Below, piece after piece: positions 1 to 64,000 of a stretch of 64,000 bases of DNA (its first letter is position 1; every line of letters starts with the position of its first letter). Both the position numbers and the translations under genes were made by a program. The stretch covers positions 558,001 to 622,000 of the forward strand of contig JAFCMP010000520.1 of NCBI GenBank assembly GCA_017506865.1. Reading direction: 5' to 3'. Below the pieces are notes generated by a model. It was not told the DNA's origin and made no database searches. It worked only from the letters and a program-made list of their open reading frames with translations. Origin of the DNA: Tribonema minus (Eukaryota; Sar; Xanthophyceae; Tribonematales; Tribonemataceae).

Positions 1-1
1 T

Positions 2-577
2 GTTGAGAGGCGCATACCAGGCCTTGATACTTATGTCTTGAAAGCAGCACATGCGGGTCAAGTCATGCTCAAGTACATTCACTGCAGCAGACTCAAGTTG
101 GTATCTGAAAGACGAACTGCAGCACCGCTTCCACCGAATGTACCTGATTTATCTACTGCTGACAAGGCCCGCGCACCTGTCGATCCAGCTGACGCACCAT
201 CAACTTCAACTTCAGCTTCAAGTCGCTCGCAGTGCCCATTTGCCAAAGGTGATATTGTGAGAGTCTCAGTAGCAGCATGGGTTGAGGGCTCTACAGATAG
301 TTGTGATGGTTATGTGGTGCATGTGACAAATGATGGTACAGTGGAGTTCATCACCCCTGTAGACGCAGCAGAGCCAGATGTTTTGATAGAGCAGCTGTCA
401 GGGTTTGTGAGTCGCTACAAGGGCCGCTGGGTCAAAGGCGATTCTCACTTCACTAAACTCATCTACAGCCTCCACTTCTCTTCCCCTTTTTTCACTGAGC
501 GTGTTGGCAAATTCTGGCAACCCCCTGCGCAGGCAGTTGCTGTAATGTTCATTGACAAAGTCCAAATTCTTGCATAA
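2..577 (+). CDS. Hypothetical protein fragment, open to the left edge
   Basis: An open frame runs from the window edge to a TAA at 575-577, about 191 residues. I do not recognise the family. The N-terminal third is basic and leads into a Ser/Thr/Ala/Pro-rich linker. The C-terminal part (from about 230) has a compact beta-rich look, with KGDIVRVSV, then a GYVV.V..DGTVEF pattern, reminiscent of small SH3- or Tudor-like barrels, and ends in a hydrophobic/aromatic stretch. It lies antisense to, and beyond the chromodomain end of, the retroelement, so it may be host or part of another mobile element. The true start is outside the window. The frame looks protein-like but no function can be assigned. 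Confidence 0.35.
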   Translation, partial: VERRIPGLDTYVLKAAHAGQVMLKYIHCSRLKLVSERRTAAPLPPNVPDLSTADKARAPVDPADAPSTSTSASSRSQCPFAKGDIVRVSVAAWVEGSTDSCDGYVVHVTNDGTVEFITPVDAAEPDVLIEQLSGFVSRYKGRWVKGDSHFTKLIYSLHFSSPFFTERVGKFWQPPAQAVAVMFIDKVQILA

Positions 578-2382
578 GCTGTCATTTTCAAACACTGGTA
601 CTCGGCAGTCTGTACAACGTGCTGGGCGCGCAGGTCCGGTCACTCTTAGTGCGGCGGGAGCAGCTGGATGCTTAGCGCACAGTGAGTTGTGGCGCGTATG
701 ACCACGGGCCTGAGAGCGCGCTCGTCAGGTGACGGCGGCTGCCCACATTTCCAAGACCAGTTGGCAGCGCTCAGCGCCAGCCCGATGACACCAGTCCGAG
801 ACACCCTTTCGCAGCGCGAAGCGCTAGCCCAGCGCGTCACCGCCCTGCCCTCTCCACAACAACACCACGTGCTGGCGGCGGATACCATCACTGACATACA
901 ACACCGCCGCCGCACGGACCTCTTCAACACCCACACCGGCATGCTGGCAATAGGCATCAATCTTCAACATTCTACTTCACCCGCTGCCGCAGCCGAGCAA
1001 CTTCATCAACAACTTCAAGAAGCCATGACGACACTTCAACTTCTACTTCAAGATGCCCTAGCGTGTGTGAGCGCGATGCCACATGGCGCGGAGCCTGCTG
1101 CGGCGAGTTGCCGAGCAGTGCTTGGGCATGGACGCGGGAGACAGCCGAGCCCTGCTCAGGGCTCGACTTGGAGCAGCAGGAGGGAGCCGCTTTTTTTTTA
1201 TGGGTCGTCAGCCTGGTTGGTGGCGCGGGAACTCGGGCGGTCTTGCTGCGAGACGTACCGCAGCCGAACTTCCAAGCCTCTTTCCTGTGAAGGAAATGCG
1301 GGGGAGATTAGGCGCCAGGTGTACAGTTTTCTCCATACAGGTGCAAATGCGTGTCCACCAGCGCGCACCTCAGGCCATCCACGCTATGCTATGATGGGCC
1401 TACACACAAAGGTTGTGGTGTCGGGGTTGTAGTGGGGGGGGGGTGCGTGCACGCATTAGGCGGATGCGCAGTAGTGGGGGAGTGAGCGTACACGCATTAG
1501 GCGGATGCGCTGTAGTGTGGGTTGCTTGTAGGCAGGCAGTTGCCGGGGCTGGGAATGGGCCGTGTGGTGACCTTTATGAGGTACAGCATTAGAGGCATGT
1601 AACCACACACCAGCAGGGTTATTTCAGCGCCACGAAGTCAACATGTGGTGCTGCCGCCGCCGCCGCCGGTGCCGCCGCAACCGTGCTGGCCGCTGTCGCC
1701 GCCCTTCCTGCTGGTGATGTGCGATCAGGTGTTGCAAACGCTTCGACGACACCTGGTCGTGCAGCAAAGTGGTGCCAGTGTGCTGTGCTAAATGGGGCCG
1801 CTTCGTGGTCCATTAACAGTAGGCCGGGATTGCAGTAGTTCCCTATGCACGCTTCACTGTTATTTGATCCAGACGCGCGTTGGGCGTCATGGATGGGGGC
1901 GTATGTCGTGAAGCGGCATCTTCGCGTGCATGAGGATGATAGTTGCATGTCTTGGTGGTAGCACGTCTTGGGTGGCAAGGGCTCAATTGGAGAGTTGAGC
2001 TCGTATCTTGCTACAAGTCACCTCAAGAATGATGGCAGTGCTCAGCTCATGCTGCCGTCATGTGCTTATTGGTTTGTAATCACTTCGACACCTGTAAAAC
2101 CATGCTATAAGCCTTAGCGCCTTGCTCTGCTTGTACTTGCCAACCATGGTGGCCTACCTGGGTTATTATGGGAGTTAGGGGGCACACCCTTTCTCACGGC
2201 ACACGGGTCATTGCTGGGTCGAGGTAGGAGCGGGTGAGGTAGTCAACAGCGGCTGGTAGTAGCTACACACACGACACACACACACAGGAGACTGGCGCAC
2301 CCCAGTTCCCACAAGTGGGCCGCCCTCATGAGTACGCTCACGCGCCTGCCTGATGCGCCCTTGCACCACCCTGGTGCCAGCA
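578..2382. other. Stretch between left ORF and retroelement chromodomain; no clear gene
   Basis: Several open frames overlap here on both strands (for example 689-1432 plus and 1619-1978 minus), but none shows a recognisable domain. A direct repeat of about 50 bases around the phrase ACGCATTAGGCGGATGCGC occurs twice between 1451 and 1512, next to a run of ten G at 1434-1443. This should hold the 3' untranslated region and 3' LTR of the minus-strand retroelement, but I found no sequence matching the area beyond its gag start, so no LTR is called. Confidence 0.4.
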
Positions 2383-2946
2383 TCATCGATATCGACCCCC
2401 GCTACAGTTTGCTGTATGCCAGTACTCCGCCGTTGCATGCTCGCATGCATCTAACATATTGGAATCCTCCCAGCTATCTGCAATGTGGTCGCCTTCCCAC
2501 CGCACCAGGTACTGTAGTGAGCCTGGCCGGCCTTTGCGATCCCGTAGGACTCTATGCCCCACTACCGCCTCTACCCCGTGTCGATCAGATGCCCATGTGA
2601 CATCATCTGCTGTGAGCGAAGCCGGTGCTGGCGCCGCGAGTGGTTTGCGACTGAGGAGGTACCGGGCATATCCGCCTGGTAATCCTTGCGGCTTACATTT
2701 GCTACCACCCGGATCACGACACCGCTTTGTGCGCCACGTGGACACACGCGTTGGCCCGCCCGCCCCGTCAATGAGCAGTACATTAGATTGCACCAGCTCC
2801 TTTCCCGCATAGATAGGCCCCACTGCTAGAACCTTGTAGGGCCCTGCCCACAAGTCCAGCAGCTTCTTGCTGAGAACTGCTTTCCACCCCTCCCCAAACA
2901 GCTCCCGCGATTCCGCCTTGTGTGTTGATGGTGGGGAGTAACCCAC
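2383..2946 (-). CDS. Integrase tail with chromodomain
   Basis: The frame 2946-2383 begins with the GPYKVL..GP module common at the end of gypsy integrases. It then shows a chromodomain at about 2425-2590: VEAVVGHRVL, LQYLVRWEG and DSWEDS, followed by a helix. Chromodomains in this position bind methylated histone tails and direct integration to heterochromatin. This defines the element as a chromovirus. Both aromatic positions expected for methyl-lysine binding seem present (Y in LQYLV, W in RWEG), though the first cage residue is Val. Confidence 0.82.
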   Translation of the reverse strand: MGYSPPSTHKAESRELFGEGWKAVLSKKLLDLWAGPYKVLAVGPIYAGKELVQSNVLLIDGAGGPTRVSTWRTKRCRDPGGSKCKPQGLPGGYARYLLSRKPLAAPAPASLTADDVTWASDRHGVEAVVGHRVLRDRKGRPGSLQYLVRWEGDHIADSWEDSNMLDACEHATAEYWHTANCSGGRYR

Positions 2947-4160
2947 ACCAAATCCCCCCGTTCCGCCTCATCGCGCAAGTTGAACGTGTCGGCTAGCTTG
3001 GCGTTGTTGCGCACAATGCGCTCACGCTTCAGCTCTGAGCGCCAAGACACCAGCTCGAACGCAGCTCGCTGCCGCGCTTGCATATCATGTACTATGGCCC
3101 TTGCGCTGAGACTGGCAGGCTCTGAACCCCTGAGCACTGCCCCCAAAACCGTGTGTAGAGCCACCTTAGGCTCCCGCCCCGTCACCAACATGAATGGTGA
3201 AAATCCCGTGGACTGATTGACATGAGAGTTGTGAGCAAAAGCAACGTGCTTAAGCCACTTGTCCCAGTCACTATGTGACTCGCTGACCGCCATTGCCAGC
3301 ATCTGTGCTAGCGTGCGCATGAAGCGCTCCCTCCTGCCGTTGCACTGAGGGTGGTACGCGGTCGTGTAGAGTTTCCTGATGCCCATCGCGCGGTACACCT
3401 CCCGCGCCACATCCGCCGTGTATTGGCTGCCTCTGTCACTGAGCAGACTGTGGGGCATGCCGTGTAGAGTGCTGAACTCGTCTACAAGTAGCTCCGCTGC
3501 CGTGACCGCCGTGTTTTCCCCAGCCCTAACCGCGTACAATGACACGTGGCCTGTAAGTAGGCAGATGAATACGTGTATGTACATATACCCCTCCTTGGAT
3601 AATGGCAATGGGCCGAAGATGTCTGTTGAGACCGTGTGGAAGGCATGCGGCGGCAGCTCCCTGTAGATGGAGGGCATGCTGCTGCGCTTGCCGCCCTTGC
3701 GTGCTTGACATGGTAGGCAGTGCTCTGCCCAGAATGTGGCATCGCCTGACCAGCCCGGCCACCAGCCATGTCTCTGCACTAACTCCATTGTGCGCCGAAC
3801 CCCCTGGTGTCCAGCCCACACCTCACCATGCAGGCAATGCAGAACTTGGTTCCGCAGCGCCTTTGGTATCACCAAAATGGGTGAACCAGCGCCCCCAAGC
3901 ATGCTCAGGTCATTGTGACATAGCAGCTTTGCGCCCCCAGCCCACTCCATGCTGCAAGCTGCGCGGTGCTGTTTTACCTGCGACTGCAGTGCTTTGTCAA
4001 TTGGCAACTGCTGCGCGTCCGCCAAATGCGCCATCATGGCTGCGCAAAATGTGTCCGCGTCTTGTGCTATCCGCCAATCCGCCAAAGACATGTCGCCAAG
4101 CGACTGTGCCTCCGGGCCTATATCCGCCTCCGTGGCGACTTGCGCAGCGCCGGAGCACTG
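2947..4160 (-). CDS. Integrase of the retroelement
   Basis: The frame that begins in the repeat array at 4595 and runs to 2826 carries a full gypsy integrase. An H2C2 zinc-binding module is seen (HCLHGEVWAGH, then HCLPCQARK, about 3700-3840). The DDE catalytic core has STDIFGPL (3610-3630), LLSDRGSQY (about 3430-3455) and CNGRRERFMRTL with the Glu (3315-3350). The C-terminal part includes VNQSTGFSPFMLVTGREP. The enzyme inserts element DNA into chromosomes. A frameshift near 2930-2950 separates it from the chromodomain frame. The catalytic triad appears complete. Confidence 0.9.
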
Positions 4161-5656
4161 CGCCGCCGCGCTGTTGGTGCCGTTGAGCTGCGCTGCACCG
4201 GAGTGTCGCGCTGCCAAGCCGCCAGTCGTGTTGGTGGGATGCGCTGCGCCAGGGCGCTGCGCGGCCGCGCCGTCAGTGTCGCCAAGCTGCGCGGCGCCGG
4301 AGCGCTGCGCTGCTGCGTCGTTGCTGCTGGGTCTGTCGCTGGCCTGCGCTGCGCCGGAGCGCCGCGCTGCCGTGTCCGGAATGTTGCCAAACGGCACTGC
4401 GCCTGAGCGCTGCGCCGCCAAACTGCCTTGGGTGCCGCTGGCTTGCGCAGCGCCAAAGCGCCGCGCCGCCGCGTCATGAGTGCTGTCAAGCGGCACTGCG
4501 CCTGAGCGCTGCGCCGCCGAACTGCCAATGGTACCGCTGGCTTGCGCAGCGCCGAAGCGCCGCGCCGCCGCGTCGTGAATGCTGTCAAGCGGCACTGCGC
4601 CTGAGCGCTGCGCCGCCGAACTGCCAATGGTGCCGCTGGCTTGCGCAGCCGCGCCGCCGCGTCGTGAATGCTGTCAAGCGGCACTGCGCCTGAGCGCTGC
4701 GCCGCCGAACTGCCAATGGTGCCGCTGGCTTGCGCAGCGCCGAAGCGCCGCGCCGCCGCGTCGTGAATGCTGTCAAGCGGCACTGCGCCTGAGCACTGCG
4801 CCGCCGGACTGCCAATGGTGCCGCTGGCTTGCGCAGCGCCGAAGCGCCGCGCCGCCGCGTCATGAATGCTGTCAAGCGGCACTGCGCCTGAGCGCTGCGC
4901 CGCCGAACTGCCAATGGTGCCGCTGGCTTGCGCAGCGCCGCAGCGCCGCGCCACCGCGTCACCTACCGCCTTGAGCTTGGCTACAGCAGCCATGCCCGCC
5001 TCTTGTCCCCCCCCTGCCGCTGCGGAATGCGCTGTAGCTGTCATGGCCGCGGGAGCCTCAGCCCCCCATGCTGTATCATACCACCTCACCCTTTTAGTCA
5101 CAGCGGCAGCGGTGCTGCTCGCTGCTGCAGTATAAGGGTGTGCCGCTGTGGCAGTCGTTGGCTTGGCTGCTGCTGCTGCGCTGAGCGCCGCTGCGGCAGC
5201 GTTGACTGTTTGCTTGGCGGCCACGGCGGGTGCAGCACTTTCATGCCGCGCCGCCGCTGCCGCACCCTCCACACCGCCACCAAGTGCGCCCTCACTTGCA
5301 CCCGCCACTCCCCCCAGCGCTAGTGCCAGGCTGGCTGGCGCCGCATAAGCACCGCCGCGAGTCACCACATGCATGTGGGTAACTCCAGGGCGCTCTGCGC
5401 CGCCGATGCGCTTGCTGAATCGCGACCAGTCCCCCAGTCGGGATGCCGCTGAGCCATGCGCGCCAACATTGCCGTCGCCATCGTCGCTGTCAAGTTCCAT
5501 GCACGTGTGTATCTTAGTGCACAGATCTTCCAACATGCGTGCCGCCAGTCGGCACGTGGCATCATGTCGTTCTGGGTCCGCGCTGACTCTGACAGTGTAT
5601 GCCTCCAGCAGCTCATCTGCAGCCTCCTCGGCCGCATCTGCTGCTGTAGAGGGCAT
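4118..5656 (-). pseudogene. Repeat-rich spacer between RNase H and integrase
   Basis: The frame follows the RNase H end (ATG at 5654-5656). Its first 110 residues are acidic and helical (TAADAAEEAADELLEAY). An Ala/Thr-rich segment comes next, then tandem repeats of the GAAQASGTIGSSAAQRSGAVPL type. A deletion of about 10 bases near 4650 inside the array shifts the frame, so the continuation into the integrase lies in the frame starting at 4595. The function is unknown. The array may act as a flexible polyprotein linker. Confidence 0.65.
4140..4965 (-). repeat. 99-bp protein-coding tandem array 1
   Basis: Units of about 33 residues alternate two half-units, AAQRSGAVPLDSIHDA and AARRFGAAQASGTIGSS. 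Copies on the right half are nearly identical, and those on the left diverge and shorten. One copy near 4650 carries the frameshifting deletion. Confidence 0.85.
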
Positions 5657-5659
5657 AGG

Positions 5660-6022
5660 GTTCCGGCTGAACCCATCTGCATTGCCGTTGCGCTCCCCTG
5701 CTGTAAACCTGATGGTGTGTGGGAAAGCCCCTAGGAATTCAAACTAGCGCGCAAGTCGCGCTGTCTTGTCCTTGCAGCTCTCCAGCCACAACAGTGCTCT
5801 GTGATCTGTGTCGATGACGAAGGGGGTGCCCCACAAGATGTGTCTGAACTTCTTGACGCCGAACACTACCGCCCCCGCCTCCAAATCTGTGGTTGTCCAG
5901 TTCTTCTGATGCTAAGCGTTGCCCGGCTGGCAAACGCTATGGGATGCTCGACCCCGTGCACATCTGACTGCGACACTACTGCGCCAAACCCGAGCTTGGA
6001 CGCGTCTGTTCTAGGATGAAAG
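5660..6022 (-). pseudogene. RNase H domain of the retroelement, frameshifted
   Basis: Starting next to the RT, the minus strand reads TDASKLGFGAVV (first catalytic Asp) and HPIAFASR. After a frame change near 5900 it gives VVFGVKKFRHILWGTPF and DTDHRALLWL, then a connection ending in ADGFSRNP near 5660. These are the standard pieces of a gypsy RNase H, which removes RNA from the RNA-DNA hybrid. At least two single-base shifts break the domain (near 6015 and 5900). Confidence 0.8.
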
Positions 6023-7876
6023 GGCGTTCGCCGCTGGCTGCCGCCACATGATCAGGGTAGACCATAAGTGCATGAAGTGAAAGTGCCATGCTGACCTCCT
6101 CGATGGCAGCCAGCTCAGCAGCGCTCATCACAAACGGCACGTCTTTCGACATGAGCGCCGTCAGCGGCGCTATCACCTCCGCCATGTTCTTCACAAACCG
6201 CCGATAGTAGTTGGCCAGCCCTAGCCAGCTCCGAAGAGCCGACAAGTCCTCGGGTATGGGCATGTCCAACAATGCTGAAACCTTTTCTGGGTCAGGCCGA
6301 ATGCCGTTGGTCTCCACTATGTGACCCAGGAATTTGATGCGTGTGCATCCGATGTGCATCTTTGCCGGAGCCAGCTTGATGCCGTGCTTGCGCATTCTCT
6401 CCATTAGCGCTTGGAGGTCTGCTATGTGGGTGTCGACGTCCGGGGAGTGCACTATGACGTCATCAATAAACGACTGCACGCTGTCTAGCCCCTGTAGCAC
6501 TATCTCCATGAGCCGCGTGAAGTGCCCAGGAGCGCCAGCTGCGCCCTGCGGGCACCTTGTCCACTCGTATAAGCCGAATGACGTTGCCATGGCGGTCAGC
6601 GAAATTGTTGACTGATCGATTGCCGACACAAAGAAGGCTCCGCTGATGTCTATGCCCAGAAATTTCTGGGCGCCGCCTAGCGCGTTGAAGATGTCCTCAA
6701 TCATGGGGATCGGGACCTTTGGAATGATGCTCATTGCGTTGAGCCGCCTGTAGTTGACCGTTATGCGCGCCGTGCCGTCAGGTTTCATCACCCCGACAAC
6801 CGGTGAGCTCCATTCTGACTGCGACGGTCTGATGATGCCCGCCGCGAGCGCTTGTCCACCTCGACCCGGATGAGCGCTGTCATCTGTGGGCTGTAACGGT
6901 ATGGCCGATCTGCTACGGGGTGAGCGCCGTCCCGTAGTACTATGCGAAATGGGAGGGTTTTGCAGTACCCTAGGTCCCACTTGTCCTTGCTGAAGTCTGC
7001 TGCGTAGTGCTGCAGTGAGATGATTAGGCGGGCGACCTGATCTGCCGTCCAGCCCTCGATCTCCACATTGACCTTGAGCAGGTGTGGCAGCAGCACCCGC
7101 CGTGCATGCTCCAAGACCTCCTGCACCGCAGGATCCCTGCTCACCGCCTCCCCCAGAGGAGCTTCTAACTTTTCTGCAGGCGGCGCTTGGCCAAACAGGC
7201 CTAACGACCACCCGCAGTGCAACAGTGTTGCTGCCTGAGCAGCGTCCCCCGAGACCTCCACCCCCAGGGCTGCCGCGGCGGTAGCTATCATCGCGATGCA
7301 AGCCTGTTTCCGCACCGCCGGCGTGAGTACTGGCGCCAGCTTGGCGCGCAGCCGCCGCCGGAGCGTCGCGCGCGCAGCCTCTGCCTCCGCCTCCGTGCGC
7401 TTGCGCTTGCCGTTTGTTGCTATATCTGGTTGATCCGTTGAAGCTGCGGTTGCCCCTGCTGCTGACTCGTCGAGCGCTCGAAGCTCTTTCTGCCAGAGCT
7501 TGAGGCAGTTGAAGTTGAAGTTGAGGTTGAGCTCATCTGCCCCTTCGCCGCCAACAGTTGTGGCTGCGCGCGCTTTGTGAGCTGCACGCATCCGCCCAAT
7601 GTCTGCTAGAGCTAACCGCTCCAGCCGTTCGGCTGTATCTGCAGCCGTGCCGTTCATGTCGAACCCTCGGCGCTGTTGAATGTGCGCTCTGAATTCTGCT
7701 ACTGGCTCCACTGTGCCTGCAGCAGCGTTGTTGCCGGCAGCTCGCTCGTCGATGTAGCGTTGCTGCTGTGTCAAGAGCAAAGTGCCCCAGCAAGTGCTGT
7801 AAGCTGCCGCCCACTTAGGGCAGTGCTCAGCTAGGGCTGCTAATGCGAGCTTCACATCCACCGCCGCCTCCACCAC
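5976..7876 (-). pseudogene. Reverse transcriptase domain of the retroelement (one frameshift)
   Basis: The first part (7876 to about 6850) holds a helical linker and the RT entry motif with FRIVLRDGAHPVADRPYRYSP. Near 6850 one base is missing, and the frame moves to the one ending at 5976. That frame carries SSPVVGVMKPDGTARITVNYRRLN, motif A with LGIDISGAFF, the PQGAAGAPGHFTRLM segment and motif C as FIDD (6459-6470), the two catalytic Asp residues of the YxDD box. The thumb/connection includes FLGHIV and the WLGLANYYRRFV signature typical of Ty3/gypsy. The enzyme copies element RNA into DNA. The catalytic residues are kept, so the frameshift is probably recent. Confidence 0.9.
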
Positions 7877-8228
7877 CGCTGGCGACTACTGTAACTCGCG
7901 TGCTGCAGCAACGCGCCGCACCTGCACCGCCTGCAGTTGCGCGTCCTGCGCATCTAGCTCTGCCGCTATGTCAGCGTGTGAGGTTGATGCCGTTGAGCCT
8001 CTGCGCCGCTGCTGCGACCCCACCAGGTGCAGTGCGCCCGCTCTGAACAGAGCTTCCCAGACGTAGTGAGCCATGCGCGGCGGTACCGCATTTGCCAGCA
8101 TTTGCATATTGGCTTTGCGATCGCCGCGCTGTGGCTCTGGCCAGTTGTACGTAGAGAGCGTGCTGACCGCCAGTAACTCCCCCCATGTGAGATGCGTTGC
8201 CGCCGCCACCTCATCTGGGTCCTCCGTT

Positions 8229-8388
8229 AGGAGAGAATTTTTTGGAGCAATCCCCGGATACTAAAAGGCACCACAGGACATTAATGCAATGATTGAGTTG
8301 AAGATTGCACAATCATTTGACTGAACAGCAACAGTTCGCTTCAGGATGCTGTGCGGACGGTGATGCAACCGTCAAACTTCAAATTCGA
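8229..8388 (+). repeat. Left terminal inverted repeat of the MITE
   Basis: This arm pairs with 8480-8638 read in reverse complement. The outer 60 bases are almost identical and the inner part diverges, with the shared phrase CTTCAAATT near the inner end. Confidence 0.8.
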
Positions 8389-8479
8389 AGATGATGGTCA
8401 ATACTGAGCGTGACAGTTGATGTTTAACTTCAACTTGAAGTTGTACTTCAATTACAGTAGCGTCTCGAGTCAAGTTTGT

Positions 8480-8638
8480 CCAATTTGAAGTTTGAAGATT
8501 GCACCATCATCCGCAGAGCGAGCTGAAGCGAACTGTTGATGTTCGGTCAAATGGTTGTGCAATCTTCAACCTGATCATTGCATTAATGTCCTGTGGTGCC
8601 TTTTAGTATCCAGGGATTGCCCCAAATAATTCTCTCCT
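8480..8638 (-). repeat. Right terminal inverted repeat of the MITE
   Basis: Reverse complement partner of 8229-8388. It provides the C-terminal codons and stop that truncate the methyltransferase frame. Confidence 0.8.
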
Positions 8639-9429
8639 CGTTGCGTTTGCAGGGTTGTGTCGTAAGGAGCCGATTGTGCTGTCTGACCCTGCGTGCGGTT
8701 GCCGCCATACTGATCCTCTCAGCGTGGGGCATGGCTGCGTTGTATCTAAAATCTCTGGCGCTTTGGTGTTGCGCGCGCAAAAACGAAAATATGGGCGGTC
8801 ATGCGCGCTGATGGCGTCAGCAACGCTCTGATATCCCTCCACCCCTTTTTCCGCAGCAAGAAGTGCTCTCAGCCGCTCGTGCACCCCCCGCCAATCCGCT
8901 TTGTCATCACGCGCAAGCTCGCCGCCACCCTGGCGGCCACGCGCGAACATGATGAATACACGGCGCCGCTTTGTAGGCAGGCCGCAGTCGTTGACACTGA
9001 TGACGTTGTGGCTGTGGTCAAACCCTAAGCCCTGAGCTAGGTCTAGAGTCTGCTGGAACTCAGGTGTGCTCAGGAATCCCACCACGTTCTCCAATAGCAC
9101 CATGCGCACTGTGCTGACCGCCGCTGAGACCTGCAGCATGCTGATGATGCACTGTATGCCCTTCTGAGAGCATCGTTTGCCTGACATGCTGAAGTCAGTG
9201 CATGGGGGTCCACCGCTGGAGACTTCAACCCCAAGTCGGCGTGCCTCCGCTATGATGTGCAGTTGAGCGCTGCGGTCGTTGATGTTAGCAGGCATTACTG
9301 TAGTGCCGCGGTGGTTGCTGGCAAACAGTTTGCACGCCCGCTCGTTAATGTCTGACGCCAGCACTGTGTGCACAAACGGTTTTGCGCCCTCGCTGAGCCC
9401 CCCTGCACCACAAAAGAGTTCCATGGCTT

Positions 9430-10480
9430 TGGGCTTGCGGAGGTTGCTGAGCAGTGGACTGCCGAACTCGTCGCAGCTGCGCTCAGAAATTGGCGTGTCC
9501 TCCATCGCGAGCGCACGGCCAATGGACTGGCCGGGCCGCAAATCAATGTCCCCGCCCAGTGAACGTAGCACCACTGGCCCCGCCCCCGTAGGCGTAAGCC
9601 CCACTGTGATGCGGTCCGCCTGTGGACCACCATGGTCCACGCGAACCTCCACTGACATGTCTTTCACTGTGCCAGGATCGCCTGGTTGAACTGGTGTTTT
9701 GCCATCTTCATGGCATATGCGTAGTGAGACCCATCTGTCTCGGTCGCCGTTAACATGCGCGGTGCGCGCAACTACTGCGCGCCAGCGCTCCGTCGGGTCG
9801 CCGCCGTCCCTCACGCGCAGCACTGGCACAGTCGAGCCGCCGTCGCACTGTGCCTGCCACGTTTTGGGCCCCGGTAGAAACTCCATGTCGATGATGCCGG
9901 GCTTGTCGCCGAGCCGTTGGTTGATGTTATGTAAGCCAATCACATCCCCCCCAAGCAGCATGGATGCCCCAAGATTGGGCACCACTAGGAAGATCCATGC
10001 CAGCTTCACTGGTGTGCGGCCCACCGCCACAAACGTGATGTGAAGTAGCACCGCCTTGCGCACCTTTGTCCGCTGCCTTGATGTATCGAACCCCGCTAAT
10101 ATGCGCGGGTGCTCCATTTCGAAGACTGCATCTGCGTGAATGGTGCGCTGATGCAGGAGCCGCTTGATCTGCGCCTTATCAATGCACGACGCTCCACACC
10201 TTGAGTCGTACGACCCATCCTTAATCTGTACAGGTGGCTCTATACTGCCGCGCCGCCTGTCCACCGAACAGTTGAACAGCATTTTGATACCGCCGTGGCA
10301 TGTGAGGTGCCCCGGCTGCAGTCCATGTTGCTGCCACTGTGATGAGCCGATGCGCTGCTCGCGCATGCTCTGCATTTCTGCCGCGTGCAGGCGGTTGAAG
10401 ATGCGCTCAGCGTCCGTTAACAGGTCGTCCCTGCTGTAGTCGCTGTTGCGTGCTGTGGTAACTGAAAACTGATTGGCATC
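9430..10480 (-). CDS. Retropepsin-like aspartic protease region
   Basis: Within the frame 8603-11068 a protease-like segment is visible. The catalytic Asp loop is read as DSRCGAS at 10188-10208, compared with the usual D-[ST]-G-A-[ST], so two residues appear to be inserted between Ser and Gly. A hydrophobic strand set leads to the second conserved signature, MLLGGDVI, near 9940-9962, the counterpart of the ILG.D element. The role would be to cut the Gag-Pol polyprotein as a dimer. The segment between it and the methyltransferase (about 9430-9930) is a beta-rich linker without a recognised domain. The altered active-site loop may make this copy inactive or reflect a diverged clade. Confidence 0.6.
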
Positions 10481-10769
10481 CGCCACCGGTGGTTCTGGTT
10501 CCTCAGGGGTGTAGTCCTTCCAGAAGTCAACACGCGCCGCCCGCGTAACTTCCCCGCCATCCTCACAGTCTGAGTCGCCATAATCGCTGTCGCTCTCATC
10601 CCCGCCATCGACATCTGTCATAGTTGTGTCGTCGGTGATGTAGCCCTTTGCTGCGTACTCTCCCCCCCCTAAGCAAGGAGAAGTGCACTCCTGTGCAGCT
10701 GTGTCTGAACGCCGCAAGTTCAAGTTTAAGTCCGGGCAGCTAGCCGCTGTATTCACCGCAACATGTGCC

Positions 10770-11400
10770 GAAGCGCACTGCTGCGCTGCTGAGCCGCCGA
10801 GAGTGCCGTTGGGCTGCGCTGCGCCTGAGCGCTGCGCTGCCGCCGCATCATTGCTGCTGCTAAGCGGCGCTGCGCCGTGGCGCCGCGCTGCTGAGCCGCC
10901 GATGTTGTCACGAGGCTGCGCGGCGCCGAAGCGCTGCGCTGCCGCGTCGTTGCTGCTGCCAAGCGGCACTGCGCCGAAGCGCTGCGCCGCTGAGCCGCCG
11001 ATGTTGTCACGAGGCTGCGCTGCGCCGAAGCGCTGCGCTGCCGCGTCGCTGTTGCTGCCAAGCGGCACTGCGCCGAAGCGCTGCGCCGCTGAGCCGCCGA
11101 TGTTGTCACAAGGCTACGTTGCGCCGAAGCGCTGCGCTGCCGCGTCGCTGTTGCTGCCAAGTGGCACTGCGCCGAAGCGCTGCGCCGCTGAGCCGCCGAT
11201 GTTGTCACGAGGCTGCGCTGCGCCGAAGCGCTGCGCTGCCGCGTCATTGCTGTTGCCAAGCGGCGCTGCGCCGAAGCGCTGCGCTGCTGAGCCGCCAATG
11301 TTGTCACGAGGCTGCGCGGCGCCTAAGCGCTGCGCTGCCGCGTCGTTGCTGCTGCCAAGCGGCACTGCACCGAAGCGCTGCGCCGCTGAGCAGCCGATAG
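10770..11400 (-). repeat. 99-bp protein-coding tandem array 2
   Basis: Units read SAAQRFGAVPLGSNSDA and AAQRFGAAQPRDNIGG, the same two-part design as the array at 4140-4965. About six full units are present. The copy at about 11101-11135 has several transitions, one of which makes the TAG at 11114. Confidence 0.85.
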
Positions 11401-12560
11401 TGCTCAGCTCCATGTTGAACTTCGCTGGTGCAGGCGCAACGCGGGTACCGCTGCAACCCACATCCGTGCCTGATGCCGTGCCCGCGGCCGCCCCCGCGGT
11501 GCCACGACATCGCACATCCCGTTGCGATGGAGGGGGTGGGGACGTGGTGCCAATGGCACAATCGTCTACACCCGTGCTTGACGCAGTGCGGCTGGCCTCT
11601 GCCGCAATACCACGCCGCACATTACTCCTGGGTGCAGTGCCAGCAGCCCCCGTGGCCGCCGCGCTACCACACCCCTCGTCTGGTGCAGTGTCGGCAGCCG
11701 CGGCAGCGGCTACTGAGTCACTGCACTCTGCGCCTGTCAGTGAGTTCTGTCCTGCTGTGACGCTTGTGTTGGCATGCATGCGCGGTGCAGCTGTGCTGCA
11801 CTCTACGCTCATCATTGCACCAGATGCTGTCAAGGTGCCTGCATCATGCAGTTCATTCATGATGCCTGTGTGGTGCTGCATGGTGTGAGGTGCAGTCAAT
11901 GTAGATTCTGCTTTGTTCAAGTTGTTGAAGTTGTAGTTCACACTCTGCAACACCGAGTTCTGCGTGTCTGCTCTAGTTGGTAACAGGTTTAGTTGCTCAG
12001 CGGCCGTGAGGGCTTTTGTGCTACTTAGCTAATGCGTTGTTGACGGTGGCACAATGTTCCGCTCGTCTGCGTTGGTTGTTAACAGATTGAGTTGCGCAAC
12101 GGCTTGTGAAGTCGCTACACTATCTACCTGCTGCGTTGATGTCGTTGGCATTGGGTTAGGCGCTGCTGCATCAGTTATGGCCACCTGCGCGGCTTTTACT
12201 TCAACACTGCCTTGTCGTACACGCCCCCTGCTGCGCTGCGCCCTCTGCGCCGGCGCAGGTGGTTGTGTGCCAATACCTTCCCGATCTGCTTCCCCAGGGT
12301 CGGGACAATCCCCTGGGTGGCACCCCTATGGGTCCATCGTTCGAAGTTTCTCATTTATCCAAGCTGTGACATGGCGCGGCCTAGTGCTTTTGTCCATTGC
12401 ATTCCACTCTTTCTTCAACTTCTGAGTGTTGTTGAAGTGGACGAGATTCTTAGCGCCTTGGCCCCCCTTACTCCTGGACGTGTCATTGTTGGTGGCATTG
12501 TACGCTTTCGGGCAGTCACGCCAGGTGTGGCCGAGAACTGTGCAATTGGCGCATACAAAT
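11117..12560 (-). pseudogene. Gag zinc knuckle and linker toward protease
   Basis: At 12512-12553 the minus strand encodes a C-x2-C-x4-H-x4-C zinc knuckle (CANCTVLGHTWRDC), the RNA-binding motif of retroelement nucleocapsids. It is followed by a polar linker rich in Asn, Thr and Ala, which includes Asn/Phe/Leu-Asn phrases encoded by TTGAAG-type repeats, and then by the second 99-bp repeat array. This frame is identical to that of the protease, methyltransferase and RT start. TAG codons near 12326, 12029 and 11114 interrupt it. They are more likely mutations than readthrough signals, because they are not placed at one gag-pol boundary. Confidence 0.65.
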
Positions 12561-15500
12561 TCAGGCTTGCCACCTGGCTGTACTTTTATTATATTCCACT
12601 TGTGGCTGTGGAAATGCCATGTTGTAGGTGTGTCCTTGATGCATTTTTAGACCCTTGCCCTGATCCTTGTCTCTCTTGGGGGCCAAATGCCGCTGTGAGT
12701 CAGGGAAGGGATGCCACCTAACGGCCTGATGGTTGGTAGCATGCTTATCCCGTACTTCATTGACAATGTCACGTGCTGTCATGCGGCCTTGTGCGTAGGC
12801 GTCACTGCTCGAGATGTTTTTCATGAGTTGAAGTAGACCTTGGAAAGTGTTCGAGAAAAACTTGACTGCGAAGAAGGGCCGCATTTGACGGTACGGGTCG
12901 TTCTCAGAAGTGAATGCCTCAGCGATGTTGACTGCGCTAGCATATTGGCTGATGGCATCCTCCAGGCTCGTGCCTTCGGGGACTGTGAACTGCTCCAATG
13001 CTTGTGAGTACTGGTCAGGGTTCCCCTTGTGCAATACCTCTGCAATTTCAACTTCAATTTTCTTTAGCAGAATTGAGTCAGGCATGCCATCTGTCTCCTC
13101 CTTGACGCGCCGATCTATCATGCCATCGATGTGGTTCGCCAGGCGCTCTGCACTGGCTAACCCTGCTTTCTTGTTTATGCACTCTTTGACGAGCAACAAG
13201 TAGGTACGCACCCAGTCACACTGATAGTTGAAGTCAGAGTGGCGTAGGTGCTCAATATGGCGCAACCCGCGGGGTTCATTCCGCCTGCTTACATCTCTAG
13301 TGCATGCAGTGGTCACAGCATCACGCAGTTTCTTTAGCACGTCTGGAAGCCACTTGGCGTTGGTCAGGTAGTCATTGGGTGGTATTGACAGCCCTGCTGG
13401 CTTTTTGATCTCGGGTTTGGCGCGCTCACCTCTTCCACCATGCCGGTCCGATGCTGAGAATGATGTGCTGGTGGAGTGCGCTACTGATCCCGCCATACTG
13501 CGGGTATCACCGCTGTTTCCCCCGCCGCCGCCTCCGCCGCCACCACCGCTGCCGCCACCGCCGCCGCTGCCGCCGCCGCCGCCACCACCGTTTCTGCCAC
13601 CGCTGCCCCCGCGCCCTCCGCCCCCAGGACCCCCGGCGCCGCCCAACCCCCTGCCGCCGCCGCCAAGATCGCCGTCACTGCTGCTGTCATCCCCTCCACC
13701 ACCGCCGCCGCCACCAGCGCCGCTGCAGGCTGGAGGGGTGAAGTTGGGCGACTGCGACCCACGCATGGCGTGCTCATCATGTTGTACCATGGCGTCCGCC
13801 TGGTCCGCTGTCAGGGCTGCTACAATCGTGGGGCCAGTGGTGCGCCACAGTCCCAGTGTCTCCAGCACATCGTTGTGCCGAAGCATTATCTGCTCCAGCG
13901 CGCCCTCAGGTACTGGCTGTCCCCTCGACATGTCGCCATACAGTCCTGCGATGGCCATGCGCATGTCTGCTACGTCGCGTTCCATGCGTGTGACGTGGGC
14001 ATAGTACGCGCGAAGGTGCATGCCTGAGAGGGTGAGACCGATCTGGCCGTCGTTCATAGCGGCTGGCTGCGGCTGCGCGCCAAGCACCGCCGCTACCGCC
14101 GCTGCCATTGTTGCCGCTGCTGCTGCAGTGGCCGTTGACTCTGCCGCCGCCGCTGCTGCAGCTGCCGCTGCTGCCGCTGCTGCTGCTTTGTCTGCTGCTT
14201 TCTGGTCCAACATCTGCTCCAACTCTCGGACGGACCGTACTGCACCTGCTGCCGATGCAGGAGCCGTTGTTGCTTGAGCGTTGGCAATCCGCTGCTCTAA
14301 GCCCGTGGTAGCCTGCCGCACCTTTGTTTCTTCGAGCTTGAGTGCCTTGAGCTCGAGCTGCCGATTGCGCGCCTCGCGGCGTGCAATGCTCTCACGCAGT
14401 TTGCTGGCACTCGACGTGAGCGCTGCTGCTGCGAGGGAAGATCGTGATGGGGTGCTGGGCGCAGCGCCATCCGATTCATCGTCGCCGTCGCCGTAGAACT
14501 CATCGCTGTCTCCCAAGAAGGCGTCGTCCTCGAGGTGGGGTGGTGTCGGCGGTGGCGAGTTGTTGGCTGCAGCGGCGGGAGATAGCACTCCACCGCCGCG
14601 TGCTGCTGATGCGTTGCTGGCTACCGCTGCGCGTGTGCCGCCGCGTGCTACCAGTGCGTAGTTGGCTGCAGCCGCGAGAGGCAGTGCTCCGCCGCTTGTT
14701 GTCGGTGCGTTGTTGGCTGCAGCGACGGTAGGCAGTGCTCCGCCGCGTGCTGCCGGTGCGTTGTTGGCTGCAGCGGCGGTAGGCAGTGCTCCGCCGCGTG
14801 CTGCCGGTGCATGTTGGCTGCAGCGGCGGTAGGCAGTGCTCCGCCGCGTGCTGCCGGCATGTCGTCATTGACGTTCGAGTTGACGGCCGGTTCTGGGCTA
14901 GGTGAACCCCGCAGTACCTCGAACCTTGAGTTGCTTGGCGGCGCGGCGCCGTCGCTCAGGCTGCTGCCGCGCGTCGTGGTTCGGCCTCTGGCGGAGCGCT
15001 GCTGCCCCTGTACCGTGAAGACTGCGTTAGGGTCGGTAGCAGGAGTCTCCGCCGTGGAGCGCTGCTGCCAGAGCGTGAGCTCCGCGATCTGCACCTGCTG
15101 AGCCATGATGGTGTCGTTGAGCAGGACGCTACTCGCTTCCGCTGCTACCGCTTGGCTCCTCTGCTGGTCTAGCAGTCCTTGCTGAAACTGTTTCATGCTC
15201 GCAGAGAGGCTGGCTATTGCATTCATCGTGACATCCAGCTTGGCCGCCGTGGCCTCTGCTAGTTCCTGGGCGCGTTGCTCAGCTTTAGCAGCCCTGGCCA
15301 CCATCTCCCCATGAGACATGTTGAGGCTGTTGCGCGCCGCGTTCCTGACAGTGTCCTCGAGTCGAGCGGATGCAGCGCGTTGCTCCGCCGCTGCTGCCGC
15401 TGCCATTGCGCGCTGCTCAGATGCCTGCAATGTCTCCGCCGCATTTCGGGCTGCTGCTATGTGGGCAGCAATAGTCAGTGCAGTGAGCTCCTCCATGCTC

Positions 15501-16375
15501 TGCGCGAAGCGTAGGTTGTACTCTGCCACCTGCTGTGTGAGCACGCCGCTTTGACCAGCTATGGTGACGTGAATGCCCTGCAGTTGAGCACTGATATCTG
15601 CCAGCTGATCATCCTGCTTGTCCGCGCGCTCCTCCCGCGCCACCGCCGAGTCAGCCAGTATAGCCGTTGTGTCCTGTAGCTGGGAAAATATAGGCGATTC
15701 CGTGACTTTGCGGGCCGTGTAGCGGATGAGCTGCTGTTTGAGGCTATCAGTGCGCCTGTCGTCGTCTGTCGCGGCGATGTCCTCTGCCGATGCTGCCACA
15801 GGAGCCGTCTGCTCCGTGCTGAGTGCATTGGGTGCCGCTGTCCTTACGGTACCTTCAGTTTGCTGAATGGGGGTTCTCGTTGTTGCTGCCGCCTCGGCAG
15901 CATTGTCCATGGGCCCGGGGCGAATTATTGTCAATTTGGGAGCCATCTGCTCCATGTTTGATGTTGAGGCCGTTGTGTTGGCCCTGACATCCCATTCCCC
16001 CTGCCGTACGGTTGTAGAGGATGCTGCGGCCACAGCTGAAGATGTGGGCGCCTCACCCAGAGCCTGCCTGTGCTCTCGGTTCTCACCACCATTCTCCCCC
16101 CCTACGATGGCAGCGGTCCCTGCTGCCATGACGTGCTCCTCCTCGTTGGTCCCAGGTGCGGCGGCCACGCCAGTTGCAGCCGCTGCATCAGGTGTTGCCA
16201 TGGTGCCAGTAGTCGAAGCCAGTTCGCCTGCGCCATCAACTGGTGCTCCGTGCTCCTGTGACCCGCTCGAAGCGCGCGTACCGTACGAATACGAACCGGG
16301 TGGTGCATATCGCCTATATCCACCCGCTTCGCCACCGCCCTTGCTGCCCGTCGGCATCGTGCTGAACAGCTCCAT
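12561..16375 (-). pseudogene. gag: Retroelement gag, frameshifted in a tandem-repeat array
   Basis: The ATG at 16373-16375 opens about 575 codons. The N-terminal part is Ala/Thr/Ser-rich and then helical and coiled-coil-like (AEQRA, QQRS repeats, residues about 220-450). At a 51-bp repeat array (14590-14860) the last-placed copy lacks one base near 14811, which shifts the frame. The continuing frame runs from 14640 to a TGA at 12561, through an acidic segment, a Gly-rich low-complexity stretch (13500-13720) and a globular helical domain (about 12700-13380) that looks like a gag capsid. A second shift in an A run near 12580 leads to the CCHC knuckle. The combined length, about 1,270 residues, is long for a gypsy gag. 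The assignment rests on position and on the knuckle, not on a recognised capsid motif. Confidence 0.7.
14590..14860 (-). repeat. 51-bp tandem array in gag
   Basis: About four to five units around AARGGALPTAAANNAP. The copy nearest 14811 has 50 instead of 51 bases, which is the gag frameshift. Confidence 0.8.
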
Positions 16376-16525
16376 TCTGCTGTCGGCGTGGGCTGTGCGA
16401 TAGAGATCTCGCGTTGTGTCGTTTGGCTCAAGCCGCTCCTGCAGAAGCAGCCCAAAACCCGTTAGCGAGCTAGCACAGGAGTGCTGCTGCTGTCGTTGGC
16501 AGCGATTGGCTGCTGCTGAGCTAGG

Positions 16526-16548
16526 GTGCGAATCGTGACTCCTCCAAC
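16526..16548 (-). other. Candidate primer binding site
   Basis: On the minus strand the sequence begins TGGAGGAGTCACG and continues through ATTCGCACCC. Its reverse complement looks like a tRNA 3' end, with a GCGAATC T-loop-like part and terminal CCA. It lies about 150 bases before the gag ATG, where a PBS is expected. No matching tRNA gene is in the window, and no LTR end of the CA type is seen beside it. Confidence 0.3.
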
Positions 16549-16908
16549 TAACAGAGTGGTGCTATTCTCAAGCGTCGTGGTAGCAAGCAGCAGGTAGAGA
16601 TCCAAGGGTGATCAAGTCCCAGAAAGCCCAACCCTCTATTTGCCCCCACAGCTACAGCCCCATGCTGCAGCCCTCTCCAAGCTACACTACTGTCAATGCA
16701 ATCCCAATGCACAGCGAATCCGCAATGCCGCAATCTACTACCTTGCAAGCTGTCGCTACAGCTCCCCCAAGGCTCTGAACCAAGCATTCAAAGCAAAGCA
16801 TTTTGCAGTTTCAGAACCTTTCAGAACTGGCCACAGAACTGGCCAAGAATCTTCAGGAACCATCCCTGCTGTCTAGCAATTTCCTGTGTGCAACTTGAAA
16901 GCTCAATC
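16549..16908. other. Probable 5' flank or LTR region of the retroelement
   Basis: This stretch lies between the candidate PBS and the stop of the HNH-AP2 gene. If an upstream LTR survives it should be here, but no partner copy was seen near the 3' end, so the boundary is unplaced. It contains no coding frame I can support. Confidence 0.3.
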
Positions 16909-18182
16909 CTAACAGTAGGCAACTGCCTCCTCGAAGCTGTCGAAGCGCTTCGGGTGTTTCCTGATGCCATTCACCACGATGCCGACCTGCCACTTGCGCC
17001 TTGATTCGCTCCATGACATGCCCATGATACCGCTCGTGTTGTGCGCCGGCGGGTTGATGCGCTTGATCATGTTTTCCTGTGAAAGGGCACACAGAGCGGG
17101 GGGGAGAGGGAGAGAGTGAGTTTTGAGTAGCTGGACACGTCAGGGGATGGAACTCAGGCTGATGCTGCAACCAACTGGAATACTATCTCTGTAGCATGCA
17201 CCCTTCTATACCATAGCAGAATGAATGAGTGATTGCAACACTGTGACAGCGGCTGCTGCACACACCCGGTGTTTGAGCAGATGAAGGTTGCTGATGTGGT
17301 TGTTCGACGGGTTGTTGTCCTTGTGGTCCACTTCGTACCCCTGCAGCAGCTGCTGCTCGCCAAACACACGGTACACTTCCCGATGAACGGAGAGATGGAC
17401 CTGAGTACCGACGCCGTCCACGGTGACCCAGGCCTTGACGTACAGATGGCCGTGCGCATCGCACTCGTGCTGGTAAATGGTGCCGTTCGGCAGCTGCCGC
17501 CGGATGAAGCCTGTGTTGGATACCTGTGAACACACCAGGGAGGTCAACGCGTGTCAGTGCAACGCGTAGAGAGGGCGACAAAACACAAACACAGTTGTGA
17601 ATACACAAGAGAGGCAAACGCGTGTCAGTGCAACACGTAGTCAGGGATACAAAACACGCAAACAGTTGCTGGCTAACCAGCAGCGGGCATCATGGGAGCA
17701 CTGAGCTGCAGCTTGCATCAGAACGCAATGCGCACAAGCTCGCACTCCACCTGGGGGTGTCATCTGTCATACCTCGAGCTGAGGGTGGATCGGGTGGCGC
17801 CTCCACTCGGCGTCCTGGACCTCGGCCTGCGTTGGCTCACGCCAGACGTATGCCAGTTGCCTCGCACTCTTGATCGTGGGCTGTACACCGCCTCCCTTGC
17901 CGCTGTTGGCCGGCTTGTCCAGCCACTCCAAGTTGCTCGCTGCGTTGTTGTACCGGTCCCCCGTCGATGTGATCGGCGTCATAGACCTGCGCGAGTCATG
18001 AACAGTCAGAGTGAGAGGGGAGAGAGGCAGCATGAGGAAGGGCACAAGGCGGCAAAGCACAATATGCGGGATCACAACGTTCTCACCTTGCCGTCACCAC
18101 CGCGGGGGAGGACCAACGTGCAAATCACGATGTTCAGACGAAATGTCGTGAGCTCTTGAGTGAACGTGTCCGTGGGGCCAAC
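16909..18182 (-). CDS. HNH / NUMOD4 / AP2 homing-endonuclease-like gene, four exons seen
   Basis: Exons on the minus strand: 18087-18182, 17773-17986, 17266-17523 and 16909-17076 (TAG stop 16909-16911). Every intron has GT-AG ends. The product reads DADHIDG, then RYNNAASNLEWLDK (first HNH-like part). An exon junction then rebuilds EVSNTGFIRR (NUMOD4), followed by VHREVYRVFG, YEVDHKDNNPSNNHISNLHLL (second HNH) and NTSGIMGMSW..RKWQVGIVVNGIRKH..FDSFEEAVAYC (AP2 DNA-binding domain). Such proteins cut DNA at specific sites and are often mobile. A run of five G near 17958 shifts the frame by one base. With four G the exon length (213) and all phases agree, so this is either a fresh mutation or a sequencing error. 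The 5' end is not found; about 244 residues are visible. Confidence 0.82.
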
Positions 18183-18530
18183 CTGGTAGTAACCTGTTAC
18201 TTGATTGAAGGATGGGTTGAGAAGCCTGCGCTTCCCGTTGACAGTGCTTCGAAACCGTCAGAGATTGCTGACCTTGTAGCGGCGGGCGTCAAACCCCCTC
18301 CGGCAAGCACTCCTGGGCTCAGGTTTCTAAACCTCTTTGTCCGGCGTCGCAGGCGCGCGTGTGCGCGCTGGTCACTCATCGTTTCTACTTGCGTGCGCTG
18401 ATCGCATGAAATCTCTCATCAAGTCTTTTCCACTATTTTGCTCGGGATGTCCTCCGAGAAAAGTAATAATTTAAGTTTAGCGACTAAGTGAAGTTTTCTT
18501 CTATGAAAAAAAAAATTGCGTGCCTAGGCA
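18183..18530. other. AT-richer flank upstream of the 18.5-kb ORF
   Basis: No gene seen. It ends in a run of nine to ten A shortly before the ATG at 18531 and could hold a promoter, or the 5' exon of the HNH-AP2 gene, but neither is recognisable. Confidence 0.3.
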
Positions 18531-19091
18531 ATGGCAACGAGGCTCGTCACAGAAGCCAAGAAGCAGCGAGCTAGACGGAGCAGCGCCAAATATTATGCGA
18601 AGCTCAAGCAGCCTCTAACGGCAGAAGGGCAGCAAAAACTCAAGAGGCTCCAGGAGCAGAAGAGGGAATCCGCTCTGCGGCGGCGGCTAGTGCTGCAGCG
18701 ATCTCAGGGTCCGATCACTAGATTTGTAGAGCTGCGCCAGACGGAGGATGCACAGGCGGGCGTGTTTGCCCTTTCCCCGTTGCAACCTGGACACGCGTTC
18801 CCTGTTGCTGGGGTGGGGCTGGCGTGGCCCAGCGTCGCGGCAGACGCCGCCGGTGTGCTGCCGGCCATGATCTGGCACGACACTGGCACGGAGCTGCGCG
18901 AGATGGTCGACGGAAGTCACAGGACAACCTGTGATCCCGCTGCACCCAAGCTGGCAGAGCTGCACCCAGGCTGGCGCGTTGGATCAGCGATAGGCGATTT
19001 TCCAGGCGATGTAGTTGATGCCAACTGCGTCATGGTCGCTTCTCCGCATGTGACCAGCGTTCGGACCTTTTCGAAGTCCGCTGAACAGTAA
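18531..19091 (+). CDS. Unknown basic protein, probably mobile-element derived
   Basis: ATG at 18531, stop at 19089-19091, 186 residues. The first 60 residues are strongly basic and helical (AKKQRARRSSAKYYAKLKQ, LKRLQEQKRESALRRRL), like a nuclear or nucleic-acid-binding tail. The rest is mixed, with LAELHPGWRVGSAIGDFPGDVVDANCVMV. I do not recognise a family. The last part and the next 200 bases recur inverted at 21110-21370, with clear identity. That points to a repeated element rather than a single-copy gene. A second frame (19098-19316) continues the similarity after the stop, so this copy may be truncated. Confidence 0.45.
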   Translation: MATRLVTEAKKQRARRSSAKYYAKLKQPLTAEGQQKLKRLQEQKRESALRRRLVLQRSQGPITRFVELRQTEDAQAGVFALSPLQPGHAFPVAGVGLAWPSVAADAAGVLPAMIWHDTGTELREMVDGSHRTTCDPAAPKLAELHPGWRVGSAIGDFPGDVVDANCVMVASPHVTSVRTFSKSAEQ

Positions 19092-19300
19092 ACAGCAATG
19101 GTCGTAGCGTACATTGTCGTATTAAAACAGGTGCGGCCAGGGCAGCAGCTGCAGAAGCGGGCAGCCCAGGCGCAGGCAGTATGCACTGATGAAGTTGTCA
19201 AGACTGTGGTGCGCCTACTGCGCCAAGACCATAAGAAGCCAGTGCCTCCGAGCCGCGAGTCCCCGCCAGAGCTGTTGCGCTTTGACAATGTCGTCGGCAC
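19020..19300 (+). repeat. Repeat arm A of an inverted duplication
   Basis: Aligned by eye with the reverse complement of 21110-21370. Shared phrases include ACCTTTTCGAAGT, AACAG..AGCAATGGTC and TTGTGC/TTGCGC TTTGACAA. The encoded segments VCTDEVVKTVVRLLRQDHKKPV and VCTCEIVKQEVCLLHQDHMKPV are similar, so this was coding sequence. Confidence 0.75.
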
Positions 19301-21109
19301 ATCGCCCGGCTTGTAAGCCATACATGGGCGCAGGGCCTGGAAAGGGGGGGGGGCAGGGATTCGTACCCTCTCTGTAGCCAACCAGACACGTGCCCCACAC
19401 CAACATGAGTGTACAAACATGAATGTATTTGTTTTATTTCAGAGGCTGCATTGCCTGCAGACTGTCTCTTCCTGGTCTCTTGCTGCGGGACACTGCTGAC
19501 CCATGCATGCATGCAGAGCCTCAATGCTGGACTCTGAGGGGCATTATGCTCTCATGCCAATGTGCTTACTCAAAATGTAAGGTTTGCGCTTCGGCACAAA
19601 CATTTTGCAGAACAACATGTTCATCCTTGCAAAATTTCTGTGAACAATTCCAATTGCACGTGTTCCTCTATTCTCGCTAGCTTCTTGATTTGCATGCATA
19701 AGCCTGTAGGCAAACGGCCTGTAAGCGCGCGCGCTCTCGGCGCAGAACTTTCCCGTTCTCGCTCACCGCTCCCGCCCCTCGCTCGCTGGCAATGGGCGGC
19801 GTCCGCGTGCGCCGTCTCTTCCGAGGCGCGCGTGCCGCTGCCGCTGCTGCTGCAAGCACGCACGAGGACACGACGACGACGACCAAATTATTGCCTTCTG
19901 GTGTTATTTAAACTAACATCAGGGGTTGTCACGACTCCTCAAAACCTGGACGACTCCGACTCCGCTCCGGGGAGCAGTGACTCATGGGCCTACGACTCCG
20001 ACTCTGCTCCGGGGAGCTGGCACCAATCGTTGGACGACTTCGACTCCAACTCCGTGGAGCAATGAGCCGGCCCAAACGACTCTGACTCAGCTCCGGCCGG
20101 AGCGGAGTCGGAGCGGAGTCAGAGACGACTCCGAGCGAGGAGTCGTGACCCTGGTTATTTTGTCTGCGCGGCACCGGCAACGCGTCCGGCGCGGGATGAG
20201 CATTTTTAGGCTGCTGCTGCCGCCGCCGCCGCGGCGCGTGCCGCTGCCGCTCTCTCTCAACTGCCCGCGTGCGGCAGCGCTCGTGCGCCCGCGGCGGCGG
20301 GCACCCGTTGTAAGTAATGACACACCTCCTGCATACCGCTCTGATGGCCGCGTGCGTCTTTCTTCACGTGTGTGTGCCCCGCCCTGTATTGGCTAGGAGG
20401 TTTGCGCATTGTCTGCTCTGCGCATTTGCTGCGGCGCCGTGTGTGGGTGTGTTTGATAATTGCAGCGAGGCGCATGTGGTGTGCTGCTGGTTTTCAACAA
20501 GAAATTCTCGTACCAGTAGCCATGTCCATGCTTGAATAGTACTGCACTGAAGCGGAAGTGCGCTCTTTCCAGGTGCAGAGGTCATCTGCTTTAAAAATTT
20601 TAATTATTTAAAGTAGTTGTGGATGAAAAGAGTCCATGTTGTCGTGGCGCACAGCTAGCCTAAGTGTTGGGCCCTGCAAGCCATATGGAAGTAGCCTGTA
20701 AGCCACTGCCAATGCTGACAGGACACATGCCCCACATCAATATGAGTGTACCCCACATCAATATGGTTGAGGCGCATAAAGCCCCCATTCCTAGGCTTGA
20801 AAAGCCTAGGCCTTAGCCGCTGGGGCGTAATTACGAGAATGTTTAGCCACTTTAACGATGAGACGGCGTGGGTGTGTGCATGCAAAACCCTTGTGCACAT
20901 GCTGATTTTGCACTGACAATGAAGTTCATTCACGCAGTCCAGCAAACACACACCATGCACAGCAGCCAGCACAAACGGCCAACAGCAGCACCAACCATGT
21001 TATGTCCTGCAGCGAGAGTCGTACAGTTGTGTGATATTACTGTAATACATGCCGCGTCATGGGGGGAAGGGCTACCGCTGTTACAGTAGCTGATGCATCT
21101 AGGTCAAGG
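19300..21109. other. Mobile-element debris between the inverted arms
   Basis: No gene supported. A phrase CACGTGCCCCACACCAACATGAGTGTA at about 19387-19413 recurs, diverged, at about 20724-20750 in the same orientation. A degenerate array built from GACTCCGACTCCGCTCCGG lies at 19945-20140. The region 19700-19880 and 20150-20300 is GC-rich low complexity. Confidence 0.45.
19945..20140. repeat. Degenerate GACTCC/GGAGTC array
   Basis: Repeated CTCCGACTCCGCTCCGGGGAGC-type units on the plus strand turn into GGAGTCGGAGCGGAGTC near 20096-20140. Thus the array contains both orientations and can fold back. Confidence 0.65.
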
Positions 21110-21370
21110 TGCCAACTGCGTTGTCAAAGCACAACAGCTGAGACGGCAAGTCGTGGCTCAGCGACACTGGCTTCATATGGTCTTGATGCAGCAAGCACAC
21201 CTCTTGCTTGACGATTTCACAAGTGCATACTTGCCTGCGCCGGTGGGCAGCTGCTGCCTCAACACTACCTGCCTTGTGACGAGACTGCCATGACCATTGC
21301 TGACTGCTGTTCAGCACACTTCGAAAAGGTACGTGCGCTGGTACCAAGCGAAGAGGCAACGATATAATGT
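21110..21370 (-). repeat. Repeat arm B of an inverted duplication
   Basis: Minus-strand homologue of 19020-19300. It encodes the degraded segment RQVCTCEIVKQEVCLLHQDH, then LCFDNAVGT. Differences from arm A are mostly substitutions that keep the amino acid class. Confidence 0.75.
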
Positions 21371-21422
21371 TGAATAACATGGCGTAGCAGGCATCGCCTA
21401 CATCCCTGAAGCATCGCGTCAT

Positions 21423-22533
21423 TCGCGCGCTAGTCTGGGTGCATTTGCGAGCTTCGGCGCAGCTCAGTCACAGGTTCTCTTGCCGCCATCGCCACCACCA
21501 GCATAGCCATCAACTGCGCCCTGTAGATGCATTCATGAATCTGCACGGGTTGCCGTCGCGTCGCGCAACAAAACATTTGCGCTGCACCAGAGCGCTGCAT
21601 GGCACGCATGTAGACCCCTGCCCTGCGGCATCGCGCGAAACCGCGAGGGCGCGGGTCGCCACACTCCGCGCTGCTGCCGTGCTGATGCCGCTCCCGCTGC
21701 TGCTGTTCGCACGTGATGACACCGCTCGCAGCAGCAAACGCGGTTGGGCTGCCTGTGTGCCGCCTGCGCGCCTGCGATGCAGCAGCAGGTACCTCCAGGC
21801 ACTCACGGCGACCTTCGCGTGCGCTCGCGCACGGCACGGCCTCACCGTCAGACGCCCCCGCCGGAGTCACCACAGCTCGCTTGACCGCTGCATGTTGCAC
21901 GCGTGGCGTGCTCCCGCACACATCGCTCAGCGCAGCCGGTCAAGCCGCTGCCGCGCACGCGCGCATGCTGGCAGTGGCAGGGCACGCCTCAACGCAGCGG
22001 ACGCCACGGCGCAACCACGGCGCGACTCGCGCGTCATGCCTTTGAGCGCGTTCGTCACGACGTCAGCCCGCCGCCGCCGCCGCTGCCACCGCTGCCTGTC
22101 CCGCCGGCAGCGGCGCCGCCGCCGCCGCGCGCTAGCAGCACGCTCAGCTCAGCCAAACGTGCCGCTGCGGTGCGGCATGCTGCTGCAGCGCTCAGCACAG
22201 CCAGTTGAGCCCCTCCCCCGGAGGGCGCGCGCATATTGGCGCCGGTACACCGCGACGCACCTCACGCGCGCGTGCATGACGCGACATGCCGCTGCAGCGC
22301 TCAGCACAGCCGGTTGAGCCGCTCGCCTGCGGCCCACGCGCGCACGTTGGTGGCGGACGCCTCGACGCAGAAGACGCCACGGCGCAGCCACGGCGTGCCT
22401 CGCGCGTCATGCCTTCGAGCGCCTCCGCCACGGCGCCGGCCCATCGCCACCGCTGCCTGTTCCGCCAGCGCCGCCGCCGCGCGCTACCAGCACGCTCAGC
22501 GCAGCCCAATGAGCCGCTGCTGTGCGGCAGTGC
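21423..22533. other. 3' flank of the dehydrogenase gene with repeated last-exon copies
   Basis: No separate gene is supported. Three diverged copies of the last-exon end of the dehydrogenase lie at about 21925-22045, 22190-22260 and 22295-22413, recognisable by CAGCACAGCCGGTTGAGCCGC-type phrases. The long open frames across this GC-rich stretch on both strands are composition effects. Confidence 0.55.
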
Positions 22534-25500
22534 TCAGCACAGCCGGTTGAGCCGCTCGCCGGCGGCCCACGCGCGCACGTTGGCGGCGGACGCCTCGACG
22601 CAGCGGCGGCGCGCCTCGCGCGTGCCCCATGCGGCGTGCGGCGTCACGACGGCGCGCGCGTGGCGCAGCAGGCGCAGCGACGACGACAGCGTCGCCGGCG
22701 GCTCCTGCAGCAGCACGTCGAGGTACGCGCGCCGGAGGAGGCCCGAGTCGAGCGCTGCCGCGACGGCGTCCTCGTCGAGCAGGCCGCCGCGCGCCTGAAG
22801 AAGGGGGGGGGGGGGGGGGGTGCGTTAGGCGAGGGTGTGAGTCTAAGGGACACGCTTTCTGCACCGCCCTCAGGATATCGGCGTTTGCAACGCCTGCATT
22901 TCCCCCAATGTTGACTGTCGCTGCACTGCATTGCGCTTGAACTTCAAGTTCAAAGTGTTTGCACAGTCTCACCGTGTGGATCAGAACTGCCCCTGGCTGC
23001 ATTGCCCTCAGGAAGGCCATGTGCACCATCTCCTGCGGTTCCTCAAGACCAATTCACTGCCGCTATGCTGCGTTGGGCCACCAAACTTCAAGTTCAATAT
23101 CTTCAAGCCTCACCGTGTTGATGAGCACAGCCCGCGGCTGCATCGCCCTCGAAAACTCAACATAAACCATCGCCTGTGCCATCTGCGCGCTGCTAGCAGG
23201 CATGCGCTCAAAGCCACTGACATTGCCTATCAGATTCTTTGAATCATGCATTGCACTCCAAAGGGTTTTTAAAAGTGGCTTCAGTTGTCCTTTAAATTTA
23301 TTTTGAATCATTGGCTCAAATCTCAAAAATGTATCTCAATCTCTGACCGTGTTGATGAGCACCGCCCCCGGCTGCATCGCCCTTGGGAAGTCGACGTTGA
23401 CCACCGCTTGCGCTGCACCAGGCATGCGCTCAAAGCAACGGTGTGAGCTGACAGCCACTAGCATCAACCGCTGAAACCTTTAAATCCTGTGTCGAAGCCT
23501 CACCGTGTTGATGAGCACTGCCCCCGGCTGCATCGCCCTCAAGAAGTCTACGTTGACCATTGCTTGCGTCTCCTCCGCGAGCGGCACGTGCAGGCTCACG
23601 TAGTCCGCCTTTGCCAGAGCGTTGCGCAGCGGCACGCTGTCGGGCTTGGGTTCGCGTCCCGGCAGCTGCGCCCAGAGCACCTCCATCTGCCATATTCATG
23701 AGGGCATGCCATGACAGCGCACCCATGAGTCACGCAGGTCGCTGGTGGTGCAGCGTAGGTTGCGTTGTCGCGCTGAGTGCAGGGGCAAGCATCGCTCCGC
23801 AGAGTGCTGCCATAGGACCTCAGCGCGCGTGCACTGCTGCACGTACTACTGCGAGTGACTGCAGCTGTCGCACCGGCGGCTGTGCAGCGCAGGCTGGATT
23901 GCTGCGTTGACCATGCAACTGCGAGGAAGCATGTGCGCAGCGGCGCGGTGTGACACGCACGAGCGCAGATCGCCGCACCTCGAACGCCTCCGCGATGCGC
24001 GCCACCGCTGCAATGATCGCGCCGCGCTACACATCAGCACCAAACCATGTCGCGCGCAGACTGCATGCCTGCCTCTAACCCTGCCCCTAGGACATACAGG
24101 ATCGTACGTGCTGTGGCGCTGACACACGACTTCAGCGCGACCATGACAGGCACGAGCGTTTTTGCCGCACCTCAAACGCCTCCGCGATGCGCGCCACCGC
24201 CGCGCCGATCGCGCCGCGCCCCACCAGCGCCAGCCTCTTGCCCGCGAGCTCCGTCATTGGGTGCGAGAGCGAGCAGAAGTCGAGCGCGTGCGGCCAGTGG
24301 TCGCGCGCCGTCGCCGCGAGCGCAGACACCGCACTCGCGTCGTGCGTCAGGTAGGCCGCAACCATCTGCGCCACGGACGCTGTGCTGTACACGGGCACGT
24401 GGGTAACAGCGATACCGCGCTTCCTGCACGCACGGCGCCGTGGGCAAAGGTACGGAGGCAGCAGCGCTCAATGTAAAGTCACAAGGCGCGATGCGGCGGC
24501 GCGCAGTTCATATGTATCATTGCTCATGCGTTTCATGGTCCGCAACATCAGCGCACGTGCATACGGAGATGCCGCAATCTCTGCACGTCGCGGTAGCGTT
24601 CCAAGGGTAAGCACGGTGCGAGCAGCGGCACATGTGAGCTCGGTCGTCGCGGCGGTGCTGCCGCGCTGTGTGTGCGCACACACCCAAAGTGGGGGAGTCG
24701 AAGGCGGCAAGGGCAGAGGCAGGGTGCGGCGCATGCCGCCGTTGCACACCATGCCGGCCGGTGCTGCATCGCGCGGTGCAATGCTCAGCGCGTTGAGCAC
24801 AACGTGCAGTGCTAGCATGAGCGTTACATGCAACTTGACATCATCAACTTGAAGTAACTGAGGCGCGGGGGCGCTGACATGAGCAGCAGCGGCGCACCCC
24901 GCATCTGAGCGCTGACGCACGCGGGCAGCAAGGTTGCGTCAGCTGCGTTGCCTGCTGCGGCAGTAGCGGGCTTGTGCGCACCTGGCGGCATCGAGGTCGA
25001 CCATGTTGTAGCCCGTCGCGGTGACGCCGACGTACTGCAGCTGCTTGCACGCGTCCATCTGCGCGCACGTGTACAGCAAATTGCACATTGTGGGACCAGT
25101 GACGCATGAGAGGCAGCAGGCAGACCTTGCAGTCCCTTGAGATAACACGATGTGTGCTATAGGGCAGTTGGCAGTGCGAGGCGGCAGCATTTCAAAGTTG
25201 GGGATCGGTGAGCTCCAGAGGCTGCAGGCGTGTTCAAGGAGCAACGGTGTGTCACAGAAGCAGGAGGTGCACGTACCACTGGCTCATCGATGACGACCTT
25301 GCTGGTGAGCACAGCCTGTGCATCGCCGATGCGCTTCAGCACAAGGTCGGGCGATGTGCGAGCATACACTGTCGCTGGGTGTCCAAGGCACTCGCTCCAC
25401 ACCTCCGGGCTCCCTTGATCACTCGTGAAGCCATCGAGAACAACGATGCGAGTATTTTGAAGGGGAGGCGGCGCTGCAAATGAATCTGCCACTCGCAGCA

Positions 25501-25549
25501 GTGGCACCATGAAGACGCACAGGAGTAGTGATCTTGGGATTCGTTGCAT
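22534..25549 (-). CDS. D-isomer-specific 2-hydroxyacid dehydrogenase (HprA / glycerate dehydrogenase-like)
   Basis: Five exons: 25277-25549, 24982-25058, 24171-24423, 23504-23686 and 22534-22794 (TGA stop). All have GT donors and AG acceptors, and phases agree throughout, giving 348 residues, the normal family length. Residues 1-25 (MQRIPRSLLLCVFMVPLL) look like a signal or targeting peptide. The substrate half includes VTATGYNMVDLDAAR and YSTASVAQMVAAYL. The NAD(P)-binding motif is LVGRGAIGAAVARIAEAF (GxGxxG). The catalytic set is Arg in ARGGLLDED, Glu in LLQEPPA and His in VTPHAAWGTREARRR. The last phrase is typical of bacterial HprA-type glycerate dehydrogenases. It would interconvert hydroxypyruvate or glyoxylate and their reduced forms, as in photorespiration. 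The exact substrate is unproven. Introns hold degraded copies of exon ends. Confidence 0.9.
22968..23412 (-). repeat. Three degraded copies of the 3' end of dehydrogenase exon 4
   Basis: Copies at 23341-23412, 23108-23180 and 22968-23037 each repeat the exon end that encodes FLRAMQPGAVLINT. The donor GT is kept in all. They lie downstream of the real exon (23504-23686) in intron 4. Confidence 0.85.
23970..24020 (-). repeat. Degraded copy of the 3' end of dehydrogenase exon 3
   Basis: Repeats the segment for AAVARIAEAFEVR, with GTGCGGC donor sequence, about 200 bases downstream of exon 3. Confidence 0.75.
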
Positions 25550-25836
25550 GTTGGACGGATCCGTAGATGACTTGTGAGCCGGGTGGCGTGCAACAGGTTT
25601 GCTGCTGTACGCAGTGCTGACACCTCCTTGCTAGTCTATTTTATCGTGTGTATAGGGACTGTAGAGTATATTCTGTGAATCTGTGCTGGCAGTTGTTATT
25701 AGAGCAGTTTGAACTGCCAGAAGCAAAGTGTTGAAGTTTTTGACTTGAAGATGAATTCAGGAGAAAAGCCTTCTCTGCATTCGCTTTAAGCTGGTGTCTG
25801 GCAAGCTTGAAGGAGGAGAAGACTGGCGAAAGCACG
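25550..25836. promoter_or_regulatory. Shared upstream region of two divergent genes
   Basis: The dehydrogenase (minus) and the Gln-rich gene (plus) start 287 bases apart, head to head, so this stretch must carry both promoters and 5' UTRs. It is AT-richer than its surroundings, with TATTTTATCG near 25639 and GAGTATATTC near 25663. No defined element can be assigned. Confidence 0.5.
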
Positions 25837-25968
25837 ATGGATTCCAATTTGAACAACCTGCATGGCATGAATAGCGGGCGTGTAGGTACTCCCGGGGGTG
25901 GCTGGGGCCTGGCTGGCGCCTCTCAAGCAGAACAGCTGGCGCGGCTGCGGGCACAGCAGCAGGTGCAG

Positions 25969-26000
<32 letters not shown>

Positions 26001-27429
26001 ACAGCAGCTGGGTGGCTACTCTCCGGCGCCAACCCCCACCCTACCTCAACAGCAGCAGCAGCAAGCAGCATCGCCCTTCCAAGGGCAGCCGGACCAGCAG
26101 CAGGTGGCGGCGGCTGCAGCAGCAGCTCAGCTCGCAGCGCAGCAGAAGCAGATCCCCACCATGCCCCCGCGCATCGTGGAGGCCGCACGTGCAGCTGCCA
26201 GCACTCCCTATGTGCCGCCGCAGGAGGTGGCGCACCTGGATGTGCCGGCGATTCTGGCCTTGAACAACAGGTGCGAACGCAGCTGCTTGCCAGCAAAGCA
26301 ATCGCGTGATGCATGCTGCAAGCTGCACGTGTCTCAGGAGTTCACTGCCGCACGCACTGCACGCAACTAAGCAGCCATATACGGCAGTTGTGTGGAACGC
26401 TGTGGCTGCTGAATTGGATGCTTCGGTGCTCCTGCTGTGCAGGCCACGGTGAATGCACTTGACAAGTGTGTTGTCAATGTTCAAGCTCGTCCACCTTGGT
26501 TCACATGCCCTATGACTGACAGCAATTGGAGGTACAGCCAATACCCCTCGGGCTCTCGCAGTACTTACACGAAGACGTCAACAGCGACGGCGCAGAATCC
26601 AGACAGCGCGCAAATTTTATATCTGCTGCCGAAAAGCATCCTGCCCCAGCATGCAAATCAGCAAGCCATCGCTTCATCCTGGTGTGCCTGCAAATCGACA
26701 TACTTCTGCCTCGCCGGGACCCATTGCAACGGTGAATCGACGCGTGCCCCCTAACCCCACCCCCCGGCATCTGCGGCGGCGGCGGCGGTGGCGGCGCAGG
26801 CTGCTGCAGGCGTGGACGGCGATGGCAGAGCAGCTGCGCGCCGGCAGCGGCGCGCTCGCGGCGGACCCGCAGCGCAACCTTGAGGCGCAGGCGACGTGCC
26901 GCAACAAGCTCGTGGAGAACCTGAGCCAGCTCAGCAAGCTCGCCGACGCGCAGAACCAGCACGCGGCGCGCGCGCAGAAGGCCGCGAGCATCCTCGCGAC
27001 GTACCAGAAGCAGCAGGCGCAGCAGATGCTGGCGATGCAGGTGGGGGGGATGAGGGGCAGCAGCGCTCAGCACGCCGCCGCTGCTGCTGCCTGCTGGTGT
27101 TTGCACTGCTGCAGCGCGCTGCTGCTTTGATGTGCAAGTGTGGCGTGCCTCAGCATGTTGCGCCGCTGTTGTACACACTGTTCGCAGCGCGATGCAGCCC
27201 GCTGCTGCTGCTGCTGCGGCGGCGTGCTCACAACTGGTGCTGCACGCTGTGTGGTGCGTGTCGTGTCGCGTCACAGGCGCTGCGCGCGCAGCAGGCGCAG
27301 CTGGCGCAGCAGGCGGCGCTGCAGCAGCAGATGCAGGCGCAGGCGGCGCTCCAGCAGCAGCAGGCGCAGCAGCAGCAGCAGCAGGCAGCTGCGGCGGCGG
27401 CGGCGGCGGTTGCGCAGCAGCAGGCACAG

Positions 27430-27461
<32 letters not shown>

Positions 27462-29264
27462 ACAGCAACAGCAGCAGCAGCAGCAGCAGCAGGTACAGCC
27501 AGAAGTCTCGATATGTGGAAGACGCAAAGCTCCTGTTCACGGTGCCTCTGGCACCGCAGCATTCGCGCTGAGCATGTGCCAGATGTGTGTCGTGTGCACC
27601 CGCGTGGCTGCTGCTTGCGCATTACTTCACCTCCACAACTTCAACTTCATGATGATCTGTTCAAACTTCAAGGTGAAGTTTGATGCGTGGTCATACATGG
27701 AAGGTGCATCCAGCATACGTCAATTGGAAGCAGGCCGCATGCGACTTCACCTCCTCCTCGGTAGTGCCATGCGGTTGCTGGTACCAATGGTACCATTGAT
27801 GGTACTGTAGTGCATGAGCCAGAGCACAGCGTACAGGCGCCCACTACGCCACTTGAGGTGAGTTGGCACGCTCTCTGCTCCTATGAATTAGGAACAGTTT
27901 ATGATATAGATGGCTGCAGCCCGTCCACGCTGATGGTGGCGTCTTGCAGTAGCAGCACTCAGTGCGCAGCGCGCGATCCACCCCACCCAATATATATCGC
28001 TGACTGGCCTTCGTGCTCTTGCCAAGGCTCGTATATGCTGTGCCTCAACTGCCCACTATATATGCGGATGCGCCCTGCCGCCGCAGCAGCAGCAGCAGCA
28101 GCGGCAGCAGCAGCAGCAGCAAGCCGCGGAGCCGCGTGCGTACACGCGGCAGGAGATTGCGCACCGCATCAACAGCGCGCCGCGCGAGGAGCGGTGGTGG
28201 GTGATGGCGGATGCGTGCATGCGCCTGGGGCCGACGGAGGGCAGGCAGTTCAAGGTGCCGCCGCGCTACGGTAGCTGTAAAGTTTGACGAGCCAACGCAG
28301 TCGTCGACTGTGTGTGCGCTCTGCGGGCAGATGCCGGAGAAGCGGTGCAAGTTCAACAAGATTGGCTCACTGCGGCTCCGACGTGTCACATAGATCGTCG
28401 AGTGTGTGCGCCGCAAGGGGCCAAACACAGGGGAGGCACTTCAAGTTGAGGTTGCGCTTGCGGCGTGTGATGTGTTAACAGTCTTGAGTGTGCACGGAAG
28501 CCTCAGCGCCGATGTCAACATGTTGGCGCTCGCGGCGGCTTCGAAGCAGGCTGCCGCAGCGCAGGACGTCCTGAATGAAATGTGTGTCAGTGCAGTTGGG
28601 AGTTGCGGTCAAGTACTGCCAAGGCATACAGGACCTATGGTGTTGAATGCGACCCGCAATGGCAGAGCTTGTGCGAAGCGAGGCACTGTAAGAGTCGCAA
28701 TCAATCCCTGGCTCAGTTCAAGAGAGGGACAACGGACTCTATTCTGCGTCGCCATTGCGCTGCGGGGCCACCTACACGCCATGTGACAGGCGGCAGTCGC
28801 TATGACTTCCGACGGTTCTCTGTCCTGTCGAATTACAAAAGCACATGTGCCGCCACCGTTGCACAGGCCACACACAGCAGCTACGGCGCGCTGCACCGAC
28901 GCTCGGCGCAATCATGTAGCTCGGCATCCTCGCTGATCCGTAGTCGCCTCTCTTTGCGCACCGTACTTCAAGAACTGGTGCTGCAGAAGCAATGTCTGTG
29001 GCGCATGTCATACTTCAACATGCCCCCCTGCGCCCCCGCCGTGCGCCGCAGGAGTATCTGGCGATCGCGGTGCGCTGCGTGGGCATGTACAACGCGGGCA
29101 ACGAGCAGCTGGCGTCGACGCTGCAGCTCGCGCTCAGCCCGCAGGTCTACGCGGAGGACTCCATCGACCGCGCGCAGCAGGTGCTCATGACCATCTGCCA
29201 GAACTACCGCGCCGCGCAGCAGCAGGCGGCGCAGCACCAGCAGCAGCAGCTGCAGGAGGGCTAG
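25837..29264 (+). CDS. Gln-rich nuclear-type protein of unknown function, five exons
   Basis: Exons 25837-26270, 26800-27040, 27277-27492, about 28087-28254 and 29052-29264 (TAG stop) join in phase to 423 residues. The ATG at 25837 (MDSNLNNLHGMN) is the first in frame. Exon 1 has polyQ and MPPRIVEAARAA, ending in LDVPAILALNN. Exon 2 is a helical, coiled-coil-like block (LRAGSGALAADPQRNLEAQATCRNKLVENLSQLSKLADAQ). Exon 3 is almost pure Gln/Ala. Exon 4 reads YTRQEIAHRINSAPREERWWVMADACMRLG. Exon 5 reads EYLAIAVRCVGMYNAGNEQ and AQQVLMTICQNYRAAQQQ. Gln tracts and helical blocks suggest a transcription or chromatin cofactor, but I recognise no family. The exact start of exon 4 in the CAG run is ambiguous. 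Copies of exon 5 follow the stop. Confidence 0.72.
27277..27492 (+). repeat. CAG/CAA microsatellite forming exon 3
   Basis: The whole exon is CAG, CAA and GCG codons and ends CAGCAG|GTACAG. Length variation in units of three would change the protein but keep the frame. Confidence 0.85.
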
Positions 29265-29640
29265 GTGTGCAGCAGGCGGCGCAGCAGCAGCAGCAGGAGG
29301 GCTAGGTGCGCAGCAGGCACGCCAGCGGCAGCAGGGCATGACAATCTGTCACGACTACCGCGCCGCGCAGCAGCAGACGGCGCAGCAGCAGCAGCAGCAG
29401 CATCAGGAGGGCTACCTGTGCAGCAGACCGGCCAGCGGCAATAGGGACGGAGCTGCAGCAGCGGCACCACCAGCAGCGGCTGCCGGCGCCAGCGGTGCAT
29501 GCTCAGCGGCACATGCTCAGTACAGCAGCAGCAGCACCAGCATGCGACGGCGGCAGCTACAGCATGAGCGGCGGCTTCTGTAGGCACCAGCCTCAGCCCA
29601 CGCCAGCAGGGCTGCCGTCAGTGCGCGATGGCAGCAGCAG
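29265..29640 (+). repeat. Degraded copies of exon 5 and stop after the Gln-rich gene
   Basis: At 29266-29304 and 29336-29410 the phrases CAGCAGGCGGCGCAGCAGC and ATGACAATCTGTCACGACTACCGCGCCGCGCAG repeat the end of the gene (MTICQNYRAAQQQ). These lie downstream of the true stop. Confidence 0.75.
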
Positions 29641-31923
29641 CAGGCCTGCAGCTAGCAGGACCAGCTCCGGCTCGCGAGTTACAGTAGCAGCAGGTGCGCC
29701 AGCAGCACCGGCTGCGGCGCATGCGTGGCAGCTCTGAATGAGGAGCTCGCAAGAGTGGCAGCAGCAGTCGCAGCGCCAGCGATGCCGCTTGTCGTCGGGT
29801 ATGACGGCATGAGTGTTGCAAGCGGCACTGGGCCCCGGGAGCTTGCGCTATCGCCGCGCGGCGATGCGGCGGCGACGCAGGGCTGCGCGCAGCAATACCC
29901 CTGCCGGCCCCTGGCCCGCAGGCAATCCACTGCGTGCGAGGATGTGCATGACCCACACGCGGCTGGTGCGCTGCAGTCAGTCGAGGGCGCACGCCCTTGC
30001 GCCGCCAGTGGCTCTGCCATCAGACTGATTTCCGGCCTTCACTGAGCAGCAGTGCTCAGCATCAGACGCGGTTGCCGTGCTGGTCACCGCGCGTCGCGCA
30101 CGGGCCAGGGGGCCGCTGGGCGAAACTGGCTGCAGTGCTCAGATATGAGGCAAGTCTGACGCGGCACGAGCGTGCGGCGGCGGCGGCGGCAGCGGCTGCG
30201 AGCGCATGTTTCGGCAGGATGGCGGCGCACGTACGGCCCAGCTCACATCTGATGATGTTCGGAACGGCCGTCACGAAATGGGGTTGGCACAGTGCTCAAA
30301 GTATCCAGAAAGAGGGACTTCAACGGGGGGGATCCAGGCGTCCATCGCGGCGGAGAGGAGTTTGGCGGGGTCGTGTTAGTGTTGCATACAGCCATTCCAT
30401 GCACAAATGAACCAGCGCGTTTCACCTTGGCGTGCCTGCTACTCCATGCTCAGAGACCGATGCGGCGAGCGCGCACGTCGCGCAGCTGCAGAGGCACCGC
30501 AGCGACGCTCGTCACAAGTACACCTTGTGGCGCGTGCACCATCATGCTTCTGGACCATGAGGCAGACACACATACTGTATATACTTCTATGAAAAACCTC
30601 GATCACGGGAGCCAGCTTGGTACTCCGTGCACATTCTTGATGCAATGTGGTCGTTCAATGCCACGTGCTTACATTATCGTGAATTGCTGACACGCCATGT
30701 TCACATTGCCATACATGCTGTGAGGAGTGTCATGTGCCGCCATACGCACACTTATAGCGAAGATGAGCCCAACCGCCAGCCGCTGGCAGATGGACCTCGA
30801 TGCACTCATGCAATGCAATGCACATGTCAGCAAGGCTGCTTGAAAGGCTGCATCTGCGCCCGAAACCTCGAGTAGTTCCAACGTTCCTACTGATGCCGGC
30901 ACGGTTCCTACTGATGCCGGCACGAGCTGATGCCAGTCTCAGATAAATTTCCGCACACAGGCTTTTCACCAGCCAGCGACCGGCCAGCCCAGCCAGTGCC
31001 AATCCCTGCACCACCCACTCTGCTACACGCTGCTTCGCTTACATCAACGGGCGCAGAGCTCACGTGAGTACCGCGCGAGCACGCACGTGCTCGAGCGCTC
31101 GAGTGCATTCGATCTGAAGAACAACTGCACAGAAGTGCATGCTCAACTATAACAGCAGCTCTGGTTCAGCAATTCAAACACTTGAAACTGTCTTCGGACT
31201 CAAACAGAGCTGTATCGAATCCTCGTTTTGCCCCCACTTGTTTTTTTTCATCAATTGACGGCGTTGGACGCACATGCACAGGCTTTCGGCATGCACCAAC
31301 GATAATTACAGTAGAGTCTGCCCTGCACCTCTGCTACACGCTCTTTAACCCATCCAACCGGCGCTCCATGCCCACACCCAAATTGTGGGCCCGCAATGCC
31401 GCACAGAATGTCACCAAATGTGCGTTGCACTACAAGCATGATGCATACATTTCCAGCTCTGGTTCAGCAATTCAAACACATGGAATTATTGTCTTCGGAC
31501 CCAGACAGAGCTGTATCAAATCCTCATTGCGATGTGCACTTGTTTTTTTTCTCCATTTCATAAATCACATGATCAACGACAAGGTAGTGCTGCTGCTGTT
31601 GTGACTGGCAGCTGTGTGCCAGCGCTGTAGGTTTTAGGGGGGGGGACAGTTGCTGTGTCTTAGAGGAACACATTGCCACAGTTTCAGTTGCCACCAGCGC
31701 CAGCACTCCCCCCCCCTGCAGAAGTGACTCACAGTCACCCAACATAATGCAGATTGACCTTTCCAACATTTATATTCATAGAAGATAACGTGCATCAAGA
31801 TTAAAGCCATCAGTGACCGCATTCTTCTGGCCAACCACACTCAGGCATTGCCAGCTAGGGCGATGTACATTCACGCTCGTAAGGAAATACATGCGCGTCT
31901 CTCTGCAAGCGGGGTGTAGGTCC
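29641..31923. other. Intergenic region between convergent genes
   Basis: No gene supported. A direct repeat of about 100 bases begins with CAGCTCTGGTTCAGCAATTC at about 31152 and again at about 31454. A tandem pair of GTTCCTACTGATGCCGGCAC lies at about 30880-30920. GC-rich low-complexity sequence fills 29641-30240. The 3' UTRs and polyadenylation sites of both flanking genes must lie here, but no conserved signal was identified. Confidence 0.5.
31152..31560 (+). repeat. Direct repeat pair, period about 300 bases
   Basis: The two copies share GGTTCAGCAATTCAAACAC, then GTCTTCGGACYCARACAGAG, then CTTGTTTTTTTTC. The unique spacer is about 200 bases. Confidence 0.75.
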
Positions 31924-34900
31924 TTACACTGCGTGTCCAGCGGCGGCGAGCGCAGCTGCGGCAGCACCACCGGATGCAGCAGCAGCCTCGCTGTCAGCTG
32001 CAGTAGCAGCCTCGCTGTCAGATACTGCAGCAGCAGCACTGCTAGTTGCAGCGGCAGCAGCGCTGCCGGATGCAGCAGCGGCGCTGCCAGATGCAGCAGC
32101 GGCGGCGCCGTCACCACCAGCAGCAGCGTCGGCAGACGAAGCGGCGGCGCTGCCGACGTACCGATACGTAACCCTCACCACGCGCACCCCCCCGCCCGCC
32201 GCGTCCCCCCACCCCTCCAGCGCCGCCTGCCCCCGCGCGCAGCTCACCAGCGGCGCGCAAGCCCTAAGGCAAGGGTCCATGCCCCTGAAGGGGAAGGGGA
32301 GGGGGGCCTCGGCGCGCCGCTGCGCCGCGGCGTCGGGGCGCTGCGCGTTGCGCTCGCGCAGCAGCGGCGGCGGCGCGACGCGCAGGTCGTGCGGGGGGCT
32401 GGTAGGTATGGGGAGGGTATGGGAGAAGGCGCCCGACATGAAGCCGCGGATGTCGGCAAAGGGCGGGGGCAGCAGTTCCGGCAGCCTGCGAGGGAAAGGA
32501 ATGTGTGTGGGGGGGTGGGGGGTACAGAGGGTTGCGGTGGTGTGCTCGTTGAATGAGGGAGAGGAGTGTAGTGGTGGCGACGGCAACTTCTTGAAGGTGC
32601 ACGTTACAGTGACTGACCCGTACTTGTGCCCGCAATAGTCAATCGGCAAGTTGTTTGCACGAGTTCCGCACTGCAGACTTAGCTTCAACCTCTGACAGGA
32701 TACTGTAGCCGCAGACGCACTCTCAATACACATGTGCACCTTCAGCTGAGCGGCTGACCCTGGCGGCATCGACCGCTGCCGTCATGTCTGTCGTGACACG
32801 ACGACGCTGGCGTGCTGCAAGCAGGGCAGCAGTTCTGGTGTCAACCGCACACCCGCCATGCATCGGCACTGCGCAGAGGGTCTCGGATGCCGTGGCTGCA
32901 TTGGCAGTGCCCATGCCAACGTGCGCTGCAGCCATCAACTCCCCTTTGTCTGACTGAGCCAACGCTTTACTGACGAGCGTGAAGGGCATGGCAATGCGCA
33001 ATGCATGTCGTGCAAAGCGCGCGCGCGTGCTGCGCACCATCCGCGGCGGCGGCGGCGGCGCCCGCTGCTGCTGCTGCGGCTGCGCCCGGGGAGCGGGGGG
33101 AGGGGAATGCCAATGCAGCGCGTGCACGCAACAGTGACAGGGGACGTCATTCACCTGCCCTTCTTGTGCGCTGCCAGCTGATCCGCTGCGACGACGGGGC
33201 CCGGCTCCGACACCTCTACCTGCCACGCGCCCACTAGCACGGGCGGAGCTCCCGGGTGCAGCTGCAAATCCGTACAGCATTGCAAGAGCACGGCAATGCA
33301 GCTTTCACAATGTGATTTCCAGGATCGAGGGCATGGATGCACTGGGCCGTAAGCCAGCAGCGGGGGCGCAAGTTCATCGACGGAGTACACGGCTGTACCG
33401 GCGCAGGACAGGGCAGTACACCGGTTGCGTGGCCGCGGCCCACATCATCATGATCCTCTTGAAAGCGCAAGCGCGGCATCGCGTTGCCGTGCTTACTTAG
33501 GGCCAGGGTTGGGCGGCTGAAGCATGCGCGTCTCATCGCGGCCAAACACGCTCGCGCGTGAAGGAGCCTGTGCTGCAGTCGCTGCGGCACGGCAGCATGC
33601 CTCAGTCATCTGCCGATATGTGCTGCCTCGGGCAGAGGCCAACAGCACAACAAATGCTTCTGCGTCTTACCATGCGCAGAATTGCGCAACGCTCCTCCAA
33701 GAACACCTGCTGCACACCTGCAGAAATCACAGCCGTGCCTCGGCAGTGAAAACAATGCAGCGGAGGACGGCATGCCGTGTGGCGGCAGCATGCGAGGCCG
33801 CAGTTGCGCGTCCGTTCATTGCCTCACCCACCGGCCGAACACGCATTGGAAACGGTTTGTGTCCGAGTTATGGTGCAGATTAGGATTGGTGTTAACACGA
33901 AGATGTCAACTTCAACCCTCACTGCATAGCAGTACAGTAGCAGTACTTTTACCAGGTTGTACACGCGGACCACACATCATCCCCACCTCTGTTCCCTCAG
34001 CGGCGACCGCGTACGGCTCTGGTGGTGCAGCGGCGGGTTGCAGGATATATAGCACGCCCTCCTGCACCAAGTCGGCAGTGAGAGTATGAAGTCAGAGTCA
34101 GCGAGGGCATGACTCCAAGGCAGTACAAGCATGAGTTGGACCCTGAAAGCGTCACGCAATTTCAGAGATGACGCAGTGTGTTTCCATTTGCGCTGTGCAT
34201 GACCCGCGCGGACGCACGCCTTGATGGGATGCTGGCCTCTGAAAACTAGAAGCAGTACTTTGCGGCGCACGGGCCACCAGGCAGCAGCGCAGGCAAGCAG
34301 CGCGCAGTCCCGAACATAACACGATTTCTTTAGTGAGAAATACACAGAGGAGGCAGCAGTTGCCAACGCAATACTGCAGCGACAACACCCAGTGCTGCTA
34401 GCAACAAGGGGGTATGTACCAGGAATGACAAATGCATCCACACGATTCTTGCCTCTGAGCAGTAGCAGCGGTACTCGCGGCGCAGGGGCCACCAGGCAGC
34501 GCTTGGCGGTGGCGCATTTGGCTCGCCCAGCCTGCGCAGCGTCGTGATGAGGGCGCGGTCGCTGACCATGGGCAGCCCCATGGAGTGCAGCAGTACCATC
34601 AGGGCCTGGCGCACGGGGGGGAGAATGCGCATGTGATACATACGTACCCAGTGAGCTATGTACATGCATTCAAAGAGCAGTGCTGCGGTCGCTGACCATG
34701 GGCAGTACAGCAGCACCATCAGGGCCTGGCGCGGGGGAGGGAGAACGCGCACGTGATACACACGTATTCAGTGAGCTATGTACATTGTACATACATCAAA
34801 GAGCAGGGAGGCGGTCGCTGACCATGGGCAGCCCCATGGAGTGCAGCAGCACCATCAGGGCCTGGCATATGGGGGGAGAACGCACGTGATATATAAGCAC

Positions 34901-37900
34901 CCAGTGAGCTATGTGCATGCATTCGAAGAGCAGTGCAGCGGTCGCTGACCATGGGCAGCCCCAGGGAGTGCAGCAGCACCATCAACGCCTGGCGCGGCGG
35001 GGGGGGGGGGGGGGGGGCGCACATGTGCTGCATACCGACTGAAGTAGAAGTATAACATGCATTCAAAGAGCAGGGCGCGGGCGCTGACCATGGGCAGCCC
35101 CATTGAGTGCAGCAGCTCTACATGCGCAAGACATACCCAATAAACTCTGGGGTTCGCGCGGATGGCCTGCAGTGGTGAAGCGCCGTAGGGTTCAATGAAC
35201 AAAAGCACCTCAGTGCAAAGACGGGTTCAAGTATACTTCAAAGTATATACATCACAAAACGATGTACTTTCAAAGTGTAACTCAGTGGTAGAGTACTGGA
35301 TTTTTGAGGCAGACATGCGCCTCGCGGGCATCACTGCAAGCGATGTTGTGGTGGCGGGACATCGTACCATGAAGGCACGTACCATTAAGGCACCCAACTC
35401 ACACCTCTTGTGCTCCATGTTCGTCTTTCCATCAAAGTGCTCCCTGTTGCAGGCGCTTGTCAGGGGGTACCGTATTATCCGTAATCAAGCCCATGGGCGA
35501 GCTTTTCATGAGTTCCGAGCCCTCGAAAACGATACCCCGCTTTTTCATTCGCTCAAAAATGTAATGGCGCCCATCCCCCCTCTTTTCGCCCTCACACTCA
35601 CCCCATGGGCTTAATGTATAGATACATCGTATGTATGTGCGCGCTCACCTCCCTCCAGAAGTACAGCCCCTTGCCCCTGTACGGCATGAGGTCGACGCTC
35701 GCGCCCATGGGGCAGCGCTCGACGCTGCGTCATTGCAGCAGCGGCGCAGGTGCAGCGGCAAGCAGCGATGTGATCATGATGACCCAGACTTCATGATGAC
35801 CTGTCGGCGCACAATGCCACCACTGTGCCAGACGTGGACAACAAAGCGACCAAGCAGACGCAACTCACGAGGGCATGCTGTCGCTGCTAAGAAGTGAATG
35901 CGGCAGCGCTCAACGCTGCGTCATCACAGCGGCGGCGCAGACGCAGCAGCAGGCAGTGTGATGTGATCAGCATGACATCGCTAGCGCGCAGCAGCGAAGC
36001 TCAATGGCATGACGGAGGCTGTTGCAAGATTGGTATGCAAAAAAATATTGAAATAAATAAAAACAGCTCTCTGCCGTCTAGCCTGTCGAAGCGACTTAAA
36101 CAGGTTGAGAGTGAGATTTCACAAGGACTGATTGCGCCATTGTGCGCTGCTGTCTGACCACCGCAGCGCTCAGCAACGTGGCACAGTAGGGATTAGGGTT
36201 CGGCTGCCCGCAATAATGTGTTTGTGATAGAATACGATTATATCGACATCGCTGGTGGTGGTTGGGTGTACAGCACCTGTGTGCAGCACTACCAACGGAC
36301 AAGCGACGACTTTGCGGCGCAGCGCAGCGATACACTTAAGGGGGCGGAAGAATTGTGTGATGCCAAGAACGGTGGTGCTGCTGAAGGCGGTGAGGTGGGG
36401 TTGCGCACACGCAGAGGGTTGCGTCTATGTACTTTTTACTAATTCTCGCTGAGGGCGCGAAGAAGCCCAGATGAATGGCATCTAACTTGAAGCTTGCTGT
36501 ACGGAATCTACATGTCGTGTGACAGTCTGAAAGTGTCTCAACGGCAACACTTATGTACTTGAAATATACACGTACGAGCGTCGGCTAGACGAATTCAGGA
36601 GGGCTCAGGCTCCATCAGATGCGCTTGCAATTGCGGACGATGGCACAGTGCTGGTACGCCGTCACGTTCACCGCGACCAGAAGGGGTGTTGGGGTATCTG
36701 CAGTGGCCACCGCTTCTGTGCAAGCCCGAGCACGGCAGCGTGGCGATACGCGTTGATGCCAGGGCACCGGAAGTGCACAGTACCCCAATGCATGCGAGCT
36801 GACTGCAAGTTCAACCTCTCCTGCGGCCATGGTGGCAAGTCACCCGCAACCTCCACAAAACCTCAACCGCAAGCACAACACCGAGCCCAACGCACCACAT
36901 CAAACCTTACGTGCGCAGTACTTTGATCTCATTGATGCTTGCTCAGAGCACAAGAAGCTAAAGTGATCGACATGGTTGAAGCAGTCTAGTGGTGCACTAC
37001 CTGTCCCAGAATGGCTGGCAACTTCGACAACAACTTCAACAATGACATCATCGCCAGGCGACACGATACACAGATCTTGTCGCTGTTTCTCACTTGACGC
37101 GCGATACAGCCCAGACACCAAATTCAATTAAACAAAATAATAAAGGGTGCACTGCCATTACCTGTCCCAGAATGGCTGGAAGAGCTCCCTGCGGAGCTCC
37201 GATGCGAGCTCGTCCGACCCCGCCGCGAGGGCGCTCAGGTGACCCAGCACGCCATCCCCGTACATGTCCTTCACAACGGCAGACGGGGAGCAGGCGTCAC
37301 GCTTTGGATGGTTGTGAAGCACGCAATGCCGAGGAGAGGGGCGTTGCGGTTAGAATTATGTGTTGCTGATGGGTATAGGAGAAGGGCGTCGCGCGAAGCT
37401 CAGGTGGCCCAGCACGCCATCCGCACACATGTCCTCAGGGCATGCGACAACGGCGGCGACAGCGCGGGGTAGGGGGGGGGGCACTATAACAATATGGCGC
37501 ATCAAGTGCGAGCGGCAGTGGACATGGACGCAATGATGCTCTTTCAAAGAAGAGGCGTCTCCCTCAACGAGAGGACCGGTATGGTGCGCAGAACATGTGC
37601 ATACTTCCGTGTCCGATGAACTGACGCACGCAAACGCCGCCGCACGGGCAGCGCGTGCGTCCGTTGCGCGCTGATCGTCACCACTGCGCGTCGCGCTATC
37701 AGCCCTGCGCAAACGCCGACCAACGTCACTTCCGAATACCGCAGCACTGCATATACGCTGCAGCTGACGCGCGCTGACTGCTCCACGCTGCCGCAGCACA
37801 GAGCGTGCGCTTCGAATGACGCGACGACTGCTCTACCCCCGTGCACAGCACGCAGCGATGCTCCGCGCAGCGACACCTCCGAGCCGCGCGTCGCACGCGT

Positions 37901-38221
37901 CGGTGTGGGCCCAAGCTGGCAGTCGGCGCGCGCACCTTGAGGAGCGGCACGAGACCGTTCCTGAGCTTGCCGCGCGTGCTCCACAGCGGCGTAGTGTCCT
38001 TGAAGTAGGGCACGCTGTAGCGGTGCGCAAAGTCGAAGATGGCGTCCTGCAGAGGGGGGGGGGGGTGCGGGGGGAGGGGGGGGGGAGCAGAGCTCAGCAT
38101 TGCAAGGCGGATACAGGCCAGGCCGGGAGCGTGCCACAGAGAGTTCTGCGCGTTCGGCAGGCCGATCAAGCGACGCTCTTGATGTTGTGATACGAGACTT
38201 GGCGCCGCTTCTGTTGTAAAA

Positions 38222-38258
<37 letters not shown>

Positions 38259-41200
38259 CTGCAGCAGCAGTGCTCAGCATTATATGGGGGGGTGCGCGCA
38301 GGGCCAAGAGCGTCCCGCAGCGTGTGATGCTTCTCCGGCAGGCGGATCAGGCCCACAGTTGTGTGCCGTGATGCGAGCCTTGACGCCACTTCAGTTTCAA
38401 GCATGAACACCTGAACCGAAGTACTGCCCGGTTGGCTACTTCACCAGACGATTTCGTTTACGCCCCCATGTACCACACACAGTACACCCTTGAAGCGTGG
38501 TGTGTCATTAGCCTGTCTCTTGGTGCCCTATTGCAGTAGAGCACTGAGCACCCCCTCAGACCTACAAAGTAGCGGCTGCCCCGCTTGCGACTCCTTTCTT
38601 GTTTTTAAACAGAAGCACCTCGCCGCGTGCGTGTGGGAAGCGTATCAGAAAATGTTGTGGTAGAAGTATAAGTTTTCTTGTAGGAAACTTCAAGATGAGT
38701 GCGGAGCACATGCATGAGTTCAGGAAGCTTAGTGCACAGTGCCCGCTCAGCGCGTGGGATTCCGAAACAAAAGCGCGCCGTGGGTGCGCACCTTGTCGAA
38801 AGCCAGCAGCGGCCGCCACACCTTAACGCCGCTGTTGATGCTCTCCTCGCCCATGCCGGCGACCTTCAGCAGACTGCAGCCCTGCGGTGCACACGACGTG
38901 CGGGGGCAGATGGGGGGGGGGGAGAGTATGATTCAACACAAACTTCAGCATGTAGTTGAAGCAATGAAGTATATAAGTTGCCTGGGGCTACGGCAGCTGC
39001 CTTTCGGCGTTCGCCATGACCGCGAGCCAAGGGTGCTGCAACTGCACTCCTCCAGGGCCTGCTGCTTAAACGTTTGAAGATGACTACTGCCTTAGCAGCA
39101 CCACATGTGCGCGACACGATCTTGTGCAGGATTGAACGAACAGCTCAAAAACCGGCGCAACTGACGACGCAAAGCACATTATGGGGCGTGGCCATGTGCT
39201 ACACCCGGCACGCTTTGCAGAGCATGGCAGGCTCCAGTGCTGTGCACACTTGCAATCCTAGGCAAGGGGACCAAATTCAAAGTACGCTTTCGGGCTGAGC
39301 TGCCAATTCGCTTGCTGGCACATAGCGGCGAGGTGCATGCGGTTAGTGACTGCGCTGGCGCAGACCGAAATGCAAGTGGTGACTCACCCACAAGACGTTG
39401 CTGACGACTTTCTCCTGCACGTTGCCCCTGTGGTGGCCGAACAGTTGAACTTCAAATGCAGATTGAACTTCAAATGGTGACTTACCCGCATAACGTTGCT
39501 GACGACGTTCTCCTGCACGTCGCCCCTGTGGTGGCCAAACAGTATGGCGGGGCACGGCGCAAACTCGCGCAGCACCTCGGCGTACGCGGCGTAGCGCGCC
39601 TGGCAGGGGTAGGGTTAGGGCCAGGGTGAGAGTTTGGCGGGCGAGCGGAGAAGGTTGTGGGCGAACAAAGCAGCGCGATGTTGTCCTTGGATGAGTGATT
39701 CTGGCGCAGGCTGAAGCCAGAAGCCAGGAGTCGGCCAAGGGCCAATGAGGAAGCGAATGCGGGTCAAGTGGCCACACTTTGAGGGAGTGACACGAGTTAC
39801 AACTATCGCTGACACAGACGGAAGTGGTGTCGCTGACACAGGCAGCAGTGGTATTTGACGGGTGACAGATTGCCACTGCCAGTTCAGCCATAGGGTTGGG
39901 GTTTAGGGTAAAGGGTATGTAGGTCAGGTAAGGGTCAGGATCAGGTCAGTGCTGGCGGAGGCCGCGCTGGTCTAGCGGAAGTTGCCGCAGCGCCTGCCCC
40001 CAAGCTTTCAAAGGATGAGTATGAGTTGTAAGGAGAGTTGGGGAGAGGGTGAAAGTTAGGGTGGGGGCTGGCGGAGGGCAAGGGGGTTGTGGACTACCTC
40101 CCTGTGCTGGCAGGGAGCGCGGTGCTGTAACCGCCTGTGAGACAATCAAGAGGGGGGAAAAGGGGGAAAAAGCGCATCAAACGGTCGTGCGGCCCACGCT
40201 ACGGAAGCACAACTGGGGCTAGGGCTGAACTCCGATCCTAGAACTGCGTCTGAATCCTGAGGTTGATGCTACCCCACGCCTCAATGAATACCCCTGATGC
40301 TCAGCAACTACAAACTAGCAGCATAGGAAGTGGCACAACCTGAGCTGCAGCTGCGCACACTAGGCTAACCATAAACGCCCTAGAGAAAGGGTTAGAGTTA
40401 GGGTTAGAGCTCGGCGTACCGCATACAGCGAGCGTGGTGGCACATGGAATGGAGGCGTACAAGTGAGTGCTTGTGAACTGGGTACCCTTGCGCATGCGTA
40501 CCCGAGGTCCAATTGTCATCACGCTCTTGACTTGACTACACAGGAGCAATCCTGGGACTTCAGCTTCCAGCTGGAGGGATCCTGCACACTCGTGACATGC
40601 CTAGTTGGGGACGCTGTAGTGTAAGATGAGTGACCCCGGGCCATTCAGCTCAGCGGTTGCAGACCTGATGGTATGTACACATGAGGGATCAGAAGATACA
40701 TACCCTGGTTGATGTTTGAGGAGAGTCAAGGCTCTCTAGAGTTCCAAGCAGTGTACACACACAGTACGGCACCTAATGCCAACAGCTTTGGCCCCAGCCT
40801 GGATAGCGCTCTTCCTCTGCCTTCTCCTGGCTGCTGCCCTCGTCTTCTTCTTCCTCCACACCCACAAGCACCTGGCTGGCATCGCACCTTGAAGGCTCAT
40901 GCCCGGTACTGCAACCTTGCACTGTTATCTGCCTAGTAATCAGGAGCAGTGTAGTTCCACATGCCTACCCAGCAGCTCTGTGTTGCGCGCACAGCACATA
41001 CGCCTCATTCAAAGTATTGCAAAGAGAGCAAAGAGAGAGCGCCTCTACAAGCGGGTCAGCGGCATGCGGCTCAGAGGCTCTGAGTGCAAAGTGCAGAAGA
41101 ACCTGAGACTTGACCAGCAAACATAAGCCTTGTCGAATCAATTGGCATTTTCAAGGATTGTTGTATTTCAAGGATTGCTGCATCATTAGTGATTCAGTTA

Positions 41201-44200
41201 GCATGGCGTCTGGTGCTGAAGTTGCACTTGCCTCTATGCTTGGAGTTATGCCTGTCGCCTCTGGCCACAGCCGCGGACCTTCTGTACACCGCTGCCACGT
41301 CGCGGAGCAGAGAACCAGAACGCCACCTGCTCTCGAGCAGCTGGCCGTTGGAGTTATATTACATAAATATTGTGAAGCTGCTCAATGCGATGTGCCACAC
41401 AAGCACGTTGACGCTGCGGGTGCTGTGCGCGTAGCTGTTGCTGCTGAAGACCGCCGCAGCATTTCATAAACTGCATGGGCGAAATCAGGTACCTGCCAGT
41501 TGCGGACAAATGGCCTGCGCTTTCAGCTTCTCGGACGACTGCAGGCTTGAAGACCGTACTTCAAGAAGCAGTAAGCGTAGGCTCTGTCCGCCATTTTTGG
41601 CAGCACCTGATTCGGCTTCATGCCGTACATCGCGGCGGTCTTCATCAGTTACAGCCATGCGCGACGCATTCGCAGCCTGCACGTGCTCGTGTCGCGCATC
41701 GCTTTGGGCAGCTTCATGAAATTTCCAGCGCTCGGCTGCTCGGGAGCGGGTGGCGCTCTGGTTCTCCAGCCATGTGGCGGCAGTGTACTGCAGGCACACG
41801 GCTGTGGCCAGAAGGAACAGACATGACACTCCTAGCCTGAGGAAAACGGCTTCAGCCCCAGACGCCTTGGTGGCGGTGGTGTGCCCGGTGATAACTAAAC
41901 ATCCAAGTACAATTGCATAATCGTTGCACAGTCCGTACGTCTCAACTCAAGTATCGCGGAGAGAGTGCCTCCATGAGGCACTTGTTGAGCTCTTGTTACA
42001 CCTGCCAGTGGCATGCGGTTCAGCAGCTCTGAGTCCCAGATGCAGAAGAACCTGAAGTGACCGGCAAACAAAAGCCTTGTTCATTCAATTTGTATTTCTT
42101 TCAAAGGATGGTTGTTGAAGTTGGGGCTCGTGAACGTGCCTGCAGCAGGCTAGCACTCGACTTGAACGGTGCCAAGCGAGCGTCAACGCTTTTTTGCTTG
42201 TGCTGTAGGTAACCATCAGGGTTAGGGTTACACGTGGCTGCATTGCACCTGCACTTTCACTCTGTTGCTCTGGCACGGTGTGTTGCACATCTCCTCGTGC
42301 TAATGGATACTCATTGAACGCGGTGTACCAAGAACATCATAAGCTCATCCAGTGCTGTGTAACAAAGAGCCAATCAGAAACAGATAAAAAAAATTGTAAT
42401 ACGGTGCGTGAAGAGAGAATACCCATAAATAATCCAATGACCGGTCACTTTGTCGAGCTTCGAAACGTTTTGACAATACTTTTTTGTTGTTGAATTCCCT
42501 GGATGAACAACTAGTGGATGGAAACCATCTTCAATAATTATACGAAGCTGAGCAGCTAACAGATAACTTGACATTGTTACACATACGTAGTATCATTGTA
42601 TGCAAACCTTTGAGAACATCATGACCAAACAAATCTGACAAAAGTATCAAGAACTTCGTGATCAATCTTAATTAAATGATTTCGCATTTACAGAAACGGG
42701 AACTATACTGGCAGGTTCAATCCATGAAACACACCCAAAACAAGAAGTGATAAAAAAGTACCCGCACTGATGAATATACTTTCAAAAAATAAATGTGGTT
42801 TGAACATTACGAGCTTTTGTATCGTTTCCAGCAAATGTGCATAAACAAATTCAAATAGGAGTACGTGATGTAAAACTCACAAAACTCAAAATTGAAGTAC
42901 ACGGGAAATTACAGTATGATTTGATCTGTTGAGTTCAGAACAATATCTTGTTCTCTTCACACAGACGCACTCAGGGTAAAGCGCCGCATGGTTGTGAGCG
43001 GGCAATGCAGAATAAACTTATGCCGCTCCAAACTCCTGCTGCTTGCGTGAGGAACCCTAACCCTAGCCCTAACCCTAACCCTAAACGCAAGCCCCGCTGC
43101 AGCATCACTTAAGTGCTCACCATGCGCTCACCTCACTCTATCCCACGAGCGTTTGACACCCAACAGCGCACCCTGCTGAAGCCTTTGACGAGCTCTGGGC
43201 AGTACCATCAGTATCGAGTGGTCCATAAATGTTTCAGCGCTCAGCACATCAGTGCTCAGCATGTGCTCACCTCCCGCGACACGGCTTCGTACTCCGCCCT
43301 GTCGGTCACGCCGCGCGTGACCTCCGACACCACCCTCTTGCGGAAGGTGATGCTCAGCGAATGGCACCTGCCACGAGCAAGCAAGAGCACCATGAGTGCA
43401 GTGGAGCTTGTGCCTTAAAATGTGCACCGCTGCGTTGCAATGGTCACGGAACTCGGGCACGGTGTTTTGCATATCCAGAGACTGACTTCTGATTTTTGTG
43501 CAGCGAACCCTGACTCTGCGGCGTGCTGATGAAGTGATGAACACCAACTCGTAAGTTATAATGGTGAGGAAACCGCGTGGCTCGTCAAGTAAAAACGAGC
43601 AGAATTGAGCAGAATGCGCAGCGCTGCAGTGCGATGGTCGCGTTATTTCGACACGGCCCTTTGCGCATACACGCGCATATTCGCTCAGGAACTGTATCAA
43701 GGGCAGCGCAACGGAAAACTGGCAGGTGCATTCTGGTTGCACACAATGGGTACGTATGCTGCACGCTATAAGGTATATATACGTATGCGCATCAATAATC
43801 TGTTGCTGCTGCCACAACGCGCGACTGCACGAAGGACGCAACCGCTCCAAGTGCGTGCTTGCGCTCCGCAGCCTCCGAGCACTGACACGTTGTGCAGCGT
43901 ATACATGTCCCTCTGCTGAGCAATTGAGCGGGGGGCGCGAAAAGAGCAGGCAATAAAAATCATACTTCAAAAAAGATGATTAGGGTCAGGGTTTGCTGTC
44001 AGGGTTAGCCTGGCGCCCCTAACCCTCATGCACCGCTGTTCCCCGACTACACTGATGTCCGCATTCATGCAGCAAACGGCTGCTCTCTGTCGCGTGCTGC
44101 AAACTCGCCAACACCATGCATTGGTGACCATGGTGACAAAAACTGAGCGGCTCAAGACGTGAAGATGTGTTGTTTGGGAGGAGCGGAGAGACGGGGCGGA

Positions 44201-47200
44201 GTACAATCCTCCATTCCTCAGAGCCACTCTCAGGCTGTGCTTCCGCGCGCTCGCAGCGCTGCGGGCTGCGCCGAAGCGCTTCAAGCACCCACACTACATA
44301 AGCACAACAGGGCGCTTACTTCAAAGTCTAATTACTCGCAAGACTGCTTCTGAACCGTCCAAGGCGTGCACACCCCTGCGCTCGTCAGAGCCACTCTCAC
44401 GCTGTGTCTACGCGCGCTCACTGCGCTGCAGGCCGCGCCAAATTCCTTCAATCGTCTACACTATTACATAACCGCAAAGGGGCGTGTACTTCAAGAATGA
44501 AGTACGCACAAGCCTGCTCCAGAACCGCCCACATCGCAGCGCCGTGCACGGGGCGCGCACCTCTCGAATGCGGTATTTTCAATTGAAAATACTCTGAAGT
44601 ATGTATATTTTAAATCACGCAGTAAATGCATTGCTCAACCCTCTCACCAGTGCTCCACGAGGTCGGCTCCGTGCCGGTCTCCACGCGGTTTGCGTAGTCA
44701 AGGTGCACACTGCAGCGCCATGCACACGGCACGCACTCCTCAATGCAGTAGTTTGTTGATGAAACACACAAAAGGTTGCATCGCTCAGTGCACTCACCAC
44801 TGCTCCACAAAGTCGGCCTCCTTGCCGCTCTCCGCGCGGTTCGCGTAGTCGATGTGCACGGCGACCAGGCGCCAGCCGTAGCTGCGGCGGCGCAAGCGAG
44901 AGGCGGCGTGCGCTGGGGTCACAGATGCGTATGTGAGGCAGCGCTCAGGGCTAGCGTGCTGGGACCTGCCCTCTCCCGCAGCAGCGCTTAGACCTGGTGC
45001 CCTGAGCACTGCCCTCCCCATTCAAAGTAGCAGCTCGAGCGCGGCCCTCTGCTGCAGCAGCGATTAGATTCAGCGCCCTGAGCACTGGCCTCTGCTGCAG
45101 CAATGCTCTCTCCATGGCACTCACCAGCGAGCAAGTACACTCGGACGGTAAACGAAGCTACACAATTGATGGAATGAACACTCAGGGTCACATGCAGAGC
45201 GCGCGCGCAGCAAGGCTTTCAGGCGCACCGCACGCCAAGTCAAAGTCTGTGCAGCTCACACAGAGACCCGCAATACACCAGGTCACCCACACTTTCCGAG
45301 GCGCTGCAATCGTCACTACACGCACTGCCACTGCCACAGCGCTAGCGCTGCACAGCAGTCACCCATACTTTTCGCGGCGATGCGATCGTCACTGCACGCA
45401 CTGCCGCTGCCAAATTCTAGCACCGCTACCACATTGGCGCATCAATGCCACCGCAGCGCCGGCGCACTCACGCGGGCTGCAGGTGGTGCAGAATCTTGGC
45501 CAGGACCATGGAGTCCACGCCGCCGCTCAGCGATATGGCCATCGTCACTGGAGTGCTGCTGCCCGCGGCGTGTGCGCCGCCGCCATTGCGGACGCTGCCG
45601 CCGCCGCCGCTGTCGTGCACGGCCGCGTCAACACTGCCGTGAATGCTGTTGGCGGCACTGCTGCTGCCGCCGCTGGCGCTGCTGCCCCCGCTGCCGCTGC
45701 TGCCGCTGCCGCCGCCGCTGCCGTTGTGCGCAGCCGCGTCGCCACTGGCGTGGACGCTGGCGCCGTTGCCACCGCCATTGTGCGCAGCGGCGTCTATGCT
45801 GCCGCCAGCAACGCCGCTTGCGCCAGTGCTGCCGCTGGTGGTGCCGAGGCCGCTGCCGGCGGCGGCGCCGCTGCCGCCGGCGCTGCCATTTGTGGCGGTG
45901 CTGGCACCGCTGCTGCTGCTGTGGGTAGTGTGCTTGCCCTTGCCGCCGCCGCCGCCGCCGGATGTGGCAGTGGCAGGTTGGGGCGCCGCGCGCAGCCCGC
46001 GCGCGCGCGCAAAGGCGTCCACGGCGCGTACAAGTTTACTGGGGAAAAAAGGAACGGTGCAGATGCCATCGAGATTGCTCAGCGCCGCATTGTACTTCTG
46101 CTGGGTGCCACAAAGTGGTAGGTCCGACAGATGGTACAACGCTGCCAGCTCAAAACCTGCTTCACGTTTGGGCAGGGGGTTGTGAAGTACTCACGTTTTG
46201 TGCACGTCGGACTCGTTCACGACACGGGGCTGTTCACTTCTGCGGATTCCAAAAGTGCCTCGCTTCTAGGCTGTGAGTCCGTGTCAGAGGGCTCTTCACT
46301 TTTGAGGCCATGTGTCTGCGACGAACGGCTCGTCACTGTCGTGGAACTCAAGAATCGCTTCGCTTGTAGGCAGTTTCTTGGTGTGTGATACTTTCTATGC
46401 TAGCGCGCCTATGTATCTACTACTCCACCGCACCTGTGTGCTTGGTCTTGCGGGGCTGTGCCCAGCGAGAAGTGACGCACACGCTGCCGGTGCATCCCCT
46501 GCGCTTCACAAGAGCTTCACACGCTTCCCGTGTGTACACTACTCGCTATCCATACATGTTGAAGCATATGGCGGTGGCACGCTCATATTCATTGCCATTG
46601 CACGCTTGACGGTTGCGGCAGTTACGCTTTCCGGTACGCAGACCACAATCCGCTATCTTTCAGCAGCACGCGGCTTGCGCCAGTCTTGCGTTGCATGGGT
46701 CGCCTTGACGTCCACCTCTGCCGGTGTGGAGCAGCAGACTAGTGGGCAGCAGCTCTCTGCGTCGCAATGTGTACTGTGGTACACTTGAAGTTGAAATTAC
46801 TTCAAGTACTCACTTTTTGTGCATGTCGGACTCGTCCGCGTCAAAAGCCGCTCGCTCCAGGATGTCGTCGCCGCCGTCGGGCGCGCTCGCGCCCTGCAGC
46901 TCCTGCAGAGGACGCGGCGCAGGTTCGCGCGTGCGGCACACTGAAAATGACAATTTTCTACACATGTGACTGTGACAAAAGCAATTGAGCTGAGAGTTGC
47001 TGTTCACAGCTTGGAGCAGCTTGGACGTCGGCCAGGGCGCTGTTCCCCATTGAGCGCGACATAATCAGAGGGCGCGGCACGGGGCACGCGTGCGGCGCGC
47101 GCCAGACACCGAAGCGTAAATGTAACACACGCAACTGTCACAACCGCTGAGCTGTTAAACTCTAAGATGATGAATGAACTGGGTGTTTGCTATCGCAGGC

Positions 47201-50200
47201 ACAAGCAACTCAGACGGTGGCGCGAGGGCTAGCCCCATCGAGTGCCCCACAATTAATGCCCGTCACCGACAATGGGAGAAAAGCACTTGAAGTGTCATGG
47301 CCGCACCTTACGCAAACCTACCTGGAGCCTGCGCACGGAGGTGCTGCAAAAGCGGGCGCAGCACCTCGGCGGCGCCGGTCTCCTTGCGCGCCCCCCGATT
47401 GGAGTGCCAGCTTCAAGTGCCATCAGGGACTCGTTACATGCTGCAGGATTATCAGCATCGCCCCCAACCATCAGCATAAAATAGTAGTCATCGCACACGA
47501 ACCTGGAGCCTGCGCACGGTGGCGCGGCGGAAGCGGCGCATCACCTCTGCGGCGCCGCGCTGCTCGCGCACCTTCGCAATGGGGTGCCAACTTCAACTGC
47601 CAATCGGGGGACATGTATTTGACGTGCGACTGTACCATCTACACCCAGTAGGCGTCTCAATCTCTAGTCCTCGTCAACTTACCTGGAGCCTGCGCACGGT
47701 GGCACGGCGGAAGCGGTGCAGCACCTCGGCGGCGTCGCCGCCGCACTCCTCGCGCGCCTCTCGATTGCAGTGCCAGCTTCAACTGCCATTACGAACTCGT
47801 TACATGCTACAGTGCAGTAGCATCAGCATCACGCCCAACCACCAGCATAAAATAGTACTTCAAGTGGTCATGATCGCACATGAACCTGGAGCCTGCGCAC
47901 GGTGGCGCGGCGGAAGCGGCGCAGCACCTCGGCGGCGCCGCGCTCCTCGCGCGCAATTCTGGGTGCCATATTCAACTTCCATTGGGGGAGCAACTGTACC
48001 AGCCACACCCATAAGTCAGAGCATACCACCTCAGCTGTGGTCGACTGACCTGGAGCCTGCGCACGGTGGCGCGGCGGAAGCGGCGCAGCACCTCGGTGGC
48101 GCCGCGCTCCTCGCGCGCCTCGCGCGCCGCGACCTCGTCGAGCACGCGCTGCAGCCGCTCGCGGCGCGGCGGGCGCGCGTGGCGCAGCGGCATGAGCAGG
48201 AACGCGTGCTGCGCGGCGCTGAGCCGCCACTGCCAGCCCTGACAGTTACAGATTGAAGTTGAAGGGGGGGGGGAAGGGGGTGGAAACACATGGTTGAGGG
48301 TTATATGGTACGGCGAACTGTGGCGTAGCGTTTCCTGGTACTCCCAAGTGCATGTTGCTCGCAAGTACCTTGAACTACTGAGGGATACGCAGCGCTGTGT
48401 TTAAATGCCGCACCAAGCTGCCGCTGCCAGTCCTGGGAGTTACGCATGAAATTTATTTTATTGAGGGGGGGCAGGGGGGAGGGACATGCGACTGAAGCTC
48501 ATATAGTGTGCTGACGTGTGACGTAGCGTTTCATTTCAGCGCACTCCCAAGTGCATGCTACTCGCAAGTAACTTCAACTACTGAGACACACGGGGCGCTG
48601 TGTATCAATGTGTGTGCCAACCCGAGCTGTCACGGCCAGCCCTGGGAGTTACGCACTAAATATATTTCATTGATGGGGGGAAGGGGGAAGGGACATGTGA
48701 CTGAAGGTCATATAGTGTGCTGAAGTGTGACGTGGCGTTTTCAGGTACTCCCCCGGGTGCATGCTACACCCAAGATACAAACAGCTTTGGCACACTGGGT
48801 GCGTGGCACATCGATTGGTGTGAGCCGGGCCCAGCCACCCCTGCCAGCCCCCTTCCGGTCAAGGGAGGGGGTCATAGCGTGAGAGGCATGCAACCAATCG
48901 GATGGCTGCCTGTTGAAGTGCGGCATGCTACGAAGCGAAGTAGAGTATATGGGCACTGTCGGCGGCGTATGGCTCTCGACCATTGATGAATGAGGGCTGC
49001 TAGTGCAAAATTCACTCAACAACGTTGTGGAGATTTGAACTACCTTATCAAGGGCGCCCTCCGCAAGCGGCAGCGCCAGGGCGTCGCAGCGCGCCACCAG
49101 CGCGTCCCTGTCGGCGCTGTCCCTGTAGATGTGCCTGCGAGAGCGCGCCGCAGAGCGCACGCCAGCACAGCAGACGTGGTGTGTGAACTGCGACCGTCAG
49201 CGCCTCGTTGCCGTGTGCACACCGGTGATCGGTCTCTGCGACACGCCTTTTTCAAGTGACGCACTCAATTTCCTGCAACTTCAACAAAGCGACGTATGCA
49301 ATCTCCTGCGCAGCTGCCAGCTGACCATCGTCCTGGTTGCAAACTCACGCAATCTCCTATGACTTCAAATGCGGAGGAAGTTGCCACCTGAGCATCGTCC
49401 TGCTTGAAAAACGGACCTGTCATGGCAACCCAGCCACAGGCGTAGCATCGTATGCGTAGGAGACGCGGCGCGGACGCGCAGCAGCGCTTGTCAGCGCGTC
49501 AGGGCAGGTATGTATGGGCGCCCACTAGATGCACAGCAGCGCTCGGCACAGACACGCGCCTCCTCCGATACCATCAACTGCGTGTTGCTGCGTGCCCTCT
49601 GGCTGCGTGCACGTGTCATAAGATGCGAAACCTCTCGAACGCCTTGAAAGGTGCTGCGAGCCCACTCGGCACATAGCGGTTTCGTGAATCAGGTACTTCG
49701 AGTTACGTGGGTACATGCAGCCCTGACCAGTGCTGCAGGCCCTCGCAATACAGAGCGGTTTCATGAACATAAGGTAGGTAGGTACATGCGGCTTGCGCGG
49801 AGGCCAAAACGATCCGCGCACCTGGAAAACTGGTCAAGCAGCAGGATCAGCGCCAGGCATGCGTCCGGCCCGTCCGCCCAGGCCTGTAGCAGCGCTCAGT
49901 ACAGACAGAAGGTGTCGAGCTCAGGCATCAGGGGCAGGAGGGCGCGGAGCGCCTCGGAATGCTCAGTGCAGACAGGCGCTTAGGCTCAGTCGGCGACGGC
50001 AGGAGAGCGCAAAGCGCTTCAAGATGCTCAGCAGGAGCTCGTGCTCCATCAGGGCAGGAGGGCACAAGGTGCCTCGGAATACAGAGGGGCGCGTCCTAGG
50101 GACAGGGGAGAGCAACGTGCCTCGTCCAGTGTCTCGTGGAACCTGGAGGCCTGCTAGAGCGGCAGCGCACTTCAACGGCTGCTCATCATGGATGTTTTGT

Positions 50201-51730
50201 GCCTCGACTATACCAGGCGCACTGCTGTTGAAGAGCACCTGTCCGCTTCATGATGGCTTTACTAGTCACATGTGAGCAGCGCGGTGAGCATCAGAGCATG
50301 GGTAACGGTGCCCCTCACAAAGCCGTTCTGCAACACAATTAGTTGTGGCATCATGATCACGCCAAGACTGATTGACTGTGGCAGTTTTAATTTGGCGCTG
50401 CAAGCAGTATTCAGAGGCAGGATACAGCTCTTAACACTAGCTGCTGATTGTGAATGTTTGTTCCTCATCTATACGCGACACACTGCTACTGCAGAGCATT
50501 TGTCTGCTTCATCTTGATCTGAGGAGTCATATGTCAGCAGTGTGATGAGAGTGAGAGCGTGCAAACGGTGCCCCTTACAGTAGCATCGTGATCACGCCAA
50601 AAATGATTGAGTTTGGCAATTGCAATCAGAGGATGCAAGCAGTATTCAGAGGCAGCATGTAGCTGTCCGCACTAAGTAGCTGCTCATTGTGAACATTTTG
50701 TGCCTCGTCTACACCAGACGCACTATTGAACGCAGAGCACTTGCCTGCTTGATCTTGATTTAAGTAGTCATATGTGAGCGGTATGATGAAAGTCAGAGCG
50801 TGAGAACGGTGCCCCTGCTAAAGCATTCTGCAACACAAGTGGCATCACGATCACGCCAAAGTTGATTGACTTGGGCAATTTCAATCCAACATGCAAGCAG
50901 CCGCACGAGGCACAATGTAGCTGTTAAAGGTAATGAATCACAGAGACTGCATCCGCTTCATGAGCTACCGTGTTTGGTCCCCTCTTAAACACAAGAAGAG
51001 AGATGTATCGGGAAATCAATCATCGTTTGTTGGTAACAACGACATGGGTGACTTACCAGCAAGCAACCTACTTAACCTACTTACTGCTAAGGCAATAGGC
51101 ATGACGCACACAGCACCAACACAAATCCCAGCTGTTCTCGGAGGGGACGTCAAAATCGTGTTGAGCGCAACTTCACCTTCACAACCTGCCAATCTGCTGC
51201 ATAAGTTTTGTAAGACGCTACGCACGCAGTGCACAAGACTGAAATTTTAAATGCGAATCGTCAACCTATGTGTTCAGCACTGTGCAAACACGATTCAGCA
51301 CTGTGTTCTCGCAAAGCACCAATCCATGTTTTCAGCACTGCAAAGCGCCAATCCATGTGTTCAGCAGCTGCATCAAGGCGCACACAGCACGTCTACGGAC
51401 CTGTAGCTTTCCGGCCTGCGCATCCTCCAACAGCGCCCCATACCTCCCCCGCAGCAGCAGGTCAATCGCATCCCTCCGATCGCCAGCAGCGAACCACTTG
51501 CTGCGGTGGTTCTCGCCTGGGTCTCCATCAAACCACAAGCTCAATATCTCTTGTGCCGTATGCTCGTCAGGCTCAACTCGATCAGGCTCATCGACGTCAC
51601 CCAGCTTTGCTGGCTCTGCTGCAGCAGTCAGGCACTGGTGAATGTACGCAGCGGTGCACCAGATCATGCCCGCCAGTGCAGCAAACTTCAGCACATCCCT
51701 GGCAGCTCGTACTACTGCCGCCGGAGCCAT
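31924..51730 (-). CDS. DUF924 - PP-loop (TilS / RASPBERRY3-like) fusion protein, 16 exons
   Basis: Exons (minus): 51401-51730, 49822-49883, 49044-49134, 48050-48238, 46814-46902, 45472-46038, 44798-44881, 43271-43367, 39486-39599, 38792-38881, 37936-38046, 37162-37268, 35649-35724, 34420-34605, 33155-33261, 31924-32485 (TAA). Every junction has GT-AG ends and agreeing phase, for 953 residues. After a hydrophobic N-terminus (KFAALAGMIWC) comes DUF924: ILSLWFDGDPGENHRSKWF, LALILLLDQFSR, HIYRDSADR and HAFLLMPLRHA. A bridge with DDILERAAFDADESDMHKN and a Gly/Ser-rich insert (exon 6) lead to the PP-loop ATP site SGGVDSMVL, then VHIDYANRAES, TRGVTDRAEYEAVSRE, LFGHHRGDVQENVVSNVM, FAHRYSVPYFKDTTP, WSTRGKLRN and MPYRGKGLYFWRE. 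The PP-loop half matches TilS-type tRNA(Ile)-lysidine synthases, which adenylate a tRNA anticodon cytidine. The plant RASPBERRY3 protein is the likely closest type. The C-terminal tail is Ala/Ser-rich. Organelle location is inferred only. Confidence 0.86.
34190..34290 (-). repeat. Downstream copy of the 3' part of exon 14
   Basis: The minus strand reads CAAAWWPVRRKVLLLVFRG, a diverged copy of SAAWWPLRREYRCYCSEAR from exon 14. Confidence 0.65.
34690..35125 (-). repeat. Four upstream copies of the 5' edge of fusion-gene exon 14
   Basis: Copies near 34690-34730, 34810-34865, 34935-34995 and 35080-35120 repeat the acceptor and the codons for ALMVLLHSMGLPMVSDR. They lie in intron 13, upstream of the real exon (34420-34605). 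One is followed by a G tract of about 20 at 34998-35017. Confidence 0.88.
35277..35320 (+). other. tRNA D-arm-like sequence
   Basis: GTAACTCAGTGGTAGAGTAC matches an RNA polymerase III box A / D-arm. No box B or T-arm is seen downstream and no cloverleaf closes, so this is at most a tRNA-derived SINE head or a decayed tRNA. Confidence 0.25.
37380..37450 (-). repeat. Upstream copy of the 5' edge of exon 12
   Basis: Repeats GACATGT..GGATGGCGTGCTGGGYCACCTGAG with the preceding acceptor, about 170 bases upstream of the real exon 12 acceptor. Confidence 0.8.
38095..38400 (-). repeat. Direct repeat pair in intron 10 with a very long G/C homopolymer
   Basis: Two units of about 110-120 bases (38100-38210 and 38290-38400) are separated by a run of about 34 G at 38224-38258. 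On the gene strand this is poly-C upstream of the exon 11 acceptor. Another G-rich tract lies at 38055-38090. Confidence 0.75.
39385..39450 (-). repeat. Downstream copy of the 3' edge of exon 9
   Basis: The minus strand reads LFGHHRGNVQEKVVSNVL followed by a GTGAGTC donor, a diverged copy of the exon 9 end about 100 bases downstream. Confidence 0.85.
39600..39630 (-). other. Telomere-like tract serving as the exon 9 acceptor pyrimidine tract
   Basis: On the gene strand CACCCTGGCCCTAACCCTACCCCTGCCAG leads directly into exon 9. CCCTAAC contains a branch-point-like CTAAC, so the telomere-like repeat itself may provide branch site and pyrimidine tract. Confidence 0.5.
41055..42115. repeat. Repeat cluster in intron 8: direct repeats flanking an inverted repeat
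   Basis: A direct repeat (GGCATGCGGYTCAG..GCTCTGAGT) occurs at 41055-41165 and 42007-42115. Between them, 41250-41470 and the reverse complement of 41600-41815 form an imperfect hairpin. Shared phrases are CTGGCCACAGCCG, GAGAACCAGARCGCCACC and GAAGACCGCCGC. Both arms still read as related peptides (LATAADLLYTAAT, LATAVCLQYTAAT). This is the layout of a foldback transposon with flanking repeats. Confidence 0.65.
42300..42965. other. AT-rich island in intron 8
   Basis: About 650 bases are AT-rich, with sharp edges against the GC-rich surroundings. Frames in both directions contain protein-like fragments (for example LNDFAFTETGTILAGSIHET, plus) broken by TAA stops. The composition is unlike anything else in the window and suggests organelle or foreign DNA, now decayed. 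I could not identify the source gene. Confidence 0.5.
43055..43087 (+). repeat. Interstitial telomere-like CCCTAA tract
   Basis: ACCCTAACCCTAGCCCTAA and onward, about five units with one variant. Shorter tracts occur at 39610, 40393, 42222, 44010, 54728-54762, 59140, 62430-62452 and 63150-63170, in both orientations. Confidence 0.85.
44160..44720 (-). repeat. Tandem repeats and exon 7 copy in intron 7
   Basis: Units of about 185 bases with TCAGAGCCACTCTCA at 44218 and 44387 lie beside a diverged copy of exon 7 at 44610-44715. That copy reads CSVHLDYANRVETGTE, against AVHIDYANRAESGKE in the real exon. Confidence 0.75.
46190..46230 (-). repeat. Downstream copy of the exon 5 donor edge
   Basis: The gene strand reads AACGAGTCCGACGTGCACAAAAC|GTGAGTACTT, against GACGAGTCCGACATGCACAAAAA|GTGAGTACTT at exon 5. 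Confidence 0.85.
47320..47965 (-). repeat. Four downstream copies of the exon 4 donor edge
   Basis: Copies end at donors near 47321, 47507, 47683 and 47884, period 175-200 bases. Each repeats the codons for EVLRRFRRATVRRLQ. Donor sequences vary, and one, CAG|GTAAGTT near 47683, is a better consensus than that of the real exon. Confidence 0.9.
48255..48860 (-). repeat. Upstream copies of the exon 4 acceptor region
   Basis: Three units of about 205-225 bases share CCAGYCCTGGGAGTTACGCA, a G-rich block, GGACATGYGACTGAAG and ACTCCCAAGTGCATG. The first unit is the real acceptor at 48239. Confidence 0.8.
50190..50905 (+). repeat. About 250-bp tandem repeat in intron 1
   Basis: GGTGCCCCT occurs at about 50308, 50566 and 50808, each followed by ATCACGCCAAR.TGATTGA and GCAAGCAGTATTCAGAGGCAG. 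About three units; no coding potential. Confidence 0.85.
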
Positions 51731-53077
51731 CTTCACACAGCTTACAGCTTTGTGGATCCTCACCCCGAGAGTGGCGCAGGTTCGGCAACTCCTGCTGATC
51801 TCCTATGATGAATAAGAATCATGAGGTGAAGCCGAGCGAACCAGCCGAGCTAACCAGGATGAAGGATCTTCAACTTTACTACTTGAACTTGTAGTTGAAC
51901 CTCCGGGCTGATTTCCAACTCCACCATTGGGACGTAAGTTTCATAGATTCTAGCTTGAGGCGAAAAATCTTGCGCCAGTACATACACTCATTTGGTAAAA
52001 AAGTGCTTCAGGCAAAGGTCAACGTCCTAGGCCAGCGCTGCCCCCAAATATAATTCCATGCTCTCGGGTCAGCTTTTGCCCATGAAGAACCAAAGGTACC
52101 TCGAGTCAGATGTTGATTCAAGCCATGATGTGACGCAGCATGTACGTACAACGCGCTTGCCAGAACAGACATTGCTCAAGACATAGTACAGGCTGTGCAT
52201 GTACGTGAGGCTGCTGTTATTGTCTGAACGTTCATGTGCAACACTGACATTCCACCGTCTCCATGTACCACACCCCCAATGTCACCCTCAAGTGCAAGCC
52301 GAAGCGTCGGCATATGCATTGCACGGCAGACAAGATGTGGGCAGCAAGATGCGCAAACATGACGCCTGCTCAGTGAATGTTGTTTGGCATGTGCCTGATG
52401 AATATTAAAATGCGAGCACGGTAAAGCAGGGATTGCAATAAAGGGCCGCATTTGCTAGGGAAGATCCTGCTGTGCGCCACAGGGCCAAGCGCAGACTGCA
52501 TGGCGGATCGGAATATACATGGGATTGGCCACGCCTCATGACATGCCAAGACACAAATTCAAGAGGCAAGAGGTGTTGAAGTGTAGCACATTTGGTGCTT
52601 AAGCACGCCGCCGCAAGTGCTGGACTCGGCTGGCTGCATGACAGTATAACGTACGGTTCACGCAGTAAGAGTGCGCAAACTAGGGTCAGGAAGGTGCAGT
52701 ACTTGGGAAGCTACTTTCAAAGGCAGTGCCATGCCTGGGTGGCTGCGCACGCCGCCGTGAGTGATCATGTCCAGCCCGTCAAGACGGGTGTCCTGAGGTA
52801 TGATAATATGATGGTGTTGTGTGATCGGGCAAACGTGGCCCCGAGCACGGAGGCTCTGTCCCCTGGCCACATGCCCTGCTGCTCAGGCTGATGAGGGCGC
52901 AGGCAGCGCCGAAGGCAGCGAGTGCCGGCAGCAGATGCAAGCACTGCCACCAGCTTTGTAACAGAAGTACGCGCAACGCCCGCGCGCCGCCGGCTGCGCG
53001 CCGCGTCGCCTGCGCGTGTTGCCTGCACCCATCGCCGCTGCCGCGCAATGTGCGTGCACGCCCACGAGCAACTCAAC
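51731..53077. other. Intergenic region between the fusion gene and the CBM6 gene
   Basis: Both neighbours are on the minus strand, so this holds the promoter of the fusion gene (near 51731) and the 3' UTR of the CBM6 gene (near 53077). No further gene or repeat is supported. It is of lower GC around 51800-52450. Confidence 0.5.
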
Positions 53078-56000
53078 TCAGCTCAGCGTGTCTACCACGC
53101 CGTTGTTGGCAACCGTCTTGCTGCCCTTGAGCGCCAGCAGGCGCGTGACGCCAAACACTGCGACGGCGCCGACGGCAGCACTTGCGCTCGCAATCGCGAC
53201 CACCGCGCCAGTGCTCAGATCGCTGCTTGCCGTCGAACCGCCGCTGCCATCGGCGGCGGCGCCGCCGCCGCTGCCGCCGCTGCCGTCGCTGCCGGGTTCG
53301 GCAGCGGCGGGGGGAGTGGTGGGTGCGGGCGTGGCGAGTATCTCCTCCTGCTCGAGATCGAGGCTGTCGAAGTGGAAGTCGCCCTGGAGGGCGCACACCT
53401 GGCGGCAGTTTCCGAGGATATATCCGCAAGAGCTGTCAGAAAGCTGCGGCAATTAATGATACGTCGCACGTATGACATTATCAGGGAGGGGTGCATTTGT
53501 CCACACTGAATGGTGCCGTGGCGCCGCGCGCTGCAGGTGGTGGCCGTGCCCGCATTCAGTTGAACGTGCAACAAATAGCAGGACTGCCTAACCTGCTCTG
53601 AGTGCTTGTGGGGCGCTGCAACCTGCAACATATGGGGGCGGGTGCCTTCCAATCCTGCCCATTGTGCCGCTGACATGTGCTTTGTGCTGTTGGCCGGTGC
53701 CAGCACATATACCAGACGCGCACTGGCCGCCGCCGCACTGACTGATCTGTACGCTGTGCGTCCCGCCATTCACCTGCACCAACATGCCGCCGCCGCGCAC
53801 CACCACAACTGTTGGCATGTGGTGCCCTTGCACATGCATGCATGTACCCTGGAGCAGTTTCTGTTTTCAGTGGCCCATGTGGATGTACCTGGAACTTGTC
53901 ACCTCTGCAGCTGAAGCGTCACGCGTGCACCTGCCACAATTGACGCGCGTGCAAAACAATAAATGCGGCGGCTACTGAGCACTGACCTGTATGCAGTGCG
54001 GCCCGGCGTCCATCTGCACGGCGTCCCCGCCGCTGACGATGCTGTGGTAGTTGTAGTACCCCTCTGCGAGCGCGTCAGGATATACAACGTCCAGTAGAAG
54101 CGCGGGGTCGGCGGGCTTCGCGCGCGGCCCGTAGTTGTACTTGGCCTGGCAGGTTTGCAGTTCAGGGCGCGTTTGAAGTTCAGCAGAGGTCAGCATGAGG
54201 AGGGACTGCTGAGTGCGCGATGGAGAGTCGGCTTGGCCTGACGCGCGTTGAAGGCGACGGCAGAGGCCAGCACGCTAACAAAGCGCTGAGTTGTTGTAAT
54301 GAGGACGGGGGGGGGGGGAGGGGGGGGGAATCGGCCCGAGAGGGAGAATGTAGGCCACGAGCTGGTGGCATTATTTTTGTGTTGAAATTCGGCTGAACGA
54401 GGAAGAATATTAGGTCATGGCCTCCGACCTGGCGCACATGAGCGCCACATGTACCGTAGCGCATGCGTCGCCCGTCCGTCATAGCGAAGGGCATGTCGGT
54501 AAGTTGGTACACTGCCGAGGGGTACAGGGTGTGGATCGGGGCATCGCGCAGCGCAGTCAGGTGTCATGTGAACGTGAGAGTGTCGAGTGAGGCGTGGTGT
54601 TTCTGGCGCAAACATGCGCAGATCGCCATGGCACCCTTTATTCGAGGTACACCGTGGACAATTTTTGAAGGTACACACGTGCGCGTGTGTGGCGGCGGTC
54701 ACTGGAGGACTGGCGCGCTGGCTTGCTTAGGGTAAGGGTTAGGGCTAGGGCTAGGGTTAGCCTCAACTTCCAACAAAAGCCCAGAAAAATGTTGCTGATG
54801 ATCAACTATTCCTCAACAAATTTCCCTCATCGCGCAGTCCAGCGGCTTGGTCGCGGCGCACGCCTTCACAAAACTAAACTCTCACAGCAAGTCCACATCT
54901 ACTTGAAGTTTTGAGGTCAGAATTTTACTGATGGTCAATTATCTTTCCAGAATCCTCTCTCACCGCGCAGTCCAGCGGCTTGGTTGCAGCGCACGCCCCC
55001 GGTACCGTTAGCACGCGCGCCATCGGGCCTGGCTCGGGTGTCGGCGCTGCGCGGCCCGCGCGCATCGCCGCCGCGTACGTTGCCTGGGGCGTCACCGCCA
55101 TCACCGTGTAGCGCCACCACTCGCCGGCGTCGATCCAGTTGAGGTCGGCGTCGTTTGACATGACCTACGGCGCGTGGCGGCGGTGGCAGTGTTCAGTATG
55201 GGGGGGGGGGGGGGGGAGGCGGGGGTCGTCAGCAAGAAGGGGGTGGGGCGGGGGGGGGGGGGGGGCACCGTGTAGCGCCACCACTCGCCGGCGTCAATCC
55301 AGTTGAGGTCGGCGTCATTCGACATGACCTGCGGCGCGGCGGCGGCGGCAGTGTTCAGCATGACAGGGGGTCGGGGCCTAGGCACTGCAGCCCTGCAATT
55401 GCGCCAACTGTCACACACATCATTTCCAAAAACCTGTGCTAGACCTGTCTCAGCATGGCAACGCTTCGCGAAAATAGAAGCGCCCTTTACTCTCAATCAG
55501 CAGCTCAATGGGCCAGCCAGGTCGATCATTGCAACTGCAGCTCACTGCACGGATGAGCGAGCAGTTTTATCAGGTTTTCACGAGCACACTTGCAAGTACC
55601 TTATCAGCGTTGTTGCCAAACTCAACGTCAATGGACGGCGCATCGGGGCGGTACCCAATGTTGCCACCGTTGTTGTCCGGCGTGGTCTCGAAGAAGGTGA
55701 CGCCGGGACCGCCAATGTCGAAGTTCTCAGCCTCCACAACGCCGGGGATGGTAACCTGGCCGAAGGAGACAAGCAGTAGATAGGGTGCTAAGGTATGTGT
55801 GTGTAGGATCCTGTGAAGAGAAGCATTGGCTTCTCCTGTGGATGCTACCACAGTATGCAGATGATGAACTATACAGATGATGTTTATGCGTGAGGACGTG
55901 ACGCTCCACTGTGAGGTGACGTCCCGCTGCACCAGCCTCAGGCTTTCTTCCCCCTGCACGCATCTGGGTTTCGTTTAACTTCAAGTCTACAGGTACCTGT

Positions 56001-59000
56001 GAGTCCGAGTCCTAAATCACTCACTCACTCTGACTCACTCTGCCCACTGCTCAGCGCACACGATTTCTGCTGCGGTCAGGCGCTCAGAACAAAAGCGAGA
56101 TGCGTGTGTAGGGAAGGCAAAGGCATACTTCAACTTGAAGCACATACATACCTTGATCGGGTCGTACGTCGCCCACACGTCAATGTTGGAGACGGAAACG
56201 GGAGCACCCAGAGCACACAGCTGCAGCGCACGGCAGTGGGCAGCAAAGAATTGCACTGTGAGAAGCGACCTGTGATGACGTTGAAAAATGTAATGTAGTT
56301 TTATGCCGATTGGAGTCAGGAAGTACGGTTGCAGTGCAGGAAATGCAGTGTAGAAGTATGCAGTGCAGCCCGAGCGGCTCAACTGATGTAAAAGTCCAAT
56401 AAACTCCCCCCTACACAATCAAGGCAAGGCAGCACAGCCCTATCGTGTGGCAGGCGCATGTGATGTGCAAGCTACGATGCAGCAGCGAGCAGCAGACACG
56501 CGCTTTGTGAGGAAGAGCGAGCAGAGCTCCGATACAAATTGGTGCCTGTGCTGATGAGCAATAACCGCGTGTGTGAGGCAGCGCACTAAACAAGCGACAA
56601 ATTCTGATACATACTTTTGAAGTAGTACATCATATATCAACCCCATAGTAATGGTTTCAGGGTCCATAGTTGTCGCAAGCAAGGAACACGAGCATTTACG
56701 CACGGGCAGTTGATGCAGAAGAAACTGCCGTCAACTGGGGAAAGTGCCTTTGCTAATATTGCCTCTCAAAACCAGCAGAGCTGCTTGACACGTGTGGATT
56801 ACAGTTGTACTTTACCTGTAGGCAAGCGTCGCCTGCCGGCAAAACGATGGGGTCGCCCATGAACATCTCGAAAACCTGCACCAAGATGTTGTCACAAAAG
56901 ATGCGAAGTGTCACGAGGCTGCAGTGGTGCTAGAATGGCTTAGGGCTGGCACGCAGGCTGAGGTCACATGGCAATGCGTGTGTCGCTAGCAAGTAGTATA
57001 CAAGCGCTATGTAGTTGTTTTGAAGCCTCTCTACACTATTGTTTGGCTTATGAAAACATATTAGAAATAATCAACATGCAGGTGCAAGGCGTGACGCCGA
57101 TGGCGCCTATCGCGAACCCTCCTGTGCTTGAAAAGGCCGCCTCAGCGGCCTATGGGATTAATCACTGCTCAAGAGACAAGTATTTTTTGTTCCAAATCCT
57201 CCACCCTGACCTTTGTCGACTCTAAAAATGTACTCGCTACTCAATCAATCAACACGTACGGCAGGGCGTGACGCCGACAGCACCTACTGCAAAGCCCTGG
57301 TGCTCGTGAAGGCGGCGTTCAGCGCCGACGCGCGTCCAGCTTCAACATGTGACGCCGGCCCTACGTTCAACTGCAAGCTGTGATGCTGATTGCACCCACC
57401 GCAGAACCCCTGGTGCTCGTGAAGGCCATGTCCGGCGCTGGCAAGTGCAACTTCAACTGTGACGCTGGCGCTGCGTTCAACCGCAAGCTATGATGCTGAT
57501 TGCAGCCACCGCAGACCCCCCGGTGCTCGCGAATGCCGCATCCAGCGCCACCGAATTGTGATGATTGTACTATCCATCGAACAAGTCTTCCTTGTATTTG
57601 AAGCCTCTACATTGAAGTATTTAGATACTGCAAAGTATATATATGCTGACTGTTTGAACAGTCAACTTGCAGGCGCAAGGTGAGACGCAGACAGCACCCA
57701 CCGCAACCCCCCGGTGCTCGCAAAGGCCGCGTCCAGCGCCACCAACCTGCTGTGATTTTATTATCCATTGCAGATGTCTTCATTGTATTTTAAGCCTCTG
57801 CGTTGAAGTATTGAGAGTTGAATACCTCGAAGTAACTGCAATTTGATCAACCAACTGCAAGCTGTGACGCTGCCAGTACGTACCGCGAACCCGCCGGTGC
57901 TCGTGAAGGCCGCGTCCAGCGCCACCGCGGCCGTCGCCTCCAGCGCCGGGTTGCAGTTGTAGGGCGCGGCGCGCTCGATGCACTCCCCCGCGCCGGCCAT
58001 GACCACAACGCGGTTACCCTTGGGCAGAGGGCTGATGAAGCAGGCGATGCGTATGGGGTTAGTATGAATGGAAAACAGGCCTCGGAATGTGTGCTTTTGG
58101 AAAGCATTCAGGGGGAGGAAGCAGCACGTGCATCACTTCTTGACTGGTACCGCCCAGCAAGAAAAGGCACACATCGTTGCTATGCTATGCTTGAGCCTTG
58201 CGTGCAAATCTGCTGCCTTCCCCTTAGCGTAGTAAAAGAGAGGACATGCAGTGCGTCAGTGTGTGTCACGCGCTCGAGCTGAGTGCGGCGACTGCTGCGC
58301 GCCAGCAAAAACGCGCTGCAAGTTTTTGCAGCACCACCACCAGCAGCAACACTCAGCAGCAGCACCAGCAGCAGTACCAGCAGCAGCAGTGCTCAGCGGC
58401 AGCAGCGCTCACCTTGCGGACCCCACGTTGGCGCCGACGACGTACTTCCCGGCCTTCGGCAGCGTCGCCGTGTAGGAGAAGAAGTCGCCGTCGGCGGCGG
58501 CTTCGATGGCCCACCCGCCCGGGCACGTGTCGCACGCGGCAGTGCGCACCTGCGGAGCGTCCCCGCGCACGCCGGGGGGTCCGGGGACGACCTTGACGCC
58601 GTAGCCCGAGGCCTGGAAATAATTGGGGAGTGAGGGAGAAGGGGGGGGGGGGGGAGGTGCAGGGCTAGGTATTTTTGTGACGGTAGAAGGGGGGGGGGGT
58701 ATCATGATGGTGGTGGGGTGTGGGGACGACCTTGACGCCGTAGCCCGAGGCCTGCAGCGCGTGAGGGGTGTTGTGTGAGGTGCGGGGCGGGGGGGTCATG
58801 TGCAGGGCTAGGTGCGGTTTTGTGACGGTAGCGTGGGGGGGCGTTGGGGCGGGGGGGGGGGGGGGGGTATCATGATGGTATTGGGGCCTTTGGGGGGGGT
58901 GTTCACCAGGGTGCCCCCGCATTGGTAGGATGGGGGCAGGGCGGCATTGGCTACGAATCAGAGGCCAGAGGGCACAGGCTGTTGTGTGGGGTATCATCTT

Positions 59001-62000
59001 CAAAGTTGAACTTGTGCTCAGCCGACCGATGTAACTGTGACCTACGCGCAAGGGCGCTGATGCGTGCACGGCAGCCTCTGCACAGCGGTCGTGAGGCGTG
59101 CGCGCATCTGTACCTCGGGTGCTTAGCTTAGGGCTGGACGCTTGGGCTAGGGCTAGGGCTGGGTTTAGTGATGGGGTCTAGGTCGGCAACAAATTTGAGC
59201 ATATGCGCCTTTGCACAACACGGCCTCAGCGCTCAGCGCTCACGCACTGCCATCTGCACCCGTGCCACCACGCATGGCTGCGCCGCGCACACGCAGATTG
59301 ATAGCCGCAGGCACAGGCTGGTACGTGCAACACGTGTACAGAATGGAGGCAGACGAGATGAGCTACGGTGCCGACTCGTGGGTTTTGCAATGCGCTGCCT
59401 TGTACCGTACCTTGGGAGTTTGGTACAACGACGCCTGCAACCATGTATGTTAACATATGATCAAAGATAGAGTATTAGGTATATATTGCATTCTTATGGC
59501 TGTCAGAGGGCGTTGACAAGGGGGGGGGGGCGCAGCCCACTCTGCCCTGTCAAGCACCCCGCGGGCATACTATATTAGAAGTACTATGCACTACCTTGGG
59601 GGGGTTCGGAGGAACGACGCCTGCGACCATGGCGTTGTCACCCAAATCGAAGAGGGTGCCGGTGATCACGCCGGGCAGGGCGGGCTGGCAGCACACAATC
59701 AGGGCAATGACGTAAGACAGCAGGTGAAAAGTCGTGCACGCAGTGGCGTCACAATTTCGTAAAAGACGCTCGCGAACGTTGAAACAGCCGAGCAGTTCAG
59801 AGTGCCTGTGGTAAGGAGTTTGGGGCAGTCCGAGTTGTTTACTGTTGCACTTCTCTAGTGCTCCAGAGTGGTGTACTCTCACAGTACTTGCGGACATGCG
59901 CAGACACGCCATGCGCGCAGAAGCAATGGACGTCAAAGTCAGCGCTGAAAAACATGCCCCCTGACTGCGTACCAGCACGTAGGACAATTGAATTCGTGAT
60001 GAATGACGAAGCAAAGCGCGCGCGCATGCTGAACTCCTCGCGTGATTTTATCATGTTCCAACTTCAAGACTTCTGGCGAGTAACTCACCGCAACGCCGCC
60101 GTACGGTTCAGCCGCGGGCAGCGCATCCGCAGCTTGGAGAATGACAAAGTGGTTAATGTTGAATCCGGGCTGCATGAAGCACACCTTGACGCATGCGACC
60201 GACTGCTCATTCTTTGAAGCATGCCGAAAACCCTTGCATTTTGTTTGAAGTGAGCGTGCAATTTCAATACGATTCGGGGCGAGGGACTCACCGCAACGCC
60301 GCCGTACGGTCCAGCCGCAGGCGGAGCATCCGCAGCAGGGAGTACGACGAAGTGGTCGATGTTGAATCCAGGCTGCATGATGCACACCTTGAGGCACGCA
60401 ACGCCCTTGTAGAGGAGCACCGTATCGGGTGACGGGAAGTTGACGTAGTTCATGTAGTCCACGGTGCCCTGCGCGGAGCAGAGTGGGGGCAGGGGAGGCC
60501 GGGGGAGGGGGGGGGGGGGGGGTAAAGGGGGACAAAGTAAACCGTACCAGTGGACGGCAGGAGCATGATATTGAGGGAACAATTACGGTACCTATCTGTT
60601 GCTGTTGCAAGCAATGCTCTCTACACGAAGCATCGCACAGTGCAGCTTGCACGATCCATGAAGCAGGCCTACCGCCCAAAACCATGTCAGGCCTGTCAAT
60701 CAGGTATTTTTACAAGCTTTGGGGGGATAGCAGGCAGGGCACAAACAACAGAGTGAATTTCTCACTAAACACTGATGTATTGTCGCTTGCTGGCTGTGGG
60801 GGGAAAGGGGGAAAAACGGCAAGGAGCTAGGAGCGAAACCACCTAGGTACCCAGCACCTCCAAAGCCCCCCCCCCCTTTTTTCACCTGTACCCTACCCCC
60901 TTAGTACAAGAAGGGCAGGGTGGGTGGGCTTTCAACTGTGCCTACCAGCTATCGCCTCTGCTGCAGCTGTGCCTAACGCTCGTTGGCTGCCTGTCAGCAC
61001 GAGGTGTGATTTGGCACACTGCCAACTTCCCCCGGGGGCTTGCAAAAAGTGCCCATTCTACGCCTGGTCCCCAAGTACACAGAGCTGGCACCTGTCATTG
61101 CCGCTTGAACTTGGCGCCAAGAGGCAAGCAACTGCCGGACCTCGCAAGCAATGGCGGACCTCGAAAGCACAGTGCTACACGCGGGCACGCCGCAAATCAG
61201 TCCTTTGAAACGTCCCAATAAGTTGCTACCTTGAGTACAACACCTGAGGTAGCACCGTCGTCATGCGTACATACCATATGACGTGTCATATACTTCTATG
61301 TCATAGATACATGTCGGTGTGGCACTAAATGCCAACCCTAGGTACACATGTTCATACATGCACACACATAATACACGCATATGTACGTGCACACATACAT
61401 ACATACCGGCGTAGAGCGATTGGCGCGCTGGCCTCGAAACTCGGAGTCCTCGGCCGTAAAGCATGCACATATATGCACACATATGTACATGCCTACACGT
61501 ATGTGTACGTGTCCATACATACATACCGGCGTAGCGATTGGCGCGCCGGCCCCACAGTCGGCGTCCTTGGCCGCAAAGCATGCGCATACATGCACACATA
61601 TGCACATACCTACACGCATGTGTACGAGCACGAATACATACATACCGGTGTGGCGATCGGCGCGCCGGCCTCGCAGTCGGCGTCCTCCGCCGCGAAGCAG
61701 GGGCCTGGGACCGCGACAAAGTACGCTTGTACGGCCAGGGGCTTCGGCTTGACGGGTTTGACGGGCTTGACAGGCGCGGCGGGCGCGGCGGGAGGGGCTG
61801 CAGCAGTGATCAGCACGGGGATGAGAGTTAGGGGGGGGGGTGGGCGGTTTACGGCAATGCGAGGGCAGCAGAGGTCAATGAAGGTCGTTAATTGCGCGGG
61901 CAGTGCAGGGCAGCCGCCGCTGCAGATCTGTGCGTGCGGCGCAGCGCAGCGCGCGAGGCGTGGCACCCGCGCCTGCGGGGCCGGTACTTCAGTGCCGATT

Positions 62001-64000
62001 TGAGGCAGTTCAAACATATGTACTTGAACTGTTCACTATCATCTGGATGTGCGCTTGATTCTGTGAAGATGCTGGCTTTCGCAAGTTTTAATTTATAGGC
62101 GCGAGCGAGGTCCGCACACGGGCGTGGCCCCGTGTGACGCGCTGCTGGCATGCATGGAGAACCATGGAGCGTCACCTGAGCGCCTGCTTGTCGCCTCAAA
62201 GCGTTCTATTCAACCTAATACCGACTTGCCTATCATGTACCCCAACCATCGTCATTGCCGAAACCCTGACCCTACCCCTTCACCCCCTATGCCTGACACC
62301 AGTCCTAAACTCCGGGCCTGCTGAGTACCTGCCGGAGCGGGGTCACCCGTGCCGCTGTCAAAATGCCTGCTCGCCGCCTCAAGGCATCCGTGTCAACCTC
62401 AAGACTACCTAGTCGTGGTTAGCTGGTGCCCTAACCCTAACCTTAACCCTACCGCTAGGCCTGCCCAACCCCACACTGCCACACAGCTGCGCACCTGCTG
62501 GAGCGGGGTCGGCAGCGGCGGGAGGGGCGTCGCCTGCGCCGCCGGCAGCAGCGCCGCCAGCAGCAGCGCCGCCGGCAGCAGCGCCGCCGCCGCCATCTGC
62601 GCCGGAGCTCGATGTAGCAGGGGGGTCGGCGGCAGAGGTGGAGGGGGGGAGCTTACGCGCAGCAGCGGCAGCGGCAGCAGTGCTCAGGAGAGCGCGGTTG
62701 GCAGCGGGGGGCGGGGGGGGGGGGCGTCCGGCAGGGGGCCGGCGATGGTCATGGAGGGTATGTAGTACGCGGTCTCCGCCACCTGCCACCGGCGCATGTG
62801 GCATTATTTAGATGTCAGATTTGTTTATGAGCAGTTGAGCTGATCGGCTGTGGGCAGGGCTCGCTCTGGAGATGTGCGGAACATGGCGGCGTGTGTGAGT
62901 GCTCGTCGCCCACAGCGGGCAGGGTTTCTCGTGAACGGTACACATGCAGTACACTCTGTGCACGGTGTGCGTGCTGCTTGCACTCAAGACCCGGCGCAGA
63001 TTGTGCTTGCGGCCGTAACCCTTACCGTTACGCAACCGTTGTAAGCCTGACGTCTACCCATGCTCACGCATCGAAGGGTGCACTCACACTGATAGGATAC
63101 ATCTTTCATCGCTGTGCTTGTTGAAGTTGGCGTCGTAGCCGGTGTCAGGGTTAGGTCTTAGGCTAGGGTTAGACCGGAGTTCATGTCAGGGCTCAGGTCA
63201 GACGCAGGGTTACGCGCACTCACGCTGATTGCGTACTCCGACCACTCGCCCGGCTCTGTGAAGTTGATGTTGTAGCCATTGTCAGGCTAAGGTCTGAGGC
63301 TAGGGCTAGAACAAAGATCAGCTTAGGGATTGGGTCAGACGCAGGGTTACGCGCACTCACGCTGGTCGTGTACTTCAACCGCTCGCCCGACTCCGTGAAG
63401 TTGACGTTGCAGCCGCTGGTAGAGTTAGGGCAAGAGCTACTAGGTTACATTGGGTTCAGGTTGGGGATAGGGCAGGAGACAGGGTGACGCGCACTCACAT
63501 TGATGGTGTACTTCAACCGGACTTAAGGTTATGCGCACTCACGCTGATGGTGTACTTCAACCACTCGCCCGGCTCCGTGAAGTTGATGTCGTAGCCGTCG
63601 TTCGTGTCGGCGCTGCACACCATGCACTTCTCAATGTCCACGGCGGAGTCGGCGCGATACGTCGCGCCGCCGAAATTCTCGGGGGACAGGTCGAGGAAGC
63701 CGATTCCTGCGGCGAACGTCAACAACGAATTGCGACGACAGCTAATCAGGCGACAGGGGAGGTGGCGCTGCTAATTCTGCCGACAGAGGGGCTTTGTTGA
63801 GGGCTTGGTGACTCAATGTCCACGGCTAAGTCGGCGCGATACGTCGCGCCGCCGAAGTCAGGTCGAGGAAGCCGATGCCTGCGGTGAAAATCGAACAACA
63901 AATCACGGCGACAGCAAATCAGACGGAAAGTAGCGCTGCTCAGCTCCGACGACAGCAGGGCTTGATGAGGGCTTCAATCTACAAATACTGTTAGAAAGCC
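53078..64000 (-). CDS. Multi-CBM6 surface protein with C-terminal membrane anchor (5' end outside window)
   Basis: Exons (minus): 63543-63706, about 62495-62782, 61646-61797, 60292-60468, 59595-59684, 58413-58612, 57884-58031, 56816-56875, 56152-56220, 55600-55755, 54964-55164, 53987-54145 and 53078-53443 (TGA), about 740 residues in the window. At least three carbohydrate-binding (CBM6-type) units are visible: GIGFLDLSPENFGGATYRAD..TEPGEWLKYTI; LPGVITGTLFDLGD..DGDFFSYTATLPKAGKYVVGA; IPGVVEAENFD..NIGYRPD..WIDAGEWWRYTV. These beta-sandwiches bind glycans. The last exon has an acidic Gly/Ser stalk, then a transmembrane helix (TGAVVAIASASAAVGAVAVF) and a short tail. It probably sits at the cell surface or wall. 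Exon 62495-62782 is in phase only if its C run near 62712-62724 differs by one base, a possible sequencing error. Enzymatic domains may lie upstream. Confidence 0.82.
53730..53830 (-). repeat. Downstream copy of the 53987-54145 exon edge
   Basis: The minus strand reads MLVQVNGGTHSVQISQ, a diverged copy of AVQMDAGPHCIQ, followed by GT. Confidence 0.7.
55195..55330 (-). repeat. Upstream copy of the exon edge for VMSNDADLNWIDAGEWWRYT
   Basis: 55262-55326 is almost identical to 55097-55164. G tracts at 55200-55216 and 55250-55265 separate them. The copy at 55097-55164 continues into open coding sequence and is taken as the real exon. Confidence 0.85.
57113..57745 (-). repeat. Five downstream copies of the exon 57884-58031 donor edge
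   Basis: Copies at about 57113, 57290, 57401, 57511 and 57702 repeat the codons for ALDAAFTSTGGFA. They decay with distance: the nearest keeps VALDAAFASTGG, the farthest only part. Confidence 0.88.
58700..58760 (-). repeat. Upstream copy of the exon 58413-58612 acceptor edge
   Basis: Repeats the codons for ASGYGVKVVP beside G tracts at 58688-58697 and 58848-58867. Confidence 0.8.
59410..59455 (-). repeat. Downstream copy of the exon 59595-59684 donor edge
   Basis: The minus strand reads MVAGVVVPNSQGTV, against MVAGVVPPNPPK in the exon. Confidence 0.7.
60093..60205 (-). repeat. Downstream copy of the exon 60292-60468 donor edge
   Basis: The minus strand reads CVKVCFMQPGFNINHFVILQAADA and EPYGGVA with a GTGAGT donor, a close copy of the exon end. 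Confidence 0.88.
61380..61645 (-). repeat. Two downstream copies of exon 61646-61797 edge joined by TACATA microsatellites
   Basis: Copies at about 61541-61590 and 61418-61470 repeat the codons for CFAAEDADCEAGAPIATP. Each is followed by GTATGTATG on the gene strand, so the microsatellite includes the donor. Confidence 0.88.
63220..63520 (-). repeat. Downstream copies of exon 63543-63706 edge with TTAGGG-like spacers
   Basis: Copies at about 63230-63285, 63360-63415 and 63500-63520 repeat NFTEPGEWLKYTIS and the GTGAGTGCG donor. Between them the sequence is AGGGTTA/GGTTAGG-like. A partial upstream copy of the acceptor edge lies at about 63815-63885. Confidence 0.85.

Follow-up and report, generated by a model that had tools for sequence, protein, structure and literature searches.

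Outward copies of exon edges in introns of Tribonema minus and their possible concerted evolution with the working exons

In this paper we examine a stretch of 64,000 nucleotides (G000:C517:558001-622000, called the window here) from the 158-Mb genome of the xanthophyte Tribonema minus. Exons of three minus-strand genes in the window were set by homology, using spliced alignment to homologues or to a family profile, and a further gene on the plus strand carries a repeat that is relevant here. The genes are as follows:

22534..25549, minus strand: D-isomer-specific 2-hydroxyacid dehydrogenase gene, from protein P0001 and spliced alignment; exons 25277-25549, 24982-25058, 24171-24423, 23504-23686 and 22537-22794 (plus stop)
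29186..29474, plus strand: Gln-rich gene with a period-151 repeat (81%), the second unit of which repeats an exon-like end; border not defined by homology
43268..51580, minus strand: DUF924 plus TilS-like PP-loop gene, partly modelled, from a family profile of homologues; exons 51401-51580, 49822-49883, 49044-49134, 48050-48238, 46814-46902, 45472-45558, 44798-44881 and 43268-43367
53078..58612, minus strand: uncharacterised gene, named 'CBM6' in the first-pass annotation, from homologues P0173 and P0174; exons 58413-58612, 57884-58031, 56816-56875, 56152-56220, 55600-55755, 54964-55164, 53987-54145 and about 53078-53398

The dehydrogenase assembled from the window agrees at 97% with P0001, a T. 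minus protein. The fusion of DUF924 with a TilS-like PP-loop domain (43268-51580) has the same arrangement among the listed proteins of Phytophthora, other oomycetes and Chrysoparadoxa (P0127). When ten single reading frames were compared with Pfam, three weak sub-threshold matches resulted, DUF924 among them, and there was no Pfam match among the tested pieces of the 'CBM6' gene, leaving that name unconfirmed. Several other features lie in or around these genes. A long stretch of retroelement-type reading frames, which we take to be integrase-like and reverse-transcriptase-like, occupies 2383-16561 on the minus strand and has period-99 tandem arrays inside open frames; the frame at 8603-11113 presumably also holds a cytosine DNA methyltransferase motif. 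Interstitial telomere-like AACCCT/TTAGGG runs are found just past the last modelled TilS exon (43053-43084) and inside an intron of the 'CBM6' gene (54727-54760). An intronic dispersed repeat of about 97 bp (58074-58170) has matches of 74-90% identity on at least 28 contigs. The region C312:501227-504105 is 98% identical to 55302-58190 of the window and may represent part of the 'CBM6' gene, either as a recent segmental copy or as an alternative haplotype.

At a number of exon borders in these genes, the end of the exon together with its splice site is found again inside the adjoining intron. In the three genes with homology-defined exons we count 16 such outward copies at 8 of 34 borders, 15 of them donor-side and one acceptor-side, a count from which a TilS exon of doubtful status (45994-46038) and all modelled exons not longer than 40 nt are excluded. 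A seventeenth copy adjoins an exon ending at 60292, which was read from the sequence and from splice scores. The first-pass annotation had counted more than 25 copies on both strands; the exon-edge copying itself is borne out, but the 17 copies that we could verify are all on the minus strand. They are listed below with the number of identical positions:

23972..24042, minus strand: dehydrogenase, exon 3' end and donor, copy of exon end 24171, 61/69
23343..23412, minus strand: dehydrogenase, exon 3' end and donor, copy 1 of exon end 23504, 62/70
23106..23189, minus strand: dehydrogenase, copy 2 of exon end 23504, 68/84
22965..23044, minus strand: dehydrogenase, copy 3 of exon end 23504, 63/80
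47884..47954, minus strand: DUF924/TilS, copy of exon end 48050, nearest of four, 70/71
47677..47763, minus strand: DUF924/TilS, copy of exon end 48050, 75/81
47501..47573, minus strand: DUF924/TilS, copy of exon end 48050, 68/73
47320..47392, minus strand: DUF924/TilS, copy of exon end 48050, 63/72
46187..46224, minus strand: DUF924/TilS, copy of exon end 46814, 33/38
44643..44708, minus strand: DUF924/TilS, copy of exon end 44798, 57/66
57700..57743, minus strand: 'CBM6' gene, copy of exon end 57884 (W_c1), 41/44
57508..57553, minus strand: 'CBM6' gene, copy of exon end 57884 (W_c2), 40/46; intron part apparently older than the paralogue split
57398..57438, minus strand: 'CBM6' gene, copy of exon end 57884 (W_c3), 36/40; intron part apparently older than the paralogue split
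57282..57332, minus strand: 'CBM6' gene, copy of exon end 57884 (W_c4), 42/51
55266..55336, minus strand: 'CBM6' gene, upstream copy of acceptor and exon start 55164, 67/71
54823..54864, minus strand: 'CBM6' gene, copy of exon end 54964, 38/42
60059..60199, minus strand: copy of exon end 60292 and donor, exon-derived part 60089-60199; repeat pair 60059-60199/60259-60402, 83%

The acceptor-side copy at 55266..55336 has three coding differences from its exon, all at codon position 3. The repeat in the Gln-rich gene looks like the same phenomenon, judging from its second unit.

For an estimate of how frequent these copies are, we used one gene family that had not been picked for repeats. Kinesin motor exons gave 132 matches in the genome and 24 gene regions, which were selected for spread-out multi-exon matches and are therefore intron-rich, not a random sample. 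For exon definition we combined a kinesin profile with a purpose-written spliced-alignment program and obtained 138 introns with a median of 660 bp and internal exons with a median of 134.5 bp. Of the 24 genes, 18 have copies; these number 91 and lie at 50 of 252 testable borders. In the border test a probe of 60 nt (40 exon and 20 intron) was matched against up to 500 nt of neighbouring intron sequence and against 200 stretches taken from other loci. Border probes match their own intron better than they match the 200 random stretches from other kinesin loci, an observation that bears on introner-like elements, in which one intronic sequence recurs in many unrelated introns. At p<=0.005, matches were obtained for 34/118 donors downstream and 41/118 acceptors upstream, against 42/246 and 39/246 for intron-interior controls and 15/88 and 12/87 for exon-interior controls. 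The gap between borders and interiors widens for strong matches: at a score of at least 20 the borders give 31/118 and 32/118 and the intron interiors 17/246 and 19/246. Copies were looked for inside introns only; introns shorter than 250 or 200 bp (depending on the test), exon sides shorter than 40 or 30 nt, low-complexity repeats and copies whose match stops away from the border were left out. Exon-edge copies are real and are common in the intron-rich kinesin genes and in the tested genes of the window.

The copies are distributed unevenly among genes. Taking kinesin and window genes together, they occur in 1 of 11 introns of 100-300 bp and in 17 of 24 introns of 1,200-3,000 bp. In 14 further loci, from about ten additional kinesin genes whose modelled part contains few introns (three of these genes entered twice, and one locus overlapping a main-set gene), copies were present at 2 of 27 borders, both belonging to one intron. 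The outward polarity proposed in the first-pass annotation is confirmed in the kinesin set, where the opposite orientation is nearly absent (1/88 and 1/88 probes; 3/256 repeat pairs). This polarity follows from tandem duplication and the need to keep the reading frame, and so it is not independent evidence. The proposed decay of copies with distance does not generalise: the pooled Spearman correlation in the kinesin set is -0.03 (p=0.78), and the nearest copy is the most similar one in 11 of 20 multi-copy arrays, where about 8.3 would be expected.

The origin of the copies by short tandem arrays crossing exon-intron borders, as had been suggested, is well illustrated by two loci. At L039 there is an exact tandem duplication of 177 bp which includes the last 54 bases of the exon, and at L042 there is an exact tandem unit of 39 bp; both units span donors, so that exon edge, splice site and adjoining intron are repeated head to tail. 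Among 82 exon-copy pairs, 43 retain residual homology of the intron part at a level above the baseline plus 2 sd. At L043 the exon is separated from five acceptor-side copies by an insert, at about 7.97-8.47 kb in gene orientation, in which CGATATAAGAGCGG-type motifs are repeated in both directions.

Do such duplications start preferentially at borders? The random-placement check that had been put forward as a possible refutation does not refute the pattern: of the local repeat pairs that could be classified, 111 of 229 (48.5%) cross an exon border, compared with 19.8% when positions are shifted at random (n=300, highest 28.4%), with 27 of 256 pairs classed as 'other' and excluded and with pairs within an array not being independent. 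Young duplications, defined by at least 90% identity over the whole unit and no gaps, tell us about placement itself, and in annotated genes 2 of 8 of these span a border, a small sample for which the random expectation is 11% to 25% depending on identity class in the all-pair test. The idea of a preferential start at borders is thus not upheld, and the border excess looks like persistence rather than placement. One cause is that the exon partner is frozen by selection, so that similarity at borders outlasts similarity elsewhere.

Decoy splice sites are indeed plentiful, as the first-pass annotation had it. Using a score that was trained on the very genes being scored, 26 of 34 decoy donors and 27 of 41 decoy acceptors lie above the 10th percentile of real sites. 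The GT is kept in 26 of 34 donor copies and the AG in 33 of 41 acceptor copies, which agrees with the exon identity of 0.91 without exceeding it; conservation of GT and AG beyond the surrounding bases, which would mark functional decoys, is therefore not seen. The partner sites are no better than expected either: upstream of donor copies the best acceptor has a median score of -1.41 (n=34) against -0.82 in controls, and downstream of acceptor copies the best donor has -2.81 (n=39) against -1.15. Copy offsets are even modulo 3, without a frame bias. Cassette exons, mutually exclusive exons and in-frame extensions were considered and rejected, with no opposite splice site above control and with these even offsets. 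One observation points the other way. The T. minus database protein P0174 takes an acceptor-side copy at C185:2361-2395 (L063) as an exon and thereby repeats VCSLGAPFS. The decoy acceptor scores 5.6 there and the true acceptor 4.5, and the copy has two differences in its first 26 exon-derived bases, both silent. P0173, a relative named as a transcript-derived protein, is without the repeats present in P0174. The decoy exon of P0174 may reflect splicing or annotation, and the gene finder that we used accepted several decoys as exons as well. Overall, the decoy sites look like by-products and not like selected sites.

A further comparison is that between two intronic copies of the same edge, in which the exon itself takes no part. 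In the kinesin set, the exon-derived parts of such pairs have an identity of 0.82, the intron-derived parts 0.57 and random pairs 0.456. The exon-derived part is the more alike in 47 of 50 copy pairs, which within an array are not independent, and as copies were located by their exon part the comparison favours a high identity there. Kinesin copies lose their identity to the exon locus steeply at the border, where roughly 5 nt separate values of about 0.9 from values of about 0.5. The differences between exon and copy furthermore follow the codon. With the best copy per array, kinesin copies differ at 49/915, 52/920 and 151/921 sites of codon positions 1, 2 and 3. The resulting third-position ratio is 2.99 (895 codons). 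Simulating copies that evolve neutrally beside an exon under constraint yields 1.63 (95% 1.29-2.07; maximum 2.27 of 300 runs), and discarding half of the amino-acid changes that arise in the copies brings the simulated ratio to 2.72, which is near the observed value. The 17 least-diverged arrays show 1, 3 and 23 differences at the three positions, where the simulated ratio is 1.67 (largest 6.25). An indel is found in 21 of 91 kinesin copies and an in-frame stop in 5 of 91.

Other possible sources of the codon pattern were rejected. Base composition or CpG does not account for the third-position excess, the stratified rate ratio being 3.2 over all copies, and at positions 1 and 2 the per-site frequencies of GC-to-AT and AT-to-GC changes are roughly the same. 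Counting several copies of one array is not the reason either, with ratios of 2.98 or 2.81 for one copy per array and 2.5 for single-copy arrays. Nearly all of the codon effect is due to a single family, the kinesins. In the window genes the differences are 38/301, 20/305 and 48/307 over all copies, or 10, 9 and 18 with the nearest copy per array, and neutral copies could also give these counts. Neutral decay as the only cause is rejected by the simulation for the kinesin set and not for the window genes alone. The earlier view of the copies as plain decaying debris is not supported, as the exon-derived part is conserved relative to the intron part and the kinesin differences are codon-like: in the kinesin set, the intronic copies do not look neutral.

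The 'CBM6' gene has a paralogue on its own contig at a distance of about 60 kb, and in the two pieces compared both paralogues have arrays at the same two exon ends. In a tree of the intron parts of the array at exon end 57884, the window copies W_c2 and W_c3 group with the paralogue copies P_c1 and P_c2 (support 97/99), and grouping by paralogue is rejected (p-AU 0.0445). These four copies would therefore be older than the paralogue split. In the tree of the exon parts, however, P_exon, P_c1 and P_c2 group together (unstarred support 86/93), and the rival arrangement is worse by 9.8 log units (p-AU 0.068); this conflict between the trees concerns one array with 8 short rows. In the two arrays together, the exon of the own paralogue is the closer one for 8 of 9 copies, with one tie and margins of 0.02 to 0.10. 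In one array this holds for 6 of 6 copies, including the four that predate the split by their intron parts. Four-gamete incompatibility is present in 14 of 26 informative site pairs of multi-copy arrays, although such conflicts may arise from repeated mutation instead. The tree conflict and the closeness to the own exon are what concerted evolution of an exon edge with its intronic copies would produce, although the data are modest. That the copies stay unexpectedly exon-like in their coding part suggests that exon and copies keep exchanging sequence. Close copies of another member of the 'CBM6' gene family are found on L059 (C185), L060 (C155) and C302; L059 and L060 are 97.5% identical and have an acceptor-side exon-start copy in common.

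The best explanation of these results, to which we give a probability of roughly 0.6, is random tandem duplication followed by concerted evolution of the exon edge and its copies. Introns acquire short tandem duplications, whose units range from tens of bp to a few hundred, and some of these span an exon border, as the exact units show. Coding constraint then requires the outer copy to stay the working edge, which leaves the extra copies and their splice sites inside the intron and fixes their polarity. The exon-derived parts would be kept exon-like in the long term by recurrent exchange with the exon edge, through gene conversion or array contraction, while the intron-derived part would be free to diverge; the data, though modest, support this. 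Harmful changes in a copy could be carried into the exon edge by overwriting and so might finally meet selection, and the copies would evolve as if they were partly coding. Such selection is not visible at the splice sites, where GT and AG are kept no better than exon bases. The boldest form of the explanation, in which exon edges and intronic copies form one recombining array and mutual overwriting puts the copies under coding-type purifying selection, we hold only tentatively, and we lean slightly against it.

The most serious competitor is neutral: tandem duplications would fall at random, selection would keep the exon, and the copies would decay neutrally, the frozen exon merely prolonging their similarity. 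It fits the young duplications, similarity is indeed lost more slowly when one partner is frozen, and the window genes taken alone are compatible with it. Nevertheless, we consider it unlikely. The exon part is conserved even between copies when no exon is involved, the kinesin codon-position ratio exceeds the neutral maximum of all 300 runs, and in one 'CBM6' array every copy is nearer to its own paralogue's exon, including those apparently older than the split. Direct selection on the copies, as alternative exons that are spliced in or as regulated decoy sites, would explain the codon-like divergence and the many high-scoring decoys, and P0174 contains an acceptor-side copy as an exon. But the partner splice sites are no better than control, the offsets are even modulo 3, GT and AG receive no extra protection and the transcript-derived P0173 is without these repeats, so that we regard it as quite improbable.

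Two explanations remain which concern where the copies come from. If a second, diverged haplotype had supplied them by unequal exchange, silent differences would have been present from birth, and this predicts silent-biased differences in the least-diverged copies, just as we see. The intron parts, however, have diverged even where the exon part is identical: the copy at +533 of L045 matches its exon at 60 of 60 anchored positions, while the whole 159-nt match is 85.5% identical. A haplotype source is therefore, in our judgement, very improbable. Tandem repeats are prone to misassembly, yet an assembly artefact is scarcely credible, because exon-anchored copies have an average identity of 0.91 to the exon and hence are not duplicated reads of one sequence, and because the same arrays are found in paralogues.

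About a fifth of the borders in the kinesin set (50/252) have near-copies of themselves in the adjoining intron, and if this is general, intron growth, splice-site choice and annotation in this lineage will have to be reread. The codon-like pattern also offers a testable case in which recombination would project selection on the exon onto intronic DNA, with gene conversion that can be measured within a single gene. If exon edges and copies do form recombining arrays, coding selection would reach into introns, and introns would hold templates of exon edges. The decoys can mislead annotation too, as P0174 and our own gene finder demonstrate.

In the open-access literature, among the matches listed, common and homogenised copying of exon edges is not described in Tribonema or as a general pattern, although related systems are known. 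Through concerted evolution by gene conversion, members of tandem arrays stay alike within a lineage. The Tribonema arrays differ from ordinary concerted arrays in that one member is a working exon edge while the others are intronic, and in that it is the exon-derived segment that is kept alike. In the accessible part of a report on Tetrahymena LRR genes, a variable number of 90-bp exons is ascribed to ectopic recombination (PMC6564038); repeated exon units with splice sites are common to both systems, but the units in Tetrahymena are whole exons and those in Tribonema partial exon edges without a sign of use. In the potato RdRp gene a tandem duplication across an intron-exon boundary created a new intron in a single event, according to the section available (PMC4974935). 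This resembles our case in spanning the exon border and copying splice signals, whereas the Tribonema copies lie inside introns of many genes and we claim no new intron. For intron gain in Drosophila, whether by tandem duplication or by intron sliding, an exonic AG/GY proto-splice site is required and new intron positions result, as far as the excerpt describes it (PMC2891723); partial exon duplication gives extra splice sites there as well, but unlike in Tribonema the intron gain described comes without iterated intronic arrays. Border-crossing tandem duplication as such is already known from these single cases, as the available parts of both sources relate (PMC4974935, PMC2891723).
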